A stretch of 64,000 nucleotides of DNA from Aliiroseovarius sp. Z3 (GTDB lineage: Bacteria; Pseudomonadota; Alphaproteobacteria; Rhodobacterales; Rhodobacteraceae): NCBI RefSeq assembly GCF_029105185.1, contig NZ_JAFMZK010000003.1:248001-312000 (forward strand). Reading direction: 5' to 3'. How positions within the stretch are numbered: the first letter of the stretch is position 1; each line of letters starts with the position of its first letter. The position numbers and the translations under genes were made by a program. The notes beneath the pieces are model-generated. The model had not been told where the DNA came from and made no database searches. It saw only the letters and a program-made list of their open reading frames with translations. Below are positions 1-64,000 of this stretch, in pieces.

Positions 1-1
1 G

Positions 2-1651
2 CACCAGGCCATTGAGGCCAAGGAAGGCTGCAAGACGCAGCCCGAGAACGTGACGCTCGCCTCGGTCACCTTCCAGAACTATTTCCGCCTGTACAACAAG
101 CTTTCTGGCATGACCGGCACGGCGCTGACCGAAGCGGACGAGTTTGACGAGATCTATAAGCTGGGCGTGGTCGAAATTCCGACCAACCGCCCCATCGCGC
201 GTGTTGATGAACACGATGCGGTCTATCGCACAACAGGCGAGAAATATGCCGCTGTGGTCGAGGAAATTCGCGCGGCCAACGAAAAAGGCCAGCCGATCCT
301 TGTTGGCACAACCTCGATTGAGAAATCCGAGGAACTTTCGCGGCTTCTGACCGAAGCCGGCATCAAGCACGATGTCCTGAACGCGCGCCAGCACGAGCGC
401 GAAGCTCAGATCGTCGCCGATGCGGGCAAGTTAGGCTCTGTTACAATCGCCACCAACATGGCGGGGCGCGGGACCGACATCAAACTGGGCGGCAACGTCG
501 AGTTCAAGGTGATGGAGGCCATTGCCGCCGATCCTGACGGCAATCCCGACGAAATCCGCGCCAAGATCGAAGCTGCCCACGAGGCGGACGAGCAGGCAGT
601 CAAGGATGCGGGTGGGCTGTTCGTTCTGGCCACCGAACGTCACGAAAGCCGCCGGATCGACAACCAGCTGCGCGGTCGCTCCGGCCGTCAGGGTGACCCC
701 GGCAAATCATCGTTCTTCCTGTCACTTGAAGACGATCTGATGCGTATTTTCGGGTCCGAACGGTTGGAAAAAGTGCTGTCTACCCTTGGCATGAAAGAAG
801 GCGAGGCGATCATCCACCCGTGGGTGAACAAATCGCTGGAACGCGCGCAGGCCAAGGTCGAAGGTCGCAACTTTGACATTCGTAAGCAGCTTCTGAAATT
901 CGATGACGTGATGAACGATCAGCGGAAGGCGATCTTTGGACAGCGTCTGGAAATCATGGAAGCCGAAGACTTGTCGGAAATCGTTGGCGACATGCGTCAT
1001 CAGGTCATCGACGATCTGGTCGACGTCCATATGCCGCCGAAATCCTATGCCGACCAGTGGGATACCGCTGGTCTGCAAGCAGCAGCGATCGAGAATCTGG
1101 GCTTTGAAGCCCCGGTGATCGACTGGGCCGCCGAGGAAGGCGTGGACGATGACAGCATTCGTGAACGGCTTTACGATGCCTCGGACGAGTTTATGGCGAA
1201 GAAGGCCGCCGAGTTCGGCCCGGAAACCATGCGCTCGATTGAAAAACAACTGGTGCTGCAAACCATCGACAGCAAGTGGCGCGAACATCTTCTGACGCTG
1301 GACCACCTGCGGTCGGTTGTTGGCTTCCGCGGGTATGCCCAACGCGACCCGCTGAACGAATATAAGAACGAAGCCTTCCAGCTGTTCGAGAGCATGCTTG
1401 ATGGCTTGCGCTCTGACGTGACCAAGAAGCTGGCGCAGATTCGCCCGATGTCCGAAGCCGAACAGCAGGCGATGATGCAGCAGATGGTGCAGCAACAGCA
1501 GGCGTTGGCGCAGGCGGCGGACAACGCACAGGATGCCAAGGACGGGTTCGACGAAACCAATCCGGCCACATGGGGCAACCCGTCACGCAACGACCCCTGT
1601 CCTTGTGGATCGGGCAAGAAGTTCAAGCATTGTCACGGTCGTCTGGCCTGA
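2..1651 (+). CDS. secA: Protein translocase subunit SecA, 3' part
   Basis: This is the C-terminal part of the ATPase motor that drives preproteins through SecYEG. The reading frame is open from base 2, so the gene starts left of the window. Visible SecA landmarks are the [11 protein letters not shown] segment, the second helicase-like domain ([14 protein letters not shown], then the arginine-rich [13 protein letters not shown]), the helical scaffold, and the C-terminal zinc motif [14 protein letters not shown] that binds SecB and phospholipid. A glutamine-rich linker (about window bases 1470-1515) precedes the zinc tail, as is common in the family. About 550 of the usual 880-900 residues are present. 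Identity is certain from these motifs. Confidence 0.98.
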
Positions 1652-1738
1652 TCGCGCGCGCTGACAATATCAGTGGTTGAAATCCGACGCGCCAATTCGG
1701 ATGATTGCGCAAGGGGTTTGCACGGGTTGGGGGGCGCC

Positions 1739-3298
1739 ATGAACATTTTGCGCGCGGTCATCGCGATGGCATATGTGATGCTGGCAACCGGCCAGGCCGC
1801 TTTTGCGGACGACGTGACACTGACGTCGCGAGATGGCGCGATCGAGTTGACCGGCACCCTTCTGACCTTCGACGGCGAATTTTATCGCGTAGATACCGAG
1901 TTCGGCATCCTGACGGTCGACAGCTCTGGCGTCACGTGCGAAGGACCGGGCTGTCCCAGCCTTGGTCCGTTTGTGGCCGAGCTGACCATTTCCGGCGCCT
2001 ACACCATGGGCGAAGTGTTGTTTCCCGCCTTGGTCGAAGGGTTCGCCCTGCGCGAGGGCTATGCGCTTAAACGTGAAGAGGTGTTGGGCATCGGAACGCT
2101 CTATACGCTCTATGATGGCGCTTCCGGGCAGGAACAGGCTCGCATTACGATCAAGTTGACATCAAGTGCCGAAGGGTTCGCGGACCTGCTTGGGCAGCAG
2201 GCCGACATGGTTCTGTCAATGCGGCAGGCATCGACCCGCGAACGCAGCATGGCGCGCGAGGCCGGCCTTGGCGACCTTCGGATCGCGCGGCAAAGCCGGG
2301 TGATCGCGCTGGATGCTCTGGTGCCAATCGTGTCCCCAGGCAATCCCGTGACCAAACTGTCCATCGCGCAGTTGGCGGCGATTTACGCCGGAAAGGTCAG
2401 GAATTGGAGCGAGCTTGGCGGCGAAGACGCCCCCATCACGCCGTATCTGATGGACATCGAAGAAGGCTTCGGTCCCGCGTTTATGCAACAGGTCATCGCT
2501 GCAAGCGGAGTGACTTTGTCCGATCGGGTGCGGTTTCATCCATCGGTTTCCGCGCTGAATGACGCCATTGCGAATGATCCTTTCGGCATCGCCATTACTT
2601 CGTTTATGCGCCCCGGTAATGGCGAGGTGGTGCAGCTTTCCGGCACCTGTGGTTTCCGCGTGCGGGCCTCGGCCCGGTCGATCAAGGCCGAAGATTATCC
2701 ACTGACCATGCCGATGTATCTGTACCTGCCCGAACGCCGCTTGCCGCTTCTGGGGCGCGAGTTCCTGTCATATCTTCGCACCGACAGTGCGCAGTTCGTG
2801 ACCCGCCGCGCGGGCTTTGTCGATCAGGCTTTGACGCGCATTCCTATGCAGGATCAGGGGGATCGCATGGCCAATGCCATTGCGGCGGCGGGGGACGAGG
2901 TTGCGCTTCCTGAGCTTAAGCGCATGGTGGATCTGTTCGACGGCAAGGATCGCATGTCGATCAGCTTTCGGTTTGAAGGCGGCTCAACCCGGTTGGATGC
3001 GCCCTCCCGCTCTAACGTCGCGCTTCTGGCCAAGGCCTTGGAAAGCGGTCGCTTCGATGGGCATCAGATGGTGTTTGTCGGATTTTCCGATGGGCAAGGG
3101 GCGGCTGCGCAGAATCTGGATCTGGCACGCAAGCGGGCCACAGCGGTGCGCGAGCAGGTCTTGGCGCAGCTTGAAGCCTTTGACGACACCCGCGTGGATT
3201 TACAGGTTGATGCGTTTGGCGAAGCGATGCCAATGGCCTGCGACGACAGCGCATGGGGTCGCAGTGTCAACCGTCGGGTCGAAATCTGGGTTGATTGA
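1739..3298 (+). CDS. Exported PstS-like substrate-binding domain fused to OmpA C-terminal domain
   Basis: Predicted exported protein of 519 aa. I chose the ATG at 1739, which begins a clear signal peptide (ILRAVIAMAYVMLATGQAAFA). An upstream in-frame start at 1673 would place about 22 polar residues before it. The middle, roughly residues 80-360, looks like a phosphate-type periplasmic binding protein (IYAGKVRNWSELGG is typical of PstS-like proteins). The last 110 residues are an OmpA/MotB peptidoglycan-binding domain (VGFSDG, then NRRVEIWVD at the end). The fusion would tether a solute-binding domain to the cell wall. No transporter genes are adjacent. It follows secA by 87 bp and ends 2 bp from convergent radC. 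The ligand is unknown. Confidence 0.8.
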   Translation: MNILRAVIAMAYVMLATGQAAFADDVTLTSRDGAIELTGTLLTFDGEFYRVDTEFGILTVDSSGVTCEGPGCPSLGPFVAELTISGAYTMGEVLFPALVEGFALREGYALKREEVLGIGTLYTLYDGASGQEQARITIKLTSSAEGFADLLGQQADMVLSMRQASTRERSMAREAGLGDLRIARQSRVIALDALVPIVSPGNPVTKLSIAQLAAIYAGKVRNWSELGGEDAPITPYLMDIEEGFGPAFMQQVIAASGVTLSDRVRFHPSVSALNDAIANDPFGIAITSFMRPGNGEVVQLSGTCGFRVRASARSIKAEDYPLTMPMYLYLPERRLPLLGREFLSYLRTDSAQFVTRRAGFVDQALTRIPMQDQGDRMANAIAAAGDEVALPELKRMVDLFDGKDRMSISFRFEGGSTRLDAPSRSNVALLAKALESGRFDGHQMVFVGFSDGQGAAAQNLDLARKRATAVREQVLAQLEAFDDTRVDLQVDAFGEAMPMACDDSAWGRSVNRRVEIWVD

Positions 3299-3300
3299 CC

Positions 3301-4074
3301 CTATAGATAACCAGACCCCCGAAAGCTGAGTTCTGTAGATTTCCCGATGATCAGATGATCGTGCAGCGCCAGCCCCAAAGCGGTTGCCGCGTCATTCACC
3401 TGCTGGGTCATCTGGATATCGCTGTCCGAGGGTGTGGGGTCACCTGAAGGGTGGTTATGCACAAGGATGATTGCCGACGCATTCAGCTCCAGCGCCCGCT
3501 TGACCACCTCGCGTGGGTAAACTGGTACGTGATCAACGGTGCCCTGCCCTTGTGCCTCGTCCGCGATCAACACGTTCTTGCGATCCAGAAACAACACACG
3601 AAACTGTTCGGTATCGCGATGGGCCATGGTGGTATGGCAATAGTCCAGAACCGCATCCCAGGATGAAATCACATGCCGCTGTATGACGCGGCTGCGCGCC
3701 ATGCGCTGCGCGGCGGCTTCCACGATCTTTAGCTCGGTGATCACCGCATCGCCGATGCCCGGCACGTCTCGCAGGCGTTGTACGGGTGCCGTCACCACGC
3801 GGTTGAAGTCGCCAAAGGTGTCCAGCAAGCAGCGCGCCAGCGGCTTCACGTCGCGTCGTGGAATGGCGCGGAACAGTACAAGTTCCAGCATCTCATAATC
3901 CGGCATGGCCTGCGCCCCACCGGACATGAACCGGTCGCGCAGGCGTTTGCGGTGATCTTTGATATAGGAGGGCAACTTGCCGTCCTTCACCGCCACAGGA
4001 AGAACGGGGGCTTCGTCTGCATCAAACAATGCCTGAGGCATTTCGTCGAATTGGAATTGTCTGCTCTCGGTCAT
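3301..4074 (-). CDS. radC: RadC/UPF0758 family JAB-domain protein
   Basis: Member of the RadC family, historically linked to DNA repair but of uncertain biochemical role. An N-terminal helix-hairpin-helix stretch ([20 protein letters not shown]) is followed by a C-terminal JAMM/MPN-like metal site with [14 protein letters not shown]. Length (257 aa from the ATG at 4074) is normal. In-frame GTG and TTG codons lie up to 18 bp upstream without an obvious Shine-Dalgarno, so the start is uncertain. It lies downstream of dnaJ on the same strand, separated by a strong hairpin, and is convergent with the PstS/OmpA fusion gene. Confidence 0.9.
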
Positions 4075-4101
4075 GAGAGCAGACTGCACCAAGATTGGTA
4101 A

Positions 4102-4138
4102 ATGAAGGGTTAACCGATGAGGTTCGTTAACCCTTCAT
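4102..4138 (-). terminator. 13-bp perfect hairpin at the dnaJ 3' end
   Basis: ATGAAGGGTTAAC (4102-4114) pairs perfectly with GTTAACCCTTCAT (4126-4138) around an 11-nt loop. The right arm includes the dnaJ stop codon (4127-4129) and its last codons. No U-tract follows on the minus strand, so this may be an mRNA 3'-end stabiliser or a weak terminator rather than a classic intrinsic terminator. Confidence 0.6.
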
Positions 4139-5269
4139 CCCGTCCCAGAAGCTTTTGACCTTCGTAAAGAAGGACGAGCTTTCGGGGTTGTTCTCTTCCG
4201 ACAGTTTTTCGAACTCGCGCAGAAGCTCTTTTTGCTTCGTGGTCAGGTTCACCGGTGTTTCCACGGCAAGCTCGATATACATGTCGCCGCGTGGGCCACC
4301 GCGCAGGCCGGGCATGCCTTTCGAGCGCAGACGCATCTGCCGCCCCGACTGGCTGCCAGCCGGGATTTTCACGCGTGACCTGCCACCGTCTATGGTCGGC
4401 ACTTCGATGTCACCGCCCAGCGCCGCAGAGGCCATGGAAACAGGCACACGGCAATGAAGATGCGGGCCTTCGCGGTCGAAGATCGGATGCTCGGCCACGT
4501 CGATGAAGATGTAAAGGTCACCCGTTGGGCCGCCACGCAAGCCGGCTTCGCCTTCGCCGGACAGACGGATCCGTGTGCCGGTTTCAACACCTGCCGGGAT
4601 GTTGACGGACAAAGAGCGTTCTTTGTGCTTGCGCCCAGCCCCACCGCAGCTTTTGCAGGGGTTCTGGATCATCTGGCCGGTGCCTTGACAGGTTGGACAG
4701 GTGCGCTCGACCGTAAAGAATCCTTGCTGCGCGCGGACCTTGCCCATGCCAGAGCAGGTTGGGCAAACCGTGGGTTCAGCACCCGCTTCGGCACCCGTCC
4801 CATTGCATTCGTCACAGGACACAGATGTCGGCACGTTGATGGTTTTTTGCAAACCGGCAAACGCCTCTTCCAGCGTCACGCGCAGGTTGTAACGCAGGTC
4901 AGACCCACGCTGGGCACGCGCACCACCGCCACGTCCGCCCCCCATGAAGTCGCCGAACAGGTCGTCGAACACATCGGAAAACGCACTGGCGAAATCGCCA
5001 TTGCCGCCATGATGCCCGCCACCGGGACGACCACCCATGCCACCATCGAAAGCGGCATGTCCAAACCGGTCATAAGCGGCTTTTTTATCGGCGTCTTTCA
5101 GGACGTCGTAAGCCTCGTTCGCTTCTTTGAACTGGGCTTCTGCATCGGGGTTGTCCGAGTTGCGATCGGGGTGAAGCTCTTTCGCCTTCTTGCGATAGGC
5201 CTTCTTCAGCTCCTCCGCAGATGCGCCTTTCGACACGCCGAGAACTTCGTAATAATCACGCTTTGACAT
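4127..5269 (-). CDS. dnaJ: Co-chaperone DnaJ
   Basis: Hsp40 partner of DnaK that delivers unfolded clients and stimulates DnaK ATPase. The 380-aa protein has all type I parts: a J-domain with HPD at residues 33-35, a Gly/Phe-rich linker (about 75-120), a zinc domain with four CxxCxGxG-type repeats (starting CDECNGTG and CPTCSGMG), and the C-terminal client-binding domains. It is 63 bp downstream of dnaK on the same strand, the standard dnaK-dnaJ arrangement. The start is the ATG giving [12 protein letters not shown]. Confidence 0.98.
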
Positions 5270-5332
5270 GGAAATCTCCCTTTGGGAGGGGGCAGGGCCG
5301 CAAGGGCAGCCCCGCCCGTTACCTATTCAGAC

Positions 5333-7246
5333 TTAACGCTTGTTTTCGTCGTCAAGGTCTTCGAAGTCGGCGTCGACAATGTCGTCATCCACTGCCGAAG
5401 GGCCATCAGCTTCTTCAGGCTCTTCGCCAGCCGCTTCTTCCTGCTGCGACTTATAGATCGCTTCACCCAGCTTCATGGCCGCTTCAGTGACGTTCTGGAT
5501 GCCCGACTTGATCTTGTCGGCATTGTCTTCTTCCATCACGTCTTTCAGAGCGGCAATGGCCAGCTCGATCGCTTCGATCGTGGTCGGGTCGACCTTGTCG
5601 TTGTGCTCTTCCATCGCCTTTTCGGTCGAATGGATCAGGCTTTCGGCCTGGTTCTTGGCTTCGACAAGCTCTTTGCGCTCTTTATCGGCCTCGGCGTTGG
5701 CTTCAGCGTCTTTCACCATTGCTTCGATATCCTCATCCGAGAGGCCACCCGAGGCTTGGATGGTGATTTTCTGCTCTTTGCCGGTGCCTTTGTCCTTGGC
5801 GCCCACTTCAACGATGCCGTTGGCGTCGATGTCGAAGGTCACCTCGATCTGAGGCATGCCGCGCGGTGCCGGCGGGATGTCTTCCAGATTGAACTGGCCC
5901 AGGATCTTGTTGTCCGCAGCCATCTCACGCTCACCTTGGAACACGCGCAGGGTCACGGCGTTCTGGTTGTCTTCCGCGGTCGAGAAGATCTGCGACTTCT
6001 TGGTCGGGATCGTCGTGTTGCGGTCGATCAGGCGGGTGAATACACCGCCCAGCGTTTCGATGCCCAAGGACAGCGGGGTCACGTCCAGCAACACAACGTC
6101 TTTCACGTCACCTTGCAGAACACCGGCCTGAATGGCGGCACCCATGGCCACAACCTCGTCAGGGTTCACACCCTTATGCGGCTCTTTCCCGAAGAACTTG
6201 GACACCTCTTCGATGACCTTCGGCATACGGGTCATACCACCGACCAGAACCACCTCGTCGATATCGTCCTTCGACAGGCCAGCGTCTTTCAGTGCGGCTT
6301 GGCAAGGCTTCATCGAGCGTTTGATCAGGTCAGACACAAGGCTTTCCAGCTTGGCGCGGGTCAGCTTCATGACCATGTGCAGGGGCGAGCCATCCGACCC
6401 CATCGAGATGAAGGGCTGGTTGATCTCGGTCTGCGACGAGCTGGACAGTTCGATCTTGGCTTTCTCAGCGGCTTCTTTCAGGCGCTGCAGAGCCATCTTG
6501 TCTTTCGACAGATCGACCTGGTTTTCCTTTTTGAACTCATCGACCAGATACTGAACGATGCGCATGTCGAAGTCTTCACCACCAAGGAACGTGTCGCCGT
6601 TGGTCGATTTCACTTCAAAAAGGCCGTCGTCGATTTCCAGAATGGTCACGTCGAAGGTCCCGCCGCCAAGGTCATAGACCGCAATGGTGTGGGTTTCCGA
6701 CTTGTCCAGACCATAGGCCAGCGCGGCGGCGGTCGGCTCGTTGATGATCCGCAGCACTTCAAGGCCAGCGATTTTGCCGGCGTCTTTGGTGGCCTGACGC
6801 TGAGCGTCGTTGAAATATGCAGGCACGGTGATCACGGCCTGAGTGACTTCTTCACCCAGATAGCTTTCTGCCGTTTCTTTCATCTTGCCCAGAATGAAGG
6901 CCGAGATTTGCGAGGGCGAGTATTTCTGCCCGGCCGCTTCGACCCATGCGTCACCATTGCCGCCATCAACGATGGAGTAAGGGACAAGTTTCTTGTCTTT
7001 CTCGACAGCCGGGTCCTGCATGTTGCGACCGATCAGGCGCTTCACGGCGAAGACGGTGTTGTCGGGGTTGGTGACAGCCTGCCGTTTGGCCGATTGACCA
7101 ACGAGGCGTTCGTCGTCCTTGAAGGCGACGATCGAAGGCGTCGTGCGCGCGCCCTCTGAGTTTTCGATGACCCGCGGTTGCGAGCCGTCCATAATGGCAA
7201 CACAAGAGTTGGTGGTGCCGAGGTCGATACCGATGACTTTAGCCAT
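5333..7246 (-). CDS. dnaK: Chaperone DnaK (Hsp70)
   Basis: ATP-dependent Hsp70 chaperone of 637 aa. The nucleotide-binding domain begins at once ([11 protein letters not shown]) and contains the [14 protein letters not shown] and [13 protein letters not shown] motifs. The substrate-binding domain follows, then an acidic C-terminal tail with the EEVD-like end replaced by a D/E-rich stretch, as is common in alphaproteobacteria. I chose the ATG at 7246, with AGAGGA upstream. A TTG two codons earlier also fits the frame. It is followed by dnaJ and faces the divergent alkB gene across a gap with a possible heat-shock promoter. Confidence 0.99.
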
Positions 7247-7360
7247 GCTCAAAATCCTCTCTTAGGCGATGTTGTGGGAGCCGACCTTGCAAAGCATCGG
7301 CCCCTGATCCCAGATTTCTGACCGAATGGGCGTGCCCCAATCCGGCGTCTCGGCGTATAT

Positions 7361-7395
7361 AAGTAGGGGAAATGGGGCCTGCAAGCGTTCAAGGG
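7361..7395 (-). promoter_or_regulatory. Possible RpoH (heat-shock) promoter of dnaK
   Basis: On the minus strand, CCCTTGAA (7388-7395) matches the sigma-32 -35 element. About 18 bases further on lies CCCCTACTT, a plausible alphaproteobacterial -10. A CCCCATTT block also lies nearer, at a 10-nt spacing that is too short. The position about 115 bp upstream of dnaK is sensible. This is inferred from consensus resemblance only. Confidence 0.35.
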
Positions 7396-7439
7396 TGCGG
7401 AAAGGCGTAAAAAAACGAGTCAATTTCAGGGTTTTGACC

Positions 7440-8084
7440 ATGATTGCGCATGACATACCCCCAATGGATCTGGCGGGGGCAAAGCTTTTCAAAGGGATGC
7501 TGGACCGCACGGCGCAAGAGACGCTGGTCGAGGCGCTGCGGGACGTGGCGTCCGCTGCCCCGTTTTTCCACCCTGAGACGCGGTGGGGAAAAAAGATGTC
7601 GGTGCGGATGACATCAGCAGGACGGTTGGGCTGGGTGTCGGATCGGCGCGGGTATCGCTATGAACCGCGCCACTCCTCTGGCGCGGCGTGGCCCGAAATC
7701 CCTGACCTCGTACTCGCGGTCTGGCGGGCGGTATCCGGTACGGGACGGCGGCCTGACTGTTGCTTGGTCAACTATTATGGCAAAGGCGCACGGATGGGGC
7801 TGCATCAGGACCGTGACGAGGGGGACTTCTCGTATCCGGTCGTGTCGATCAGCATCGGCGACGACGCCCTGTTTCGGATTGGCGGGACCGAGCGGCAGGG
7901 TCCGACGCAATCCGCTTGGCTCGCCTCGGGTGACGTGCTCGTATTGGATGGGCCATCACGTCTGGCGTATCACGGGATTGACCGTTTGCGCTTTGGGTCG
8001 TCTGATCTTTTGCGCGATCGCGGGCGGATCAACCTGACGCTTCGGGTGGTGGACATCCCGTCAGCCACCAGCGGCGATGCCTAA
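7440..8084 (+). CDS. alkB: Alpha-ketoglutarate-dependent DNA repair dioxygenase AlkB
   Basis: Fe(II)/2-oxoglutarate dioxygenase that removes methyl groups from 1-methyladenine and 3-methylcytosine in DNA and RNA. In the 214-aa protein the iron ligands are visible as HQD (H122, D124) and H178. The 2-oxoglutarate-binding arginines R196 and R202 have the same six-residue spacing as in E. coli AlkB. NYYGKGARMGLHQDRDE is the family core. I chose the ATG at 7440; the frame is open further upstream, but that stretch looks non-coding and overlaps the dnaK promoter region. It overlaps the convergent permease gene by 4 bp. It is unrelated to the alkane hydroxylase at 31.3 kb, which is also called AlkB. 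Confidence 0.93.
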   Translation: MIAHDIPPMDLAGAKLFKGMLDRTAQETLVEALRDVASAAPFFHPETRWGKKMSVRMTSAGRLGWVSDRRGYRYEPRHSSGAAWPEIPDLVLAVWRAVSGTGRRPDCCLVNYYGKGARMGLHQDRDEGDFSYPVVSISIGDDALFRIGGTERQGPTQSAWLASGDVLVLDGPSRLAYHGIDRLRFGSSDLLRDRGRINLTLRVVDIPSATSGDA

Positions 8085-8902
8085 CGACGGGCATCCCAAC
8101 TGGCCGACACGTATTTGCGGCTGTAGCTGTCGCCCATAAGGCCAAGGAACGCCAGCACGACGGATACGATCAGTGGATACTGCCAGCTGGAATAATGCGG
8201 GAAATAGTTGATGAAAGTGTATCCGCGCGCCTGATCAATAATGTGGAACAACGGGTTCCACGAAAACAAGGCCAACATAAAAAACGGAAGCGTGTTGGCC
8301 AGGAACATCTTACCCGACGCGAACATGTTCACGCGCATATACAGGGTCGTGGCGACCTGCGTGAATTGCGGGAACCATGGCTTCAGCGCCATGAAAATGA
8401 TACCAACAGACACGCCGTTAAACCAGCCAAGCAGCAGCATCATGAATGCACCGCTGGGGTCGTGGAACTCGACGGTTCTAAACGCCAGACTGTATGCCGT
8501 CAGCATCACGACAATCGACAGGATTTGCAGATAAAGTGACGACAAGGCAGCCGCGACGATAGATACGAGCGTATTCATCGGCCCATGCAGCATCATGGTC
8601 GAGGTCGGGCCAGCAGAGCTGGACACCGCTTTCATGGTCTTGACGTTCGTCATGAAGATGAAGACGCCGGACATGATATAGAGCAGAAAGTCCCCCCGGA
8701 TAGCAGCCGTTCGCAGGCCGAGCACGCTCATCATCACAAAAAAGACGGCGATCATCAGAAGCGATTGAAGGATATTGAGCAGCAGGCCGATAACTGCGTT
8801 CGGATGCGATTTTCGAAGGTCATAGACCGTCGCATGATAAATCACCGACGCCATCGAGGTCGCAGCCTCAAACCGGGTTCTGTTCACCTTGACTTCAAAC
8901 AT
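8081..8902 (-). CDS. ABC-2 type polysaccharide export permease (KpsM/Wzm-like)
   Basis: Inner-membrane permease of 273 aa with about six hydrophobic segments, starting at residues 40-60 (NAVIGLLLNILQSLLMIAVF). It resembles capsule or O-antigen ABC exporter permeases, which move lipid-linked polysaccharide out of the cytoplasm together with a KpsT/Wzt-type ATPase. No such ATPase gene is next to it: the downstream gene on this strand is convergent alkB, and cysQ is divergent upstream. The location beside kdsB, galU and glycosyltransferases supports a role in surface-glycan export. Substrate and partner are unknown. Confidence 0.8.
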   Translation of the reverse strand: MFEVKVNRTRFEAATSMASVIYHATVYDLRKSHPNAVIGLLLNILQSLLMIAVFFVMMSVLGLRTAAIRGDFLLYIMSGVFIFMTNVKTMKAVSSSAGPTSTMMLHGPMNTLVSIVAAALSSLYLQILSIVVMLTAYSLAFRTVEFHDPSGAFMMLLLGWFNGVSVGIIFMALKPWFPQFTQVATTLYMRVNMFASGKMFLANTLPFFMLALFSWNPLFHIIDQARGYTFINYFPHYSSWQYPLIVSVVLAFLGLMGDSYSRKYVSASWDARR

Positions 8903-9034
8903 GGCGCTGCCTTTTTGCCCGCAATGGGGGGATTCTCGCAGGGAAATCTTGCCGTTCCTTTACCCAATCATCATAAGTGGGCGAAATTATGTAATCAACT
9001 GGACCGCGCGATGTGGCGGGTTAGGAGCAAGGCC

Positions 9035-9832
9035 TTGGATTTTAACCGTTTGGAAAGCGTCATGCGCAAACTGGCGCTTGAGGCCGGCGATGTGATCATG
9101 GAGATCTATGGTTCGGATGATTTTGACGTCCGGTCGAAATCTGATGATAGCCCGGTGACTGCCGCCGACGAAGCGGCGGATGCCGTGATCTCGGCCGGGT
9201 TGCGCGATGCCTTTCCAGATGTGCTCTTGGTGACGGAAGAGCAGTCCGACAGTCACGGACAGCAGGCCAGCGCGTTTCTGATCGTCGATCCGTTGGATGG
9301 CACCAAGGAGTTCATTCACCGGCGCGGCGATTTCACTGTGAATATTGCCTATGTCGTGGACGGCACGCCTGTTCGTGGGGTTGTCTACGCCCCTGCAAAA
9401 GGCCGCATGTTCTTCACCCGCGCCGATGGCAGAAGCGTCGAGGAGCAAGGCCCTTTCGACAAGGGCGCCGTCGGTGACATGTCACCAATTTCCGTCACCA
9501 CCCCGGACAACGACGCCCTGATGATCGTGGCGTCGAAGTCGCACCGCGATCAGGCCACGGATGATTACATCGGCAAATATGCGGTGAAAGACATGCGGTC
9601 GGCTGGCAGTTCGTTGAAGTTCTGCCTTGTCGCCACCGGCGAGGCCGATCTTTATCCCCGTGTGGGCCGCACGATGGAATGGGACACCGCCGCCGGTCAT
9701 GCGGTGCTGAAGGGTGCAGGTGGGGACGTCGTGCGTTTTGACGATCACACCCCGCTGACCTATGGCAAACCGGACTATGCCAATCCGTTTTTCATCGCCT
9801 ACGCCCCCGGGGTGGAGCTGAAGAAAGCCTGA
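9035..9832 (+). CDS. cysQ: 3'(2'),5'-bisphosphate nucleotidase CysQ
   Basis: Mg-dependent phosphatase that converts 3'-phosphoadenosine 5'-phosphate (PAP, the by-product of PAPS use) to AMP. The inositol-monophosphatase-fold signatures are DPLDGTKEFIHRRGDF and, near the C-terminus, EWDTAAGHAVLKGAGG. I chose a TTG start at 9035 because AGGAG lies 7 nt before it and the resulting 265 aa matches the family. Alternatives are ATG 9011, without a good ribosome site, and ATG 9062, which would trim the first helix. kdsB follows 3 bp later, so the two are co-transcribed. A PAPS-type sulfotransferase lies 6 kb downstream on the same strand. Confidence 0.9.
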   Translation: MDFNRLESVMRKLALEAGDVIMEIYGSDDFDVRSKSDDSPVTAADEAADAVISAGLRDAFPDVLLVTEEQSDSHGQQASAFLIVDPLDGTKEFIHRRGDFTVNIAYVVDGTPVRGVVYAPAKGRMFFTRADGRSVEEQGPFDKGAVGDMSPISVTTPDNDALMIVASKSHRDQATDDYIGKYAVKDMRSAGSSLKFCLVATGEADLYPRVGRTMEWDTAAGHAVLKGAGGDVVRFDDHTPLTYGKPDYANPFFIAYAPGVELKKA

Positions 9833-9835
9833 TGG

Positions 9836-10639
9836 ATGAGCGTTCTGATCGTCATACCAGCGCGCTTCGCCTCAGTCCGTTTCCCCGGTAAGGCACTGGC
9901 GCCCCTGCGTGGCGCAACGGGTCAGGCAAAGTCACTGATCCGGCGCAGTTGGGATGCAGCACAGGCCGTAAGCGGTGTCGACCGCGTTGTCATCGCGACC
10001 GATGATGACCGTATCCGCGCCGAAGCCAATGGTTTCGGGGCCGAGGTCGTCATGACGTCTTCGGATTGTCGTAATGGGACCGAGCGTTGCGCCGAGGCGC
10101 TGGACGCGCTGGGCGGTGGTTTCGATATCGTGGTGAACCTGCAAGGTGATGCCCCGCTGACCCCCCCTTGGTTTGTCGAAGCGCTGATCGACGCCCTGAC
10201 CGACCACCCGGTTGCCGAAATGGCCACGCCCGTTTTACGCTGCGATGGTCGCGCGCTGAACGGGTTTCTGGAAGACCGCCGCGCCGGGCGGGTTGGCGGA
10301 ACCACTGCCGTTTTCGGGGCCGAGGGCAAGGCACTTTATTTTTCAAAAGAGGTCATTCCCTACACCGCTGACGACGAATGGGATGACCAGATCGCGACAC
10401 CGGTGTTTCACCACGTGGGCGTGTATGCCTATCGTCCCGCTGCCCTGGCAGCCTACGCACGCTGGACGCCCGGACCTCTGGAAAAATTGGAGGGGTTAGA
10501 GCAGCTACGCTTTCTTGAGCGGGATCATCCTGTGCAATGTGTTGAGGTCGACGCGCGAGGCCGACAGTTCTGGGAATTGAACAACCCCGAAGATGTCACA
10601 AGAATCGAAGACATCCTGAGTGATCTTGGAATGGCATAG
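9836..10639 (+). CDS. kdsB: 3-deoxy-manno-octulosonate cytidylyltransferase
   Basis: Makes CMP-Kdo from CTP and Kdo, the activated sugar used by WaaA for lipid A core or in capsule linkers. The 267-aa protein begins with the nucleotide-binding motif VIPARFASVRFPGKALAPL and contains VNLQGDAPL, both characteristic of KdsB. It starts 3 bp after cysQ. waaA and lpxK are encoded at 26.6-28.9 kb in the same window. KdsB paralogues exist in capsule clusters, so whether this is the housekeeping copy cannot be told from the window. Confidence 0.9.
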   Translation: MSVLIVIPARFASVRFPGKALAPLRGATGQAKSLIRRSWDAAQAVSGVDRVVIATDDDRIRAEANGFGAEVVMTSSDCRNGTERCAEALDALGGGFDIVVNLQGDAPLTPPWFVEALIDALTDHPVAEMATPVLRCDGRALNGFLEDRRAGRVGGTTAVFGAEGKALYFSKEVIPYTADDEWDDQIATPVFHHVGVYAYRPAALAAYARWTPGPLEKLEGLEQLRFLERDHPVQCVEVDARGRQFWELNNPEDVTRIEDILSDLGMA

Positions 10640-10878
10640 GTTGCAATTCTTATCGCTGTTTTTGCACTTGCAGGGGGCGACCCACCGCGCTTTTTCACGA
10701 AAAAATGGAATTGCCTTGAGAAAAGCCGTCGATTGACCCAGTATCATGAACAATTGCCATGAAGTTGTCAGATTTTCCGCCCATTGGTGTTCAGTATTTA
10801 GTTTAAGCCTTCACAGGTAAATAAGTGTTGATCCATCAGATGTAAGTTCAGGCGGATCGGTCACAACAGAGGTGTTTT

Positions 10879-11775
10879 ATGACGCACAGGAAAGTCACCA
10901 AGGCCATTTTTCCGGTTGCCGGGTTGGGAACGCGTTTTCTTCCCGCCACCAAGTCGATTCCGAAAGAGATTATGACGCTGGTTGATCGCCCGCTGATCCA
11001 ATATGCGATCGACGAGGCGCGGGCCGCAGGGATCAAGGAATTTATCTTTGTCACCTCACGCGGCAAGGGCGCGCTTGAGGACTATTTCGATAACTCTCCT
11101 GTTCTGGAGCAAGAGCTGCGTCGCAAGGGCAAGGATGCCCTGCTTGAGATTCTCAAGGACACCAACATGGAAAGCGGCGCAATTGCTTACATGCGTCAGC
11201 ACAAAGCGTTGGGTCTTGGGCATGCGGTCTGGTGTGCCCGTCGTCTGATCGCCAACGAACCGTTCGCGGTCATCTTGCCGGACGACGTGATCGCCGCCGA
11301 GAAGCCTTGCCTGCAGCAGATGGTCGAAGCCTATAACGAAACCGGGGGATGCATGGTCGCCGCCATGGAAGTTCCGACCGAGAAAGCCAGCGCCTATGGC
11401 GTTCTTGATGTGAAGCAGGATATGGGCGCCATGGTTTCGGTCAAAGGGATGGTCGAGAAGCCAGCCGTCGAGGATGCGCCATCCAACCTGGCGGTGATTG
11501 GCCGCTATATCCTGACGCCCAATGTGCTGCGCAGCCTGAACAAGATGAAAAGTGGTGCGGGGGGTGAGATTCAGCTGACCGACGCCATCGCTTCGGAAAT
11601 CGAACAGGGGCGCGATGTGTTCGGGTACCGGTTCCGCGGCCAGCGGTTTGATTGCGGGTCCAAGGCGGGCTTCTTGCAGGCGACCGTTGCCTTCGGCATG
11701 GCCCGCGAGGAGCTTCGGGACGAGTTTTCCAGCTATCTTCATGACATCGTGGCGCAGCAGAAGGCGGCCGAGTAA
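10879..11775 (+). CDS. galU: UTP-glucose-1-phosphate uridylyltransferase
   Basis: Forms UDP-glucose from UTP and glucose-1-phosphate, supplying glycan and lipopolysaccharide synthesis. The 298-aa protein has the family start FPVAGLGTRFLPATKSIPKE, the lysine-containing GMVEKP motif and the FDCGSKAGFLQA end motif. A 239-bp AT-richer gap separates it from kdsB and probably carries its promoter. I see no specific operator there. A glycosyltransferase gene follows 6 bp downstream. Confidence 0.96.
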   Translation: MTHRKVTKAIFPVAGLGTRFLPATKSIPKEIMTLVDRPLIQYAIDEARAAGIKEFIFVTSRGKGALEDYFDNSPVLEQELRRKGKDALLEILKDTNMESGAIAYMRQHKALGLGHAVWCARRLIANEPFAVILPDDVIAAEKPCLQQMVEAYNETGGCMVAAMEVPTEKASAYGVLDVKQDMGAMVSVKGMVEKPAVEDAPSNLAVIGRYILTPNVLRSLNKMKSGAGGEIQLTDAIASEIEQGRDVFGYRFRGQRFDCGSKAGFLQATVAFGMAREELRDEFSSYLHDIVAQQKAAE

Positions 11776-11781
11776 CCCTCG

Positions 11782-12819
11782 GTGCGCGATGCTGGACGGG
11801 ATCTTTGGTCAGCCTATCGCATGCGGTGGAAACGTCGGCGATTGATCTGGCGATCCCTTCGATCGCGCAGGGATCTTGTAACCGTGGTCGACCGCACGGA
11901 CCGGATCGGCCCCGGCGATGTTCTGGCATTCACAACAGCGCGCAATGAAATCACGCGTCTGCCGCATTTTCTGTCGCATTATCGCGCGCTGGGCGTGGGG
12001 CACTTTCTGTTCGTTTTGAACAACAGCGATGATCCGTCAGAAACCCTTTTGGCGGATCAGCCTGACGTTTCCCTGTGGCGCACCAATGCCAGCTACAAGG
12101 CGTCTCGTTTCGGGGTTGATTGGACCACATGGCTTCAGTTTCGCCATGGTCATCGTCGTTGGTGTCTGACGGTCGATGTGGACGAGCTGTTGATCTATCC
12201 CCATTGCGACACCCGGTCCCTGACCGACCTGACCGGGCGTCTGGCGCAAACCGGAGCCTCTGCGATGGGGGCGCTGATGCTGGATATGTATCCCAAGGGG
12301 CCGTTGGACCAGCAGGCATATGCACGGGGTCAGGATCCGACCAAGACCTTGCCGTTTTTCGATGCTGGCCCTTATCGGGCGCAACGGCAATCTCCGGCAC
12401 AGAATTTGTGGTTGCAGGGCGGGCCGCGTGACCGGGTCTTCTTTGTCGACCTGCCTGCCCGCGCGCCCACACTGAACAAGCTGCCGCTTGTGCGTTGGGA
12501 TCGGCGCTTCGCCTATATGAATTCGACCCATTCGGCACTTCCACCACGCCTGAACCATGCCTGGGATGGGCCGCCGTGCATGTCGGGCGACCATCGTTTG
12601 TCAGGCGCGCTGCTGCATACGAAATTCCTGCCGGACATCGTCACCCGATCACGGGAAGAAAAGGCACGACGGGAACATTTTGGTCAGCCGGAGGATTTCG
12701 ATGCCTATTATGACTGGCTCTCATCCGCGCCCGACCTGTGGCATGATGGGGCCGTCGCGTATCGGGGCTGGCGTCAATTGCTTGATATGGGGCTTATTTC
12801 TAATGGCGGCTGGGCTTAA
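11782..12819 (+). CDS. Glycosyltransferase family 2-type protein (first of a tandem pair)
   Basis: Putative glycosyltransferase of 345 aa resembling the Glyco_tranf_2_4/DUF23 group. The core is LAFTTARNEITRLPHFLSHY, then a DVDELLIYPH segment whose DxD acidic residues would bind the metal-nucleotide sugar. I chose GTG 11782 because the residues it adds (LWSAYRMRWKRRR) align with the N-terminus of the paralogue at 12860. ATG 11821 would lose them. The gene sits 6 bp after galU. Donor and acceptor are unknown. Confidence 0.75.
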   Translation: MRDAGRDLWSAYRMRWKRRRLIWRSLRSRRDLVTVVDRTDRIGPGDVLAFTTARNEITRLPHFLSHYRALGVGHFLFVLNNSDDPSETLLADQPDVSLWRTNASYKASRFGVDWTTWLQFRHGHRRWCLTVDVDELLIYPHCDTRSLTDLTGRLAQTGASAMGALMLDMYPKGPLDQQAYARGQDPTKTLPFFDAGPYRAQRQSPAQNLWLQGGPRDRVFFVDLPARAPTLNKLPLVRWDRRFAYMNSTHSALPPRLNHAWDGPPCMSGDHRLSGALLHTKFLPDIVTRSREEKARREHFGQPEDFDAYYDWLSSAPDLWHDGAVAYRGWRQLLDMGLISNGGWA

Positions 12820-12859
12820 ACCAGTGTTAGCGTGACATCGGTCAGGAACGAGGAATACG

Positions 12860-13870
12860 TTGGGCGTCTGGACATCATACCGACTGCGGCTGAAACGCAA
12901 GCAATGCCACATCAGGGCATTTCGCAAGCGGCGTGAACTGACCGAGATTGCCAACCGAACCGGGGCCATCAAGCAAGGCGACATTCTGTGCTTTTCGACG
13001 ATCCGCAACGAATGTATCCGACTTCCCTATTTCCTGAACTATTATCGCGACCTTGGTGTGAACCATTTCCTTTTTGTCGATAACGGCTCAACGGATGGCG
13101 GCGCAGAGTATCTGGCCGATCAGGCGGACGTTTCGCTCTGGTCTACCGATGCCAGTTACAAAAGCGCCAATTTCGGGGTGCACTGGACAGGATGGTTGCA
13201 ACGTAGATATGCCCATGGGCATTGGTCACTGGTGGTCGATCCTGACGAATTTCTGGTCTATCCCTTCTGCGACACGCGACCGCTTCGGGCGCTGACGGAT
13301 TGGCTGGATACATCGGATGTCAGGTCTTTTGGTGTCATGCTGCTGGACATGTATCCGAAAGGGCCGATGCACAGTCTTACCTATGCTGCCGGGCAAAACC
13401 CCTTTGAACTTGCCGACTGGTTTGACTGTGGCAACTACAGCATCAGCAAAAATCCCAAATACGGCAACTTGTGGATACAGGGTGGCCCGCGTGCCCGTGC
13501 CTTCTTTCGCGATGACCCCGAAAAGGCCCCTGCCCTGAACAAGATACCGCTGGTGAAATGGAAACGAAACTACACGTATGTCAGTTCGACTCACGCGCTT
13601 TTGCCGCGGGGCCTGAATCTGGTCTATGACCAATGGGGCGGCGAAAAGGCCTCGGGCTGTTTGTTGCACGCAAAGTTTTTGGACACGTTCAAGGAAAAGT
13701 CGATCGAGGAGCTGAAACGCGGCCAACACTATGCCAACAGCCACGAGTACCGCGCCTATCACGATGGCACCAACGAAGACACCGACCTGTGGTGTGACTG
13801 GAGCGAGAAGTACATGAACTGGCGCCAGCTAGAGATGCTGGGCTTGATGTCGAAAGGGAACTGGGCATGA
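12860..13870 (+). CDS. Glycosyltransferase family 2-type protein (second of a tandem pair)
   Basis: A 336-aa paralogue of the preceding gene, with the same motif order: CFSTIRNECIRLPYFLNYY, FVDNGSTDGG, then DPDEFLVYPFCDTR. The start is TTG 12860, with AGGAA five bases upstream. No ATG gives an N-terminus that matches the paralogue. FVDNGSTDGG in place of FVLNNSDDPS suggests this copy kept the more canonical GT-A motif. Its stop overlaps the start of the next gene (ATGA), so translation is probably coupled. Confidence 0.78.
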   Translation: MGVWTSYRLRLKRKQCHIRAFRKRRELTEIANRTGAIKQGDILCFSTIRNECIRLPYFLNYYRDLGVNHFLFVDNGSTDGGAEYLADQADVSLWSTDASYKSANFGVHWTGWLQRRYAHGHWSLVVDPDEFLVYPFCDTRPLRALTDWLDTSDVRSFGVMLLDMYPKGPMHSLTYAAGQNPFELADWFDCGNYSISKNPKYGNLWIQGGPRARAFFRDDPEKAPALNKIPLVKWKRNYTYVSSTHALLPRGLNLVYDQWGGEKASGCLLHAKFLDTFKEKSIEELKRGQHYANSHEYRAYHDGTNEDTDLWCDWSEKYMNWRQLEMLGLMSKGNWA

Positions 13871-15564
13871 GCCTTGGGATCGTCATGCTGGTTCACGACG
13901 CGCTCGACCGCGCCGAGCAGTTGGTGCGCCACTGGGCCACCCATGATTGCCCGGTTGTGGTGCATGTCGATGCTTATGTGACGCAAGATGATTTCGCGAA
14001 TTTCACGGCTGCGCTGGATGACTTGGACAATGTGCGCTTCTGCAAGCGTCGCCATTGCGAATGGGGTACGTGGTCATTGGTTGCGGCCAGCCAGACCGCA
14101 TCCGAAGCCATGTTAGAGACGTTTCCCGACGTGCAGCATGTATTGCTCGCATCGGGAAGTTGTTTGCCGCTGCGCCCGATTTCCGAGATGCGCGCGTATC
14201 TGAGCAATCGTTCGCAAACCGACTTTATCGAAAGCGCCACGACCGAGGACGTGCCCTGGACCATTGGTGGTCTGGATATTGAACGGTTCACGCTCCGGTT
14301 CCCGTTCTCATGGAAGCGCCAGCGCCGCCTGTTTGACTACTATGTCAGCATTCAACGCAAGCTCGACCTCAAGCGCACCATCCCTTTCGGGCTTATACCC
14401 CATCTGGGCAGTCAGTGGTGGTGCCTGACGCGAGCAACGCTGTCGGCCATCCTGAATGACCCGCAGCGACCCCGGTTTGATCAATACTTCCGGCGCGTCT
14501 GGATCCCGGATGAAAGCTATTATCAGACCCTCGCGCGCCGCCATTCATCCCGGATTGAAAGCCGGTCCTTGACCTTGTCGAAGTTCGATTTTCAAGGCAA
14601 GCCGCACGTATTTTATGACGATCACCTGCAGTTGTTGCGTCGATCCGACTGCTTTGTCGCCCGCAAGGCATGGCGGTATGCGGACAAGCTGTATGACAGC
14701 TTCTTGTCGGACCAGCCGACCGTTGTCACGGGTGCGGAACCCAACCCGGGCAAGATCGACCGGATATTCACCAAGGCCATTGAACGGCGCACAAAGGGTC
14801 GGCCGGGCCTTTACATGCCAAGCCGCTTTCCCCGAGACGGGCACGAAGGCAACATAACCGCTGCGCGCTACACGGTTTTGGAGGGGTTTTCCGAGCTGTT
14901 CGATGGGTTTGAAGACTGGTTGGCAGACGTGGTCAGTGCACGTGTTCACGGCCATTTGTTTGCTGAGGACAAAGCACATTTTGCGGGCGGCGCGCCGGAG
15001 TTCTTTGGTGCGCTCACGGATTCCGCGAAACTGCGTGATTACAATCCCAAAGCGTTCCTGACCAACCTGATCTGGAACACGCGCGGCGAACGCCAGTGCT
15101 TTCAATACGGGCCGAGCGACAATCAAGACCTGTCCTGGGTCATGGCAAAAGACACCAACGCACGCATCTATGTTGTCTCTGGGGCGTGGGCTGTGCCCTT
15201 GTTTCATTCGAACCGCAACTTCTCGGATATCCGGCGCGAGGCAGCGCGGTTGCAGAAGCTGGAAAGCGAACATCTGACCGTGTTGCGATCCGGTCATGCG
15301 CGGGCGCGCACTCAGATCTGGTCTTTGGCCGATTTTGTGCTGAACCCGACCGAACCCTTGCAAACGGTGCTTGATGACATCGGGTTGCGGCAACCCGGCG
15401 CGCTGCCAAAGCTGCCAAAGATGAAACCGCTTCAGGGATTTGGACAGTTCCTGCAGGATCTGAAAAATCAGGGTATGCATCCCTATCTGATGGGCGATTT
15501 CCCGGCCGGGCATGACCTTGTGCCGACCGCCCGCATTCAGCGCAAACCCTATCTGGTGAAGTGA
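13867..15564 (+). CDS. Branch-type (core-2/I) beta-1,6-N-acetylglucosaminyltransferase-like protein
   Basis: 565-aa protein. The first 280 residues resemble the Branch family (PF02485-like, GT14), with IVMLVHDALDRAEQLVRHW at the start, the LLASGSCLPLRPISEM segment and the HLGSQWWCLTR motif typical of bacterial and animal core-2 enzymes. The C-terminal half (about 290-565) is a separate domain that I do not recognise confidently; similar tails are, to my knowledge, common in rhodobacterial homologues. It starts inside the stop of the previous gene and ends 4 bp before the sulfotransferase, so it belongs to one glycan operon. Real donor specificity cannot be read from sequence. Confidence 0.75.
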   Translation: MSLGIVMLVHDALDRAEQLVRHWATHDCPVVVHVDAYVTQDDFANFTAALDDLDNVRFCKRRHCEWGTWSLVAASQTASEAMLETFPDVQHVLLASGSCLPLRPISEMRAYLSNRSQTDFIESATTEDVPWTIGGLDIERFTLRFPFSWKRQRRLFDYYVSIQRKLDLKRTIPFGLIPHLGSQWWCLTRATLSAILNDPQRPRFDQYFRRVWIPDESYYQTLARRHSSRIESRSLTLSKFDFQGKPHVFYDDHLQLLRRSDCFVARKAWRYADKLYDSFLSDQPTVVTGAEPNPGKIDRIFTKAIERRTKGRPGLYMPSRFPRDGHEGNITAARYTVLEGFSELFDGFEDWLADVVSARVHGHLFAEDKAHFAGGAPEFFGALTDSAKLRDYNPKAFLTNLIWNTRGERQCFQYGPSDNQDLSWVMAKDTNARIYVVSGAWAVPLFHSNRNFSDIRREAARLQKLESEHLTVLRSGHARARTQIWSLADFVLNPTEPLQTVLDDIGLRQPGALPKLPKMKPLQGFGQFLQDLKNQGMHPYLMGDFPAGHDLVPTARIQRKPYLVK

Positions 15565-15568
15565 CCAC

Positions 15569-16987
15569 ATGACTGGCCCGTTTGATTGTTTCATCATTTT
15601 CGCCGAGATGCGCACCGGCTCGAATTTTCTGGAAAGCAACCTGGACCAGTTTTCCGGCCTTCAGTGCTACGGCGAGGCGTTCAACCCCTATTTCATGGTG
15701 ACACCGCAGACCGAAGAGCTGTTTGGCGTGACCGTGGCACAGCGGGATGCGGATCCAATGCAGCTGCTCGAGCGCATCAAGTCCGAAACCAACGGCTTGC
15801 CCGGATTTCGCTTTTTCCATGACCATGACCCGCGCGTGTTCAACGCATTGATCGATGATCCGCGCTGCGCCAAGATCGTGCTCACACGTAATCCAGTCGA
15901 AGCCTATGTGTCCCGCAGAATTGCCATGGCGACCGACCAATGGCAACTGAGCAAGCAAAGCGATGCCCGCAAGGAAAAGGCGCGGTTCATACCGGACGAG
16001 TTTGAGAAGCTGTTTTATCGGTTCAAGAGCTTTCAGCTGAAGATCAAGGAACGTTTGCAACTGTCGGGTCAGACAGCGTTCTATATCGACTATGAAGAGG
16101 CTCAAGATATCAATGTGATCAATGGGTTGGCAAAGTTCTTGGGTGAAACTGACGAGATCACGCAATTTGCCAGCACGTTCAAGAAGCAAAACCCGGAACC
16201 CCTGTCTGACAAAGTGCAGAAGTTTGAGCTTCTTGCCTCAACCGTTGCCCGGATTGATGTCTTTGACTTGCACAAGGTGCCGAACTTCGAACCCAGCCGC
16301 CCGCCCGCCTTGAAATCCTATCTGGCGTCGGATGAGTTGCAGGTGGTGTTCCTGCCGATTGCCGGGGGGCCGTCAGAGCGTGTCACGGAGTGGATGGAGG
16401 CTGCCGGCCCCCTGACACGCGACTTCTCACAAAAGGCGCTGCGGCAATGGAAGCGACGGCACAAACGACATCGCAGCTTCACGGTGTTGCGCCACCCCGT
16501 GGCACGGCTGCATTCTGTTTTCTGCGATCTATTGGCGTTTCGGGATGATGACCCCGATGGCGATCTGAAAACCACCTTAAGGCACACATATGGGCTGGAT
16601 CTGCCCAGTACACCCGATGCGCCCTGGACGCTCAGCGATCACCAAACGGCGTTTGCGCAGTTTATTGCGTTTGTCGCACGAACGCTTGGTGGTCAAACTG
16701 CGATCGGTATTGATCCGCGCTGGGCCACACAAGCGGCAACGATAAAAGGGTTTGCCGGGTTCACCTTGCCCGATCACATCCTGCGCGAGGATCAGCTTGC
16801 CGCAGGGCTAAACCACGTGCTGTCCGAGGTACAGGTTGGCGCCACGCCCCCCCTGACAGAAGCGACGCCAGATGCGCCGTTTGCGCTGGAACAGATCTAT
16901 TCAGAGGACCTCGAATCCGCTGTGCGCAAGGCGTATCAGCGCGATTACATGATGTTTGGATTTCGACCTTGGGGCGCGTCGGACTAG
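15569..16987 (+). CDS. NodH/Stf0-like sulfotransferase with a second, degenerate sulfotransferase-like half
   Basis: Putative PAPS-dependent sulfotransferase of 472 aa. The N-terminal half has the 5'-phosphosulfate loop (MRTGSNFLES, residues 14-23) and the 3'-phosphate motif RNPVEAYVSRR (107-117). The C-terminal half repeats this plan in weaker form: PIAGGPSER (263-271) where the loop should be, and LRHPVARLHSVF (307-318) as a 3'-phosphate-like motif, closer to the Sulfotransfer_2 type. It would transfer sulfate to a glycan built by the neighbouring transferases. cysQ upstream would remove the PAP product. It ends the plus-strand glycan run, 7 bp before convergent ptsN. Confidence 0.75.
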   Translation: MTGPFDCFIIFAEMRTGSNFLESNLDQFSGLQCYGEAFNPYFMVTPQTEELFGVTVAQRDADPMQLLERIKSETNGLPGFRFFHDHDPRVFNALIDDPRCAKIVLTRNPVEAYVSRRIAMATDQWQLSKQSDARKEKARFIPDEFEKLFYRFKSFQLKIKERLQLSGQTAFYIDYEEAQDINVINGLAKFLGETDEITQFASTFKKQNPEPLSDKVQKFELLASTVARIDVFDLHKVPNFEPSRPPALKSYLASDELQVVFLPIAGGPSERVTEWMEAAGPLTRDFSQKALRQWKRRHKRHRSFTVLRHPVARLHSVFCDLLAFRDDDPDGDLKTTLRHTYGLDLPSTPDAPWTLSDHQTAFAQFIAFVARTLGGQTAIGIDPRWATQAATIKGFAGFTLPDHILREDQLAAGLNHVLSEVQVGATPPLTEATPDAPFALEQIYSEDLESAVRKAYQRDYMMFGFRPWGASD

Positions 16988-16994
16988 TCCGCAA

Positions 16995-17459
16995 TCACGC
17001 CGCTTTGTTTGTCAGGCTTTCGGTCAGCAGCGCATGCAGGGTCGCCACATCGGTATTGGCGCGCAGTTTGGCGCAGATCGAGGCATCACGCATGGTGCGG
17101 GACACCAAAGCAAGTGCTTTCAGGTGATCGACGCCGGAATCTTCCGGGGCAAACAGGGCGAAAACCAGATCGACAGGCTGTTTGTCCACGGCGTCGAAAT
17201 CAAAGGGCTTTTCCACGCGCATGAAGCAGCCGACAATCTTGTCCAACCCATTTAACCGGGCGTGTGGCAAAGCCACCCCGCGGCCCACACCGGTGGGCCC
17301 CAAGGTTTCGCGTTGCTGAAGCGCGGCAAACGCCTCGCCGCCGTTAATGCCATAACAGTCCATCACAACGTCCCCAAGATCCTGAAACAGGCGTTTCTTG
17401 GAAGACACTGTCGATACGACCTTTACGGCCGACGGCTTAAGGATGCTCGCAAGTTCCAT
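16995..17459 (-). CDS. ptsN: Nitrogen-regulatory PTS IIA protein
   Basis: EIIA-Ntr phosphocarrier (154 aa) of the regulatory PTS, which adjusts nitrogen, potassium and carbon metabolism by protein-protein contact. The phosphorylated histidine lies in GVALPHARLNGLDK. I chose ATG 17459, with GGGGAAAG nine bases upstream. An in-frame TTG lies directly on that ribosome site. hpf is immediately upstream on the same strand, the usual partner order. Confidence 0.95.
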   Translation of the reverse strand: MELASILKPSAVKVVSTVSSKKRLFQDLGDVVMDCYGINGGEAFAALQQRETLGPTGVGRGVALPHARLNGLDKIVGCFMRVEKPFDFDAVDKQPVDLVFALFAPEDSGVDHLKALALVSRTMRDASICAKLRANTDVATLHALLTESLTNKAA

Positions 17460-17473
17460 CGCCAACAACTTTC

Positions 17474-17493
17474 CCCACCCACCAACGGGTGGG
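17474..17493 (-). repeat. Hairpin between hpf and ptsN overlapping the ptsN ribosome site
   Basis: CCCACCC (17474-17480) and GGGTGGG (17487-17493) are perfect inverted repeats around a 6-nt loop. On the minus-strand mRNA the 3' arm runs directly into the GGGGAAAG ribosome site of ptsN. There is no U-tract. It could be an attenuating or translation-tuning hairpin, or mRNA stabilisation; function is inferred. Confidence 0.5.
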
Positions 17494-17497
17494 AGGC

Positions 17498-18073
17498 TTA
17501 CACTGCGTTTTTGGGGTCGATCCAGCCCACATTACCGTCTTCACGGCGGTAGACCACATTCATCCCCTCGGTTTTCTCGTTGCGGAAAACCAGAACGGGC
17601 GCATGTGCCAGCTCCATCTGCATGACCGCTTCGCCGACTGAAAGCGATGGGATTTGAGTTTCCATCTCGGCGATGATCATGGGTTGGAGTGAGGCGTCCT
17701 CTGCTTCGTCCTGACCTTCTTCTGAGGCGAGGATATACGAGGCTCCGCCGAAAACTTCAACCGGGTCCACACGATCCTTGTGGTGGTCCTTCAATCGACG
17801 CTTGTAGCGGCGCAGTTGCTTCTCCATTTTTTCGGCGCAATTGTCGAAGGCTGCATAAATCTCGGTCGCAATCCCCTTGGCTTGCGCGGTCAGACCAGTG
17901 GACAAATGCACGATCGTTTCACACACATATTCATGGGCGCTTTTCGAAAAAATCACCTGGGCCCGCGTCGGGCGTTCAGCATACTTTTGAACGACGGCGC
18001 CCAATTCATCTTTCACGTGAACCTGAAGGGCGTCACCGATGTCGATTTGCTTGCCACTGATTTGATATTGCAT
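17498..18073 (-). CDS. hpf: Ribosome hibernation-promoting factor, long form
   Basis: Binds the 30S decoding centre and promotes 100S dimer formation in stationary phase. The 191-aa length marks the long form. Residues 1-95 are the HPF/YfiA fold (MQYQISGKQIDIGDALQVHV), followed by a linker and a C-terminal dimerisation domain (about 135-190, containing VVYRREDGNVGWIDP). It is upstream of ptsN on the same strand. Three perfect inverted repeats fill the non-coding DNA upstream of its start. Confidence 0.95.
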   Translation of the reverse strand: MQYQISGKQIDIGDALQVHVKDELGAVVQKYAERPTRAQVIFSKSAHEYVCETIVHLSTGLTAQAKGIATEIYAAFDNCAEKMEKQLRRYKRRLKDHHKDRVDPVEVFGGASYILASEEGQDEAEDASLQPMIIAEMETQIPSLSVGEAVMQMELAHAPVLVFRNEKTEGMNVVYRREDGNVGWIDPKNAV

Positions 18074-18107
18074 CCATACCTCCTATGGTAGTGCAGGCCT
18101 CAAAATA

Positions 18108-18229
18108 CCTTTCTCGAGCAAGAGAAAGGAAATTCCTATTTAAATTACATAGTGTTGTGAGCGCTTTGAGCAACCTAACCCGTCCAAATTCATTTGGACG
18201 ATCCGCCATGTATTTCCCGCACGCGGGAA
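18108..18229. repeat. Cluster of three perfect inverted repeats upstream of hpf
   Basis: Within 122 bp of the 245-bp gap between hpf and lptB lie CCTTTCTC/GAGAAAGG (18108-18129, 6-nt spacer), CGTCCAAAT/ATTTGGACG (18181-18200, 2-nt spacer) and TTCCCGC/GCGGGAA (18214-18229, 2-nt spacer). The near-zero spacers of the last two look more like protein-binding dyads than RNA hairpins. The first could be an operator or a 5' UTR hairpin of hpf. No match to a known regulator is claimed. Confidence 0.6.
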
Positions 18230-18318
18230 GACAGGAACAAAGGATCAGGTGGTCTTGCATTGTCTTCATTTGGCGACGAGTCGAGGGGGCTTGTCAACCA
18301 TATCACGTCGCTGCGACC

Positions 18319-19080
18319 CTAATTGATCGAGAAATTCTGCCCCAGATAAACCCGCCGGACATTCTCATCACGGATGACTTCGTCGGTGGTGCCGCTCATC
18401 AAGACGTGGCCATCGTGCAGAATATAGGCCCGGTCCACGATATCGAGCGTTTCACGCACATTGTGGTCCGTGATCAACACGCCGATGCCGCGATCCTTAA
18501 GGTCGTGGACCAGTGTTCTGATCTCGCCCACAGCGATCGGATCGACTCCGGCAAAGGGTTCATCCAGCAAAAGATACTTGGGATTCGACGCCAGCAGGCG
18601 GGCGATTTCGACCCGTCGCCGTTCACCGCCGGACAGGGCCAGCGCGGGCGCGCGACGCAGGTGGCTGATCGAGAACTCGTTCAGCAGCTCTTCCAGCCGT
18701 TCGCGCCGCTTGTGACGGTTGGGGGTCGAGATTTCCAGAATCGAAAGGATATTGTCTTCGACCGACATGCCGCGAAAAATCGACATCTCTTGCGGCAGAT
18801 AGCCGATCCCGTATTTGGCCCGGCGATACATTGGCAGAAGCGTCACATCGCGCCCGTCGATCAGAACCTGACCGGCTTCGGGCGTGATCAGCCCGGCAAT
18901 GGCATAGAAGGTTGTCGTCTTACCGCAGCCGTTCGGGCCAAGCAGGGCCACGACCTCACCGCGGTGCAGTTCCAGATTGACCTCGCGGATCACGGGCTTC
19001 TTGCGATAACTTTTGCGCAATCCGATGATGCGCAGGCCAGCGTCTCCACTTTCGACGGTCAGATCGGGACTGTTTGACAT
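18319..19080 (-). CDS. lptB: LPS export ABC transporter ATP-binding protein LptB
   Basis: ATPase of the LptB2FG complex that extracts LPS from the inner membrane. The 253-aa protein has Walker A GPNGCGKTTT, the signature LSGGERRRVEIA, Walker B LLLDEPFAGVD, and the LptB-typical sequence KYGIGYLPQEMSIF. The start is ATG 19080, which overlaps the lptA stop (TGATG). It is the third gene of lptC-lptA-lptB. hpf follows; rpoN, which often sits between them in other proteobacteria, is absent. Confidence 0.96.
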   Translation of the reverse strand: MSNSPDLTVESGDAGLRIIGLRKSYRKKPVIREVNLELHRGEVVALLGPNGCGKTTTFYAIAGLITPEAGQVLIDGRDVTLLPMYRRAKYGIGYLPQEMSIFRGMSVEDNILSILEISTPNRHKRRERLEELLNEFSISHLRRAPALALSGGERRRVEIARLLASNPKYLLLDEPFAGVDPIAVGEIRTLVHDLKDRGIGVLITDHNVRETLDIVDRAYILHDGHVLMSGTTDEVIRDENVRRVYLGQNFSIN

Positions 19081-19574
19081 CAATCCGCACCTGTCTGGAT
19101 GATCGACTTGACCCGTCCGTCCATCGTGCCGGTCCCGGCCTGAAGGTTGACGGTCAGCTTTTCGGATGACAGCGCGTTTTGCCCCTGTGTCAGGATCACA
19201 TCGCCGGTCATCACGATTACACCGCTGGAAATCGTATAAACAGCCTCGCGCGCCTCGGCCGCTTCGGCACCATTCACCAAGGTGACGCCATCGGAAGCAA
19301 GCAGGCGCGAAATCTCTCCGGTCGTGTCGGTTCCGGTCACGTATTCGACCCTAACCTTGCCCGCCGACAGGCGCATTTCGCCCTGCCCGATCTGGACATT
19401 GCCGCTGAACGTGGCCGATCCATCCGATTGGTCGACCTGCAACTGATCTGCTGAAATTTCGACAGGAAGGGTGCTGTCATGTTTCAGGCCCCCAAACGCG
19501 ACCTGAGCCTGCGCATGGGCCGCAATCGGCAAACTAAGCGCAAGCAAACAGGCTGCAATACGTGCAGATCTCAT
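19080..19574 (-). CDS. lptA: LPS transport periplasmic protein LptA
   Basis: Periplasmic bridge protein carrying LPS between inner and outer membranes. The 164-aa protein has a signal peptide (ARIAACLLALSLPIAAHAQ) and an OstA/LptA beta-jellyroll region (VEISADQLQVDQSDGSATFS). It overlaps lptC upstream (TGATG at 19574) and lptB downstream, indicating tight translational coupling. Sequence conservation in LptA is low, but the context settles the call. Confidence 0.9.
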   Translation of the reverse strand: MRSARIAACLLALSLPIAAHAQAQVAFGGLKHDSTLPVEISADQLQVDQSDGSATFSGNVQIGQGEMRLSAGKVRVEYVTGTDTTGEISRLLASDGVTLVNGAEAAEAREAVYTISSGVIVMTGDVILTQGQNALSSEKLTVNLQAGTGTMDGRVKSIIQTGAD

Positions 19575-20197
19575 CACTTGTAAGTCCCCTCTGTCTTGGG
19601 GTCGTATATCAGTTTTACGCCCCCTTTGAAAACAAGAAGATAGGTGTCGCTTTCTTCGCCTTCGCGGGTGATCTCTGCCTGTCCTGCCGTCAGATGCCCC
19701 ATCGGGCCGTCCGCTTCGACCGGGCCGAGTGTTTTGGCCGAAGTTGTATCCATCGCGGTCGACAGGCCGTTCGTTGCGATGTGATAGTTGGTCGATGTCA
19801 CCAATGTAACGCCACCAGACAGATCAACGATGTTCGAGCTGCCATTGATCAAGGCTTTCGAGGCGTTGATATCCACAGCCCCGCCATCTGGTGTTTCGAT
19901 CCGTGCCGCCAACCCATCGGCGCTGAAGACATTCGTCTGATCTGGCTCTGGCACGGCGCTTTTGGCAGAAAAGGTGATCGCCGCGCCGTCTTCGGTTACG
20001 CTGGAAAACCGGGGGCTGTCGATCCGCTGATCACCGGTCAACTCTTCCAGATTGACGCGGGCATAGGACAGCGATGTGGTCGGATCGACGGATTTCGAGA
20101 TCAGGAACATAGTCGACAACAGCGCAAGCGCGCTGACCGGCAGAAGAACCTTCAGCAGGGCGATGAAGCGCGAATACTGGTTGTCGGACCTGAGCAT
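19574..20197 (-). CDS. lptC: LPS export protein LptC
   Basis: Bitopic inner-membrane protein (207 aa) that passes LPS from LptBFG to LptA. A single N-terminal transmembrane helix (about residues 10-30, IALLKVLLPVSALALLSTMF) is followed by a periplasmic jellyroll domain. I chose ATG 20197; the frame is open for 82 more codons upstream, but that stretch has no LptC character and reaches into the rnd region. It is first in lptC-lptA-lptB. Confidence 0.88.
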   Translation of the reverse strand: MLRSDNQYSRFIALLKVLLPVSALALLSTMFLISKSVDPTTSLSYARVNLEELTGDQRIDSPRFSSVTEDGAAITFSAKSAVPEPDQTNVFSADGLAARIETPDGGAVDINASKALINGSSNIVDLSGGVTLVTSTNYHIATNGLSTAMDTTSAKTLGPVEADGPMGHLTAGQAEITREGEESDTYLLVFKGGVKLIYDPKTEGTYK

Positions 20198-20276
20198 ATA
20201 TCCTCGGTTGTTCTGTCTCTGCTGGTATTTAGGCACCGCTCTGCCCAATCCAAGGTCGCGGCGTGTTTTGGCCGTG

Positions 20277-20888
20277 TTAGTGAGCGAAAATGTCGATCTC
20301 GGGCCAGCCGGCAAGGTCCAACTGCGCCCGCATTGGCAGGAAATCGAAACAGGCTTGCGCCATGTCAACACGCCCTTCACGGGCCAAACGTTGATCCAGC
20401 TCATCGCGCAAGCGGTGCAGGTAAAGGACGTCTGATGCGGCATACTCCAACTGTGCTGCGGTCAGTTCTTCCGCGCCCCAATCGCTCATCTGTTGCTGCT
20501 TGGAGATATCGACCTTCAGCAACTGTTCCAACAGGTTCTTCAACCCGTGACGGTCGGTATAGGTGCGGATCAGTTTCGACGCGATCTTGGTGCAATAGAC
20601 AGGGGCCGTGACCACGCCGAATGCGTTCAGAAGTGCGGCGATGTCGAACCGGCCAAAGTGAAACAGCTTCAGGACAGTCGGGTCGGTCAGCATCTTTTCA
20701 AGATTGGGGGCGCTGGTCTGGCCCTTTTCGACCTGCACCAGATGCGCGTCGCCGTCACCCGATGACATCTGCACCACACACAGCCGGTCGCGATGCGGGT
20801 TCAGCCCCATGGTTTCGCAGTCGATGGCAACGACTGGACCAAGATCCAGCCCGTCGGGAAGGTCACGCTTGTAAAGATGGTTGGCCAT
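20277..20888 (-). CDS. RNase D-like 3'-5' exonuclease
   Basis: DEDD-family 3'-5' exonuclease (203 aa) with Exo I IDCETMGL, Exo II HFGRFDIAAL and Exo III YAASDVLYLHRL (DEDDy pattern). Full-length RNase D has C-terminal HRDC domains and about 370 residues. This protein is only the catalytic domain, as usual for the short alphaproteobacterial ribonuclease D-like proteins. I chose ATG 20888 (MANHLYKRDLP) over an ATG-like start four codons upstream. It is upstream of lptC on the same strand, with a 79-bp gap. Confidence 0.9.
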   Translation of the reverse strand: MANHLYKRDLPDGLDLGPVVAIDCETMGLNPHRDRLCVVQMSSGDGDAHLVQVEKGQTSAPNLEKMLTDPTVLKLFHFGRFDIAALLNAFGVVTAPVYCTKIASKLIRTYTDRHGLKNLLEQLLKVDISKQQQMSDWGAEELTAAQLEYAASDVLYLHRLRDELDQRLAREGRVDMAQACFDFLPMRAQLDLAGWPEIDIFAH

Positions 20889-20954
20889 ATCTGCCCTCAT
20901 GCTCCGTTCCCCACCCTGATAGGCGCAGTGGGGAGCGGGTTCAATGAAAAGGGG

Positions 20955-21824
20955 TCATTTGCCGTGATAGAGGCCCACAACATGCTCGGCTTCGGCGAAG
21001 AACAGCCAACGGCCGACAACTGCGCCGACCAGATGAAGGGCCAGCGCCAGAAAAGCAGTCATGTGACCAGGGGATGTCAGAAGAAGGATGGCGGCAGGCA
21101 GGGCGCCCGCCAAAGCCAATGTGATCCATCTGAGCTTTTCTGCATGCTTGCGCCCAACGCGATACACCATTTCGTCCACAACATAGTTGCGCGCCGTGTG
21201 ACCGCTTTCCAGCATCCGCACCTTGCCCAGATGCGCCAGCCCGGTGGCATCCCCCGTGGTCCCGCGCGCTTGCGCCCGCTTATCCCCGATTTGCCACGCG
21301 GCGAACAGGGCCAGCGTCAACGCCAGAAGCAGCCAACCGGCGATCTTTGCCTCCCCCGCCAACAGGGCGCCACCGCCCAACGCATGCAGCAGAAAAAGAA
21401 CCGGCGTCAGCGGCTGGTTCCAGCGCGGAATGGTCTTGAGCTGGGTATAGATCATCGAGGTTGTGAAGACGGTGATCAGCGCCAGAACAGAGCCTATTGC
21501 ACCAGAAACAGCCATTTCGGCCCCCAGGAAGATGCGCGGCACCGCGACCAGTGCGAACAGGAACAGCGTCAGGATCGCGGCGATGCCTTCGCGGCTCAGC
21601 CAACTGGTGCGCCATTGGCTTAGCGCATAGATCGCGTTCTTTTTGTTGCCCAGGTGAAAGGTCGATGCCAGCAGCCCGGCGCAGGACAGGGCATAGGCGA
21701 TAAAGAAGAACGCAAAGGCTGTGCGGCCACTGACATCGGGCACGCCCAGCCCCAGCCAGAAAAACAGGCCGAAACCCAACCCTGACAGGGTGGTGAAGAT
21801 GATGACACTGGGGGCAGGATGCAT
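20955..21824 (-). CDS. soeC: DmsC/SoeC-type membrane anchor of a molybdoenzyme
   Basis: Integral membrane protein of 289 aa with about eight hydrophobic segments, starting MHPAPSVIIFTTLSGLGFGL, as in the DmsC family. It anchors the catalytic SoeA/SoeB dimer to the cytoplasmic face and exchanges electrons with quinone. It lies 12 bp downstream of soeB. The name follows from the three-gene architecture; the close alternative is a DMSO or polysulfide reductase anchor. Confidence 0.7.
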   Translation of the reverse strand: MHPAPSVIIFTTLSGLGFGLFFWLGLGVPDVSGRTAFAFFFIAYALSCAGLLASTFHLGNKKNAIYALSQWRTSWLSREGIAAILTLFLFALVAVPRIFLGAEMAVSGAIGSVLALITVFTTSMIYTQLKTIPRWNQPLTPVLFLLHALGGGALLAGEAKIAGWLLLALTLALFAAWQIGDKRAQARGTTGDATGLAHLGKVRMLESGHTARNYVVDEMVYRVGRKHAEKLRWITLALAGALPAAILLLTSPGHMTAFLALALHLVGAVVGRWLFFAEAEHVVGLYHGK

Positions 21825-21836
21825 CCGGGGTCTCCG

Positions 21837-22568
21837 TCAGAGCTTTTCAAGTGCTTTATCAAGCCAGCCAAGGAACCCTTTCGGTTCGTCGGCGACAACC
21901 TCCAGCGGGGCGGTGTCCAGCGTATCCTTGGGGCGCGGCGGCAGATATTTGTTCACGGGCTTGGTGCCCAGATCGGGCATCAGATCAAAACCGCCGCGAT
22001 TGGCGACCAGTTTCGACACATCGCTGTCGGGGTCGCCCAGATCGCCGAAATGACGCGCGCCCGCCGGGCAGGTGCGCACGCAGGCGGGCACACGATCTTC
22101 TTCGGGCAGGTTTTGGTTATAGATCCGATCCACGCACAGCGTGCATTTCTTCATGATCCCTGCCTCACGGTCCAGCTCGCGCGCGCCATAGGGGCACGCC
22201 CAGGCGCACAAGCCACAGCCGATGCAGCGATCTTCGTTCACCAGCACAATCCCGTCTTCGGATCGCTTGTAACTGGCACCTGTCGGGCAAACCGTGACGC
22301 AGGGCGCATCGTCGCAATGCAGGCAGGACCGCGGCATGTGGACGGTTTGCGCCGCTTTACCTTCGGCCTGCGCCTCATAGGAAAACACCCGGTTCAGGAA
22401 GGTGCCGCCGGGGTCTGCACCATATGGGTCCGTGTCGGACAGAGGTGCGCCATAGTTCTGCGTGTTCCATCCCTTACAGGCGGTCACGCAGCCGTGGCAG
22501 CCAACGCAGGTGTCCAGGTCGATCACCAGCCCCAGCTTCTTCTCGGTCTTTTCAGGAAGGGCGGTCAT
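21837..22568 (-). CDS. soeB: Four-cluster ferredoxin subunit of a molybdoenzyme (DmsB/SoeB type)
   Basis: Electron-transfer subunit of 243 aa with four cysteine groups for [4Fe-4S] clusters: CVGCHGCVTACKGWN, CLHCDDAPCVTVCPTG, CIGCGLCAWACPYG and CTLCVDRIYN plus a distal Cys. It passes electrons between the molybdopterin subunit and the membrane anchor. Its ATG overlaps the stop of soeA (22565-22568). No Tat signal is present, so the complex is cytoplasmic. Confidence 0.8.
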   Translation of the reverse strand: MTALPEKTEKKLGLVIDLDTCVGCHGCVTACKGWNTQNYGAPLSDTDPYGADPGGTFLNRVFSYEAQAEGKAAQTVHMPRSCLHCDDAPCVTVCPTGASYKRSEDGIVLVNEDRCIGCGLCAWACPYGARELDREAGIMKKCTLCVDRIYNQNLPEEDRVPACVRTCPAGARHFGDLGDPDSDVSKLVANRGGFDLMPDLGTKPVNKYLPPRPKDTLDTAPLEVVADEPKGFLGWLDKALEKL

Positions 22569-25393
22569 CGGATTTTCCTTGCGACAACGTCCGGGCCTTT
22601 GCCCACGGGCGAGGTGATCGAGGGGTGCACAGGCTGGCTTTCCGCAGGTTTAGGGACTGATTTCGCAATCTTGACCCGTAAATCAAACCAAGCCGCCTGC
22701 CCCGTGACCGGGTCCGAATTCGCCCATCTAAGCCCATCCCCTTTCGGCGGCTGAAGCTCGTGAATCAGGTGGTTCAGAAGGAAGGCTTCGGTCGCCTCGG
22801 GCGCGGCCTTGTCCAATGCCCACGTCCCCTTGCGCTTGCCGATTGCGTTCCATGTCCAGACCGTCTTGGGGTTCAGCGCCGCATGGTGGGCCACAGGTAC
22901 CGTGATCGACCCATGGGCAGAGGTCACGACCGCATAGTCCCCATCTTCAAACCCGTGCTCCGTCCACAGGTCGGTCGGCAGATAAAGGAAATTCTTGCCG
23001 GTGATTTGCCGAAGCCACGCATTTTGCGACCCCCAGGAATGATACATGTGCATCGGGCGCTGGGTCAGCGCGTGGATGGGAAACGCGTCCGCATCGACAT
23101 TCGCATCCTCGAACGGCGGATACCAGATCGGCAGCGGATCCATCGTTTCCGCTATCCGCGCGCGCAGGTGGTCGGGGGGCTGGATGTCACCATGCCCCTC
23201 GGCGGCCAGCTGGAACTTGCGCATTGGTTCGACATACAGATTGAACACATAGGGCGCTTCGGCGTCGAAAATGCCACGCGCAACGGCCCATTCCTGATAG
23301 GCCTTATTCCAAGGTTTGTAAAAGCTGGCCTCGGTCGGAATGTGATCCACCCAAAACCCGCCATTCTCGATATATTTGTCGATTTGGGCTGGATTAGGCT
23401 CTCCTCGTCCCCTACCCTCACCGTCTTTTCCGCGCCAGCCTGCCAATGGTCCAACGCCCGGACGACGCTCGTGATTGACCAGATAATCGGCGTAGTCCTT
23501 GAACTTCGGCGCGCCGTCATCTGTCACGAATCCGGGCAGGCCTAGCTTTGACCCAAGCTGGATCAAAACCGTTTGAAACCCGCGCACGTCGCGGTCGGGT
23601 TCGACCACCGGCCAACGGATCGCATCTGCGGCGCCATCGGCCTCGCAGATCGGGCGGTCCAGCAGGCTGATGCAATCGTGCCGCTCAAGATACGTCGTGT
23701 CGGGCAGGATCAGATCCGCATAGGCCACCATTTCCGAGCTATAGGCGTCGGAATAGATGATATGGGGAATCACATAGTCACCCTTCTCATCCGTATCGGT
23801 GAGCATCCGCATCACCTCGGACGAATTCATCGACGAGTTCCACGCCATGTTGGCCATATACATGAACAGCGTGTCGATCTTGTAAGGGTCGCCCGCATGC
23901 GCGTTTGAGATCACCATATGCATCAATCCATGGGCCGACATCGGGTTTTCCCATGTGAATGCCTTGTCGATCCGCTTCGCCGTGCCATCGTTTTCCAGCA
24001 GCAGATGCTCCGGCCCCATCGGATAGCCCAGATGCGGCCCGTCCAGCGGTTGGCCGGGGGTGACACCCGCGTGGGGTTTTGGGTGCGCCTCGGGCGGCTT
24101 GGGATAGGGCGGTTTGAACCGGAACCCGCCCGGAACCTCGACCGAACCCAGCAGGATTTGTAGCAGATGCAGCGCGCGGCAGGTCTGGAACCCGTTCGAA
24201 TGCGCCGAGATCCCGCGCATCGCATGAAAGCTGACCGGCCGCCCGATCATCTTGTCATGTTTCTGTCCCTTCCAGTCCGTCCAGGGCTGGTCCAGCACGA
24301 TCTCTTCCTCGAACGCCACGCGCGCCAGCTCGGCGGCGATAGACTTGATGCGTTCGGCAGCGATGCCGGTTTGATCGGCCACTGCTTCCGGGGCGTATTT
24401 GTCGTTCAGATAGCGATCCGCCAGCAGCTGAAACACGGGACGGTGTGTGGTGCCGGCATGCCGGTAATTTGCGGCAAGATCGGGCATGACACCCGGCGTG
24501 TCATAGTCGGAAAGTTTGCCGGTTTCACGGCAGATGACCTGCGGCTTGCCGTTCTCACCCCGTATGAAAAGCCCGTTTTCCGGTGAATTAGGCTCTTCAT
24601 TAACCACAAACCCTGCATTTGTATAGCGCGACAGATATCCCAGATCGACCTTTCCTGCGCGCAGCAGTTCGTGCACCAAAGCCAAGATAAACAAACCGTC
24701 CGTGCCCGGCGTGATGCCAACCCAGTCATCCGCAATTGCGTTATATCCCGACCGGATCGGGTTCACGCCAATCACCCGTGCCCCGCGCTCCTTCAGCTTG
24801 CCCAGACCGATCTTGATCGGGTTGCTGTCATGGTCTTCCGCCACACCAAACAGCATGAACAGCTTGGTGCGATCCCAGTCGGGCTGACCAAACTCCCAAA
24901 ACGCGCCGCCCATCGTATAGATGCCCGCGGCTGCCATATTGACCGAGCAGAAGCCACCATGCGCGGCATAGTTCGGGGTGCCATAGGCTTGTGCGAACCA
25001 CGATGTGAAACTCTGACTTTGATCGCGCCCGGTGAAGAACGCCATGCGCTTGGGGTCTGTTTCGCGCAAGGGTGCAAGCCATCCGGCGGCAATCTCCAGC
25101 GCTTCGTCCCAGCTGATCTCCTCAAACTCGCCCGACCCGCGCGGTCCAACACGCTTCAAAGGGGCGCGAAGCCGTGAAGGGGCATAATGCTGCATGATCC
25201 CCGCGGAGCCTTTGCCGCACAAAACCCCCCTGTTCACCGGATGGTCGCGGTTGCCTTCGATATAGGCCACCTGCCCATCCTTCATGTGTACGTTAATCCC
25301 ACAACGGCACGCGCACATATAACAGGTCGTTTTGCGCACCTCGTCCGACACGGGTGGCGAGGTGTCAATCTGAAGGTGTTCCGGTTTATTCAT
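22565..25393 (-). CDS. soeA: Molybdopterin oxidoreductase catalytic subunit, probable sulfite dehydrogenase SoeA
   Basis: 942-aa bis-MGD enzyme of the DMSO-reductase superfamily. The N-terminal [4Fe-4S] cysteines are C24, C27, C31 and C59 (CYMCACRCG, then VLCGKGS). The molybdenum ligand position reads AHGGFCSVN, so C149 is the likely ligand, as in the Psr/Phs/Soe branch. There is no Tat signal. With soeB and soeC this matches the cytoplasmic sulfite-oxidising SoeABC of purple sulfur bacteria and roseobacters, which turns sulfite to sulfate, for example after organosulfonate breakdown. Alternatives are polysulfide, thiosulfate or DMSO reductase-like enzymes, but periplasmic types carry a Tat signal. 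Confidence 0.7.
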   Translation of the reverse strand: MNKPEHLQIDTSPPVSDEVRKTTCYMCACRCGINVHMKDGQVAYIEGNRDHPVNRGVLCGKGSAGIMQHYAPSRLRAPLKRVGPRGSGEFEEISWDEALEIAAGWLAPLRETDPKRMAFFTGRDQSQSFTSWFAQAYGTPNYAAHGGFCSVNMAAAGIYTMGGAFWEFGQPDWDRTKLFMLFGVAEDHDSNPIKIGLGKLKERGARVIGVNPIRSGYNAIADDWVGITPGTDGLFILALVHELLRAGKVDLGYLSRYTNAGFVVNEEPNSPENGLFIRGENGKPQVICRETGKLSDYDTPGVMPDLAANYRHAGTTHRPVFQLLADRYLNDKYAPEAVADQTGIAAERIKSIAAELARVAFEEEIVLDQPWTDWKGQKHDKMIGRPVSFHAMRGISAHSNGFQTCRALHLLQILLGSVEVPGGFRFKPPYPKPPEAHPKPHAGVTPGQPLDGPHLGYPMGPEHLLLENDGTAKRIDKAFTWENPMSAHGLMHMVISNAHAGDPYKIDTLFMYMANMAWNSSMNSSEVMRMLTDTDEKGDYVIPHIIYSDAYSSEMVAYADLILPDTTYLERHDCISLLDRPICEADGAADAIRWPVVEPDRDVRGFQTVLIQLGSKLGLPGFVTDDGAPKFKDYADYLVNHERRPGVGPLAGWRGKDGEGRGRGEPNPAQIDKYIENGGFWVDHIPTEASFYKPWNKAYQEWAVARGIFDAEAPYVFNLYVEPMRKFQLAAEGHGDIQPPDHLRARIAETMDPLPIWYPPFEDANVDADAFPIHALTQRPMHMYHSWGSQNAWLRQITGKNFLYLPTDLWTEHGFEDGDYAVVTSAHGSITVPVAHHAALNPKTVWTWNAIGKRKGTWALDKAAPEATEAFLLNHLIHELQPPKGDGLRWANSDPVTGQAAWFDLRVKIAKSVPKPAESQPVHPSITSPVGKGPDVVARKIR

Positions 25394-25602
25394 ATAGCTG
25401 CTGGCCCTGTTACGGCGTCTTTAGCCGATGACATTTATTGGCGATACGGGGTGCCCGATTGATTGTTGCGGTTTCAAGAGCCAATCAGGCAGACCGTAGC
25501 TCCGGTAGGTCCAGATTGCGATGCGTTTATGGCCAGAAAGGGGGCGCAGACCACACTCGGGATTTCTTGTCAGCGCGGATCTAGAAGCGTAGCTTTCCGG
25601 TC

Positions 25603-26520
25603 ATGGACTACGACACACTTATCGACGCCGAGACATGGGCTTTCATACGAGAAACCGAGGCACATTATCCGCCCGACACATCCACGGCCGATGCCGGGCG
25701 CCAGCGCGAGATATACGATCAAATGTGCCGCGCCTTCTTTGCGGGGTATCCCGACGGTGTCGTCGCGCGCGACGCGTGCGCCGGACGTATTCCTTTACGT
25801 GTCTATGAATGCGGGCCCCATGCGGTCACCCTGATCTATTTTCATGGAGGAGGTTTCGTTGTCGGCGGTTTGGACAGCCATGATGACGTCTGTGCTGAAC
25901 TATGCGCCAGAGCCGGTGTTCGGGTTGTCAGTGTCGATTATCGCCTTTGCCCGGAACATCCGCACCCCTCTGCGTTTCAGGATGCCCACGAAGCCACGCA
26001 ATATGTGGCTCTAACATGGCCCGGAACGCATATCCTTGCTGGGGATAGCGCTGGTGGGAATCTGGCCGCCGCCGTGGCGCATGCCAGTCGCGGGATGCGG
26101 CGTCTTGCCGGGCAGATACTGATTTATCCGGGGTTGGGAGGGAATATGATGCGCGGGTCGTACCGTGACCACGCCCAAGCACCGATGCTGACATTGGAGG
26201 ACCTGAAATTCTATGACTCCATGCGGTTTGACGGGCCAAGGCCATCAGCCGATCCAACGGCCGCCCCGCTTGCCGATACGGACTTCGCCGAGTTGCCGCC
26301 GACAGTAATTTTCACCGCGGAATGTGATCCGCTGGCCGATGACGGACGGGATTACCGTGATGCGATCCTGGCTGCAGATGGCAAAGCGCGATGGATCAAC
26401 GAGACCGGGTTGGTTCATGGATACCTGCGCGCCCGCCACTCGGTCCGTCGCGCGCGCGACAGTTTCGATCGTATCGTCGCCGCAACAAAAATGCTGGCTG
26501 CGGGTGAATGGCGCGACTGA
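25603..26520 (+). CDS. Alpha/beta hydrolase, HSL-type esterase
   Basis: Probable carboxylesterase of the hormone-sensitive-lipase family (305 aa). The oxyanion-hole motif HGGGFVVGG and the nucleophile elbow GDSAGGNLAA are clear. The catalytic Asp and His are probably in ECDPLADDG and LVHGYLR near the C-terminus. It is transcribed away from soeA across a 209-bp gap in which I see no other element. Substrate unknown. Confidence 0.88.
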   Translation: MDYDTLIDAETWAFIRETEAHYPPDTSTADAGRQREIYDQMCRAFFAGYPDGVVARDACAGRIPLRVYECGPHAVTLIYFHGGGFVVGGLDSHDDVCAELCARAGVRVVSVDYRLCPEHPHPSAFQDAHEATQYVALTWPGTHILAGDSAGGNLAAAVAHASRGMRRLAGQILIYPGLGGNMMRGSYRDHAQAPMLTLEDLKFYDSMRFDGPRPSADPTAAPLADTDFAELPPTVIFTAECDPLADDGRDYRDAILAADGKARWINETGLVHGYLRARHSVRRARDSFDRIVAATKMLAAGEWRD

Positions 26521-26608
26521 CCCTTCCATCATACCCTAATATACCATAATCTGAGGGCATAAAAATGCGAGCGGACAACGCATCGCGGAATGAGGAAGTG
26601 CAGACAGA

Positions 26609-27883
26609 ATGCCGCCCATTGGGATTTCACTGTTCCGTGGCCTGCAAAATATGCAGGGCACCGCGGGACTCGAGCGCCGTTTGCGGCGCGGTGTCGAAGA
26701 TGGCACCGAACACCCGACGCGCGGGGGCGAGCGGTTGGGGAAAGGGCTTGCCAAACGACCGGAAGGTGCCCTGGCATGGATCCAGCTAAAGAATTCCGAT
26801 GGGTTAGAGAAGATTTTGGGGCTGGTCGAGCATTTGCGGGCTGACCACGAAGACCTGACCGTCCTGATCACCACGACCCATCATGACGGCACGCCGCCAG
26901 AAGGGCCAGATTTCATCCATCAATATGCGCCCTACTCGGCGTATGCGCCTGTCACGGCCTTTCTGGATCACTGGTGCCCGGATGTGCTTCTATGGATGGA
27001 TGACAAGCTGGATGTGACGTTGCTGCCGGCCGTCTTCGACCGCGGGATTCCTGCGCATTGGGTCAACGCACATCTTCCGGAGGAAGTGCAAAGCCAATGG
27101 CGGTGGTTGCCCGGCTCGATCAAGTCCTTGATCAATGGTTTTGACACTGTTCTGGCCGAAAACGACGAAGCAGCGCGTGAATTGCGAAAATTTGGCGCGT
27201 CGAAGGACCGGATCGTGATGTCCGGGCCATTGCAGGTTCAGGTCGTGCCGCCCAACTGCAACATGTCTGAACGGGATGCGATTGCTGCGACGTTGGCGGC
27301 CCGCCCGGTTTGGCTGGCGTCGGGTGTGTGCGAGATCGAGGAAAAAGCGCTTCTAGACGCTCATAAACAGCTTGTGCGTAAGTCGCATCGCCTTCTGTTG
27401 ATCATCGAACCGCGAGAGGCTGACCGTGGTCCTGCGCTGGCCGCTGCGCTGGAGGCGGATGGCTGGGGCGTCGCTTGCCGGTCGCGCGATGAAGAGCCGA
27501 CCCCCGATATTCAGGTGTTCATCGCGGATCAGGAAGGTGAATCCGGGCTTTGGATGCGCCTTGCGCCGATCACATATGCGGGTGGCAGTATGGGTGTTGG
27601 CACCGAGCTGAACCCCCTTCAACCCGCGGCACTGGGGTCGGTTGTGCTGTTTGGTCCCAAGGTGAATGGCTTTTTCGAATCCTATCGACGGCTTGAAACC
27701 GCCGGAGCGGCGACCAGGATCAGCGACGGAGACAGCCTGACCAAAGCGGTTGAGCATCTTCTGTCACCCGAAGAAGCTGCCAAAATGGCAATGGCGGCAT
27801 GGGATGTGACCACCAGCGGTGCCGAAGTCAGCGACCTGTTGCGCGGCAAGTTGACCGATGCGCTGCAAGGGCGCCGGACCTAA
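26609..27883 (+). CDS. waaA: 3-deoxy-D-manno-octulosonic acid (Kdo) transferase
   Basis: GT30 enzyme (424 aa) that adds Kdo from CMP-Kdo to lipid IVA. Recognisable parts are the N-terminal acceptor domain (HWVNAHLPEEVQSQWRWLPG) and the C-terminal nucleotide-sugar domain (GGSMGVGTELNPLQPAALGS). The start is ATG 26609, with AGGAAG about ten bases upstream. It is followed by lpxK after 9 bp, a standard lipid A pairing, and uses the product of kdsB. Confidence 0.9.
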   Translation: MPPIGISLFRGLQNMQGTAGLERRLRRGVEDGTEHPTRGGERLGKGLAKRPEGALAWIQLKNSDGLEKILGLVEHLRADHEDLTVLITTTHHDGTPPEGPDFIHQYAPYSAYAPVTAFLDHWCPDVLLWMDDKLDVTLLPAVFDRGIPAHWVNAHLPEEVQSQWRWLPGSIKSLINGFDTVLAENDEAARELRKFGASKDRIVMSGPLQVQVVPPNCNMSERDAIAATLAARPVWLASGVCEIEEKALLDAHKQLVRKSHRLLLIIEPREADRGPALAAALEADGWGVACRSRDEEPTPDIQVFIADQEGESGLWMRLAPITYAGGSMGVGTELNPLQPAALGSVVLFGPKVNGFFESYRRLETAGAATRISDGDSLTKAVEHLLSPEEAAKMAMAAWDVTTSGAEVSDLLRGKLTDALQGRRT

Positions 27884-27892
27884 GGGGGCACC

Positions 27893-28888
27893 ATGAAAAC
27901 ACCCCGGTTCTGGTTTACGCCACCCCAGCGACCCGATTGGAGGGCGCGCGTTCTTGCGCCGCTCGGCTGGATTTACGCCGCTGGAACCGCAAGACGGGTT
28001 GCCTTGAACAATGGTTATCGCGCGCGTGTTCCGGTGATCTGCATCGGCAATATCAACGCGGGTGGCACGGGCAAAACACCGACCACGATTGCGTTGGCGC
28101 AGCGGTTGCTGGCGCGTGGGCTTGATGTGCAGGTCGTGTCGCGCGGGCACAAGGGCACGGTCGAAGGCCCGGTTCGGGTGGAAGAACGGACGCACAGCGC
28201 AGTAGACGTCGGCGACGAGCCGTTGCTGATGGCCGCGTTCACCACGGTTTGGGTTGCGCGCGATCGGGCGGCGGGTGTGAAGGCGGCAGAGACGGCGGGA
28301 GCAGATGTTATCCTGATGGATGATGGGTTTCAGAACCCCACGGTCCAGAAAGCCTTGTCCATCGTCGTGGTCGATGCTGTGAAAGGGTTTGGCAATGCGC
28401 GGTGCATTCCGGCCGGGCCACTGCGCGAACCCGTAAGGGCTGGCCTGCGCCGTGCCGACCTTTTGTTGTCAATTGGCCCAGACGGCGCGCAAAAAAGATT
28501 TCTGCAAGAGTGGAATGAGGCGATCCCATGTCCGCATGTCACCGGTCAACTCGTGCCGCTTCAAACCGGAATGGATTGGACGGGAATGAAGGTTCTTGCT
28601 TTCGCGGGCATTGGTCTGCCCGAGAAGTTTTTCGCCACCGTCAAATCCCTGGGCGCCGATCTTTTGCGGGCCGAGGCTTTGGCGGATCATCAACCCCTGA
28701 CAGATGCGCTGATGAAGCGGTTGCAGATCGAAGCCACCGCCTTGGGTGCCCAGCTTGTCACGACCGAAAAAGACGCGGTGCGTTTGCCGGACACGTTCAA
28801 GCGGCAGGTTCTGACCGTTCCCGTGCGGTTGGAGCTGTCAGATTGGTCGTTGATTGATGAAGAACTTCAGCGAGTTGGGCTGGGCTAG
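27893..28888 (+). CDS. lpxK: Tetraacyldisaccharide 4'-kinase LpxK
   Basis: Phosphorylates the 4' position of the lipid A disaccharide at the inner membrane. The 331-aa protein has the P-loop GNINAGGTGKTPT (residues 52-64) and the DDGFQNPTVQK segment. It is co-directional with waaA at a 9-bp spacing. Its stop codon lies inside a 9-bp hairpin shared with the convergent DsbA-like gene. Confidence 0.94.
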   Translation: MKTPRFWFTPPQRPDWRARVLAPLGWIYAAGTARRVALNNGYRARVPVICIGNINAGGTGKTPTTIALAQRLLARGLDVQVVSRGHKGTVEGPVRVEERTHSAVDVGDEPLLMAAFTTVWVARDRAAGVKAAETAGADVILMDDGFQNPTVQKALSIVVVDAVKGFGNARCIPAGPLREPVRAGLRRADLLLSIGPDGAQKRFLQEWNEAIPCPHVTGQLVPLQTGMDWTGMKVLAFAGIGLPEKFFATVKSLGADLLRAEALADHQPLTDALMKRLQIEATALGAQLVTTEKDAVRLPDTFKRQVLTVPVRLELSDWSLIDEELQRVGLG

Positions 28889-28908
28889 AGACTTTTCAGC
28901 TCTAGCCC
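28882..28908. terminator. Hairpin between convergent lpxK and DsbA-like gene
   Basis: GGGCTAGAG (28882-28890) and CTCTAGCCC (28900-28908) pair perfectly around a 9-nt loop and include the lpxK stop (28886-28888). It is symmetrical, so it can act on both strands, but neither side has a long U-tract. Probably a bidirectional terminator or 3'-end stabiliser. Confidence 0.55.
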
Positions 28909-28914
28909 ACGCTG

Positions 28915-29574
28915 TCAGTTTTCCAACTGTTCTTCGATCAGCTTAGCGAATTCATCATAGGACATGTTGGAATAGGTTTCGCCGTTTATGACGAAAGATG
29001 GGGTGGCGTTAATTTCGTCCGCTGTGGCGTTTTTCTGATAGGCGGCAACCATGCCTTGCGCCATCGCTTCGTCTTGCAGACAAGCGTCCATCTGTTCGTC
29101 ATTCATGCCAGCCGTGCGGCCAATCTTACGTAGATTGTCCAGAATATTGCCGGGGTCACCATCGCCGATCCATCCTTTCTGGCCCGAGTAGATCAGGTTG
29201 GTCAGCCCGAAATAACGATCGTCACCTCCGCAACGGGCGATCATGCCAGCCCACAGGCCAAAGCGGTCAAAATACACCTCGCGGTGCACGAACTGAATTT
29301 TGCCCGTGTCGATATAGTTCTTTTTCAGATCCTTGAAGACCGTGTCGTGGAAATTTGCGCAATGTGGGCAAGTGAACGAGGCATATTCGATCACCGTCAG
29401 CGGGGCGTTTTCGTCGCCCAGCACCATGTCAGGGGCCAGTTCGACATCGGCGGTGGTGTCTTGCGCTTCGGCAACAGACACGCCGGGCACCGCGCCATTG
29501 TTCTGGCTCATGTAATATGCGCCGCCGCCGATCAGCAGAAGGGCGGCAAGTAGTATGGGAAGGATTCGGGTCAT
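28915..29574 (-). CDS. DsbA-family thiol-disulfide oxidoreductase, membrane-anchored or exported
   Basis: 219-aa protein with an N-terminal signal or anchor segment (ILPILLAALLLIGGGAYYM) and a thioredoxin-fold domain with active site CPHC (TCPHCANFH). The cis-Pro loop is probably NATPSFVING. This is the DsbA/DsbG-like class common in alphaproteobacteria, which act on periplasmic disulfides. It lies 8 bp downstream of the DUF721 gene on the same strand. Confidence 0.9.
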   Translation of the reverse strand: MTRILPILLAALLLIGGGAYYMSQNNGAVPGVSVAEAQDTTADVELAPDMVLGDENAPLTVIEYASFTCPHCANFHDTVFKDLKKNYIDTGKIQFVHREVYFDRFGLWAGMIARCGGDDRYFGLTNLIYSGQKGWIGDGDPGNILDNLRKIGRTAGMNDEQMDACLQDEAMAQGMVAAYQKNATADEINATPSFVINGETYSNMSYDEFAKLIEEQLEN

Positions 29575-29582
29575 GATGTGTC

Positions 29583-30113
29583 TCAGCCTCTATCGTGTTT
29601 TTGTTTGGTCAGCACGTTGCGTGCCAGTGTTTCAAGGGCGTTTCGCAGGTTGGTGTCTGCGACGTCCGCCGTCACTTCTGCGGCGCGTGCGTTGGTTTTC
29701 TCGTCGACGACCGGTGCTTTTTTCGGTGCCGGGGTGAACTGCGCCTGCCCTTCGGCAAAGCCTGTCGGGGCCGTCTGGGTGATCCTTATCCGCGCGATGG
29801 CGTTATATCCATAGGCCGTGTTCACCTTTTCGCGCAGCTTCTCTTTCTGCATTTCCAGCATTGGGGCCTGCGCACCGGTGGTCAGAACGGTCAGGGTCGC
29901 CCCTATACCGCCGCGCGCATATGAAACCTCGACCGGTTTTGCGATGGCGGCGGTTGCGTCACCCACGATCTCGGTCCAGTGGGTCAGCACACGCGTTACG
30001 GCAAACCCGCGCGCTTCGCTGGTTTTCCGTATGCGCGTCGACAGAAGGCTTGAGGTGCGCTCAAACCCCTTTCTGCGGCGCTGCTTGTCTTTTGGCTGAC
30101 TCACGTCTGGCAC
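29583..30113 (-). CDS. DUF721/DciA family protein
   Basis: 176-aa basic protein with a DUF721 domain in residues 15-105 (RVLTHWTEIVGDATAAIAKPV). The family includes DciA, the ancestral loader of the replicative helicase DnaB. Whether this member does that is inferred from family membership only. The C-terminal 45 residues are low-complexity. It is divergent from mutY and followed by the DsbA-like gene, an order I associate with rhodobacteria. Confidence 0.8.
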   Translation of the reverse strand: MPDVSQPKDKQRRRKGFERTSSLLSTRIRKTSEARGFAVTRVLTHWTEIVGDATAAIAKPVEVSYARGGIGATLTVLTTGAQAPMLEMQKEKLREKVNTAYGYNAIARIRITQTAPTGFAEGQAQFTPAPKKAPVVDEKTNARAAEVTADVADTNLRNALETLARNVLTKQKHDRG

Positions 30114-30185
30114 ATCCCGGTTTTGCCCCTATTCTATGCGGTTGAGGATGCTATGCCAGTGCAAAGCACTGATAGGGGATAACAC

Positions 30186-31226
30186 TTGTGTGACGCGCCG
30201 AAACCCGCCGACCTTTTGGCCTGGTATGACCGCCATGCCCGCGATCTTCCGTGGCGTGTCAGCCCTTCGGATCGGGCCGCGGGCGTGGTTCCAGACCCCT
30301 ATGTCGTTTGGCTGTCCGAGATTATGTTGCAACAGACCACGGTCGCCGCAGTAAGAGACTATTTCACCAGATTCATGGCCCTTTGGCCCACGGTCGAGGC
30401 CTTGGCCGCCGCTGAAGATGACCGTGTCATGGGCGAATGGGCGGGGCTTGGGTATTATGCCCGCGCGCGCAACCTGCTGAAATGCGCGCGCACGGTTACG
30501 CAGCTGGGCGGGTTTCCCCGGACCCGCGCCGGGCTTGAGGATTTGCCCGGTATCGGTCCCTACACATCTGCCGCAATTGCCGCAATTGCCTATGATCTGC
30601 CGGAAACGGTGGTCGACGGGAATGTCGAACGGGTGATGGCACGGGTGTTTCAGATCGAAACGCCGCTGCCCGACGCCAAACCCCGGATGAAGGAATGCGC
30701 GGCCAGTTTAACCCCAGAGATGCGGCCCGGTGACTACGCGCAAGCGGTGATGGATCTGGGGGCCACGATCTGTACGCCCAAATCGCCTGCCTGCGGAATC
30801 TGCCCATGGAATGCGAATTGCAAGGCGCGCAGGGCAGGGGTGCAGGCCACACTTCCCGCTCGCAAACCGAAAACCCCTAAACCCACTCGCTATGGCATCG
30901 CCTATCTTGCGCGGCGCGCGGACGGGGCGTGGTTGGTCGAACGGCGACCGGAACGGGGGCTGTTGGGCGGGATGCTGGGCTGGCCGGGGGCTGAATGGGG
31001 CGACACCGCGGTTGAAGACGCGCCGTTGCAGGCAAACTGGACCGACCCAGGCGTCGAAGTGCGCCACACATTCACGCATTTCCACCTGAGGCTGTCGCTG
31101 CGCGTGGCGAAGGTTCCCGACACCACGCGGGCGCAATCCGGGTCGTTTCAGACCATCCGCCCCTCGGACCTGCCGACCGTTATGCGCAAGGCATTTGACG
31201 TGGCGAAAGCCGCGCTGCCGGATTGA
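30186..31226 (+). CDS. mutY: A/G-specific adenine DNA glycosylase MutY
   Basis: Removes adenine opposite 8-oxoguanine. The 346-aa protein shows LSEIMLQQTTVAAV, the helix-hairpin-helix LPGIGPYTSAAIAAIAY with catalytic Asp in VVDGNVERV, the [4Fe-4S] ligands C-x6-C-x2-C-x5-C (CTPKSPACGICPWNANC) and a C-terminal NUDIX-like domain. The start is TTG 30186 with AGGGG seven bases upstream; no ATG gives the conserved N-terminus. Confidence 0.95.
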   Translation: MCDAPKPADLLAWYDRHARDLPWRVSPSDRAAGVVPDPYVVWLSEIMLQQTTVAAVRDYFTRFMALWPTVEALAAAEDDRVMGEWAGLGYYARARNLLKCARTVTQLGGFPRTRAGLEDLPGIGPYTSAAIAAIAYDLPETVVDGNVERVMARVFQIETPLPDAKPRMKECAASLTPEMRPGDYAQAVMDLGATICTPKSPACGICPWNANCKARRAGVQATLPARKPKTPKPTRYGIAYLARRADGAWLVERRPERGLLGGMLGWPGAEWGDTAVEDAPLQANWTDPGVEVRHTFTHFHLRLSLRVAKVPDTTRAQSGSFQTIRPSDLPTVMRKAFDVAKAALPD

Positions 31227-31280
31227 GCCATTCAGCGTGGCGGTTTATACCTTTGATCGGGAACATAGAAGGACGTCACC

Positions 31281-32420
31281 ATGGTTCCATCGTCAACGAT
31301 TTCCCGGTTCCGAAATGCTGCCCCTTTCGGGGTCTCGTTGTTGCTGCCCATTCTTGTCTGTATCGCGGCCGCGAAAGGCGGGTGGTATCTGCTTTTACCG
31401 CCGTTGGGGACATGGTGGCTTTATGCGCTTCTGGACGCGGCTATCGGGCGTTACAGTGAAAATGCAGACCCTAACACACCTGAAAACGATCTTTTCTGGT
31501 ATCGCCTGATCACGCTGATCTGGTTCCCAATTCAGTTCATTATGATCTTTGGCATGATCTGGTATGTGACCGGTGCTGACCACCTGTCACTAACCGAGAA
31601 GTTCCTCGCGTTCTTCGGTGTGGGCGTTTTGTCCGGGGCGGTCGGCATCGTCTATGCGCACGAGTTGATGCACCAGTCCAACCGACTGGAACGCTGGCTG
31701 GCCGATCTTTTGCTGGCCACCGTGCTTTACAGCCATTTCCGGACGGAACACCTTTTGGTTCACCACCCCTATGTTGGCACCACACGAGATGCCGTGACGG
31801 CCCGGTATAACGAGGGATTTCATCGTTATTTCTTCCGTGTGCTGCGGGAATCGCCAGCGTCGGCCTGGCGCGCAGAAAAGGCGATGCTGGCGCGGCGGGG
31901 GCTGTCGGCGCTTGACGGATCAAACCCGTTTTGGCGCTATGGGGCGCTGCAGATCACGGCCTGTATCCTGGCCGTTTTGATCGGGGGTTGGTTGGGGCTT
32001 GCGCTGTTTGCGTTTCAGGCGCTTGTCGCGATCTGGCAGCTGGAGTTGACCAATTACGTCGAACACTATGGCCTGACCCGCAAGCATCTGGGTGACGGAA
32101 AGTATGAACGCGTGATGCCGCATCACAGTTGGAATGCCGACCACCGGGCATCGAACTGGCTGCTGATCAATCTGCAGCGACATTCCGATCATCACTATAA
32201 ACCAGCGCGGCGGTTTCCGCTGTTGCAGACCTATCCTGACAACGAAGCGCCGCAACTGCCCTTCGGCTATCCGGTGATGACGGTGGCTGCGATGATCCCG
32301 CCAGTGTGGCGCCGGGTGATGAATCCACGGGTACGGGCCTGGCGCAAATTGCACTATCCCGAGGTCACGGATTGGAGCTCCTATAAGGCTGGCACGCTAC
32401 CACCGCCGGGGCTGCGCTAG
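31281..32420 (+). CDS. alkB: Alkane 1-monooxygenase-type membrane diiron hydroxylase
   Basis: 379-aa integral membrane protein of the AlkB alkane hydroxylase family, which oxidises terminal methyl groups of n-alkanes with a rubredoxin partner. The histidine boxes are HELMHQ, EHLLVHHP and LQRHSDHHY, plus NYVEHYGL, all diagnostic. About six transmembrane segments lie around them. AAGGA eight bases upstream supports ATG 31281. No rubredoxin or reductase gene is nearby. The gene ends 4 bp inside the convergent GST. Substrate may be alkanes or related hydrophobic compounds. Confidence 0.88.
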   Translation: MVPSSTISRFRNAAPFGVSLLLPILVCIAAAKGGWYLLLPPLGTWWLYALLDAAIGRYSENADPNTPENDLFWYRLITLIWFPIQFIMIFGMIWYVTGADHLSLTEKFLAFFGVGVLSGAVGIVYAHELMHQSNRLERWLADLLLATVLYSHFRTEHLLVHHPYVGTTRDAVTARYNEGFHRYFFRVLRESPASAWRAEKAMLARRGLSALDGSNPFWRYGALQITACILAVLIGGWLGLALFAFQALVAIWQLELTNYVEHYGLTRKHLGDGKYERVMPHHSWNADHRASNWLLINLQRHSDHHYKPARRFPLLQTYPDNEAPQLPFGYPVMTVAAMIPPVWRRVMNPRVRAWRKLHYPEVTDWSSYKAGTLPPPGLR

Positions 32421-33040
32421 GGGAAGAGGGTTGGCCCGTCGCCCACCTGCCACGGTGGGTATTTCTGCATGACAGAGGCGAGCCGGTCACTGGCCAAAAA
32501 GGTCTCTAACCATGCGGAAACGCGTGGTGATACCTCGGCATCAAAGCGTGGTTTGTCGATCATTGCAAACTGCCGAACAAAGGGCAGGGTGGCGAAATCG
32601 ACCAGAGTGGGCGTGCTGCCATAGAGCCATCCGCCGTCCAATTGCCCCTCCAACCTCGCAAGGATTGCCATGGCTTCGGCGCGCGTTTCCTCGGGGTTGC
32701 TGCCGGGATGGCGCACGGCATATTTCGTCAGATCCAGCGCGCGTTTGAACGGACCATCGAAGACGTCGATCAGGTCAAACCCTGCGCGCGGCATATCGCA
32801 CAGCTTATCGGGGTCGTTCTGCTCCAGCGCCCAGCGCATGATATCGTAGCTTTCGTCCAGCACGCCATCCTGGGTCACCAGACACGGAACGGTCGCCGAG
32901 GGTGAGGCATCCAGAAAGGCCTGCGGTTTGTCGCGCAACAGAATCTCGCGCAGTTCGACCTGCACACCGCTGCTCGCAACGGCAAGCCGCGCGCGGATCG
33001 CATAGGGGCAGCGGCGGAAAGAATAGAGGATCGGAAACAT
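32417..33040 (-). CDS. Glutathione S-transferase family protein
   Basis: 207-aa cytosolic protein with an N-terminal thioredoxin-like domain (LYSFRRCPYAIRARLAV; the RCPYA cysteine is the likely active residue, as in Omega/Beta-like GSTs) and an all-helical C-terminal domain (LPFVRQFAMIDKPRF). The role could be conjugation or a thiol-transfer step; no pathway context is visible. It is convergent with the alkane hydroxylase. Confidence 0.82.
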   Translation of the reverse strand: MFPILYSFRRCPYAIRARLAVASSGVQVELREILLRDKPQAFLDASPSATVPCLVTQDGVLDESYDIMRWALEQNDPDKLCDMPRAGFDLIDVFDGPFKRALDLTKYAVRHPGSNPEETRAEAMAILARLEGQLDGGWLYGSTPTLVDFATLPFVRQFAMIDKPRFDAEVSPRVSAWLETFLASDRLASVMQKYPPWQVGDGPTLFP

Positions 33041-33095
33041 GGTCTATTCCTGCCCATTCTGGATCTGGTGCGCAAGTCGATGTCGCTGCACCGAT

Positions 33096-33123
33096 AAAAA
33101 ACCCCACCCTTGGCAGGGTGGGG
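33096..33123 (-). terminator. Intrinsic terminator downstream of ccrM
   Basis: On the minus strand CCCCACCCT, a 4-nt loop and AGGGTGGGG form a perfect 9-bp GC-rich stem followed directly by six Us (the A-run at 33096-33101). This is a classic Rho-independent terminator. It lies 92 bp after the ccrM stop and just before the GST start. Confidence 0.85.
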
Positions 33124-33214
33124 CAAGTTGAAAGTGCCATGGAACAGACCACAGGCACCGGCGGTACACCGTGTTGCGGGCGCATGTGTCTACGCCCTGC
33201 AAAAAACGTTAAAG

Positions 33215-34384
<1,170 letters not shown>

Positions 34385-34391
34385 TCAGCAT

Positions 34392-34430
34392 GAGTCAAAG
34401 GCGATTCGCCGTCAAATTCTTTTTTGAATC
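34392..34430. promoter_or_regulatory. Three GANTC sites upstream of ccrM
   Basis: GAGTC (34392-34396), GATTC (34403-34407) and GAATC (34426-34430) lie within 39 bp between the rnhB stop and the ccrM start. GANTC is the CcrM target and is expected about once per 256 bp by chance. In Caulobacter, GANTC sites in the ccrM promoter or leader make its expression methylation-sensitive, so autoregulation is likely here. The promoter itself is not resolved. Confidence 0.6.
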
Positions 34431-35067
34431 AGTCACTTACATTTTCTTGTTGATACAAGATATTGTGTACCGGTTTGAACGAACGTCTATGGTGTGGGGT
34501 CACACCAAGATTTTGAAGCGCCAATCTGTGGCTTTTTGACGGGTATCCTGCATTCGTCTCCCACCCATAGCCGGGATACTGTTGCGCCAAATCCACCATG
34601 ATCCGATCACGGGTGATCTTGGCGACGATCGAGGCGGCGGAAATCGACATCGACCGCGCGTCGCCCTTCACGATTGCTTCGGACGACACGGTCAATCCCC
34701 GCGGCACCATGTTGCCGTCGATCAGAAGGTGATCAGGTGTGGTTTGCAATCCCGCAACGGCACGTTCCATCGCCAGATGGCTGGCGCGCAGGATGTTCAG
34801 CGCGTCGATCTCTTCGACCGTCGCGTGGGCGATCGAGACATCGGCGCAATCCAATATGATTTCAAACAGGGCTTCCCGCCGTCTGGCGGTCAAGGCTTTG
34901 GAATCGTTCAACCCATCGGGAATGTTGGCGGGGTCCAAGACCACCGCCGCCGCCGTGACAGGGCCGGCCAGCGGACCGCGCCCAACTTCGTCCACGCCGG
35001 CGATACGCGTAAAACCGCGTGTCGTCGCGGCAGTTTCGAAGCTGAAGTCGGGGACAGGTTTGATCAT
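34429..35067 (-). CDS. rnhB: Ribonuclease HII
   Basis: Removes RNA from RNA-DNA hybrids and single ribonucleotides from DNA. The 212-aa protein begins with the motif [17 protein letters not shown], which holds the first Asp-Glu pair of the active site. [11 protein letters not shown] and [15 protein letters not shown] follow. I chose ATG 35067 with AAGGA upstream; the longer open frame upstream (to 35166) runs over a terminator hairpin. It precedes ccrM on the same strand, as in related genomes. Confidence 0.95.
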
Positions 35068-35103
35068 GTCCTTGCGTCGCCGATCAGTCGCCCGCCTGCA
35101 AGC

Positions 35104-35130
35104 AAAAAAGGCGGAAGCCGAAGCTTCCGC
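35104..35130 (-). terminator. Intrinsic terminator downstream of a small exported-protein gene
   Basis: On the minus strand GCGGAAGC, a TTCG tetraloop and GCTTCCGC form an 8-bp stem followed by a C and six Us (the A-run at 35104-35109). This is a classic terminator for the gene at 35185-35676. It separates that gene from rnhB. Confidence 0.85.
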
Positions 35131-35184
35131 AAGTTTGGCGGTGCGATGGGTTAGGGGACGCCGCACCGCGGCTCGATGTTCTGA

Positions 35185-35676
35185 TCAATAGGTGGTCTTG
35201 GTGCGGTATCCGCGTTTGTTCAGACAGCCCTGGCGATACACTTTTCGTGCGACATAGGTGCCATTCTTGTTGCGGGCGACGATTGTATCCCGGCAAACGC
35301 GCGGCAGGCCCGACGCATAGGAAAAGTTTCGCTTCAAGCATCTTGGGGCAAAGAAACGCTGTTTGCCTTGTTGCGTTCGATAGGTCTGCAGGCAATGGGC
35401 TGGCAGCTGCAAATGGTCCGGCACACGGTGCACGCGTTTATGGGGTTTATGAGGCCTGCGCGGTTTGACGCGGTCATCATGCCGGTCGTCTTTGTTGGAC
35501 AGAAGCGCCCCGATGGTCGCGATTCCCAGCAAAAGACCAAGCACTTTCGCCGTGTCATCATGGTCGTTGCGCGACCCCCAGTCATTGGCGGAAACAGGGG
35601 TTATGGTCAGGGCCAGGGCAAGCGTGGCGCTGAGCACCAGTTTCAAAGGTGAGGTAACAGAATGGCTTATCATCAT
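35185..35676 (-). CDS. Small exported basic protein of unknown function
   Basis: 163 aa, not recognised. A signal peptide (LKLVLSATLALALTITPVSA) is followed by a Gly/Leu-rich short segment (VLGLLLGIATIGALL), a His/Arg/Lys-rich stretch, and a C-terminal half with five cysteines spaced as if for disulfides (CLQTYR, CLKRNF, CRDTIV, CLNKRG). I chose ATG 35676 with AAGGA just upstream; the adjacent ATG 35673 is equally possible. It has its own terminator. Confidence 0.65.
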   Translation of the reverse strand: MMISHSVTSPLKLVLSATLALALTITPVSANDWGSRNDHDDTAKVLGLLLGIATIGALLSNKDDRHDDRVKPRRPHKPHKRVHRVPDHLQLPAHCLQTYRTQQGKQRFFAPRCLKRNFSYASGLPRVCRDTIVARNKNGTYVARKVYRQGCLNKRGYRTKTTY

Positions 35677-35826
35677 GTGTCCTTTCGGTAATGCATCCTT
35701 GGGGACGCGTGGAACATGGGACAACACTGGTGCCGCCCTGACGGGCCATGCAATAACGGCATGTTGTTATCGCCTATCAACGGCTTTGATATTGATTAAC
35801 CCGCGGGGCGAACGCATGGTTTGGGC

Positions 35827-36114
35827 ATGATGAAACAAATCCTTCTTGCCCTTGCGCTTGCCGCCTATGCCCTGCCGTCCCAGGCCGGATGTTATGCGGA
35901 TTACAAAGCGAAACGAGATAACCCGCTCAGACTGCATTATGGTGTGGTCGAGCTGCCGGACGCTGCCTGCGACAACCGACAGGCTGCCAAGCGACAGGTT
36001 CAGCAACGCCTTGAAAACGCGGGGTGGCAGCTTCTGAAGATTCAATCCATCTTTGACGAATCTGGACTTACCGAAAGGAAAGAAAGTGCCGGAGAGTTCT
36101 TCCTTCGCTTCTGA
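35827..36114 (+). CDS. Small exported protein of unknown function
   Basis: 95 aa with a clear signal peptide (ILLALALAAYALPSQAG) and a mature part of about 75 residues containing two cysteines. The C-terminal half (QLLKIQSIFDESG) could pack as a small helix-sheet domain. Tandem ATGs at 35827 and 35830; the first was taken. The last 29 bp overlap the start of the next gene, so the two are translationally linked. Function unknown. Confidence 0.65.
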   Translation: MMKQILLALALAAYALPSQAGCYADYKAKRDNPLRLHYGVVELPDAACDNRQAAKRQVQQRLENAGWQLLKIQSIFDESGLTERKESAGEFFLRF

Positions 36115-36790
36115 CGCGCGGCGGGTCTCGAACCGGGTGGTTGTGGCAGGTATTGCCGCGATCATCGGGATTCTTCTGATCGCCGCTGTGGTGTTGTTCA
36201 TGACCCTGCCCGACGCCAACGCGTTCAACGCGCGGGTGGAACAGATATTTGTCGAGAATGACGGTCTGACCTCGGGGGCAGAGATCAAGCTTCTGGAAAT
36301 CCTTGCGCAATCGGGCACCGCCTTTGCCGACACCTTGACCAGCTATCGCATGGTGATCTTCGTGCTTCTGGTGTTTGCAACCGCCCTGCTGGTGGCCGCA
36401 CTGGTCTTTCTTCTGACCATCATCGGACTGAACCGCCGTATGGGCGAGATCGAGCGGGCGGGCATCCAGGTCAACTCGCTTCTGATCAGCCGCGAAGAAC
36501 GGACCGTCTATCTGAACAACATGGAATTTTCCCTGACCGAAGCCGCCATCGAAACCCTCTCGGCCCTTGCCGAAGCGCGCATGGACGAAGAGGTGCTGTC
36601 AGGGTCCGAGCTTGAGGGGCTGATCTCCGGTCGCGATCCCGCCGATTGCGACGAAGCCGCCGGCGCCACCCGCATCAAACGCCTGCGCGACGCACTGGGC
36701 AACCAGATGATGAGCGAACTTCTGGTCAAAACCATCGCAAGACGCGGCTATATGCTGTCGATTGATAAGGATGTGATCCGGATGATCTGA
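36086..36790 (+). CDS. Membrane-tethered winged-helix protein (ToxR-like arrangement, inverted order)
   Basis: 234 aa from GTG 36086, which has AAAGGA seven bases upstream; an in-frame TTG lies 33 bp earlier. Two transmembrane helices (about 17-40 and 89-114) bracket a 48-residue periplasmic loop. The cytoplasmic C-terminus (131-225) resembles an OmpR/PhoB-type winged helix: EERTVYLNNMEFSLTEAAIE, then IKRLRDAL and the wing-like ARRGYMLSID. It could be a membrane-bound transcription factor. The gene overlaps the small exported-protein gene by 29 bp, suggesting that protein may act on its periplasmic loop. The winged-helix call is by eye and uncertain. Confidence 0.6.
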   Translation: MPESSSFASDARRVSNRVVVAGIAAIIGILLIAAVVLFMTLPDANAFNARVEQIFVENDGLTSGAEIKLLEILAQSGTAFADTLTSYRMVIFVLLVFATALLVAALVFLLTIIGLNRRMGEIERAGIQVNSLLISREERTVYLNNMEFSLTEAAIETLSALAEARMDEEVLSGSELEGLISGRDPADCDEAAGATRIKRLRDALGNQMMSELLVKTIARRGYMLSIDKDVIRMI

Positions 36791-36792
36791 AA

Positions 36793-36812
36793 GGTGTTGG
36801 CGACCCCGACAG
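36793..36812 (+). other. Degenerate copy of the tRNA-Arg 3' end (candidate attL)
   Basis: GGTGTTGGCGACCCCGACAG differs at only three of 20 positions from GGTTTTGGTGACCCCGGCAG at 55827-55846, which includes the 3' end of tRNA-Arg. The orientation is the same. It begins two bases after the stop of the last core gene. A tRNA 3' end repeated at the far edge of an insertion is what site-specific integration leaves. No integrase survives. Confidence 0.45.
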
Positions 36813-36941
36813 AAGGGGTGAACCAAGAAGTCTCAGCAGCTTGCCAAGAAAAGTTCAAGATAGTGCCGTCATAAGGAATCAACGGCTTACAAAGGGCGGT
36901 TCCAACTTTTCCGGGAGCACACCGATCAAAAAGAAAGTCGC

Positions 36942-37224
36942 CGGAAGGTGCAGCCTTGTCCGAGGACAAACAAAAGTTCATTGCCCTTCCTGACTACCAG
37001 AAACCCCGGAATCCCGCAAACTTCGGATCGGAGGTGCAGCCATGACGCAGCACCTCACACATGGCGGTTTGCCGGAGGGCATGACGCGCTGGCAGTTCTT
37101 CGGATTGATCGAACAGGCACGTCGTCAGATGGGCCTCAGCAAAGGCGCAGTCGCCGGAGCCGTCGCAATCCAAGGCAGTGTTCCATTTCACTTCGGACTG
37201 ATTCCGCAGATGACGATGACCTAA
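36942..37224 (+). pseudogene. Truncated RepC-like/HTH replication protein fragment with upstream leader ORF
   Basis: ATG 37042 opens a 60-codon frame beginning MTQHLTHGGLPEGMTRWQFF and containing LIEQARRQMGLSKGAV. It resembles the N-terminus of RepC-like or HTH plasmid proteins, then loses similarity after about 45 residues. A leader of 29 codons starting at TTG 36957 ends in an ATGA overlap with this ATG. The GGAAGGTGCAGCC before the leader and GGAGGTGCAGCC before the ATG are near-identical start signals. This looks like a broken element gene; the family assignment is from memory and tentative. Confidence 0.4.
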
Positions 37225-37823
37225 GTTGATCCATCTTCATAGTTTTCGCTAAGTATTAGTGACCGACTATTATTTTGCGGGAACCGGCTGCTGACGCACC
37301 CACCCGCAAAATGTCGATCAGGGCGCTGCGCCCCTGAACCCGGCCTGTTGGCGACACACCTGCAAAATGACTTGCGCCCCCTCCTGCATAGGCGGTGAAT
37401 GATCCGTCGAACAACTCCCGACGCGTTGCGTGCCTGCCCGTCACCGGCTCGCAATTTCATGAACGGCCCATTGCTGCCTTAGGCCAATGTATTGTGCTAC
37501 TGCCTCCCCAACCTGCATTGCGGACATTCGTCGCGGTTACAAATCCCGTTCGACATCCAAGCTTTGATGCAGAATTCTGATGATCGCAACCAGGTCGCTT
37601 CAGGCTTGAAATAAGATCGAATGCCGAATGACCAGCGCCCTTGGATGTCCCTCGCGGCTTCGACTGGCCCGTCTTTCTTTTGGCCTCGGCGAGCTCCTCG
37701 AAAATGTAGGGCGTGTTCACAGGCCAACGATGAAAGAACCGTCAGATCGAACCACTAAGCCATCACCCATCAGCCTTGCTCACGATGGCAAAGCTTCATG
37801 TGCTGCCGCTCGGGCCTCTGCCG
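37225..37823. other. Non-coding stretch with repeats at the left island edge
   Basis: About 600 bp with no convincing gene. It contains a perfect 10-bp inverted repeat, ATTTTGCGGG (37272-37281) and CCCGCAAAAT (37303-37312), and a related direct copy, CACCYGCAAAATG at 37301 and about 37358. An imperfect GC palindrome (TCAGGGCGCTGCGCCCCTGA) lies near 37318-37337. This may be remains of a plasmid or integrative-element control region. The part after 37400 shows nothing I recognise. Confidence 0.45.
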
Positions 37824-40322
37824 TCAGCGATGCAGGAGCCTTTCCAATTCGGCCAGCCGATTGTGAATTTCGTCGGAACTCATGTCTGAAGACCGTTCCT
37901 CCAGCGCTTTGAGTTGCTCCCAAATCGGCTGCTCTCCGAACATTGCGACCGACCCGGCGAGCTTGTGCGCGAGCGCGCCAAGTTCCGTCCGACGGCTTTC
38001 GTCTCCGGCCATGGCAGTCAGATCGACAATCCCGACTTTGACCTCAGTCACGACGCGTTGGCGCAGGGCTTCTGCCTTCTCGGCACCGAGAGTCTCGATC
38101 AAGTCGGCCATGGGGGTGCCATCCTGCCTTCTCTCTTCCCGAACGTCCGGTGCGGAGAATTCGGTCAGTACCGCTTTCAGCCGGTCGAAGGACAGGGGTT
38201 TCGTTATGACGTCCTCCATCCCGGCGTCGCGGAAGCGTGCCACGTCGGCGGGCAGCGCATGGGCCGTCAGCGCGATGATAGGGGTTTCGACATTCGGCCC
38301 ATTGCTGTTTTTGACCATCTTCGCTGCCGTCGTCCCGTCGAGTTTCGGCATGCTTATGTCCATCAGGATCAGATCGAATGCCTCCGCCTCGGCGGCGCGA
38401 ACGCCGTCCTGACCGTCGATGGCCTCTGTCACCTCACAGCCGTTCTTTTCGAGCATCTCGCGCGCAACCATCCGGTTAACCTCGTTATCCTCGACGAGAA
38501 GAACGCGGAGAGCGTCACCGGACACCTCATGCGGTGTCATCGAGACGGGCCGAGTGACGGGGCGGTCGGCGACGTGCGGAAGAGGAAGGCGGACCCAGAA
38601 GACCGACCCGTCGCCTTCTTCACTTTCGACTCCGATTTCACCCTCGAGCAGTTCAGCAAGCCTTCTCACAATGCCGAGGCCGAGGCCCGTTCCCTCGACT
38701 TCGCGCTGATAAGAGGCATCAAGCGTCACGAAGTCCTCGAAGATCCGCGCAAGATCGGCTTCGGAAATACCAATGCCCGTGTCGATCACGCGGAACTCCA
38801 TGGTCTCTCCTCCGTTCTGACAATCGATCTCCAGCGTGATGGTGCCGTTCTCGGTAAACTTGATTGCGTTGCCGAGGAGGTTGAAGAGGATCTGCTGTAT
38901 GCGCTTGCGGTCCCCAACCCGCATCGCCGCGCGCGGCCCGAGCTGCGCGATTTTCAACGTGTTGCCGCGCAGCGCCGCCGTGGTCTGAAGGCCCTCGACC
39001 GTGCTTTGCGCCAGCTCACAGACGTTGAACGGTTCTTCGACCCTTACCGCCTTCCCAGCATCGACGCGCGAGATGTCGAGTACGTTGTTGACGTGTTCGA
39101 GCAGCATCTTTCCAGAGGCATCCATGACGCCGACGTACTTTTGCTGGCGCTCGTCCAAAACTGTGTCGGATAAAAGATCAAGTGTGCCAAGAACGCCGTT
39201 GAGCGGCGTACGCATCTCGTGGCTCATCACCGCCAGAAGGTCGGCCTTGGCCTTTTCTCCGGCCAGCGCCTTGTCGCGGGCCTCGACCAGTTCGTTCTCG
39301 CTTTCAACGCGCTTCGAGATATCCCGGATGTAAGAGACGAAAATCTCCCCTTCCTCGCTTTCGGCAGAGTTGATCGAAAGTTCGACTGGGAAAACGCTGC
39401 CGTCCTTGCGCTTGGCCTCGAGTTTCAGAAGACCGCTACCGACGACGTGCTTGATCCCGGTCTGTCGGTACCGTGCCATCCCGTCATTGTGGGCGTCGAG
39501 CAGGTGATCGGGAATAATGAGGTCAGCCACGTCAGCGCCAATAGCTTCTTCCCGCGTATATCCAAATATGCCTTCCGCCGCGCCGTTGAAATCAAGGACG
39601 TGGCCGTCCTTGCCTGCCACAAGGATGGCGTCGAGCGAGGTCGAGATAATGGCTTGGAGACGGCCCTGGGTGAGCGCGATTTCGGAGGTCTGACGCTGCG
39701 ACGCGCGGTTGATCATAAAAAGGATGCCGACGAGAGCAAGAAGAAGCGCTAGCAGGCCAAAAGAGATAAAGCCGAGATCAGTCAAGGCGCCAGAAACAGC
39801 GGCACGCCGCGTTTCCGAACGGGCCGAGAGGACGGAGACCCCAGCGAGTGAGATGGTCCTGAGATCGGCCTGTAGCGACGGGAAACGGTCGACCAGACCG
39901 GGCAGCGCCGCGACGAAAGCTCCATCGTCCGCATCGACAAACGGTATCGCGTCAGCAAAGAAATCATCGATGTCGGCAAGCGAAATCTCAACCTCAGAAT
40001 GCGCGCGCACGTCAGCGAACGAGCGCGCGGATTTCAGCGTCTGCATGCGAGAGTAGAAGACGTCGAAGCGACGGCGCGCATCGGCCGGTTGAGCCTTTCC
40101 CGCGACAACCGCGCGGGCGGCAATCGTGAAGGCCAGGAATTCGACCTCGGACTGTGCCAGTGACCACTGCGTACTGTCGGCATTGGCAGTGGCAAGCGCG
40201 TCGACTTCGCGGCGCGCGTCCGCACTCAGCAGCCATATGGCCGCCGCACTGAACAGGACGACGGCCATATAGAGGAGCACGCGGCCAAGTACGCGCCGTT
40301 TTCGTGAAACCGGATTTACCAT
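37824..40322 (-). CDS. Hybrid sensor histidine kinase with receiver and Hpt domains
   Basis: 832-aa inner-membrane sensor. TM1 about 12-32; a periplasmic sensor of about 150 residues; TM2 about 184-205; PAS (about 220-335, FNGAAEGIFGYTREEAIGAD); HisKA with phospho-His 368 (VMSHEMRTPLNGVLG); HATPase (NLLGNAIKFT, DTGIGIS, GTGLGLGI); REC with Asp 655 (LILMDISMP); and an Hpt-like end with His 786 (LAHKLAGSVAMFG). This gives a complete His-Asp-His relay needing only a final response regulator, plausibly the LuxR-type gene at 41033. The SUOX-like periplasmic protein is encoded 13 bp upstream on the same strand and is probably its input. Confidence 0.92.
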   Translation of the reverse strand: MVNPVSRKRRVLGRVLLYMAVVLFSAAAIWLLSADARREVDALATANADSTQWSLAQSEVEFLAFTIAARAVVAGKAQPADARRRFDVFYSRMQTLKSARSFADVRAHSEVEISLADIDDFFADAIPFVDADDGAFVAALPGLVDRFPSLQADLRTISLAGVSVLSARSETRRAAVSGALTDLGFISFGLLALLLALVGILFMINRASQRQTSEIALTQGRLQAIISTSLDAILVAGKDGHVLDFNGAAEGIFGYTREEAIGADVADLIIPDHLLDAHNDGMARYRQTGIKHVVGSGLLKLEAKRKDGSVFPVELSINSAESEEGEIFVSYIRDISKRVESENELVEARDKALAGEKAKADLLAVMSHEMRTPLNGVLGTLDLLSDTVLDERQQKYVGVMDASGKMLLEHVNNVLDISRVDAGKAVRVEEPFNVCELAQSTVEGLQTTAALRGNTLKIAQLGPRAAMRVGDRKRIQQILFNLLGNAIKFTENGTITLEIDCQNGGETMEFRVIDTGIGISEADLARIFEDFVTLDASYQREVEGTGLGLGIVRRLAELLEGEIGVESEEGDGSVFWVRLPLPHVADRPVTRPVSMTPHEVSGDALRVLLVEDNEVNRMVAREMLEKNGCEVTEAIDGQDGVRAAEAEAFDLILMDISMPKLDGTTAAKMVKNSNGPNVETPIIALTAHALPADVARFRDAGMEDVITKPLSFDRLKAVLTEFSAPDVREERRQDGTPMADLIETLGAEKAEALRQRVVTEVKVGIVDLTAMAGDESRRTELGALAHKLAGSVAMFGEQPIWEQLKALEERSSDMSSDEIHNRLAELERLLHR

Positions 40323-40335
40323 CTATGTGCGAGGC

Positions 40336-40806
40336 TCATTCGATCACGTCGATCCGGTCAAGCTGCCAGATGCTGCGCGAATAGATGATTTCGGTCTGAT
40401 ACGCCTTGTCGGAGTCGTAGGGATAGACAACCCAGAGCGGACCCTTGTCACGCACTGACATCGGATCGCCGTTCAGCCGGTAAGCAATGATCGGTCCTCC
40501 CTCGATGGCGTCATCGACAGGGATTTCGACCGCATAATCGTTGATTGCCGTCGCCTTGATTGCGCCCTCGGTCACGCCGAAATCATCGAGAAGTGCGGCC
40601 AATGAAACACCCGTGAAAGTTTGCAGGCCTTCGGTCCAGATTGTCGTCGTTTCGAATTCTTGTGCTTCCATCGCCTCCAGTGCGGGCATGTCGAATTCGG
40701 TTACTTCACCGCCGTGCGTCACGGTCAGAACGACATCCTGAGCGAAAACACCAGAGGGAAGAGCGGCCAATGCAGAAACCGCGAAAACTCTCATAATAAA
40801 CGTCAT
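40336..40806 (-). CDS. Periplasmic SUOX-fold/PruR-like ligand-binding protein
   Basis: 156-aa exported protein (signal peptide about 1-22, ending SGVFAQ) with a domain resembling the molybdopterin-binding oxidoreductase (SUOX) fold: FTGVSLAALLDDFGV, AINDYAVEIP, GPIIAYRLNGDPMSVRDKGP, LWVVYPYD. It lacks the cysteine ligand of true molybdoenzymes; the mature part has no Cys. Known relatives such as Agrobacterium PruR bind pterins in the periplasm and control a membrane partner encoded next door, regulating polysaccharide and biofilm. Here the neighbour is a hybrid kinase. I chose ATG 40806; a GTG three codons earlier sits on the ribosome site. The PruR equivalence is inferred. Confidence 0.7.
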   Translation of the reverse strand: MTFIMRVFAVSALAALPSGVFAQDVVLTVTHGGEVTEFDMPALEAMEAQEFETTTIWTEGLQTFTGVSLAALLDDFGVTEGAIKATAINDYAVEIPVDDAIEGGPIIAYRLNGDPMSVRDKGPLWVVYPYDSDKAYQTEIIYSRSIWQLDRIDVIE

Positions 40807-40891
40807 AGCCGTCACCTTTTTGCTAAAACCGAGAATGCCCGGTTGTCCGTCGGGACGGTGACATACCTAGACTGGTAAGTCTGCATCACTG

Positions 40892-40920
40892 AAGGATAAT
40901 CCGACTATCCTTTCGTATAA
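40892..40920. promoter_or_regulatory. Inverted repeat and shared motif in the divergent regulatory gap
   Basis: AAGGATA (40892-40898) and TATCCTT (40906-40912) form a perfect 7-bp dyad with a 7-nt spacer. Its right arm extends into CTATCCTTTCGTAT (40905-40918), which recurs with one change upstream of the GT2 gene at about 48745. The gap lies between the divergent kinase operon and the LuxR-type regulator, so this is a good candidate operator for that regulator. Not experimentally known. Confidence 0.45.
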
Positions 40921-41032
40921 ATAACCTGACCGTTTGCGACGCCAGACATACCGAGTAACCGAGGACCGTTAGGTGAATTATGGAATATCTTCGGTCTCGA
41001 AAGTTAACAGTCAGAAAGTTTCGGAGTACAAG

Positions 41033-41704
41033 ATGCAAAACGTGCTATCCTTCAGGGCAAAAGACGACATCGACTATTCTACGGAGGCTCGGGCGGCTCC
41101 TATGCGTATATTGATCGCCGACGATCACGACCTTGTCCGCGACACGATCGCAATGTTCCTGGAAGCAGAGGGCATGGCCGAGATCGTGAGTGTGGAAAAC
41201 CTCGATGCCGCTGTTCAAGCCGCGGATGCCTCAGGCAGTTTCGATCTTGTACTTCTTGACTTCAACATGCCGGGCATGGACGGCCTTCAGGGACTGACTC
41301 GTATGAAGGAAGCCAATGACGGCTGTCCGGTTGCAATCCTCTCGGGCACGGCAACGCCGCGGATTGCCAAGGATGCCTTAGCGGCGGGCGCGGCCGGGTT
41401 CGTACCGAAGACGCTGGGGGCGAAATCCATGGTCTCGGCGATCCGCTTCATGGTGGCGGGGGAAACCTTCTTGCCTTACGATTTCATGCAGCAGGAAGAA
41501 GCGAAAACGGTCGCCAACCTGAGCGAGCGCGAGACCGAGGTGTTGCGCGGCTTGTGCGAAGGCAAGTCTAACAAGGAGATCGCCCGAGACCTCGACCTTC
41601 AGGAAGTGACGATCAAGCTTCACGTCAAGACGCTCTGCCGTAAGCTCGATGCCAAGAACCGTACACAAGCGGCCATGATCGCGCGCGACCACAAGCTGCT
41701 CTGA
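41033..41704 (+). CDS. LuxR/NarL-type response regulator
   Basis: 223-aa two-domain regulator. The receiver has the acidic pair DD (30-31, ILIADDHDLVRD) and phospho-acceptor Asp 76 (LVLLDFNMPGMDG). A C-terminal LuxR-type helix-turn-helix follows (LSERETEVLRGLCEGKSNKE, then VTIKLHVKTLCRKL). I chose ATG 41033 with GGAG six bases upstream; a GTG at 40973 would add 20 residues and ATG 41102 would begin at the receiver. It is divergent from the kinase and PruR-like genes and 15 bp before the glycan genes, so it likely reports the relay and controls them. Confidence 0.9.
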   Translation: MQNVLSFRAKDDIDYSTEARAAPMRILIADDHDLVRDTIAMFLEAEGMAEIVSVENLDAAVQAADASGSFDLVLLDFNMPGMDGLQGLTRMKEANDGCPVAILSGTATPRIAKDALAAGAAGFVPKTLGAKSMVSAIRFMVAGETFLPYDFMQQEEAKTVANLSERETEVLRGLCEGKSNKEIARDLDLQEVTIKLHVKTLCRKLDAKNRTQAAMIARDHKLL

Positions 41705-41719
41705 CTGGCACGCCTCACG

Positions 41720-44700
41720 ATGAGGACCGCAAGCGCATATTCCGGTGATGACCCCACATCGGACGAAAGCGACGGGCTCCGCCTGCTTCTCGTCGCGCTG
41801 GCGGCCTGCGTGCTGTTTCATGGCGGTCTTTTGCCGTTCACCCACGGTAACACCTACGACGCCTTCATCCACATGTTCTTTGCGGACAGTTATCACCGCA
41901 GTTGGTTCGACCCTTGGGAGCCGCGCTGGTACACTGGATTTGCGACCACCTCCTATCCGCCGGGCAGCCACATGGCGATTGCCACGCTTATGAAGGTGAT
42001 GCCGCTGCGGGCGGCCTTCGTCGTGGTCCAGACGGTAGCACTTGTCCTTCTGACCATCGGCACATACCGCTTCGCCCGTCTCTGCGTGACCGCGCGTCCT
42101 GCGGGATATGCCGCGATCTCGCTGGTGCTGGCTTCGTCGATTTCTGAAACGGTGCATCTTTTCGGGCAGTTGCCGACTACGCTGTCACTCGGGATATTTC
42201 TGAACGGCTTGCCTTTCGTATTTCGCTGGATCGTCGAAGGCCGCGTGTTCGACCTTCTTGCCGCTGTTGTTTTCGCAGCCGCCACCACTGCGGCACATCA
42301 CGTCACGACGATATTCGGAGGGGTGCTTTTCATCCTTCCGCTTGGCCTTCACGCGCTCAGCGCTGTCTCGGCAAGCGAAAGAAAAGGACATTTGAGATTG
42401 ATCAGGCGTCTCGGCTGGCCGGTGGGGCGCGGTCTGCTGCTTGCCGTCCTTATGCTCGCTGCCATCGTGATCACCGTCTTTCCATACTGGTCCTGGTCGA
42501 TCAACGATCCGATCACGCAGGTCCCCATTCCGCATGGCAGCCGGGAAAGCTTCATCGCGCGCCCCGATCTCGGCGTCGTGTTCTTCCTTCTGCCCTGGGG
42601 CACTGCGCTTCTGGTGCTGCCCTATCTCGTCTACAAGACCGTGACGACGCGGCATTGGCCGCTAGGGATTTCCGTGCTGCTTTGCTTCTTGCTCGGCACC
42701 GGCGGCACGACGCCCCTTCCGCGCGCCCTGTTGGGCGGCGCGTTTGACATCCTGACGCTCGACCGCTTCACCTTCTGGGCGACCATCCTGATCCTTCCCT
42801 TTACCGGTCTCCTCTTCGAAGGGCTTCTTCACGGACGTGCGGGTGAAACACTTCGTGGGCTGTTCGGGCGGCAGGCGCACCGGATCCTGATTGGCGGATA
42901 CTTCCTCGCCACAGTCGCCGTCGCGGTCTTCGCAGCGATCCTGCCGTCGATCCAGCCGACGCAGCCGCGCTTCATCGACCCTGCGCCGATCGTGCAGTTT
43001 CTGGAGGAGGATGAGCATGATCGCTGGCGCTATCTGACGCTGGGCTTCGGCGATCAGTTCGCCTATCTGTCGGCGCAGACCGAGGCGCTTTCAGTCGACG
43101 GCAACTACCACTCTGCGCGCCGCCTGCCGGACATGACGCGCTTTTCGGTCGAGCGCCTGGAGAACGCCAAGTACCTGGGCGTTCCGGGCCTCGGCTCACT
43201 CCAGCAGTTCTTGGTGAACGCGGACAGCTACAACCTGAAATACGTGTTCTCGAACGACGACTTCTATGATCCGCTTTTGCATTTCAGCGGTTGGACGCGA
43301 CTCAACCGGCTTTCGAACGGCGTGACAGTCTGGGAAAAGGCGGATGTGACGCCCTTGCGGTCAATCACGCCCCGGCGCGAAATACCGGCGGTGCACATGG
43401 CCATGTGGGCAGTTCTTCCGCCAGCGGCGCTGACCCTGGCCGCTTTGGTGTCGCTGCTGGGTCTCGGACGTCGGCCTACGGTCGATCATGCATTGGAAAG
43501 TGACAATGCGTCGCCCCGGTCGCCGCACGTGATTGGTTTGCTGGTGGCTGCGACCATCCTCTCGGTCGTAGGAGGGACCGCCGCCGCGGGCTGGTCGATA
43601 TACTCGGGGCAGGCCCAACCCGAAACCCCAGAAGAAGTGATCGAAGGCTATTTCGACGATCTCGATTTCCGGCGGTTCGAGGCGGCCTATGCCCGGCTTG
43701 ATCCGGAGACACGCCCGGATTTCGAGGTGGTAATGTTCAACTGGCGGTGGCGGGGAGGGCTTCTGGCTTCGTATGGCAAGCTCGCCTCAATATCGGTGTC
43801 GCCGCGCGATACCTCCGAAACCTTGGGAACATGGGAAGTCACCCTCGAATGGCTTACATCACTGGGCCTTAGAACCGAACGTGTCGAAGTGTCCACAGTC
43901 TTCAGGGGCGGCGCCTGGCGCATTGCACCGATGAGCCTTCGCCCGAACCAGACGCCGGCGCGGCTTCAGCGGGGCAATGAGGTGACTTGGAATGTCACGG
44001 GGCGGCGCCAGCCTCGGATCGAAACGGATTTGCATCGCGACCGGTTGGATCGCCCGCGTGTGGCCCTTCACGGAATGCGCTTGGTCGAACGCGGCGGGCG
44101 TTACAGCCTTGTCGGCGCAGTGACCAACGCGGATGCAGATCCCGCGATGACGAGCCTTTTCGGCGAGCTTTTCGCGGGCGAACTGCGCCAGGCGCGCACC
44201 GCCGCCGGTCAAGTGATCGAACAACGTCTATTGCCCGCTGAGACCGCCGGTTTCCGGGTCGATTTCGAAGGTGTCCTTTCGCTGGAGGACGCAGCCGACA
44301 GCTTCGATCCGACGCTATTCATCCCTCCCGAGTTCGATGCCCGCCCCGACAATGCACGCATCGAGGCGCGCGCGCTGGTCACTGGATCCGACCTCTACCG
44401 TGGCGTCGCCCTGAATGCGGTCCGGGTCACGCCAACCGATGACGGCTCGGTACTGAGCGGGCTGGCCGTAAACACCGGGACCGAGACCGCGACGATCATA
44501 AGGGTGATCGCACTTCTCTACGACAAGGGTGGCGCGCCAGTTTGGGCCGAAGCGGGTTATGCCGAAACGAACATCTATCCCGGACAGAGCGCCCCTTTCA
44601 CAATGAAACTCCCCGCACGGGAGGCCATCACCATCGTCTCCGACCTCGGACTGGCAGACACAGTGGTGAACGGCAGCACACAACAAGCAGACACGGACCT

Positions 44701-44797
44701 TCCCGAAGCCTCCATCGGGACCATCCCGCTTTCCATCGAAGGTTATTCTGCGCTTCGCCTTCAGGTATCCACCATGACTTTCGATCCCTTGTTTTGA
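41720..44797 (+). CDS. Large GT-C-like integral membrane protein (putative glycan polymerase or transferase)
   Basis: 1025 aa. Residues 1-640 hold about 12 hydrophobic segments. The first periplasmic loop after TM1 contains NTYDAFIHMFFADSY, an acidic loop position typical of GT-C enzymes, and then RWYTGFATTSYPPGSHMAIA. A roughly 390-residue non-membrane C-terminus follows the last helix (about 610-632); in it I see beta-rich, repeated-looking segments (LHGMRLVERGGRYSLVGAVT and a related LNAVRVTPTDDGSVLSGLAV). This resembles PTPS-related membrane glycosyltransferases. It could elongate or polymerise the product of this locus. No closer family is recognised. Confidence 0.55.
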   Translation: MRTASAYSGDDPTSDESDGLRLLLVALAACVLFHGGLLPFTHGNTYDAFIHMFFADSYHRSWFDPWEPRWYTGFATTSYPPGSHMAIATLMKVMPLRAAFVVVQTVALVLLTIGTYRFARLCVTARPAGYAAISLVLASSISETVHLFGQLPTTLSLGIFLNGLPFVFRWIVEGRVFDLLAAVVFAAATTAAHHVTTIFGGVLFILPLGLHALSAVSASERKGHLRLIRRLGWPVGRGLLLAVLMLAAIVITVFPYWSWSINDPITQVPIPHGSRESFIARPDLGVVFFLLPWGTALLVLPYLVYKTVTTRHWPLGISVLLCFLLGTGGTTPLPRALLGGAFDILTLDRFTFWATILILPFTGLLFEGLLHGRAGETLRGLFGRQAHRILIGGYFLATVAVAVFAAILPSIQPTQPRFIDPAPIVQFLEEDEHDRWRYLTLGFGDQFAYLSAQTEALSVDGNYHSARRLPDMTRFSVERLENAKYLGVPGLGSLQQFLVNADSYNLKYVFSNDDFYDPLLHFSGWTRLNRLSNGVTVWEKADVTPLRSITPRREIPAVHMAMWAVLPPAALTLAALVSLLGLGRRPTVDHALESDNASPRSPHVIGLLVAATILSVVGGTAAAGWSIYSGQAQPETPEEVIEGYFDDLDFRRFEAAYARLDPETRPDFEVVMFNWRWRGGLLASYGKLASISVSPRDTSETLGTWEVTLEWLTSLGLRTERVEVSTVFRGGAWRIAPMSLRPNQTPARLQRGNEVTWNVTGRRQPRIETDLHRDRLDRPRVALHGMRLVERGGRYSLVGAVTNADADPAMTSLFGELFAGELRQARTAAGQVIEQRLLPAETAGFRVDFEGVLSLEDAADSFDPTLFIPPEFDARPDNARIEARALVTGSDLYRGVALNAVRVTPTDDGSVLSGLAVNTGTETATIIRVIALLYDKGGAPVWAEAGYAETNIYPGQSAPFTMKLPAREAITIVSDLGLADTVVNGSTQQADTDLPEASIGTIPLSIEGYSALRLQVSTMTFDPLF

Positions 44798-44805
44798 GGT
44801 CCGCC

Positions 44806-45855
44806 ATGCTTCGCCTTGCCATTCTGCTCAGCGTCTTCGCGGCACCAGCGACCGCCCAAGACCATGTGTCCGACGCTTTCGGCATCCTGCCCGCCGAAGC
44901 CCTGTCAACGGATCGTGCGGCCTGGGCGGGCCTTCGCGACGGTGGCACGTTCGTCATGACAAAAGCCGGCGGGGCCCATGGCCTGTTGATCTTCGTCGGT
45001 CCCAAGGCGCTTGTCGCGGGTCGTGACGACGGGCACGCGGTCGCGCTCGCCTTCGACGCGTTCGGCAATCTGGTGCAGGGCGCGCGGGCCGGTTTCTCGC
45101 TCGAAGCCAATGGGCTGATTGGTGCCGATGTGCGGGACGGGATCGCCGACGTCCTGTTCTGGCCCGAACCCGTCGCCGGAACCTTCGCGGCCGGGGTTTC
45201 TATCGGAGACCTGCAAAGCCCACGCGCGCTGTATCTTGTGACCGCCGATCTTGCGAGCGTCGTTCCGGCAATCGAGCCAGCGGCAAACCTCGAAGCCGAA
45301 ACGGTTTCGACCTTTTCGTCTGCCGAGTTGCGCGACCGTTACGGTAACCCGGTGGAGGACGGCACGGGGACAACGCTATTGCTAACACATGATGACGGGT
45401 CAACAACGCTTCTATCTGCCCCGGTCAGGGAAACGCGGGCGGAAGCGACCGTGCTGGTGCGCGATGTGGCGGCGGGTGGGGCATTGGACCTCACCATCGC
45501 CACCGCGTCAGCCTCGGCGGAAGTTGGCTTGGACGCTTTCACCGGCGCTTCCCAGCCTGACATATTGGTCTGGTCAATGGACGACATCGGCGCCATCGGC
45601 CTTCGAATCGGCCCCTTGACGACCGGTTCTGGATATCTTCTTACGGACGGTGCACTCGTCGAAGTCGCTGTCACCGCAGGCGGCGAAACGGTCGCGGCGC
45701 TTGGCTGGGTTCAGGACGGGTATTTCGAGACGATCCTGCGCCGGCCATCCGGTGTTGCATCCCTCGAGGTTGCCTTCACGACCGCGCTCGGCTCGGAGCA
45801 ACGGGTTGTCACCGTACGCGATACTGCCCCGGCTACGATCAGAGGGGCAGAGTAA
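44806..45855 (+). CDS. Exported protein of unknown function in the glycan operon
   Basis: 349 aa. The signal peptide is LRLAILLSVFAAPATAQ; GAGG seven bases before ATG 44806 supports this start, although the frame is open upstream inside the previous gene. The mature part looks beta-rich with repeated Ig-like or bacterial adhesion-like segments (for example RDRYGNPVEDGTGTTLLLTH, an invasin-like phrase). Its stop overlaps the next start (TAATG). Possibly a periplasmic scaffold for glycan assembly; function unknown. Confidence 0.6.
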   Translation: MLRLAILLSVFAAPATAQDHVSDAFGILPAEALSTDRAAWAGLRDGGTFVMTKAGGAHGLLIFVGPKALVAGRDDGHAVALAFDAFGNLVQGARAGFSLEANGLIGADVRDGIADVLFWPEPVAGTFAAGVSIGDLQSPRALYLVTADLASVVPAIEPAANLEAETVSTFSSAELRDRYGNPVEDGTGTTLLLTHDDGSTTLLSAPVRETRAEATVLVRDVAAGGALDLTIATASASAEVGLDAFTGASQPDILVWSMDDIGAIGLRIGPLTTGSGYLLTDGALVEVAVTAGGETVAALGWVQDGYFETILRRPSGVASLEVAFTTALGSEQRVVTVRDTAPATIRGAE

Positions 45856-47345
45856 TGCGGCTTCTCCTAATCATTGGCACTTTTATCGGTGTCACCGCGT
45901 TGGTTCTCTGGGGCGCGGCGCGCGCATTCGAGGCGGCAGAGGCGCAACGCGTGACCTATCGATACATCGCGGCCGCGCTGGCGCCAGTAGACGTAGGTGA
46001 ACTCTATGTGACCTGGAATGCACCGGACGTGCCTCTCGTCAGGCCATTCACTCAAGCAGACGCCACCGTTATCAGCCGCGCACTTGGCGAAGCGTGGCAA
46101 GTGTTAGCTGTCGCTCAGGAAAGCGGAAACCCCAATCTCCTTGCAGACCGTTTCACCGGGATCGCGGCGGAGCGGTCAACGCTTTCGGTCAGGGACGCGA
46201 CGGCTCACGGGGGGCGCATGATTGTGCTGTCGCAGCGGGCGACACCGATGTTCTACCACAAAGACGGTTCGCTTTTTCAGGCACGGATCGAGATGGTGGT
46301 GGCCCGGTATCTCTCGCACAATGGTGCGACGCTTGACGCGATGGAAGTGACGCGGGACACGGGCGTCGCTACCCTTTTGAATGACTCGAACGGCTGGCGC
46401 GTGATGTCCTGGGAACGGCGCACGTCGCAGACACTCGACGCGCCGCGCGTCACTTTTGAAGGGAGACTTGCAGGTGTCAATTACTATCCTGCCGAAACGC
46501 CGTGGCGCGATTTCTGGCTGGAATTCGATGCGACTGACGTGGCGCGCGATTTCGACCGGATTGCCGGGCTGAACGGCAACGCCGTCCGGATATTTCTCAC
46601 CCGCGACGCCTTCATCGGCGCGCGTGCTGACGCATCGCTCGACAGTCTGGCACGCCTGCTCGCAGTCGCAGAGGAGAAATCGCTTCGCGTGGTGCCGACC
46701 CTTTTTGATCTAAAGCAGGATTATTCCGTCGGGACCTGGGGAGGCGACGCACTTTATCTCTCCCGCGTGCTGCGGGTGCTCGACGCCTCGCCTGCCGTCG
46801 CTTTCATCGATCTGAAGAATGAGCCCGATCTGGACTTCGAAGCGCACGGCGAGGCGAAAGTCCTGGCTTGGCTTACGACCATGCTCGGGCTCTCAAGGAG
46901 CATTGATGCAAGGATTCCGCTGTCGATCGGCTGGTCCTCTGCCGAAGCCGCAAACGCTCTGATCGAAGATGTCGACGTCGTGACCTATCACGACTATGCG
47001 CCCCTCGAGGGCGCGGCGGAACGTCTGGACGCTCTCCGCGCCCTGGCGGACGGCAAGCCCATCTACGTCACCGAGATTGGGGAAAGCTCCTATTCGCTGG
47101 TCGCCGGTTTTCCGGGGACGGAGGCGAAACAGGCGAAGAGACTTTCCGAGCGGCTTGACGCGCTACGGGAAGCGGATGGCATCATGGTCTGGACGCTTTA
47201 CGACTTTCCCAACGTCGATCCCTCTGTAGTTGGCGCTTCACCCTGGGTCAGGCGGCTGCAATCCTCCTTCGGCATACTACGCGTCGATGGCACCGAAAAA
47301 CCGGGGGCCGCGTCACTCAGAGACGGTTTTGCAGGACGCGGCTGA
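45855..47345 (+). CDS. Membrane-anchored GH5-like (clan A) glycoside hydrolase domain protein
   Basis: 496 aa with one N-terminal transmembrane anchor (about 2-20), a non-catalytic region (30-200), then a TIM-barrel-like domain (about 205-490). The barrel shows LAGVNYYPAE, the acid/base motif LKNEPDLD (Glu 323), VVTYHDYAPL, and YVTEIGESSY with probable nucleophile Glu 407, all as in GH5/GH-A enzymes. It would face the periplasm and could trim, edit or transglycosylate the exported polymer. Exopolysaccharide clusters commonly carry such a hydrolase. Substrate unknown; beta-mannan is a guess from the neighbouring GDP-mannose genes. Confidence 0.7.
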   Translation: MRLLLIIGTFIGVTALVLWGAARAFEAAEAQRVTYRYIAAALAPVDVGELYVTWNAPDVPLVRPFTQADATVISRALGEAWQVLAVAQESGNPNLLADRFTGIAAERSTLSVRDATAHGGRMIVLSQRATPMFYHKDGSLFQARIEMVVARYLSHNGATLDAMEVTRDTGVATLLNDSNGWRVMSWERRTSQTLDAPRVTFEGRLAGVNYYPAETPWRDFWLEFDATDVARDFDRIAGLNGNAVRIFLTRDAFIGARADASLDSLARLLAVAEEKSLRVVPTLFDLKQDYSVGTWGGDALYLSRVLRVLDASPAVAFIDLKNEPDLDFEAHGEAKVLAWLTTMLGLSRSIDARIPLSIGWSSAEAANALIEDVDVVTYHDYAPLEGAAERLDALRALADGKPIYVTEIGESSYSLVAGFPGTEAKQAKRLSERLDALREADGIMVWTLYDFPNVDPSVVGASPWVRRLQSSFGILRVDGTEKPGAASLRDGFAGRG

Positions 47346-47462
47346 TTACCGGAAGTATAGTCGTGGCTGACCTTTTGCCCCGTGGGTCCTGCCTTTGCGC
47401 ATTCGCTTCCGGTGCCCGCCCTGGAGTAAGTTGCGGCAACTTTTCACGACCGGAGCTGTCTC

Positions 47463-48668
47463 ATGAAACTCAAACTCGCACTCGTTTCCGCCTTTCCGCC
47501 GGGACGGCACAGCCTGAACGAATACGGTCTGCACCTTGCCCGGGAGATGGCGGCGCGGACCGACGTTTCCGAGGTCGTCGTTCTGGCCGACCAACTTACC
47601 GAAGAAGCGCCCGAACTGGTGCTCGGCCCGAAAGTTCGGGTTGTGCGGTGCTGGTCGTTCAACAGCGTGACCGCGGGGGTCTCCATTTTGACCGCTCTGA
47701 AGCGCGAAGGCGTGGACGCCGCGATCTGGAACGTACAGACCGCGACTTTCGGCGACCGCGAAGCTCCCGCAGCTCTGGGTCTCATGGCCCCCGCCGTCGC
47801 CCGCCTACTGGGCACACCGGGCGGCGTGATCGCGCACAACATCCTCGCTGGCATCGACCTCGACAGCACGCAACTGAAAGGCCAGCGCATCCGACAGGCC
47901 GTGGTCCGTGCCGCCGGGCCCGTCGTGACGCGCGCGATGCTGGCCGCGACCTATACGACGGTCACGCTCAGAAGCTATGCAGATCACCTGGGCGCGGCCT
48001 TTCCAAAGGCGGAAGTGCACCTTGTCCCGCATGGCACCTTCGACACCGACAAACGCGACATGGCTCGGATCGAGAGCCGCGCCCGACGCATCGTGACGAT
48101 GGGCAAGTTCGGGACGTACAAGCGGCTGGAAACGCTGTTAGCCGCTTTCGACATGCTGCGCAAAGACCCCGCGTTCGCCAACTACGAACTTGTCATCGGC
48201 GGTAGCGATCATCCGAACGCAAAAGGCTACATGGCCTCAGTCGAGGCAGCCCGAGCCGACGATCCGGGCGTGAACTTCCACGGCTATGTGGCGGAAGACG
48301 ACGTGCCTGCATTCTTCGGCAACGCGCGGGTCAGCGTCTTCGACTATTCCGCGACGACAGGCAGCAGCGGCGTCCTTCACCAGACAGCATGCTACGGCGC
48401 GGTGCCCGTCTTCCCGGCGATCGGCGATTTTGTCGATGTCTGCCGGGACGAGGGACTGGCCGGGGCGAACTATGCACCCGAGAACGCCTCCGAAATGGCG
48501 GGCGCGATGCGCCGTATACTAGGAGACCCTACAGAAGCGAACCGGCTGGCAAAGGCGAACAAGGAAGCGTCGATGGAACTGCCCCTGTCGAAAGTCGTGG
48601 AGTTCCATGTCGATCGGCTCAGGCGGGCCATTCGGCCACGGGTCAGACAAGTTCCACAGACGGTATAA
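47463..48668 (+). CDS. Glycosyltransferase family 4 (GT-B)
   Basis: 401-aa retaining-type GT-B enzyme. The N-terminal acceptor domain begins LALVSAFPPGRHSLNEYG. The C-terminal donor domain has MGKFGTYKRLETLLAAF, the HGYVAEDDVPAFF segment and SGVLHQTACYGAVPVFPAIG, corresponding to the usual E-x7-E region with variation. It is likely a mannosyl- or hexosyltransferase. It follows the GH5-like gene by 117 bp and is followed by a strong terminator, so it ends the first transcription unit. Confidence 0.85.
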   Translation: MKLKLALVSAFPPGRHSLNEYGLHLAREMAARTDVSEVVVLADQLTEEAPELVLGPKVRVVRCWSFNSVTAGVSILTALKREGVDAAIWNVQTATFGDREAPAALGLMAPAVARLLGTPGGVIAHNILAGIDLDSTQLKGQRIRQAVVRAAGPVVTRAMLAATYTTVTLRSYADHLGAAFPKAEVHLVPHGTFDTDKRDMARIESRARRIVTMGKFGTYKRLETLLAAFDMLRKDPAFANYELVIGGSDHPNAKGYMASVEAARADDPGVNFHGYVAEDDVPAFFGNARVSVFDYSATTGSSGVLHQTACYGAVPVFPAIGDFVDVCRDEGLAGANYAPENASEMAGAMRRILGDPTEANRLAKANKEASMELPLSKVVEFHVDRLRRAIRPRVRQVPQTV

Positions 48669-48677
48669 GATCACTTC

Positions 48678-48705
48678 AAGCGGCTATCCTTCGGGATAGC
48701 CGCTT
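48678..48705 (+). terminator. Perfect 12-bp TTCG-loop terminator after the GT4 gene
   Basis: AAGCGGCTATCC (48678-48689) pairs perfectly with GGATAGCCGCTT (48694-48705) around a TTCG tetraloop. A short U-rich segment (CGCCTTTT) follows. It starts 9 bp after the GT4 stop and splits the glycan locus into two transcription units. Confidence 0.8.
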
Positions 48706-48742
48706 CGCCTTTTGGGGCGCGCCCTCCTCCCTTCGAGAACAG

Positions 48743-48760
48743 TCTATCCTTTTGTATTTC
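48743..48760 (+). promoter_or_regulatory. Second copy of the CTATCCTTTYGTAT motif
   Basis: CTATCCTTTTGTAT (within 48743-48760) matches 13 of 14 bases of the motif in the regulator/kinase gap. It lies about 80 bp before the GT2 start and directly after the terminator, where a promoter for the second unit is needed. It may be a shared operator or promoter element. Confidence 0.4.
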
Positions 48761-48836
48761 ATATCTATTCCTCCGTTGCAGCGACTTATTATCCGAGGTC
48801 TGGCAGAACGATTTCAACGAAATGAAAGGTTCTGAC

Positions 48837-49718
48837 ATGACCAGCCGCACCACGAACACCGCCACCGTCACAGCCTTCCCGGGCACCGCAGGCACCACAC
48901 AGCGCACCGCCATCGTTGTGCCTTGCTACAACGAGGCCGACCGCCTCGATCAGGGCGCATTTCTCGCCCATCTTGATGCCTCGCCCACGACAGATTTCAT
49001 CTTTGTGAATGACGGCAGCCGGGACACCACAGTCGACAGGCTCACAGCACTCCGTGATGCCGCTCCGACCCGTGTGACGGTCGTTGATCTGGCAAAGAAC
49101 TCGGGCAAGGCCGAGGCGGTTCGGCAGGGGCTGCTCACCGCCGCCGAGAAGGGCGCGGCACTCATCGGCTACTGGGACGCCGACCTGGCGACCCCGCTCG
49201 ACGCCATCGACGATTTCGCGCGCGTGCTGAACAAGTTCGCAGAGACCCAGGTCGTCTACGGCGCGCGCCGGATGATGCTCGGTCACCGTATCGAACGGAC
49301 GCTTGGCCGCCGGATCGTCTCGCGCATCTGCGCCACACTAGCGCGTCAGGCTGTCGGGCTTCCCATCGGTGATACGCAATGCGGCGCAAAGATGATGCGG
49401 AACACGCGGATCCTGCGCGCTGCCGTCGCTTCGCCTTTCACCGCCGGTTGGCTCTTCGACGTCGAATTCTTCGCCCGGCTTTCCGCCGGAATGACAGAGC
49501 GGCGTTTCGCGTTCTACGAGCAACCGCTTGCCGAATGGACCGAAGTGGCCGGGTCGAAGGTTTCAAGCACCGCAATTGTGAAAAGTGGCTTCCGGATGCT
49601 TCGCCTTATTGCCGAGCAACGTCTCGGTCTCTCCTTCGGGACCGAAGCGGGTGTCTCGGCGACCGCGACGATCCTCGCCGCGCCGTCCGCAGCAATCCTT
49701 CCGGCAAAGGCGGCCTGA
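48837..49718 (+). CDS. Family 2 glycosyltransferase, dolichol-phosphate-mannose-synthase-like
   Basis: 293-aa GT-A enzyme with VVPCYNEADRL, FVNDGSRDTT and the DxD-type WDADLATPLD, the set typical of polyprenyl-phosphate hexose synthases. The C-terminus has no clear membrane pair. It may load mannose or another sugar onto a lipid carrier, supplying the GT-C-like protein, which in other systems uses polyprenyl-phosphate sugars. I chose ATG 48837 with AAAGG seven bases upstream; ATG 48822 overlaps that site. The flippase follows 4 bp later. Confidence 0.85.
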   Translation: MTSRTTNTATVTAFPGTAGTTQRTAIVVPCYNEADRLDQGAFLAHLDASPTTDFIFVNDGSRDTTVDRLTALRDAAPTRVTVVDLAKNSGKAEAVRQGLLTAAEKGAALIGYWDADLATPLDAIDDFARVLNKFAETQVVYGARRMMLGHRIERTLGRRIVSRICATLARQAVGLPIGDTQCGAKMMRNTRILRAAVASPFTAGWLFDVEFFARLSAGMTERRFAFYEQPLAEWTEVAGSKVSSTAIVKSGFRMLRLIAEQRLGLSFGTEAGVSATATILAAPSAAILPAKAA

Positions 49719-49722
49719 TCCG

Positions 49723-51015
49723 ATGACTTATCTCTCCGTTCCCCCGGCACCAGGCTTTCGGGCCGTTGCGGCAATCGTAGCGACGCCCGCCGTCCTTGTG
49801 TTCCTCTCGTCGAATTTCGTCAATGTCGGCAACCTTGCCTTCAACATGATTTTCAGCCGCCTGATGGGACCGGAGATGTTCGGAGTGCTTGCGTTTTTGC
49901 TGACGATCACGCTCGCACTCTTCGGTGTCCTCGGCACCGTTCAGATGTCGGTCAGTCAACTGGTTGCCTCGTCCTCAGAAGATGAGCGTCCGTTTGTCAG
50001 GCTGGCGTTGTCGCGCATCAACCGCATCCTGGTTATGGGGGCGCTGGTCATTGGAGCCATACTCACGGGATGCTTTCTTGCCGGTGAGGCGGTTGATGCG
50101 CGGCTTCTTTCGGTCGAGCCGCATCTCCTCGTTCTATTGCTGGCGGCAGTACCGTTCGGCGCGTCGATGAGCGTCCTGCGCGGCATCGCATTCGGCGACA
50201 TGGACACAGGTCGGATCGTCCTTTCTGCGAATGTCGAGATGGGCGTCCGTCTGGCTGGCGCACTTCTTGCTTGGAGCCTCGGGTTCGGACTGGAGGGAGT
50301 TGTCGTTGCGATCAGCCTGTCGATCGTTGCGGGCTGGGCCGTGCTGACAGGCCTTATGCAGCCGAAGGTGGGCGGGATCGATGTTTCCCCAGTGGCAATG
50401 ACGGTCGCCGTCACCGCGATTCCGTTCGCCATCCTGCAGGTCACGCAAGTCGCGGCGCTGGATGGTGACATCTTCCTTGCCAAAGCGCTTCTTTCTGACG
50501 TCGAAGCCGGGTACGTCGCTGCACTGTCACTCTTTCAGCGCATCCAGTTTTTCGCCTGCTTCGCATTGGCAAGTGTGCTTGTGCCGCAGGTCGTGCGCGT
50601 AGCAAAGGAAGACGGCAGGGTGGTTCGCTGTGCCCTGCCTGTCTATGCGCTCTTCGGTGCCGTGAGCGTGATCGTCATTTGTGCGGCACTGGTCGCGCCT
50701 GGCACGCTTGTCACTCTTCTGGCCGGTGGGGCCTATGGTCCTGCGGCCAGTTCACTGCTTCTCGCGGTACTCGCTGCGGCGCTTTTCACCTTCAACTACT
50801 TGACGGCCACACTTCTCATCGCGGTCGGCGACCGGAGCGGCCTATACCTGATCGCCGGCGGCGCGCTTCTTCAAGTCGCTGTCATGTTCTGGGCGGACCC
50901 AACCAGCTTCGGTGCTCTTTTGGCGATCAAGGCAGCTGTGCAGGCCGTCACCGCAACACTTATCCTCCTTCGCGCGTTGTTCCTGCTCCGCACCTCCACT
51001 CAACATGTAAATTAA
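49723..51015 (+). CDS. Polysaccharide flippase (Wzx/MATE-like)
   Basis: 430-aa integral membrane protein with about 12 segments, beginning AVLVFLSSNFVNVGNLAFNM and followed by FSRLMGPEMFGVLAFLLTI, a layout typical of oligosaccharide flippases. It would move lipid-linked glycan units to the periplasmic face. I chose ATG 49723; the longer frame begins inside the GT2 gene. It lies between the GT2 gene and manC on one strand. Confidence 0.82.
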   Translation: MTYLSVPPAPGFRAVAAIVATPAVLVFLSSNFVNVGNLAFNMIFSRLMGPEMFGVLAFLLTITLALFGVLGTVQMSVSQLVASSSEDERPFVRLALSRINRILVMGALVIGAILTGCFLAGEAVDARLLSVEPHLLVLLLAAVPFGASMSVLRGIAFGDMDTGRIVLSANVEMGVRLAGALLAWSLGFGLEGVVVAISLSIVAGWAVLTGLMQPKVGGIDVSPVAMTVAVTAIPFAILQVTQVAALDGDIFLAKALLSDVEAGYVAALSLFQRIQFFACFALASVLVPQVVRVAKEDGRVVRCALPVYALFGAVSVIVICAALVAPGTLVTLLAGGAYGPAASSLLLAVLAAALFTFNYLTATLLIAVGDRSGLYLIAGGALLQVAVMFWADPTSFGALLAIKAAVQAVTATLILLRALFLLRTSTQHVN

Positions 51016-51039
51016 CCCGTATCCCGAAAGGACTTTACC

Positions 51040-52464
51040 ATGTCGACCTCCCCGATCCATCCTGTCATCCTCTGTGGTGGCAACGGCACCCGCCTCTGGC
51101 CAGTCAGCCGCAAATCCATGCCCAAGCAGTTCGCGCGGCTCAACGGTGAACACAGCCTGCTTCAGCAGACGCTCCTCCGTCTCGAAGACGCGGGCTGCGG
51201 AGCGCCTGTTCTGGTGTCCAACGAAGAGCACCGCTTCACTGTTGGCGCACAGGCTGAAGAGATCGGTATCACCGAACGCAACGTCGTCATCGAGCCGGAG
51301 GCGCGGAACACCGCCGCCGCTATCTGTGCTGCCGCCGAAGTGATCGCACGCACTGATACACAGGCGCTGATGCTGGTGGCTCCTTCAGATCACGCCATCG
51401 GCGATGTGCTGAAATTCTCTGCTGCTATCGCCCAAGGCGCCGAAGCGGCGCGCGAAGGGCACATCGTGACTTTCGGCATCGTTCCCGATCGCGCCGCTAC
51501 GGGCTACGGATACATCGAACTCGACGGACGAAAGGGTATCTCGGACAGCGCTCAGGACTATCTCCGCTTTGTCGAAAAGCCGGATGCAGCAACTGCCCAA
51601 ACGATGGTCAAAGAAGGCAATTTTCTGTGGAATGCGGGCATCTTTCTGGCCACGGTCGAGACCTTTCGCGCCGCTTTTGGCAAGCATGCTCCCGATTTGC
51701 GCGCTGCCGTGCGCGCCTCGGTCAGGGGCGCGCGGACCGACCTCGACTTTCTCCGGCTCGGCGCGGACTTCGCCAAGGCGCCGTCCATCTCTTTCGATGT
51801 CGCCGTGATGGAGAAAGAGGCTGGCAAGGTCGTGCCGATGCAGGCGAACTGGTCCGACCTCGGGTCGTGGAAAAGCCTCTGGTTGCAGGCGCCGCATGAC
51901 GAGGACGGCGTCGCGACGCGCGGTGCGTGCCATGCGCTCGACTGCAGCGATACCCTTCTCTTCTCGCAGGACAACGGCATCGAACTCGTTGGCATCGGCC
52001 TGAAGAACATCGCCGCCGTTGCAACGCGGGACGCGGTTATCGTCACCGACTTGGACGCCAGCCAGTCGGTCTCAAAGATCGTTCCGATGCTACGCGCCGA
52101 AGGGTGTCGCCAGGCCGAAACCTTCGCGCGCTGCGAACGCCCGTGGGGCCATTACGAGGCGCTGTCGCTGGGACACCGGTTCCAGGTGAAATCCATCGTC
52201 GTGAAACCCGGCGGACAGCTGTCGCTGCAAAGCCACGTCCACCGCTCGGAGCACTGGGTCGTCGTCGAGGGCACCGCTACGGTCACTGTCGGGCGGAAAG
52301 AGCAGATCTTGTCGGAGAACGAGTCTGTCTACATCCCGCTCGGCGAGATCCACAGGCTTGCGAACCACGGAAAGGTGCCCTTGCAACTGATCGAGGTTCA
52401 AACCGGCGCGTATCTGGGAGAGGATGACATCGTGCGCTACGAAGACATCTACGAGCGTGCCTAA
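51040..52464 (+). CDS. manC: Mannose-1-phosphate guanylyltransferase / mannose-6-phosphate isomerase
   Basis: 474-aa bifunctional enzyme that makes GDP-mannose. The N-terminal nucleotidyltransferase has the motif LCGGNGTRLWPVSRKSMPKQ and FVEKPD. The C-terminal cupin has GGQLSLQSHVHRSEHWVVVE, the type II isomerase site. The length is typical of ManC/AlgA. It follows the flippase by 24 bp. With manB it supplies GDP-mannose and thus points to a mannose-containing product. Confidence 0.95.
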   Translation: MSTSPIHPVILCGGNGTRLWPVSRKSMPKQFARLNGEHSLLQQTLLRLEDAGCGAPVLVSNEEHRFTVGAQAEEIGITERNVVIEPEARNTAAAICAAAEVIARTDTQALMLVAPSDHAIGDVLKFSAAIAQGAEAAREGHIVTFGIVPDRAATGYGYIELDGRKGISDSAQDYLRFVEKPDAATAQTMVKEGNFLWNAGIFLATVETFRAAFGKHAPDLRAAVRASVRGARTDLDFLRLGADFAKAPSISFDVAVMEKEAGKVVPMQANWSDLGSWKSLWLQAPHDEDGVATRGACHALDCSDTLLFSQDNGIELVGIGLKNIAAVATRDAVIVTDLDASQSVSKIVPMLRAEGCRQAETFARCERPWGHYEALSLGHRFQVKSIVVKPGGQLSLQSHVHRSEHWVVVEGTATVTVGRKEQILSENESVYIPLGEIHRLANHGKVPLQLIEVQTGAYLGEDDIVRYEDIYERA

Positions 52465-52473
52465 GGTGACGCC

Positions 52474-52500
52474 TGCTGCGGTCCCTTCTGGGCCGCAGCA
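52474..52500 (+). terminator. Hairpin after manC
   Basis: TGCTGCGG-T-CCC (52474-52485) pairs with GGGCCGCAGCA (52490-52500) around a TTCT loop, with a single bulged T. It starts 9 bp after the manC stop. No U-tract follows, so it is a weak terminator or processing hairpin. manB begins 103 bp later and may be reached by read-through. Confidence 0.5.
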
Positions 52501-52602
52501 AGCCGAAGGTCTGCGAACGCTGGATGGCCGACAATCATGCCAAACCCAGTGCACTGCGCGAGAAATCCAAGACCTTTCGATAGTTAAACGAGGTGTAAGA
52601 AG

Positions 52603-54003
52603 ATGGTGAAATTCGGGACAAGTGGGGTTCGGGGGCTTGTCACGGAGCTGACACCCGAGGTGGTTCAGTGCTATGTCAGAGCCTTCCTCGGCGTTGTTCC
52701 CCACTCTGGCGTGCTACTCATCGGGCAGGATTTACGGCCCTCGTCTTCAGATATTGCACGTTCGGTCAGCAACGCGGCGAACGCTCTCGGGCTGAAGGTC
52801 CACGATTGCGGGCAAGTCCCGACACCCGCTCTCGCTTTGGCGGCCGAAACTTTGGGCGCTCCGGCCGTCATGGTGACGGGAAGCCATATTCCTGCCGACC
52901 GCAACGGTTTGAAATTTTATCGCGCCGACGGAGAAATAACCAAAGACGATGAAGCATTGATCCAGACTGCCTTCGAACAGGACCAGACGCGGGATGTCTC
53001 GCCCAAGTATCTCGATGTGTTGCCGCACGACGCGACAGCACCATTTCTGGCGCGCTATGCAGATTTCTTCGGCCCGGAAGCATTGAGAGGTTTGCGGATC
53101 GGCGTCTACCAGCACAGTTCTGTTGCCCGCGACCTGCTGATCGACCTCATTCGCGCGCTTGGCGGTAAGGCCGTTCCCCTTGGGTGGTGCGGCACGTTCG
53201 TGCCGATCGATACCGAAGCCGTCGATACAGAGACGCGCATGCTTCTGCAGGATTGGGTGCGCGACAACGCCCTCGACGCTCTGGTCTCGACGGATGGCGA
53301 TGCGGATCGGCCAATGCTCATCAATTCAACCGGCAAGCTCGTTCCCGGTGACATCCTGTCGGTTCTGGCTGCACGGTACATCGGCGCCGAAACGATCGTG
53401 ACTCCGGTTTCGTCAAATACTGTCGTCGAGGCGACCGGGGCGTTTAGGTCCGTCCGTCGCACCCGGATCGGGTCGCCGTACGTGATCGCGGGCATGTCCG
53501 AGGCAGCATCGAACGGCGACAGCCAAATCGCCGGATACGAGGCGAATGGCGGCTTTCTGCTGGGTTTCGAAGCGAATCGGAACGGTCGCACGATCGCGCC
53601 GCTGATGACCCGCGACTTCGCGTTGCCGATCCTGGCGGCGCTTGCCGCCGCGAAAGAGGCGAACATGTCGCTCAGCGCGTTCGTCGCTGATCTGCCCGCC
53701 CGTTTCGTTGCATCGAACCGCCTTCAGGACGTGCCGAAGAATATCTCGGATAAGCTGGTTGCCGGCCTGCAAGACGGGGCCGACGTTCTGCCCCTCCTCT
53801 CGTCCAGAACGATCACAAAGACTGACCCGACCGACGGGATTCGCTTGTATTTCGCAGACGAAAGCATCGTGCACGTCAGACCTTCGGGCAACGCCCCCGA
53901 ACTGAGATGCTACGTCGAAGCCGGGACAGAAGGCGCCGCGGCTGAACTGCTCAATGACATGCTTCGGCACATGGAGACGTATGTTTCTGGGAAACGAGAA
54001 TAG
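52603..54003 (+). CDS. manB: Phosphomannomutase/phosphoglucomutase
   Basis: 466-aa alpha-D-phosphohexomutase converting mannose-6-phosphate to mannose-1-phosphate, the substrate of ManC. Visible sites are FGTSGVRGLVTELTPEVV, the catalytic serine loop VTGSHIPADRNGLK, metal loop DGDADRP, and phosphate site RPSGNAPELRCYVEA. It is the last intact gene of the island; the right-edge debris begins directly after. Glucose-1-phosphate activity is also possible in this family. Confidence 0.92.
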   Translation: MVKFGTSGVRGLVTELTPEVVQCYVRAFLGVVPHSGVLLIGQDLRPSSSDIARSVSNAANALGLKVHDCGQVPTPALALAAETLGAPAVMVTGSHIPADRNGLKFYRADGEITKDDEALIQTAFEQDQTRDVSPKYLDVLPHDATAPFLARYADFFGPEALRGLRIGVYQHSSVARDLLIDLIRALGGKAVPLGWCGTFVPIDTEAVDTETRMLLQDWVRDNALDALVSTDGDADRPMLINSTGKLVPGDILSVLAARYIGAETIVTPVSSNTVVEATGAFRSVRRTRIGSPYVIAGMSEAASNGDSQIAGYEANGGFLLGFEANRNGRTIAPLMTRDFALPILAALAAAKEANMSLSAFVADLPARFVASNRLQDVPKNISDKLVAGLQDGADVLPLLSSRTITKTDPTDGIRLYFADESIVHVRPSGNAPELRCYVEAGTEGAAAELLNDMLRHMETYVSGKRE

Positions 54004-54302
54004 GACGCAGATCCCTGGAGCGACGAGCACCGCAATTACATCAATAGCGGCCTCTACCCGCGCTGGATTGAGAACTCTAGCATCGAAGGCAATGGTCTTC
54101 CGAGTGTCCGAATGTCGTTGCAAAGTCTCGCAGAAAGCCTTTGCCCATTTCTCAGATTTCGCAAAACATAACTTGAAACCGGGCAAATTAATGCTTCGGG
54201 AAACCCGATGCTTGGATACAAGTTCAGAAAATGAAGAAGACAACCAATGGACGCTCTGTGAACATGACCTTTCGTCCAATCTGGATATGCTGTGCAGCAA
54301 AC
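54004..54302. other. Unassigned DNA between manB and the transposase remnant
   Basis: About 300 bp without a recognisable gene. The manB reading frame stays open for about 53 codons beyond its stop, and an antisense frame is open too, but neither shows a family motif. Probably debris at the island edge. Confidence 0.4.
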
Positions 54303-54771
54303 CGCACGGTCGCTTTCTCCGCTGACCTTCGGGGCAGATGTACTGATCGTTCTCGGTATCCCATTCGAAGTCGGCGCGGGACCAGGTTCCATCGGTTCTG
54401 CCCGCCTTGTCGAACACCGGGATATGTGGGGCGATCTTCTGCTCGACCAACCAGCCGAGCATCGGCCCAGTTCCGTAGGCGGTATCGGCGATCAGCCGTT
54501 CGGGATGCAGATCGAACTTCGCCTTCATCCGCCTCAGCATGGTCTTGGTTGATCCGACCTCGGCCTGACGGATCGACCGCGTGGCTTCGACATCGACGAT
54601 AACGCCATGGTCCGTGTCAATCAGGTAATTGTCGGAATAACTGAAGAACGCGGGGCCCTTGCGTGCTGCCGTCCATTGGCTGGCCGGGTCGGAATGGGAA
54701 GTGAACTTCGGCTGCACCTCGCTGGCGGCACTGAATGCGGCCTCATCCAGTGTGTCGAGATACTCGCGCAC
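54303..54771 (-). pseudogene. Fragment of an IS1182/IS5-type DDE transposase
   Basis: About 155 codons of transposase-like sequence: LIDTDHGVIVDVEATRSIRQ, then LIADTAYGTGPMLGWLVE (DDE-region Asp) and IPVFDKAGRTDGTWSRADF, ending at YICPEGQRRKRP. Both ends of the usual 450-residue protein are missing. The frame continues open further left only because it runs antisense to manB. Its start lies against the MobC-like fragment, so this IS probably truncated that gene. Confidence 0.75.
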
Positions 54772-54985
54772 GGCGCGGGGTGCAGAAGTGCAGCTCGGCC
54801 TTCTCGGCCGCCGTGCAGCGGAAGACGAAGGTCTCCGTCAACGGCTCCTTTGCGCGGCGCTTGCCCGCGCCGGTGGGGTTCGAAGGGGAGGCTTGCCGCC
54901 CCTCGCAAGGTCCCGTGTCAGAAGCTTCAGCGTATGACATGGGTCGCCTTGCTGTTTGCGCTTCGGTCGGTCCCGTGGTGCTCAT
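54772..54985 (-). pseudogene. MobC-like mobilisation protein, truncated
   Basis: ATG 54985 opens a frame of 80 codons; the first 66 contain RRAKEPLTETFVFRCTAAEK, resembling the ribbon-helix-helix start of MobC-type relaxosome proteins. The rest of the domain is replaced by transposase-related DNA. The ATG overlaps the stop of the upstream HTH remnant (ATGA), an intact trace of an operon. Indicates a formerly mobilisable element. Confidence 0.5.
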
Positions 54986-55670
54986 GATCTGAGGCCCGCC
55001 GCCTGGATTTGCGCCTGTGTCACCAGCTTTGCGGCCAGCAATGCGTTGACCTGGCCCGGGGTGATGTGACGACGAAGCGGATGGCGGTCCGTGACCCAGC
55101 CCGCCAAGCCCGCCAGCGCCTCGGCCTGTTTTGCCTTCGTCTCTTCTCGGCTCTTGGCGATGTCCTCGACATAGGCCCGCCACCTGCCGGACCTGAACCA
55201 GTTGTCGGAGAAACTGACCTTCGACCGGGTGAAGCCCGCGCCTTCGGTCGCGTAGGCCGTCACGGCCTGCAACAGGTCCTCGACCCCTGTTCCGGCATCC
55301 AAGGCCTCCCTGATCCGCCTGAGGCGGTCCGCCTTCCCCCGCACCCGGTCGTGTGGATATGCCGCCAACATCTTCTCAGCTTCGTCATCCTCAGCCGCCA
55401 CGCGCTCGCGCGTAGGAGGTTTCTGGATGGTTTGGGGGTCGCTGTGGCCCCCGTCTCGATATCGGGTTCTGCGGTCAACTCCAACGCCTCGATCTTGGTA
55501 AGATTGATCCGGTAAACGACGGTAAAACCGGTCTTGCACCCACGCGCGCCGGTCTCGACCAGGATGCCTTCTTTCAGGAAGCCTCGGATCGTCCGCTTGA
55601 CCGTCGTCTCCCCCCAACTCGGTATGCCGTTGGATCGTGCCCTTCGAACACCAGATGCCCGACCCGTCAG
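54982..55670 (-). pseudogene. Frameshifted helix-turn-helix protein of a mobile element
   Basis: Two frames together look like one gene. The upstream frame contains WGETTVKRTIRGFLKEGILV, a winged-helix-like stretch with GFTVVYRINLTKIEAL after it. Around 55430 the coding character moves to the other frame (PPTRERVAAEDDEAEKMLAA, through LLQAVTAYATEGAGFTRSKV, to the stop at 54982). The N-terminal end is not clear. Similar proteins accompany MobC in integrative and plasmid elements. Exact length uncertain. Confidence 0.5.
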
Positions 55671-55830
55671 CTGATTGGACGGCCCAAATAGGCGCACAGA
55701 CGTGCTAATTTTGTACAGGTTTTGTACGAGATTTCGGTCGTTTTCGGAGAAATCGGTGGAAAACGAAACGGGCGTTTCTGCACGCTTCCGCACAACGCTT
55801 GGCAAATAATCCATATTTTTCAGATGGTTT

Positions 55831-55907
55831 TGGTGACCCCGGCAGGATTCGAACCTGCAACCTGCCCCTTAGGAGGGGGCTGCTCTATCCAGTTGAGCCA
55901 CGGGGCC
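55831..55907 (-). tRNA. tRNA-Arg (anticodon CCU)
   Basis: The minus strand folds as a full tRNA. The acceptor stem is GGCCCCG with CGGGGTC (one G-U). The D arm is GCTC...GAGC. The anticodon arm GCCCC-CTCCTAA-GGGGC has anticodon CCT. The T arm is GCAGG-TTCGAAT-CCTGC, and a CCA end is encoded. It decodes AGG. Its 3' end faces the island at 36.8-55.8 kb, the usual site of integrase attack. Confidence 0.96.
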
Positions 55908-55952
55908 GATTTGGTTGGAATAGTGGTAGCTAACAGGCTTGTCTAGCCAGCT

Positions 55953-56993
55953 TTACTTGCGTCGGAGCGTATCGCCGGGCTGTATCTTGGGGGTCAGTTC
56001 GATGCGCTCCCCACCACCGCTTGCCCCGTCTTCGGCGCTGCGTTCCGCGATGATGCGGGCGGCGGCGCGGCCAATTTCGGAGCGGCAGGCGTCCATCGTG
56101 GCAAGTTGGCGGGGCAGGCCGTCCAACAGCTCGACCCCATTGAACCCGGCAAGACCGATCTGCCCGGGCACGCTGATCCCTTGATCCAGACAGTACAGCA
56201 AACCGCCCGCGCCGATCATGTCATTGGAATAATACAGAAAATCCATTTCCGGGGAGCGTTTCAGCATCGCTTCGGTCATCTCGCGCCCCTTGGCCAACGC
56301 CGATCCGCCCTCATAGAATTCCCGATCGACGATTTCGATGCCTTCTTTGGCCAGTGCTTCGGTGAATCCTTCGAACCGTTTTCGGGCGCGGTGATCCAGC
56401 GGCATCTTGGTGCCAAGGAAGCCGATATTGCGATAGCCCGCCTTCAAAATCGCTTTGGCCATCTTTCGGCCTGCCCGTCGGTGCGAAATTCCGACACAGG
56501 CGTCGATGGCCTGCCCGTCCGTGTCCATGATTTCGACCACGGGAATTCCGGCGCCCTTCAGCATCGCCTTGGCCGCGTCTGAATGCTCCAACCCGGCGAT
56601 GATCACCCCAGAGGGACGCCAGGACAGCATCTCGTACAGCACTTTTTCTTCGCGTTCGGGTTTGTAATTGGTGACACCCACGACCGGTTGCAGCGGCGTT
56701 TCGTCCAGCACGTCGTTGATGCCGGTCATCACCTCGGGAAACACCATGTTGCTGAGCGACGGGATGATCACGGCGACCAGATTGACCCGCTGAGAGGCCA
56801 AGGCACCGGCGATCTTGTTCGGCACATATCCCAGATCTTTGGCGGCTTCCAACACCCGTTCGCGGGTGGCTTGACTGACATCGCCGCGGTTTCGCAACAC
56901 CCTGCTAACCGTCATTTCGCTGACTCCGGATGCTTCTGAAACGTCACGAAGGGTAAGGGGGCGGCGATTTCGGGAGGGGGCTGTATCGGTCAC
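55953..56993 (-). CDS. LacI/GntR-type transcriptional regulator
   Basis: 346-aa regulator with an N-terminal helix-turn-helix (LRDVSEASGVSEMTVSRVLR, about 17-36), hinge helix (IAGALASQRVNLVAVIIP), and periplasmic-binding-like effector domain with the GISHRRAGRKMAKAIL segment. Its sequence style is closest to GntR-like repressors of gluconate uptake, but no sugar genes are adjacent. A perfect palindrome upstream of its start, plus an imperfect half at 57028, suggests autoregulation. Confidence 0.9.
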   Translation of the reverse strand: MTDTAPSRNRRPLTLRDVSEASGVSEMTVSRVLRNRGDVSQATRERVLEAAKDLGYVPNKIAGALASQRVNLVAVIIPSLSNMVFPEVMTGINDVLDETPLQPVVGVTNYKPEREEKVLYEMLSWRPSGVIIAGLEHSDAAKAMLKGAGIPVVEIMDTDGQAIDACVGISHRRAGRKMAKAILKAGYRNIGFLGTKMPLDHRARKRFEGFTEALAKEGIEIVDREFYEGGSALAKGREMTEAMLKRSPEMDFLYYSNDMIGAGGLLYCLDQGISVPGQIGLAGFNGVELLDGLPRQLATMDACRSEIGRAAARIIAERSAEDGASGGGERIELTPKIQPGDTLRRK

Positions 56994-57027
56994 GAAGGCA
57001 TCCTTGTAACGAAATGGATGCGCTCAT

Positions 57028-57087
57028 GTTAGCGATAAAGATAATCTTGGCAATGACCTCTTTTCGCTCTGATGTTAGCCTAACATC
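57028..57087. promoter_or_regulatory. LacI-family operators upstream of the LacI-type gene
   Basis: GATGTTAG-C-CTAACATC (57071-57087) is a perfect 8-bp inverted repeat. ATGTTAGCGATAAAG (from 57028) is a related half-conserved copy, like the ATGTTA-N-centre operators of GntR-type LacI proteins. They sit between the regulator start and the stop of the upstream IMPase gene, so they most likely mediate autoregulation. Not proven. Confidence 0.6.
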
Positions 57088-57088
57088 T

Positions 57089-57868
57089 TCATGCCAGGCG
57101 TGTCATCAGGGCATCGTGAATGAACGCACCGCCAGCGATCATGCCGGACAGCTGGGGCGCGGGATTGTTGAAACGTGCGGGTTGGCGCGTGCGGTCACTG
57201 ACCGTGCCGCCAGCCTCTTCGACGATAAGACTTCCTGCGGCGACATCCCATTCCCAGGTGGGATGCAAAGTCATCATGGCATCAAACCGACCCTCGCCCA
57301 CCAAAGACAGGCGATAGGCCAGCGAAGATCGAAACGCGCGCGTGACCGGTGGAACGATCGCATTGATCCAGCGCGACGGAGTGAAGTTGGGTTTCGCGGC
57401 TAGAACCGTTGCGCCTTCAAGTTCGGTCCGGGTGCTGACCGCCAAAGGTTGGTGGTTCAGCGTCGCCCCTTCTCCGCGCGCAGCAGCGTAGAGCTTATCG
57501 CGCAACGGAAGATAAACCACCGCCACTTCGACCCGGCCATTGCGCGCGATGGCAAGCGAATGCGCCCAAGTGGTGGACCCTTCGATGAACGAGCGTGTTC
57601 CGTCGATGGGGTCGACGATGAACACGTGCTCGGCAGACAGCCGTTCTGCACCATCCTCGGTTTCTTCCGACAGCCAGCCATAGTCAGGTCGCGCGGCGGT
57701 GAGCTCTTCGCGCAGCATCTGATCCACCGCCAGATCGGCCTCGGTCACGGGGCCTTGTCCGCCGGGTTTGTCCCAGCGATCCGCGACACCATGAAAGTAG
57801 CGCGCTGCGATCTTGCCTGCGTCCTGCGCAGCGTCGATCAGCAGGGACAGGTCATCAGTCACCGGCAA
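57089..57868 (-). CDS. Inositol monophosphatase family phosphatase
   Basis: 259-aa Mg-dependent phosphatase with LSEETEDG, DPIDGTRSFIEGSTTWAHSL and the end motif EWDVAAGSLIVEEAGG. These place it among IMPase/HisN/CysQ-like enzymes; the substrate (inositol phosphate, histidinol phosphate or a bisphosphate) cannot be fixed from sequence. It overlaps the pmbA stop by 14 bp. Its TTG start at 57868 and GTG 57862 are both possible; no strong ribosome site is visible. It differs from cysQ at 9.0 kb, so the window has two family members. Confidence 0.85.
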   Translation of the reverse strand: MPVTDDLSLLIDAAQDAGKIAARYFHGVADRWDKPGGQGPVTEADLAVDQMLREELTAARPDYGWLSEETEDGAERLSAEHVFIVDPIDGTRSFIEGSTTWAHSLAIARNGRVEVAVVYLPLRDKLYAAARGEGATLNHQPLAVSTRTELEGATVLAAKPNFTPSRWINAIVPPVTRAFRSSLAYRLSLVGEGRFDAMMTLHPTWEWDVAAGSLIVEEAGGTVSDRTRQPARFNNPAPQLSGMIAGGAFIHDALMTRLA

Positions 57869-59201
57869 TGGTCATCCCTTCGACCAACAGGCTTGGAACC
57901 ATCCGGCTTAGATGCGGCTCGGCGTCGTTGGCGGGCACGATCCGGCGCATCATGTCGCGCAGATTGCTAGCAATTGTGCATTCGTTGACGGGATAGGAAA
58001 TCTGTCCGTTTTCGATCCAGAAGCCAGATGCGCCGCGCGAATAATCACCGGTTGTCGGGTTGATGGTCGACCCGATCATGGAGGTGACGAGCAGCCCGGT
58101 GCCCATCTGCGCAATCAGATCCTCTTTGGACGATTCACCCTGTGTTAGGGTCACATTTGAGATCGACGGAGACGGCGGGGCAGAGGTGCCACGGGACGCG
58201 CTGGCGGTGCTTTGCAGCCCCAGCTTGTTCGCGGTTGCGATGTCCAGCGTCCACCCGGTCAAGGTGCCACCGTCGACGATCTTGCGCACCCGCGTGGCAA
58301 GACCTTCCCCGTCAAACGGGCGCGAACCTGAAATGCGCGGTCGATGCGGGTCTTCGATCAGGTTAATACCGTCTGGCAAGATCTGTTCCCCCAGCGCGTC
58401 GCGCAGCCAGGATGACCCACGCGCGATCATCGCACCGTTCACCGCTGACAGCAAATGCCCGATCAACGAGGATGAAATCCGTTCGTCATAAAGCACCGGA
58501 TAGGCCCCGGTGGGCGGTTTGCGGGCGCCCGCGCGCTCCACCGTGCGCTGTCCGGCCTTGGTGCCGACCTCAGCCGCCGATGGGAGGTCGGCCTGAAAGC
58601 TGCGCATCTCACCAGCATAGTCACGCTCCATCATGGCCCCTTCACCGGTGATGGCAACGGTCGAGATCGCACGATGCGTGCGCCCATAGCCACCGGAAAA
58701 CCCGTTGCTGGTGGCCAGATGAAACTGGTGGCGTCCATACCCCGCCGAACTGCTGGACACCTGCGACACCCCTTTGACGGCCAGCGCAGCCGCTTCGGCT
58801 TCGGCAGCGTCACGCTCAAGATCGGCTGGGTCGGGTTCGGCCGTTGGGTCTTGCAGGTCCAGCCCTGTCAGATCCCAGTCGTGCGCCAGCATTTCAGATG
58901 TGGCTTGTGCGATATTGCGGTCTTCTGGCGCTTCCTTGGCCATCGCCACCGCGCGTTCTGCCATGGTTTCGATGGTTTGTGCCGAGATGTCCGACGCCGA
59001 AACGCATGCTTGCCGCTGCCCGACCAGAACACGCAGGCCAATGTCGATGCCTTCTGATCGCTCGGCATGTTCCAGTTTGCCGTGCAGCACATCAATCGAC
59101 ACCGAGGTTCCGTCAATCGCCAGCGCATCCGCACCATCCGCCCCGGCTTTGCGGGCGGCATTCAGCAATTGCTGTGTCAGGTCATCAAGCGCGTCGGTCA
59201 T
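57855..59201 (-). CDS. pmbA: TldD/PmbA family protein PmbA
   Basis: 448-aa inactive-like partner of the TldD protease, involved in modified-peptide maturation and toxin-antitoxin turnover in E. coli. The TldE/PmbA layout is seen: an N-terminal domain (SVSIDVLHGKLEHAERSEGI), an SGGYGRTHR segment, and C-terminal GASGFWIENGQISYPVNE. The zinc motif HExxH of TldD is absent, as expected for PmbA. It is the first gene of the pmbA-IMPase pair. tldD is not in the window. Confidence 0.92.
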   Translation of the reverse strand: MTDALDDLTQQLLNAARKAGADGADALAIDGTSVSIDVLHGKLEHAERSEGIDIGLRVLVGQRQACVSASDISAQTIETMAERAVAMAKEAPEDRNIAQATSEMLAHDWDLTGLDLQDPTAEPDPADLERDAAEAEAAALAVKGVSQVSSSSAGYGRHQFHLATSNGFSGGYGRTHRAISTVAITGEGAMMERDYAGEMRSFQADLPSAAEVGTKAGQRTVERAGARKPPTGAYPVLYDERISSSLIGHLLSAVNGAMIARGSSWLRDALGEQILPDGINLIEDPHRPRISGSRPFDGEGLATRVRKIVDGGTLTGWTLDIATANKLGLQSTASASRGTSAPPSPSISNVTLTQGESSKEDLIAQMGTGLLVTSMIGSTINPTTGDYSRGASGFWIENGQISYPVNECTIASNLRDMMRRIVPANDAEPHLSRMVPSLLVEGMTIAGD

Positions 59202-59318
59202 GTCGGTCCCTTTCCCGGTCGTGTCCCTGAGGTAACGTCAGGGACGCGCGGTCGCAAGATGTGACTCTGGCCTAAACCACTTTGCTGAGCTAGCACTTAG
59301 TGGACAGGAGGAGTGACG

Positions 59319-60074
59319 ATGACAGACATGACCGGAAAAACCGTTTTGATCACCGGAGCCAGCCGCGGGATCGGCGAGGCCGCCGCCCATATCTTCGCCC
59401 AAGCCGGTGCCAATGTGGTGCTGACGGCGCGTGGGAAATCGCAGATTGACGCGATCGCCGCCGCAATCGGTGATCGCGCGCTTGCCGTGCCTTGCGACGT
59501 GTCGAAATGGGAGGACGTAAAGGCCGCCGTGGACGCAGCTGTCGAAAGGTTTGGAACGGTTGATGTCCTGATTAACAACGCCGGGGTGATCGAGCCGATA
59601 GGGCCGCTGATAGACTCTGATCCAGCCCAATGGGGCCATGTGATCGATGTCAACCTGAAGGGCGTTTACTATGGGGCGCGGGCCGTGATGCCGATCATGG
59701 CAGCGCAGGGTCGCGGATCGATTCTGACCATCAGTTCTGGTGCGGCGCATAACGCGCTGGAAGGGTGGGCGCATTACTGCGCGTCCAAAGCGGGCGTTCA
59801 TATGCTGACCAAGGCGCTGCATAAGGAAGGCGCGGGCAAGGGCATTCGCGCCATCGGTCTGTCACCCGGCACCGTCGCCACCCAGATGCAGCGCGAGATC
59901 AAAGGGTCCGGTATCAACGCGGTCGCGCAGCTTTCATGGTCTGATCACATCCCGCCTGAATGGGTCGCCCGCGCGTTGTTGTGGATGTGCACGGATGATG
60001 CAGACGCTTTCCTTGGCGAAGAAATCTCGCTTCGGGATGAAGGTATTCGCGAGCGTGCGCAGGTGCGCGGATGA
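59319..60074 (+). CDS. Short-chain dehydrogenase/reductase
   Basis: 251-aa Rossmann-fold oxidoreductase with VLITGASRGIGEA (cofactor site), NNAG, and catalytic Ser-Tyr-Lys in ISSGAAHNALEGWAHYCASK. ATG 59319 has AGGAGGAG upstream; a GTG two codons earlier also fits. Substrate unknown. It overlaps the next gene by 4 bp (ATGA), so it shares an operon with the enoyl-CoA hydratase, suggesting a beta-oxidation-type or hydroxyacyl substrate. Confidence 0.88.
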   Translation: MTDMTGKTVLITGASRGIGEAAAHIFAQAGANVVLTARGKSQIDAIAAAIGDRALAVPCDVSKWEDVKAAVDAAVERFGTVDVLINNAGVIEPIGPLIDSDPAQWGHVIDVNLKGVYYGARAVMPIMAAQGRGSILTISSGAAHNALEGWAHYCASKAGVHMLTKALHKEGAGKGIRAIGLSPGTVATQMQREIKGSGINAVAQLSWSDHIPPEWVARALLWMCTDDADAFLGEEISLRDEGIRERAQVRG

Positions 60075-60703
60075 TCGACGTCGACAAACAGGACGGCGTC
60101 TGGGTTGTGACCCTAAACCGCCCGGACAAGGCCAATTCGCTGACGAAGGCGATGCTGGAAGATCTGGCGCAGATCGCCATGGATGCGGCAGGAGAGGCAC
60201 GGGTTCTGATCCTGACCGGCAAGGGCAAGGTGTTCTCGGCTGGGGCTGATCTGGACGAAGCCCGCGCCGGTCTGGCGGTGGATGGTGTTTGGGAACGATT
60301 GTCCAACGCGGTCTCGGCCGCACCTTGCCTGACCATTGCCGCCCTGAACGGAACACTGGCGGGCGGTGCGTTTGGGATGGCTCTGGCCTGTGATATCCGC
60401 ATCGCTGTTCCTGAGGCATCGTTCTTCTATCCCGTGATGAAACTTGGTTTCCTGCCGCAACCGTCTGACCCGCGTCGCATGGTCGGATTGATCGGCCCGG
60501 CCCGCGCCAAGATCATTCTGATGTCGGGTCAAAAAGTGAAAGCCGATGAAGCATTGCAATGGGGTCTGGTGGACCGTTTGGCGTCCCGTGACACATTGAT
60601 GGAGGCTGCTTTGGAACTTGCAGAGGCCGCACGCGTGCAGAAGGCTGAACATGTTGCCCAAATGAAGCGGATGATCCCGGAAACAGGCTCTGATACGCCC
60701 TAA
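60071..60703 (+). CDS. Enoyl-CoA hydratase/isomerase family protein
   Basis: 210-aa crotonase-fold protein with GKGKVFSAGADLDEA and NGTLAGGAFGMALACDIRIA (oxyanion-hole glycines). It is shorter than the usual 255-260 residues, the C-terminal helix being reduced; its exact reaction is unclear. It starts in an ATGA overlap with the SDR gene and ends 4 bp inside the convergent HNH gene. Confidence 0.85.
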   Translation: MIDVDKQDGVWVVTLNRPDKANSLTKAMLEDLAQIAMDAAGEARVLILTGKGKVFSAGADLDEARAGLAVDGVWERLSNAVSAAPCLTIAALNGTLAGGAFGMALACDIRIAVPEASFFYPVMKLGFLPQPSDPRRMVGLIGPARAKIILMSGQKVKADEALQWGLVDRLASRDTLMEAALELAEAARVQKAEHVAQMKRMIPETGSDTP

Positions 60704-60996
60704 TGTCGTCCCCGGCGACGACGCGCGCCTTTCGTCACTGCATAAAAGTCAGGCGGGCGCTTGCCCACCCATGTGATGAACCGTGCCAGCGCTGGATGGG
60801 ATCGCAGTGATGCAACCGTATTGAAGCTGTGGGCGAGCTCGGCCTCGCTCAGCTCAAGGTGAATCTGGTTGTGGCAAATCTGATGCAACAGCACAGTCTG
60901 CCCGCCTTTGCCACCCCGAAGTTTCGGCACAAGATGATGTCGACTTTGCGCCACGTCAGGCGGAATTGGCCGGCCGCATAGCGCGCAGATCGGCAT
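60700..60996 (-). CDS. HNH-type endonuclease-like protein
   Basis: 98-aa protein with CxxC (ICALCGRPI), HHLVPKLRGGKGG and CHNQIH, forming a compact zinc-binding HNH fold. It may cut or nick DNA, or be a degenerate HNH protein. I chose ATG 60996 with AAGGA five bases upstream; a longer frame begins at 61032. It is convergent with the enoyl-CoA hydratase gene and divergent from mscS. No restriction partner is nearby. Confidence 0.75.
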   Translation of the reverse strand: MPICALCGRPIPPDVAQSRHHLVPKLRGGKGGQTVLLHQICHNQIHLELSEAELAHSFNTVASLRSHPALARFITWVGKRPPDFYAVTKGARRRRGRH

Positions 60997-61077
60997 AGAA
61001 TCCTTGCCCTTTGAAGCCAGATCGCTATCCATGCCGGATAGTTTTGCAAACCTACCCGTTTTGGCAAGAGGACACGC

Positions 61078-62403
61078 ATGGAGAACCGCCCGGAATTTCT
61101 GGATCAGGCCATCGGCTATTTCAACCAGGCGTGGGAGCTGGCCGCAGAGTGGCTTCTTTCCCCGGCTGCGTGGTCTCAGTTCGGCTTACTGGTGGTGGCC
61201 TATCTTGCGGCGCATCTGGTTGCGCGAAAATTTACCCCTGTCATTGCACATGTGCTGACACCCGCTGGCGGCCAACGGACGCCACTGGCGAAGGCGCGTT
61301 TGTTCCTGCTGATGTTCCTGCCGCTGGCCATGCCGCTGCTGGCGTGGGCCTTTACCGGGATTGGCGAACAGGTCACACGTTCGCTTTTTGGGTCTGGTGC
61401 CGTGATCGCATTGGGCAAACGGATATTCCTGTTCCTTGCCGTACGGGCCTTCGTAAAGCAGATTTTGAAGGATCCGTTCCTCAAGCTGCTGGGCCGGTAT
61501 GTGTTGATCCCGGTCGCGGCCTTGTATGTGCTGGGTCTGCTTGAGCCCGTCACGACGAAGTTGGAAGAAACCGTGGTGCCGTTGGGCAATATGAGCTTCT
61601 CGCTTCTGTTTGCCGTGAAGTTTGTCGTGATCAGCGGCACAATCTTCTGGCTGGGCCGGTGGTCGAACGATCAGACACGGCAGGTCATCAAGAAACAGAA
61701 GGAAATGCGCCCGGCCACGCGTGAACTGGCCGCCAAGGCTGCCGAGATCGCCATTTTCGGTGTCGCCTTCCTGGTTCTCATGAACATCATGGGCATCAAC
61801 CTGACCTCGCTTGCGGTTCTGGGGGGTGCCATTGGCGTGGGGCTGGGCTTTGGCTTGCAGCAGATCGCGTCGAACTTCATCTCGGGTGTTATCCTGCTTC
61901 TTGAAGGGCAGGCGACGGTTGGCGATTATGTCGAGCTGGACGGGGGCGAGGCGGGCACGATCGTCAAGATGACCGCCCGCGCCGCCATATTAGAGACATA
62001 TGATGGCCGCTGGATCGTCGTCCCGAACGAGCATTTCATCACAACCCGTGTGGTAAATTACTCGGATGCTGGCAGCGCCAACCGATACGAGGCACCGTTC
62101 TCGGTCAGTTACGATTCTGATATTGAGGCGATCCCGTCCCTGATCGAAAAGGCCGTGGCCGAGCTTGATTTTGTTCTGACCGGAACCGAGGAATACGAAC
62201 CGGATTGTGAGCTGCGCGCCTTTGGTGACAGCGGTGTCGACTTCGCGGTGGAGTTCTGGGTGAACGGCATTGATGACGGGCGCAACAAGTTTACGCCGCG
62301 CGTGATGATGCAGGTCTGGAAAACGCTGAAAGCCAACAATATCGAAATTCCATATCCGCATCGTGTGGTCGAGATGAAAGCCCCCGCTCAGGACACCGCG
62401 TGA
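61078..62403 (+). CDS. MscS-family mechanosensitive channel
   Basis: 441-aa membrane protein releasing solutes on hypo-osmotic shock. Several hydrophobic segments come first. The pore-lining helix and beta-domain are recognisable: LTSLAVLGGAIGVGLGFGLQ, then QIASNFISGVILLLEG and GDYVELDGGEAGTIVKMTAR. ATG 61078 has an AGAGG site. The length is larger than E. coli MscS (286 aa), with extra N-terminal helices. It overlaps the next gene by 4 bp (GTGA). Confidence 0.92.
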   Translation: MENRPEFLDQAIGYFNQAWELAAEWLLSPAAWSQFGLLVVAYLAAHLVARKFTPVIAHVLTPAGGQRTPLAKARLFLLMFLPLAMPLLAWAFTGIGEQVTRSLFGSGAVIALGKRIFLFLAVRAFVKQILKDPFLKLLGRYVLIPVAALYVLGLLEPVTTKLEETVVPLGNMSFSLLFAVKFVVISGTIFWLGRWSNDQTRQVIKKQKEMRPATRELAAKAAEIAIFGVAFLVLMNIMGINLTSLAVLGGAIGVGLGFGLQQIASNFISGVILLLEGQATVGDYVELDGGEAGTIVKMTARAAILETYDGRWIVVPNEHFITTRVVNYSDAGSANRYEAPFSVSYDSDIEAIPSLIEKAVAELDFVLTGTEEYEPDCELRAFGDSGVDFAVEFWVNGIDDGRNKFTPRVMMQVWKTLKANNIEIPYPHRVVEMKAPAQDTA

Positions 62404-63596
62404 CGCAGGCGCTGGTGATCGGTGCCGGACCTGCTGGCTTGATGGCAGCAAGTGAACTGGCGCAGGCCGGGCTGGCCGTAACCATCGCCGAGGCAAAACC
62501 ATCACCCGCGCGGAAATTCCTGATGGCGGGCAAGTCCGGGTTGAACCTGACAAAGGCCGAACCGCTGGACCAGTTTTTGGATCAGATTCAGGGGCCGGAA
62601 CAACTTCGCGAGATTGTTGCCAGCTTTGGACCTGATGCCGTTCAGAATTGGGCGCGTGGATTGGGGCAAGAGGTCTTCACCGGATCGTCTGGCCGCGTTT
62701 TTCCCAAGGCGATGAAGGCGTCCCCGTTGTTGCGCGCGCTGCTGGCCGGGCTGGACCGGTTGGGTGTTCAGATGCGGCGGGGCTGGCAGTGGACCGCCAT
62801 CGACGGGCGCAACATGGTGTTCGCAACCCCCAAGGGCAACCAGGTGCTTCGCCCGGATGTGACCGTTCTGGCGCTGGGCGGGGGAAGCTGGGCGCGCTTG
62901 GGATCTGATGGAAAATGGGTCTCTATCCTTGCCGAAAATGGCGTTTACTGCGCGCCATTCAAGCCGTCGAACATGGGATTTGTGGTGGCGTGGTCCAGCC
63001 ACATGCAACGCCATTTCGGGGCACCGGTCAAATCCGTGCGGCTGCACGCTGGTAATGTGTCGGTGAACGGTGAGTTCGTTGTCTCCTCTCAAGGGATTGA
63101 GGGATCGGCAATCTATGCCGTCAGTCAGGAGATGCGGGACGGGGCGCTGTTGACCATAGACCTGATCCCTGACCGAAGCGAAGCGGATGTCGCGGCCAGA
63201 TTGGCAAAACTGCGCGGTAAAACCAGCCTGACAAACCATCTGCGTAAAACCCTGAAGCTGAACCCAACCAAGATCGCCTTGTTGCAGGAGTTTGCCCGGC
63301 CCTTGCCCGCGGACCCGAACGCGCTGGCGAAGGTGATCAAGGCTTTGCCGATCCATCATCAAGGGCCGCGCCCGATCGACGAGGCGATTTCAACGGCAGG
63401 CGGCTTACCTTTCGATGCGTTGGATGCGGGATTGATGATCAAGGAATTGCCCGGCGTCTTTGCCGCAGGCGAGATGTTGGACTGGGATGCGCCAACCGGG
63501 GGCTATCTTTTGACAACCTGTCTGGCAACGGGGCGGCACGCTGGGCGCGCGGCGGCAAGATGGGCGCAGAGTCAGGTGGCCGACGCCCGCAAATAG
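62400..63596 (+). CDS. HI0933-like NAD(P)/FAD-dependent oxidoreductase
   Basis: 398-aa flavoprotein with FAD-binding VIGAGPAGLMAASELAQAGL, KSGLNLTKAE (family signature) and LPGVFAAGEMLDWDAPTGGY near the C-terminus. This is the TIGR03862/HI0933-like family; physiological substrate unknown. Start is GTG 62400 overlapping the mscS stop. Its end overlaps the convergent GST by 25 bp. Confidence 0.9.
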   Translation: MTQALVIGAGPAGLMAASELAQAGLAVTIAEAKPSPARKFLMAGKSGLNLTKAEPLDQFLDQIQGPEQLREIVASFGPDAVQNWARGLGQEVFTGSSGRVFPKAMKASPLLRALLAGLDRLGVQMRRGWQWTAIDGRNMVFATPKGNQVLRPDVTVLALGGGSWARLGSDGKWVSILAENGVYCAPFKPSNMGFVVAWSSHMQRHFGAPVKSVRLHAGNVSVNGEFVVSSQGIEGSAIYAVSQEMRDGALLTIDLIPDRSEADVAARLAKLRGKTSLTNHLRKTLKLNPTKIALLQEFARPLPADPNALAKVIKALPIHHQGPRPIDEAISTAGGLPFDALDAGLMIKELPGVFAAGEMLDWDAPTGGYLLTTCLATGRHAGRAAARWAQSQVADARK

Positions 63597-64000
63597 GCGG
63601 GTCGGCTGCGCAATGGTTTGGCATAGGCGCGGAAGTCGCCGTTTTCCAAAGGGAAGCCCGCAGCAATGGCCCAGCTTCCGCAATGGGTGGCCAGAATATC
63701 GGGAACAGTCATCTTATCACCCATCAGAAACGGCGCATCGCCCTTGCGGCGCATAAGCTCGTCGACAGCGCGCGCAAACTCCCATTTCAGGCTCTGTTTC
63801 ACCTCAGGAACGCGTTTGTCTGAGGGCAGGACAAAGGTATGGCGCGCTGCTGTCCACAAGGTTGCGTCCATTTCATCCAGTATGAAATGGGTGAATCCAT
63901 CTTGCCGGGCGCGGTCCAACGTGCCGGCGGGATAAGTTAGCCCGCTGTGCTTGTCGGCAAGGTAGTGCATGATGGCGGTGCTGTCGGTCAGGACGGCGTC
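63572..64000 (-). CDS. Glutathione S-transferase family protein, partial
   Basis: Cut by the right window edge; the frame is open through base 64000. The visible part includes the end of the thioredoxin-like domain (LTDSTAIMHYLADKH, with the TDSTAI turn of the glutathione-binding site) and the C-terminal helical domain (LMGDKMTVPDILATHCGSWA). ATG 63970 is internal, not the real start. About 143 residues are present. Confidence 0.88.
   Translation of the reverse strand, partial: DAVLTDSTAIMHYLADKHSGLTYPAGTLDRARQDGFTHFILDEMDATLWTAARHTFVLPSDKRVPEVKQSLKWEFARAVDELMRRKGDAPFLMGDKMTVPDILATHCGSWAIAAGFPLENGDFRAYAKPLRSRPAYLRASAT

Follow-up and report, generated by a model that had tools for sequence, protein, structure and literature searches.

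Organization of the locus

The window, that is, the whole stretch of 64,000 nucleotides of Aliiroseovarius sp. Z3 DNA that was analyzed, contains two adjoining genes on the minus strand. These code for a PruR-family, probably periplasmic, protein of 159 residues (40336-40815; Oxidored_molyb, SUOX-type, and phmmer), with a possible alternative ATG start at 40806, and, 13 bases downstream, for a DTB-type hybrid kinase of 832 residues (37824-40322; Pfam PAS, HisKA, HATPase, REC, and Hpt). Divergent from them, a NarL/LuxR-type response regulator (41033-41704, plus strand; Pfam REC and GerE) heads a series of glycan genes; its start is probably at 41033 and not at 40973, given that an ATG-QN start is common to related loci. 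The gene positions proposed in an earlier sequence-only reading were mostly borne out by the open reading frames and the Pfam and NCBIfam matches, as was the divergent layout itself. This gene order is kept in several other genomes, which indicates that the arrangement is not due to chance.

The genes that follow the regulator, all on the plus strand, code for a multi-membrane protein of 1025 residues with no assigned family, possibly GT-C-like (41720-44797), a small protein without a known domain and with an N-terminus that by eye resembles a signal peptide (44806-45855), a GH5-like glycoside hydrolase (45855-47345), a GT4 glycosyltransferase (47463-48668; Pfam), a GT2 glycosyltransferase (48822-49718; Pfam), a protein without a Pfam match that appears flippase-like from its appearance and position (about 49717-51015), the mannose-1-P guanylyltransferase/mannose-6-P isomerase ManC (51040-52464), and a ManB-like phosphohexomutase (52603-54003). 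ManC scores 565.8 bits with TIGR01479, above the cut-off of 372.95, while the ManB-like protein carries the PGM_PMM I-IV domains and its role in mannose metabolism is putative.

The claim that the locus is island-borne holds. A tRNA-Arg(CCT) gene (55831-55907, minus strand; ARAGORN) is the integration target of a hot spot with varied cargo, and an imperfect 15-bp copy of its 3' end marks the left island junction (36798-36812), where TGGCGACCCCGACAG is compared with TGGTGACCCCGGCAG at 55831-55845. Of 20 same-genus relatives, three have nothing inserted at the hot spot and show the flanking genes about 133-139 bases apart, and the BLAST pieces of the empty site overlap by 15 bases. Judged from these comparisons, the module is a tRNA-gene genomic island, with insertion at the 3' end of tRNA-Arg, a duplicated target, and an empty site. 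Between the cluster and the tRNA gene lie decayed mobile-element genes (54054-55814, minus strand), made up of an IS1182 transposase fragment (NF033551, E 3.5e-32, 112 bits versus a cut-off of 270) and unassigned frames, of which those at 54982-55814 gave no Pfam or NCBIfam match. No integrase was found among the island proteins scanned, which comprise some of the island's frames.

Product of the glycan cluster

The 1025-residue membrane protein has orthologues in five other loci (63-77% identical). It gave no match to Pfam or to PDB profiles, and its predicted model, for which two orthologues were admissible, is unusable (pLDDT 35), so that the GT-C-like label given to it earlier was not confirmed. 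The small, putatively exported protein gave only chance-level matches in the PDB profile search. For the GH5-like protein, the profile matches include the GH5 mannanase 7bob (4.6e-8) and ScGH5_18 (5.9e-7), with only a weak match to PslG (0.5); the NEP and TEIG motifs are conserved, and E323 and E407 are invariant in six sequences.

Among the Pfam matches of the cluster there is neither an outer-membrane exporter (Poly_export) nor a priming transferase, nor the Wza/Wzc export or polymerase of a Wzx/Wzy pathway, keeping in mind that Pfam can miss Wzc- and Wzy-like proteins, as it does at the Rhodobacteraceae locus L054. The term exopolysaccharide was, for this reason, an overstatement. The product could instead be a surface glycan attached to lipid or protein, in which case the 1025-residue membrane protein may serve as the ligase or transferase; to this reading we give a substantial, though less than even, chance. 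It is in line with the lack of Poly_export and priming transferase matches, which sets the cluster apart from the L054-type locus; nonetheless, export and priming functions could be encoded elsewhere, and a GH5 mannanase-like enzyme suits a polymer, as is the case of PslG in the Psl system.

The PruR-family sensor protein

The closest solved structures found by phmmer for the SUOX-like protein are 7kos (4.4e-30) and 7kp2 (5.3e-28), which are the PruR proteins of A. tumefaciens and V. cholerae, respectively, according to the available text of PMC13259868. The protein contains no cysteine, and therefore activity as a Moco enzyme was ruled out. Its W60, present in 76 of 79 aligned sequences, would be the residue that replaces the molybdenum-ligating cysteine. 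N92, Y94, and W150, each found in all 79 sequences, correspond to Asn102, Tyr104, and Trp160 in A. tumefaciens numbering, as given by a constant offset of 10 and the phmmer alignment. By eye, the N-terminus is hydrophobic and ends in AQD, which makes it a candidate secretion signal. Taken at the level of the sequence, the SUOX-like protein belongs to the PruR family and has the published pocket residues, in agreement with the homology to PruR that had been proposed. As a separate observation, a small SDR at 59313-60074 may, by eye, be a PruA candidate.

It is unlikely, in our view, that the relay is driven by a non-pterin ligand, be it another small heterocycle, a redox state, or envelope stress. 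This would fit with the available text of PMC13259868, according to which the key pterin has yet to be identified and PruA is missing from some PruR hosts. In favor of a pterin, however, the window protein has the reported pocket features, and of four solved relatives found, three were deposited as pterin-binding proteins.

The hybrid kinase

All relay domains (HisKA, REC, and Hpt) and an output regulator are present at the locus, with the Hpt domain at 22.1 bits, just below the Pfam cut-off of 24.6, and with a histidine in the sequence AHKLAGS. No GGDEF or EAL domain was found in the kinase with Pfam. The best NCBIfam match is TorS, at 368.2 bits and thus below the cut-off of 676.5. The periplasmic sensor domain is predicted to be helical (about residues 45-180; monomer model of residues 1-215, pLDDT 91), and a Foldseek search with it gave no match at E <= 0.001, the first rows being helical-bundle sensors such as NarQ.

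This domain contains a WX7E motif (WSLAQSEVE, residues 53-61). Of the 73 kinases extracted, 55 have such a motif within their first 200 residues, and W53 and E61 are near-invariant in an alignment of 41 kinases, namely that of the window and 40 chosen from the 55 located. The proposed pairing of the PruR-like protein with the kinase is upheld by the adjoining gene and by this DcpA-type motif. That a kinase stands in place of a c-di-GMP enzyme is likewise supported by WX7E together with HisKA/HATPase and the absence of GGDEF/EAL matches, but this is already known, since the WX7E motif of the partner kinase is that of the published PruR-DTB class. In the text available of PMC13259868, this class pairs PruR with a TorS/BaeS-like kinase, as in Ruegeria pomeroyi (WP_011045932.1), and is recorded as widespread.

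The regulator and its gene neighborhood

A kinase and a NarL/LuxR-type response regulator are both present in 45 of 60 Rhodobacteraceae PruR loci, referred to here as complete loci. The regulator is divergent and adjacent in 22 of them, divergent with intervening genes in 19, and downstream in four. Given that gene neighborhood is its basis, the kinase-regulator pairing is a putative one. At least three polysaccharide genes are found in 22 of the 45 complete loci, versus none of the 15 incomplete loci and none of 20 control stretches drawn from six genomes; at 20 of the complete loci, no polysaccharide seeds lie within reach.

The same glycan operon has a regulator of this type at its head in six of seven clusters (the window, L021, L022, L148, L149, and L151), while the cluster of L150 has no regulator nearby. 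The regulator of L149 is distant from the others (47% identity), and it stands with the glycan genes without PruR or kinase beside them, which makes the description of the module as self-contained too strong. L054 and its relatives link a second, unrelated polysaccharide locus, with a Bac_transf-WecG fusion, an NTP transferase, Poly_export, Polysacc_synt, and glycosyltransferases, to the same set of PruR, kinase, regulator, and operator-like palindrome.

A palindrome as putative operator

The palindrome CTATCC-N4-GGATAG was derived from the regions upstream of the regulators. Around the PruR loci (63 loci, 1.19 Mb) it occurs as 47 exact and 33 one-mismatch sites, versus no exact and 0-2 one-mismatch sites in eight draws (seven different) with shuffled half-sites; the two-mismatch sites (50, versus 2-28 in the shuffles) are not far above the control. 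It precedes pruR, regulator, and polysaccharide genes, and a site with at most one mismatch is present in 34 of 45 complete loci, one of 15 incomplete loci, and none of the 20 control stretches. Across 295 genomes of the family, 100 exact sites fall in 71 genomes, of which 57 are also PruR-positive and 14 lack PruR, while the reversed control is found in seven genomes; conversely, an exact site is lacking in 114 of the 171 genomes with PruR. Presence of the operator is patchy on the regulator tree (8 changes). The best site in the regulator promoter of L149 has at least four mismatches, and no site with at most one mismatch was found in the stretches examined of L151 and L152, which are close kin of the window regulator.

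Several sites are out of sample, given that the motif came from regions upstream of regulators. In 12 loci such sites precede Wzc-like genes by 97-102 bases, and in L188 and L193, two genomes that have no PruR, they stand ahead of ManC homologues. Also out of sample are the sites with one or two mismatches that four orthologous clusters have between their GH and GT4 genes, and a one-mismatch site ahead of the L150 glycan operon.

In the window itself, a putative operator with two overlapping motifs lies in the divergent pruR/regulator promoter (40893-40920). The first, AGGATA-N7-TATCCT (40893-40911), occurs exactly nowhere else in the genome; it was tried first as the operator form and set aside because it is not the form of the wider family. 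The second, CTATCC-N4-GTATAA (40905-40920), has two mismatches, and an operator-like but degenerate site between the GH and GT4 genes (ATTACC-GGAA-GTATAG, 47345-47360) has four, so that, by the letters, these two sites at 40905 and 47345 are weak. Sites with at most two mismatches are at background in the window genome (74 versus 109 in the control), which makes the relaxed scan uninformative. The sole exact palindrome of the 3.5 Mb genome, CTATCC-TTCG-GGATAG at 48684-48699, lies inside the glycan cluster and is ambiguous, given that it sits within an RNA-like hairpin.

The palindromes in or beside the glycan cluster could thus be RNA hairpins, acting as attenuators or terminators, which we consider rather doubtful as an explanation. 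The site at 48684, 16 bases past the GT4 stop, has 12-bp arms and a UUCG loop, with -30 kcal/mol and a z of -3.3 for a 72-nt stretch, and by eye L022 preserves the stem through two G-U pairs. Nonetheless, the site was not called by a terminator scan, the core letters recur beyond what mere pairing asks for, the reversed pattern, likewise palindromic, is rare (seven genomes versus 71), and among the sites listed, 30-180 bases from a start, most flanks do not by eye lengthen the stem.

In another reading, the signaling and glycan genes would be mere neighbors on mobile islands, with the regulator acting on its own promoter and on distant genes. The varied cargo of the tRNA-Arg hot spot, the complete loci without nearby polysaccharide seeds, the glycan operon of L149, and the weak sites of the window are in line with this reading, which is nonetheless improbable given that the regulator heads the same operon in nearly all clusters (with that of L149 as the distant case), that orthologous clusters contain operator-like sites, which in other genomes also precede Wzc-like and ManC genes, and that a second, unrelated polysaccharide locus is tied to the same set.

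Proposed mechanism and relation to known systems

The reading that we favor, and hold to be somewhat better than an even bet, is that of a PruR-DTB phosphorelay on a tRNA-Arg island that would set the transcription of surface-glycan genes directly. PruR would bind a small periplasmic ligand, which its homology suggests to be a reduced pterin. In one of its ligand states it would dock on the helical domain that the kinase has in the periplasm, as suggested by PruR-DcpA and the WX7E motif. Docking would alter autophosphorylation of the kinase, and the phosphate may then pass, as judged from the domains and the gene pairing, from HisKA to REC to Hpt and to the divergent NarL-type regulator. This would bind CTATCC-N4-GGATAG-type sites, a step supported by comparative genomics, in the pruR/regulator promoter and in the promoters of surface-glycan genes. 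Transcription of the mannose-type glycan cluster would be set directly, by either activation or repression, with c-di-GMP having no part in the relay. Elsewhere in the Rhodobacteraceae, this sensor-kinase-regulator set and its operator lie in a different polysaccharide locus, one that has Wza- and Wzx-type genes, which suggests that one signaling cassette serves different surface outputs. From the earlier interpretation, the homology to PruR, the pairing with the kinase, and the glycan link (through the family-wide gene neighborhood and the common operator-like palindrome) stand, while a kinase in this place is not new and the terms self-contained and exopolysaccharide are too strong.

The locus shares with PruR-DTB systems the PruR, putatively periplasmic here, with an intact pocket, the two-gene layout, the WX7E periplasmic domain, and PAS, HisKA, HATPase, and REC, and differs by the Hpt domain of its kinase and by the NarL-type regulator, operator, and glycan output proposed here. 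The available text of PMC13259868 names no regulator, DNA site, or target genes for these systems, the term 'response regulator' is absent from this review by word count, and a step from regulator and operator to glycan targets was not found for them in the literature. PruR-DcpA of Agrobacterium tumefaciens is alike in the PruR partner and in the biofilm-polysaccharide output, which is proposed here for the window, whereas DcpA is a c-di-GMP cyclase/phosphodiesterase and the output here would be a phosphorelay to a DNA-binding regulator. TorS-type hybrid kinases, whose partner is TorT, have the same domain order and include the best match of the window kinase, which differs by falling below the TorS cut-off and by having PruR and not TorT as its partner. 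The L054-type locus shares PruR, kinase, regulator, and operator but has other glycan genes. In the Psl locus of Pseudomonas, a ManC-type enzyme, glycosyltransferases, and a glycoside hydrolase are found together, as in the window, which differs in that no export genes were seen and PslG is a weak profile match only. Two further candidates, EmbRS and VarR, look different from the system described here: 'molybdopterin' is absent from the available text on the former (PMC3684757), and VarR has an autoinducer-binding domain, according to that of PMC4602140.

For the family as a whole, the chances appear evenly balanced that Rhodobacteraceae have a pterin-responsive regulon, in which PruR receptors would control surface-matrix genes through a dedicated regulator and CTATCC-N4-GGATAG, bypassing c-di-GMP, with the cassette coupled to differing glycan loci or, depending on the species, to large DUF11-type surface proteins. 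If the operator is right, its targets would be readable from Rhodobacteraceae genomes and, if the proposal is true, these marine bacteria would gain a route for the control of their matrix that is independent of c-di-GMP.

PruR-type sensor and kinase

The 159-residue SUOX-like protein (40336-40815, minus strand) matches solved PruR structures in phmmer at 4.4e-30 and 5.3e-28. It contains no cysteine, and its N92, Y94 and W150 have the same spacing as the published Asn102, Tyr104 and Trp160. When the window's protein was aligned with those of 78 loci, two loci being left out, each of these three residues was kept in 79/79 PruR-type sequences, and W60 in 76/79; the ligand is probably a pterin. 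The kinase gene (37824-40322, minus strand) begins 13 bases after the pruR-type gene, and its product bears WSLAQSEVE, which is a WX7E motif. This motif is found within the first 200 residues in 55 of the 73 kinases extracted; some of the rest have D in place of E, or a start that is uncertain. When the window's kinase was aligned with 40 chosen from 55, the W and the E proved near-invariant. Residues 1-215 are predicted (pLDDT 91) to form a bundle of helices flanked by two long ones, which are taken as the membrane segments; in a Foldseek search with the periplasmic model, the resemblance to helical sensor domains, NarQ among them, was weak and below significance.

Given the PruR homology, the pocket residues and the adjoining WX7E kinase, the window's pair belongs by these tests to PruR-DTB, the class of PruR with a two-component kinase that is already described in the review PMC13259868. 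For this reason, the kinase in place of a c-di-GMP enzyme, which the sequence-only reading had put forward, is real but already published there. PruR would dock on the kinase, and phosphate would be transferred through the relay.

Gene content and island

The gene list proposed earlier for the window agrees with ORFs, Pfam and NCBIfam, apart from two corrections. For the regulator, the most likely start is 41033, where an ATG is common to related loci, and the name GT-C-like for the 1025-residue protein finds no support from Pfam, a PDB profile search or the predicted model.

That the module is island-borne is confirmed by relatives with nearly joined flanking genes and by a tRNA end at the far junction. 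The flanking genes (36053-36790 and 55953-56993) are separated by about 133-139 bases, with tRNA-Arg between them, in three same-genus relatives (G009, G017 and G020); in nine others they share a contig at a distance of 8-51 kb. Of the other eight among the 20, six have them on different contigs, one has them about 145 kb apart, and in one they have no close match. The tRNA end at the far junction is imperfect and 15 bp long. Decayed transposase remains are present in the island, and no integrase was found among the island proteins scanned. PruR, which occurs in five of the 20 relatives, is accessory in this genus. The tRNA-Arg hot spot (36813-55830 in the window) may be a site where surface glycans are swapped; seven of the nine occupied relatives contain none of the polysaccharide-synthesis query proteins (seeds) used.

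In two same-genus relatives the hot spot carries other glycan genes: those for ManC, a phosphohexomutase, a UDP-glucose dehydrogenase, YjbH and a glycosyltransferase (GT) at L141, and those for WecG and other GTs at L143. At the island's left end, a short frame (37042-37224) resembles by eye the start of a RepC plasmid replication protein, with no Pfam or NCBIfam match.

Regulators and proposed outputs beside PruR loci

Sixty PruR loci were taken from a scan of genome contigs. By our own gene calls, a kinase match lies in the stretch at 55 of them, adjacent in some and not in all, and 45 are complete, with both kinase and REC-GerE regulator. The regulator is divergent and adjacent in 22 of these, divergent with intervening genes in 19 and downstream in four. 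The L148 glycan cluster has a second regulator of this type at its distal end (L148:2173-2778). Downstream of the regulator at L029 and L037 come a REC protein of roughly 400 residues and a small STAS-like protein, an arrangement that has the appearance of a partner-switch module.

At least three seeds occur in 22/45 complete loci (including L054 itself, because the seeds were drawn from L054 and the window), versus 0/15 PruR loci that lack a kinase or a regulator and 0/20 control stretches of 20 kb drawn from six genomes of the family. Ruegeria or its close kin account for seven of the 22. Among the other complete loci, one or two seeds occur at three and no seed at 20.

Two of the 22 (L021 and L022) carry the window-type cluster and the rest L054-type genes, to which the window's cluster is unrelated. 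By Pfam, L054 encodes a Bac_transf-WecG fusion, an NTP transferase, Poly_export, Polysacc_synt, GT2 and GT4; two further genes, without Pfam match, were named Wzc- and Wzy-like by the analyst. The window-type gene order is kept in L021 (to the contig end), L022/L147 and L148, and in L149 as far as the flippase and a ManC fragment; L150 has the first three genes, and the L151 cluster is cut at the contig end. The large membrane protein occurs in 6/295 family genomes, this one included.

The window's ManC exceeds its curated cut-off, and the top matches in a profile search with the hydrolase were GH5 mannanases (4.6e-8) and GH5_18 enzymes (5.9e-7), with PslG only at 0.5; mannose is therefore likely in the product. 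The term exopolysaccharide is unproved, because no export gene was recognised in the window's cluster. Next to the regulator at L023, L043 and L050 comes a small gene, and after it genes for proteins of 871-1724 residues. Those of L023 and L050, the two scanned, have DUF11 or GEVED/SdrD-B domains, which suggests that the relay has a protein-matrix output as well.

An operator-like palindrome

Motif discovery on 50 regulator upstream regions against 837 control upstream regions gave TATCC-N4-GGATA, one of eight palindromes among the matches listed, in 12 regulator regions versus 1.8 expected. Across 63 loci (1,192,507 bases), CTATCC-N4-GGATAG matches 47 sites exactly, 33 with one mismatch and 50 with two, a count that is partly circular for regulator promoters, the source of the motif; with shuffled half-sites, drawn eight times (seven of the draws different), the corresponding counts were 0, 0-2 and 2-28. 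Not circular are the sites 97-102 bases before Wzc-like genes in 12 loci, the exact palindromes about 110 bases before ManC homologues at L188 and L193 (genomes G079 and G224, in neither of which PruR was found), the sites in the GH-GT4 spacers of window-type clusters, with two mismatches in L021 and L148 and one in L022 and L149, and a one-mismatch site upstream of the L150 glycan operon. At L183 and L196 an epimerase-like gene, similar in appearance to SqdB, has an exact palindrome about 93-127 bases upstream.

Among 295 Rhodobacteraceae genomes, 71 contain an exact site (100 sites), versus seven for the reversed pattern, and 171 contain PruR. PruR is present in 57 of the 71, and an exact site is absent from 114 of the genomes with PruR (odds ratio 3.9, p 8.6e-6, relatedness being ignored). 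Of the 75 sites listed, the window's included, 32 are at most 12 kb from a listed PruR, where about 0.45 would be expected. In a tree of 51 regulators (37 with the operator, 14 without), the label is clustered but patchy, with eight changes versus 12.4 when shuffled.

Other results count against an operator. The window's promoter site has two mismatches and its GH-GT4 site four, and the only exact site in the 3.52 Mb genome, at 48684, forms the centre of a stable hairpin whose stem is kept in L022, by eye, through two G-U pairs; 48684 may be either an operator or an RNA element. The L149 regulator is distant from the window's (47% identity), has no good site before it and, like its operon, has neither PruR nor kinase beside it, PruR being elsewhere in the genome. 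No regulator was found near the L150 glycan operon, PruR lying about 15 kb away on that contig, and at L151 and L152, whose regulators are close kin of the window's, the stretches examined contain no site of at most one mismatch.

Among the matches listed in the open-licence literature, as far as these texts were available, no regulator or operator is named for a PruR-kinase pair. The regulator would control the glycan genes directly, the product probably being a mannose-containing glycan, and a regulator, a DNA site and a glycan output can be proposed together for PruR-DTB signalling.
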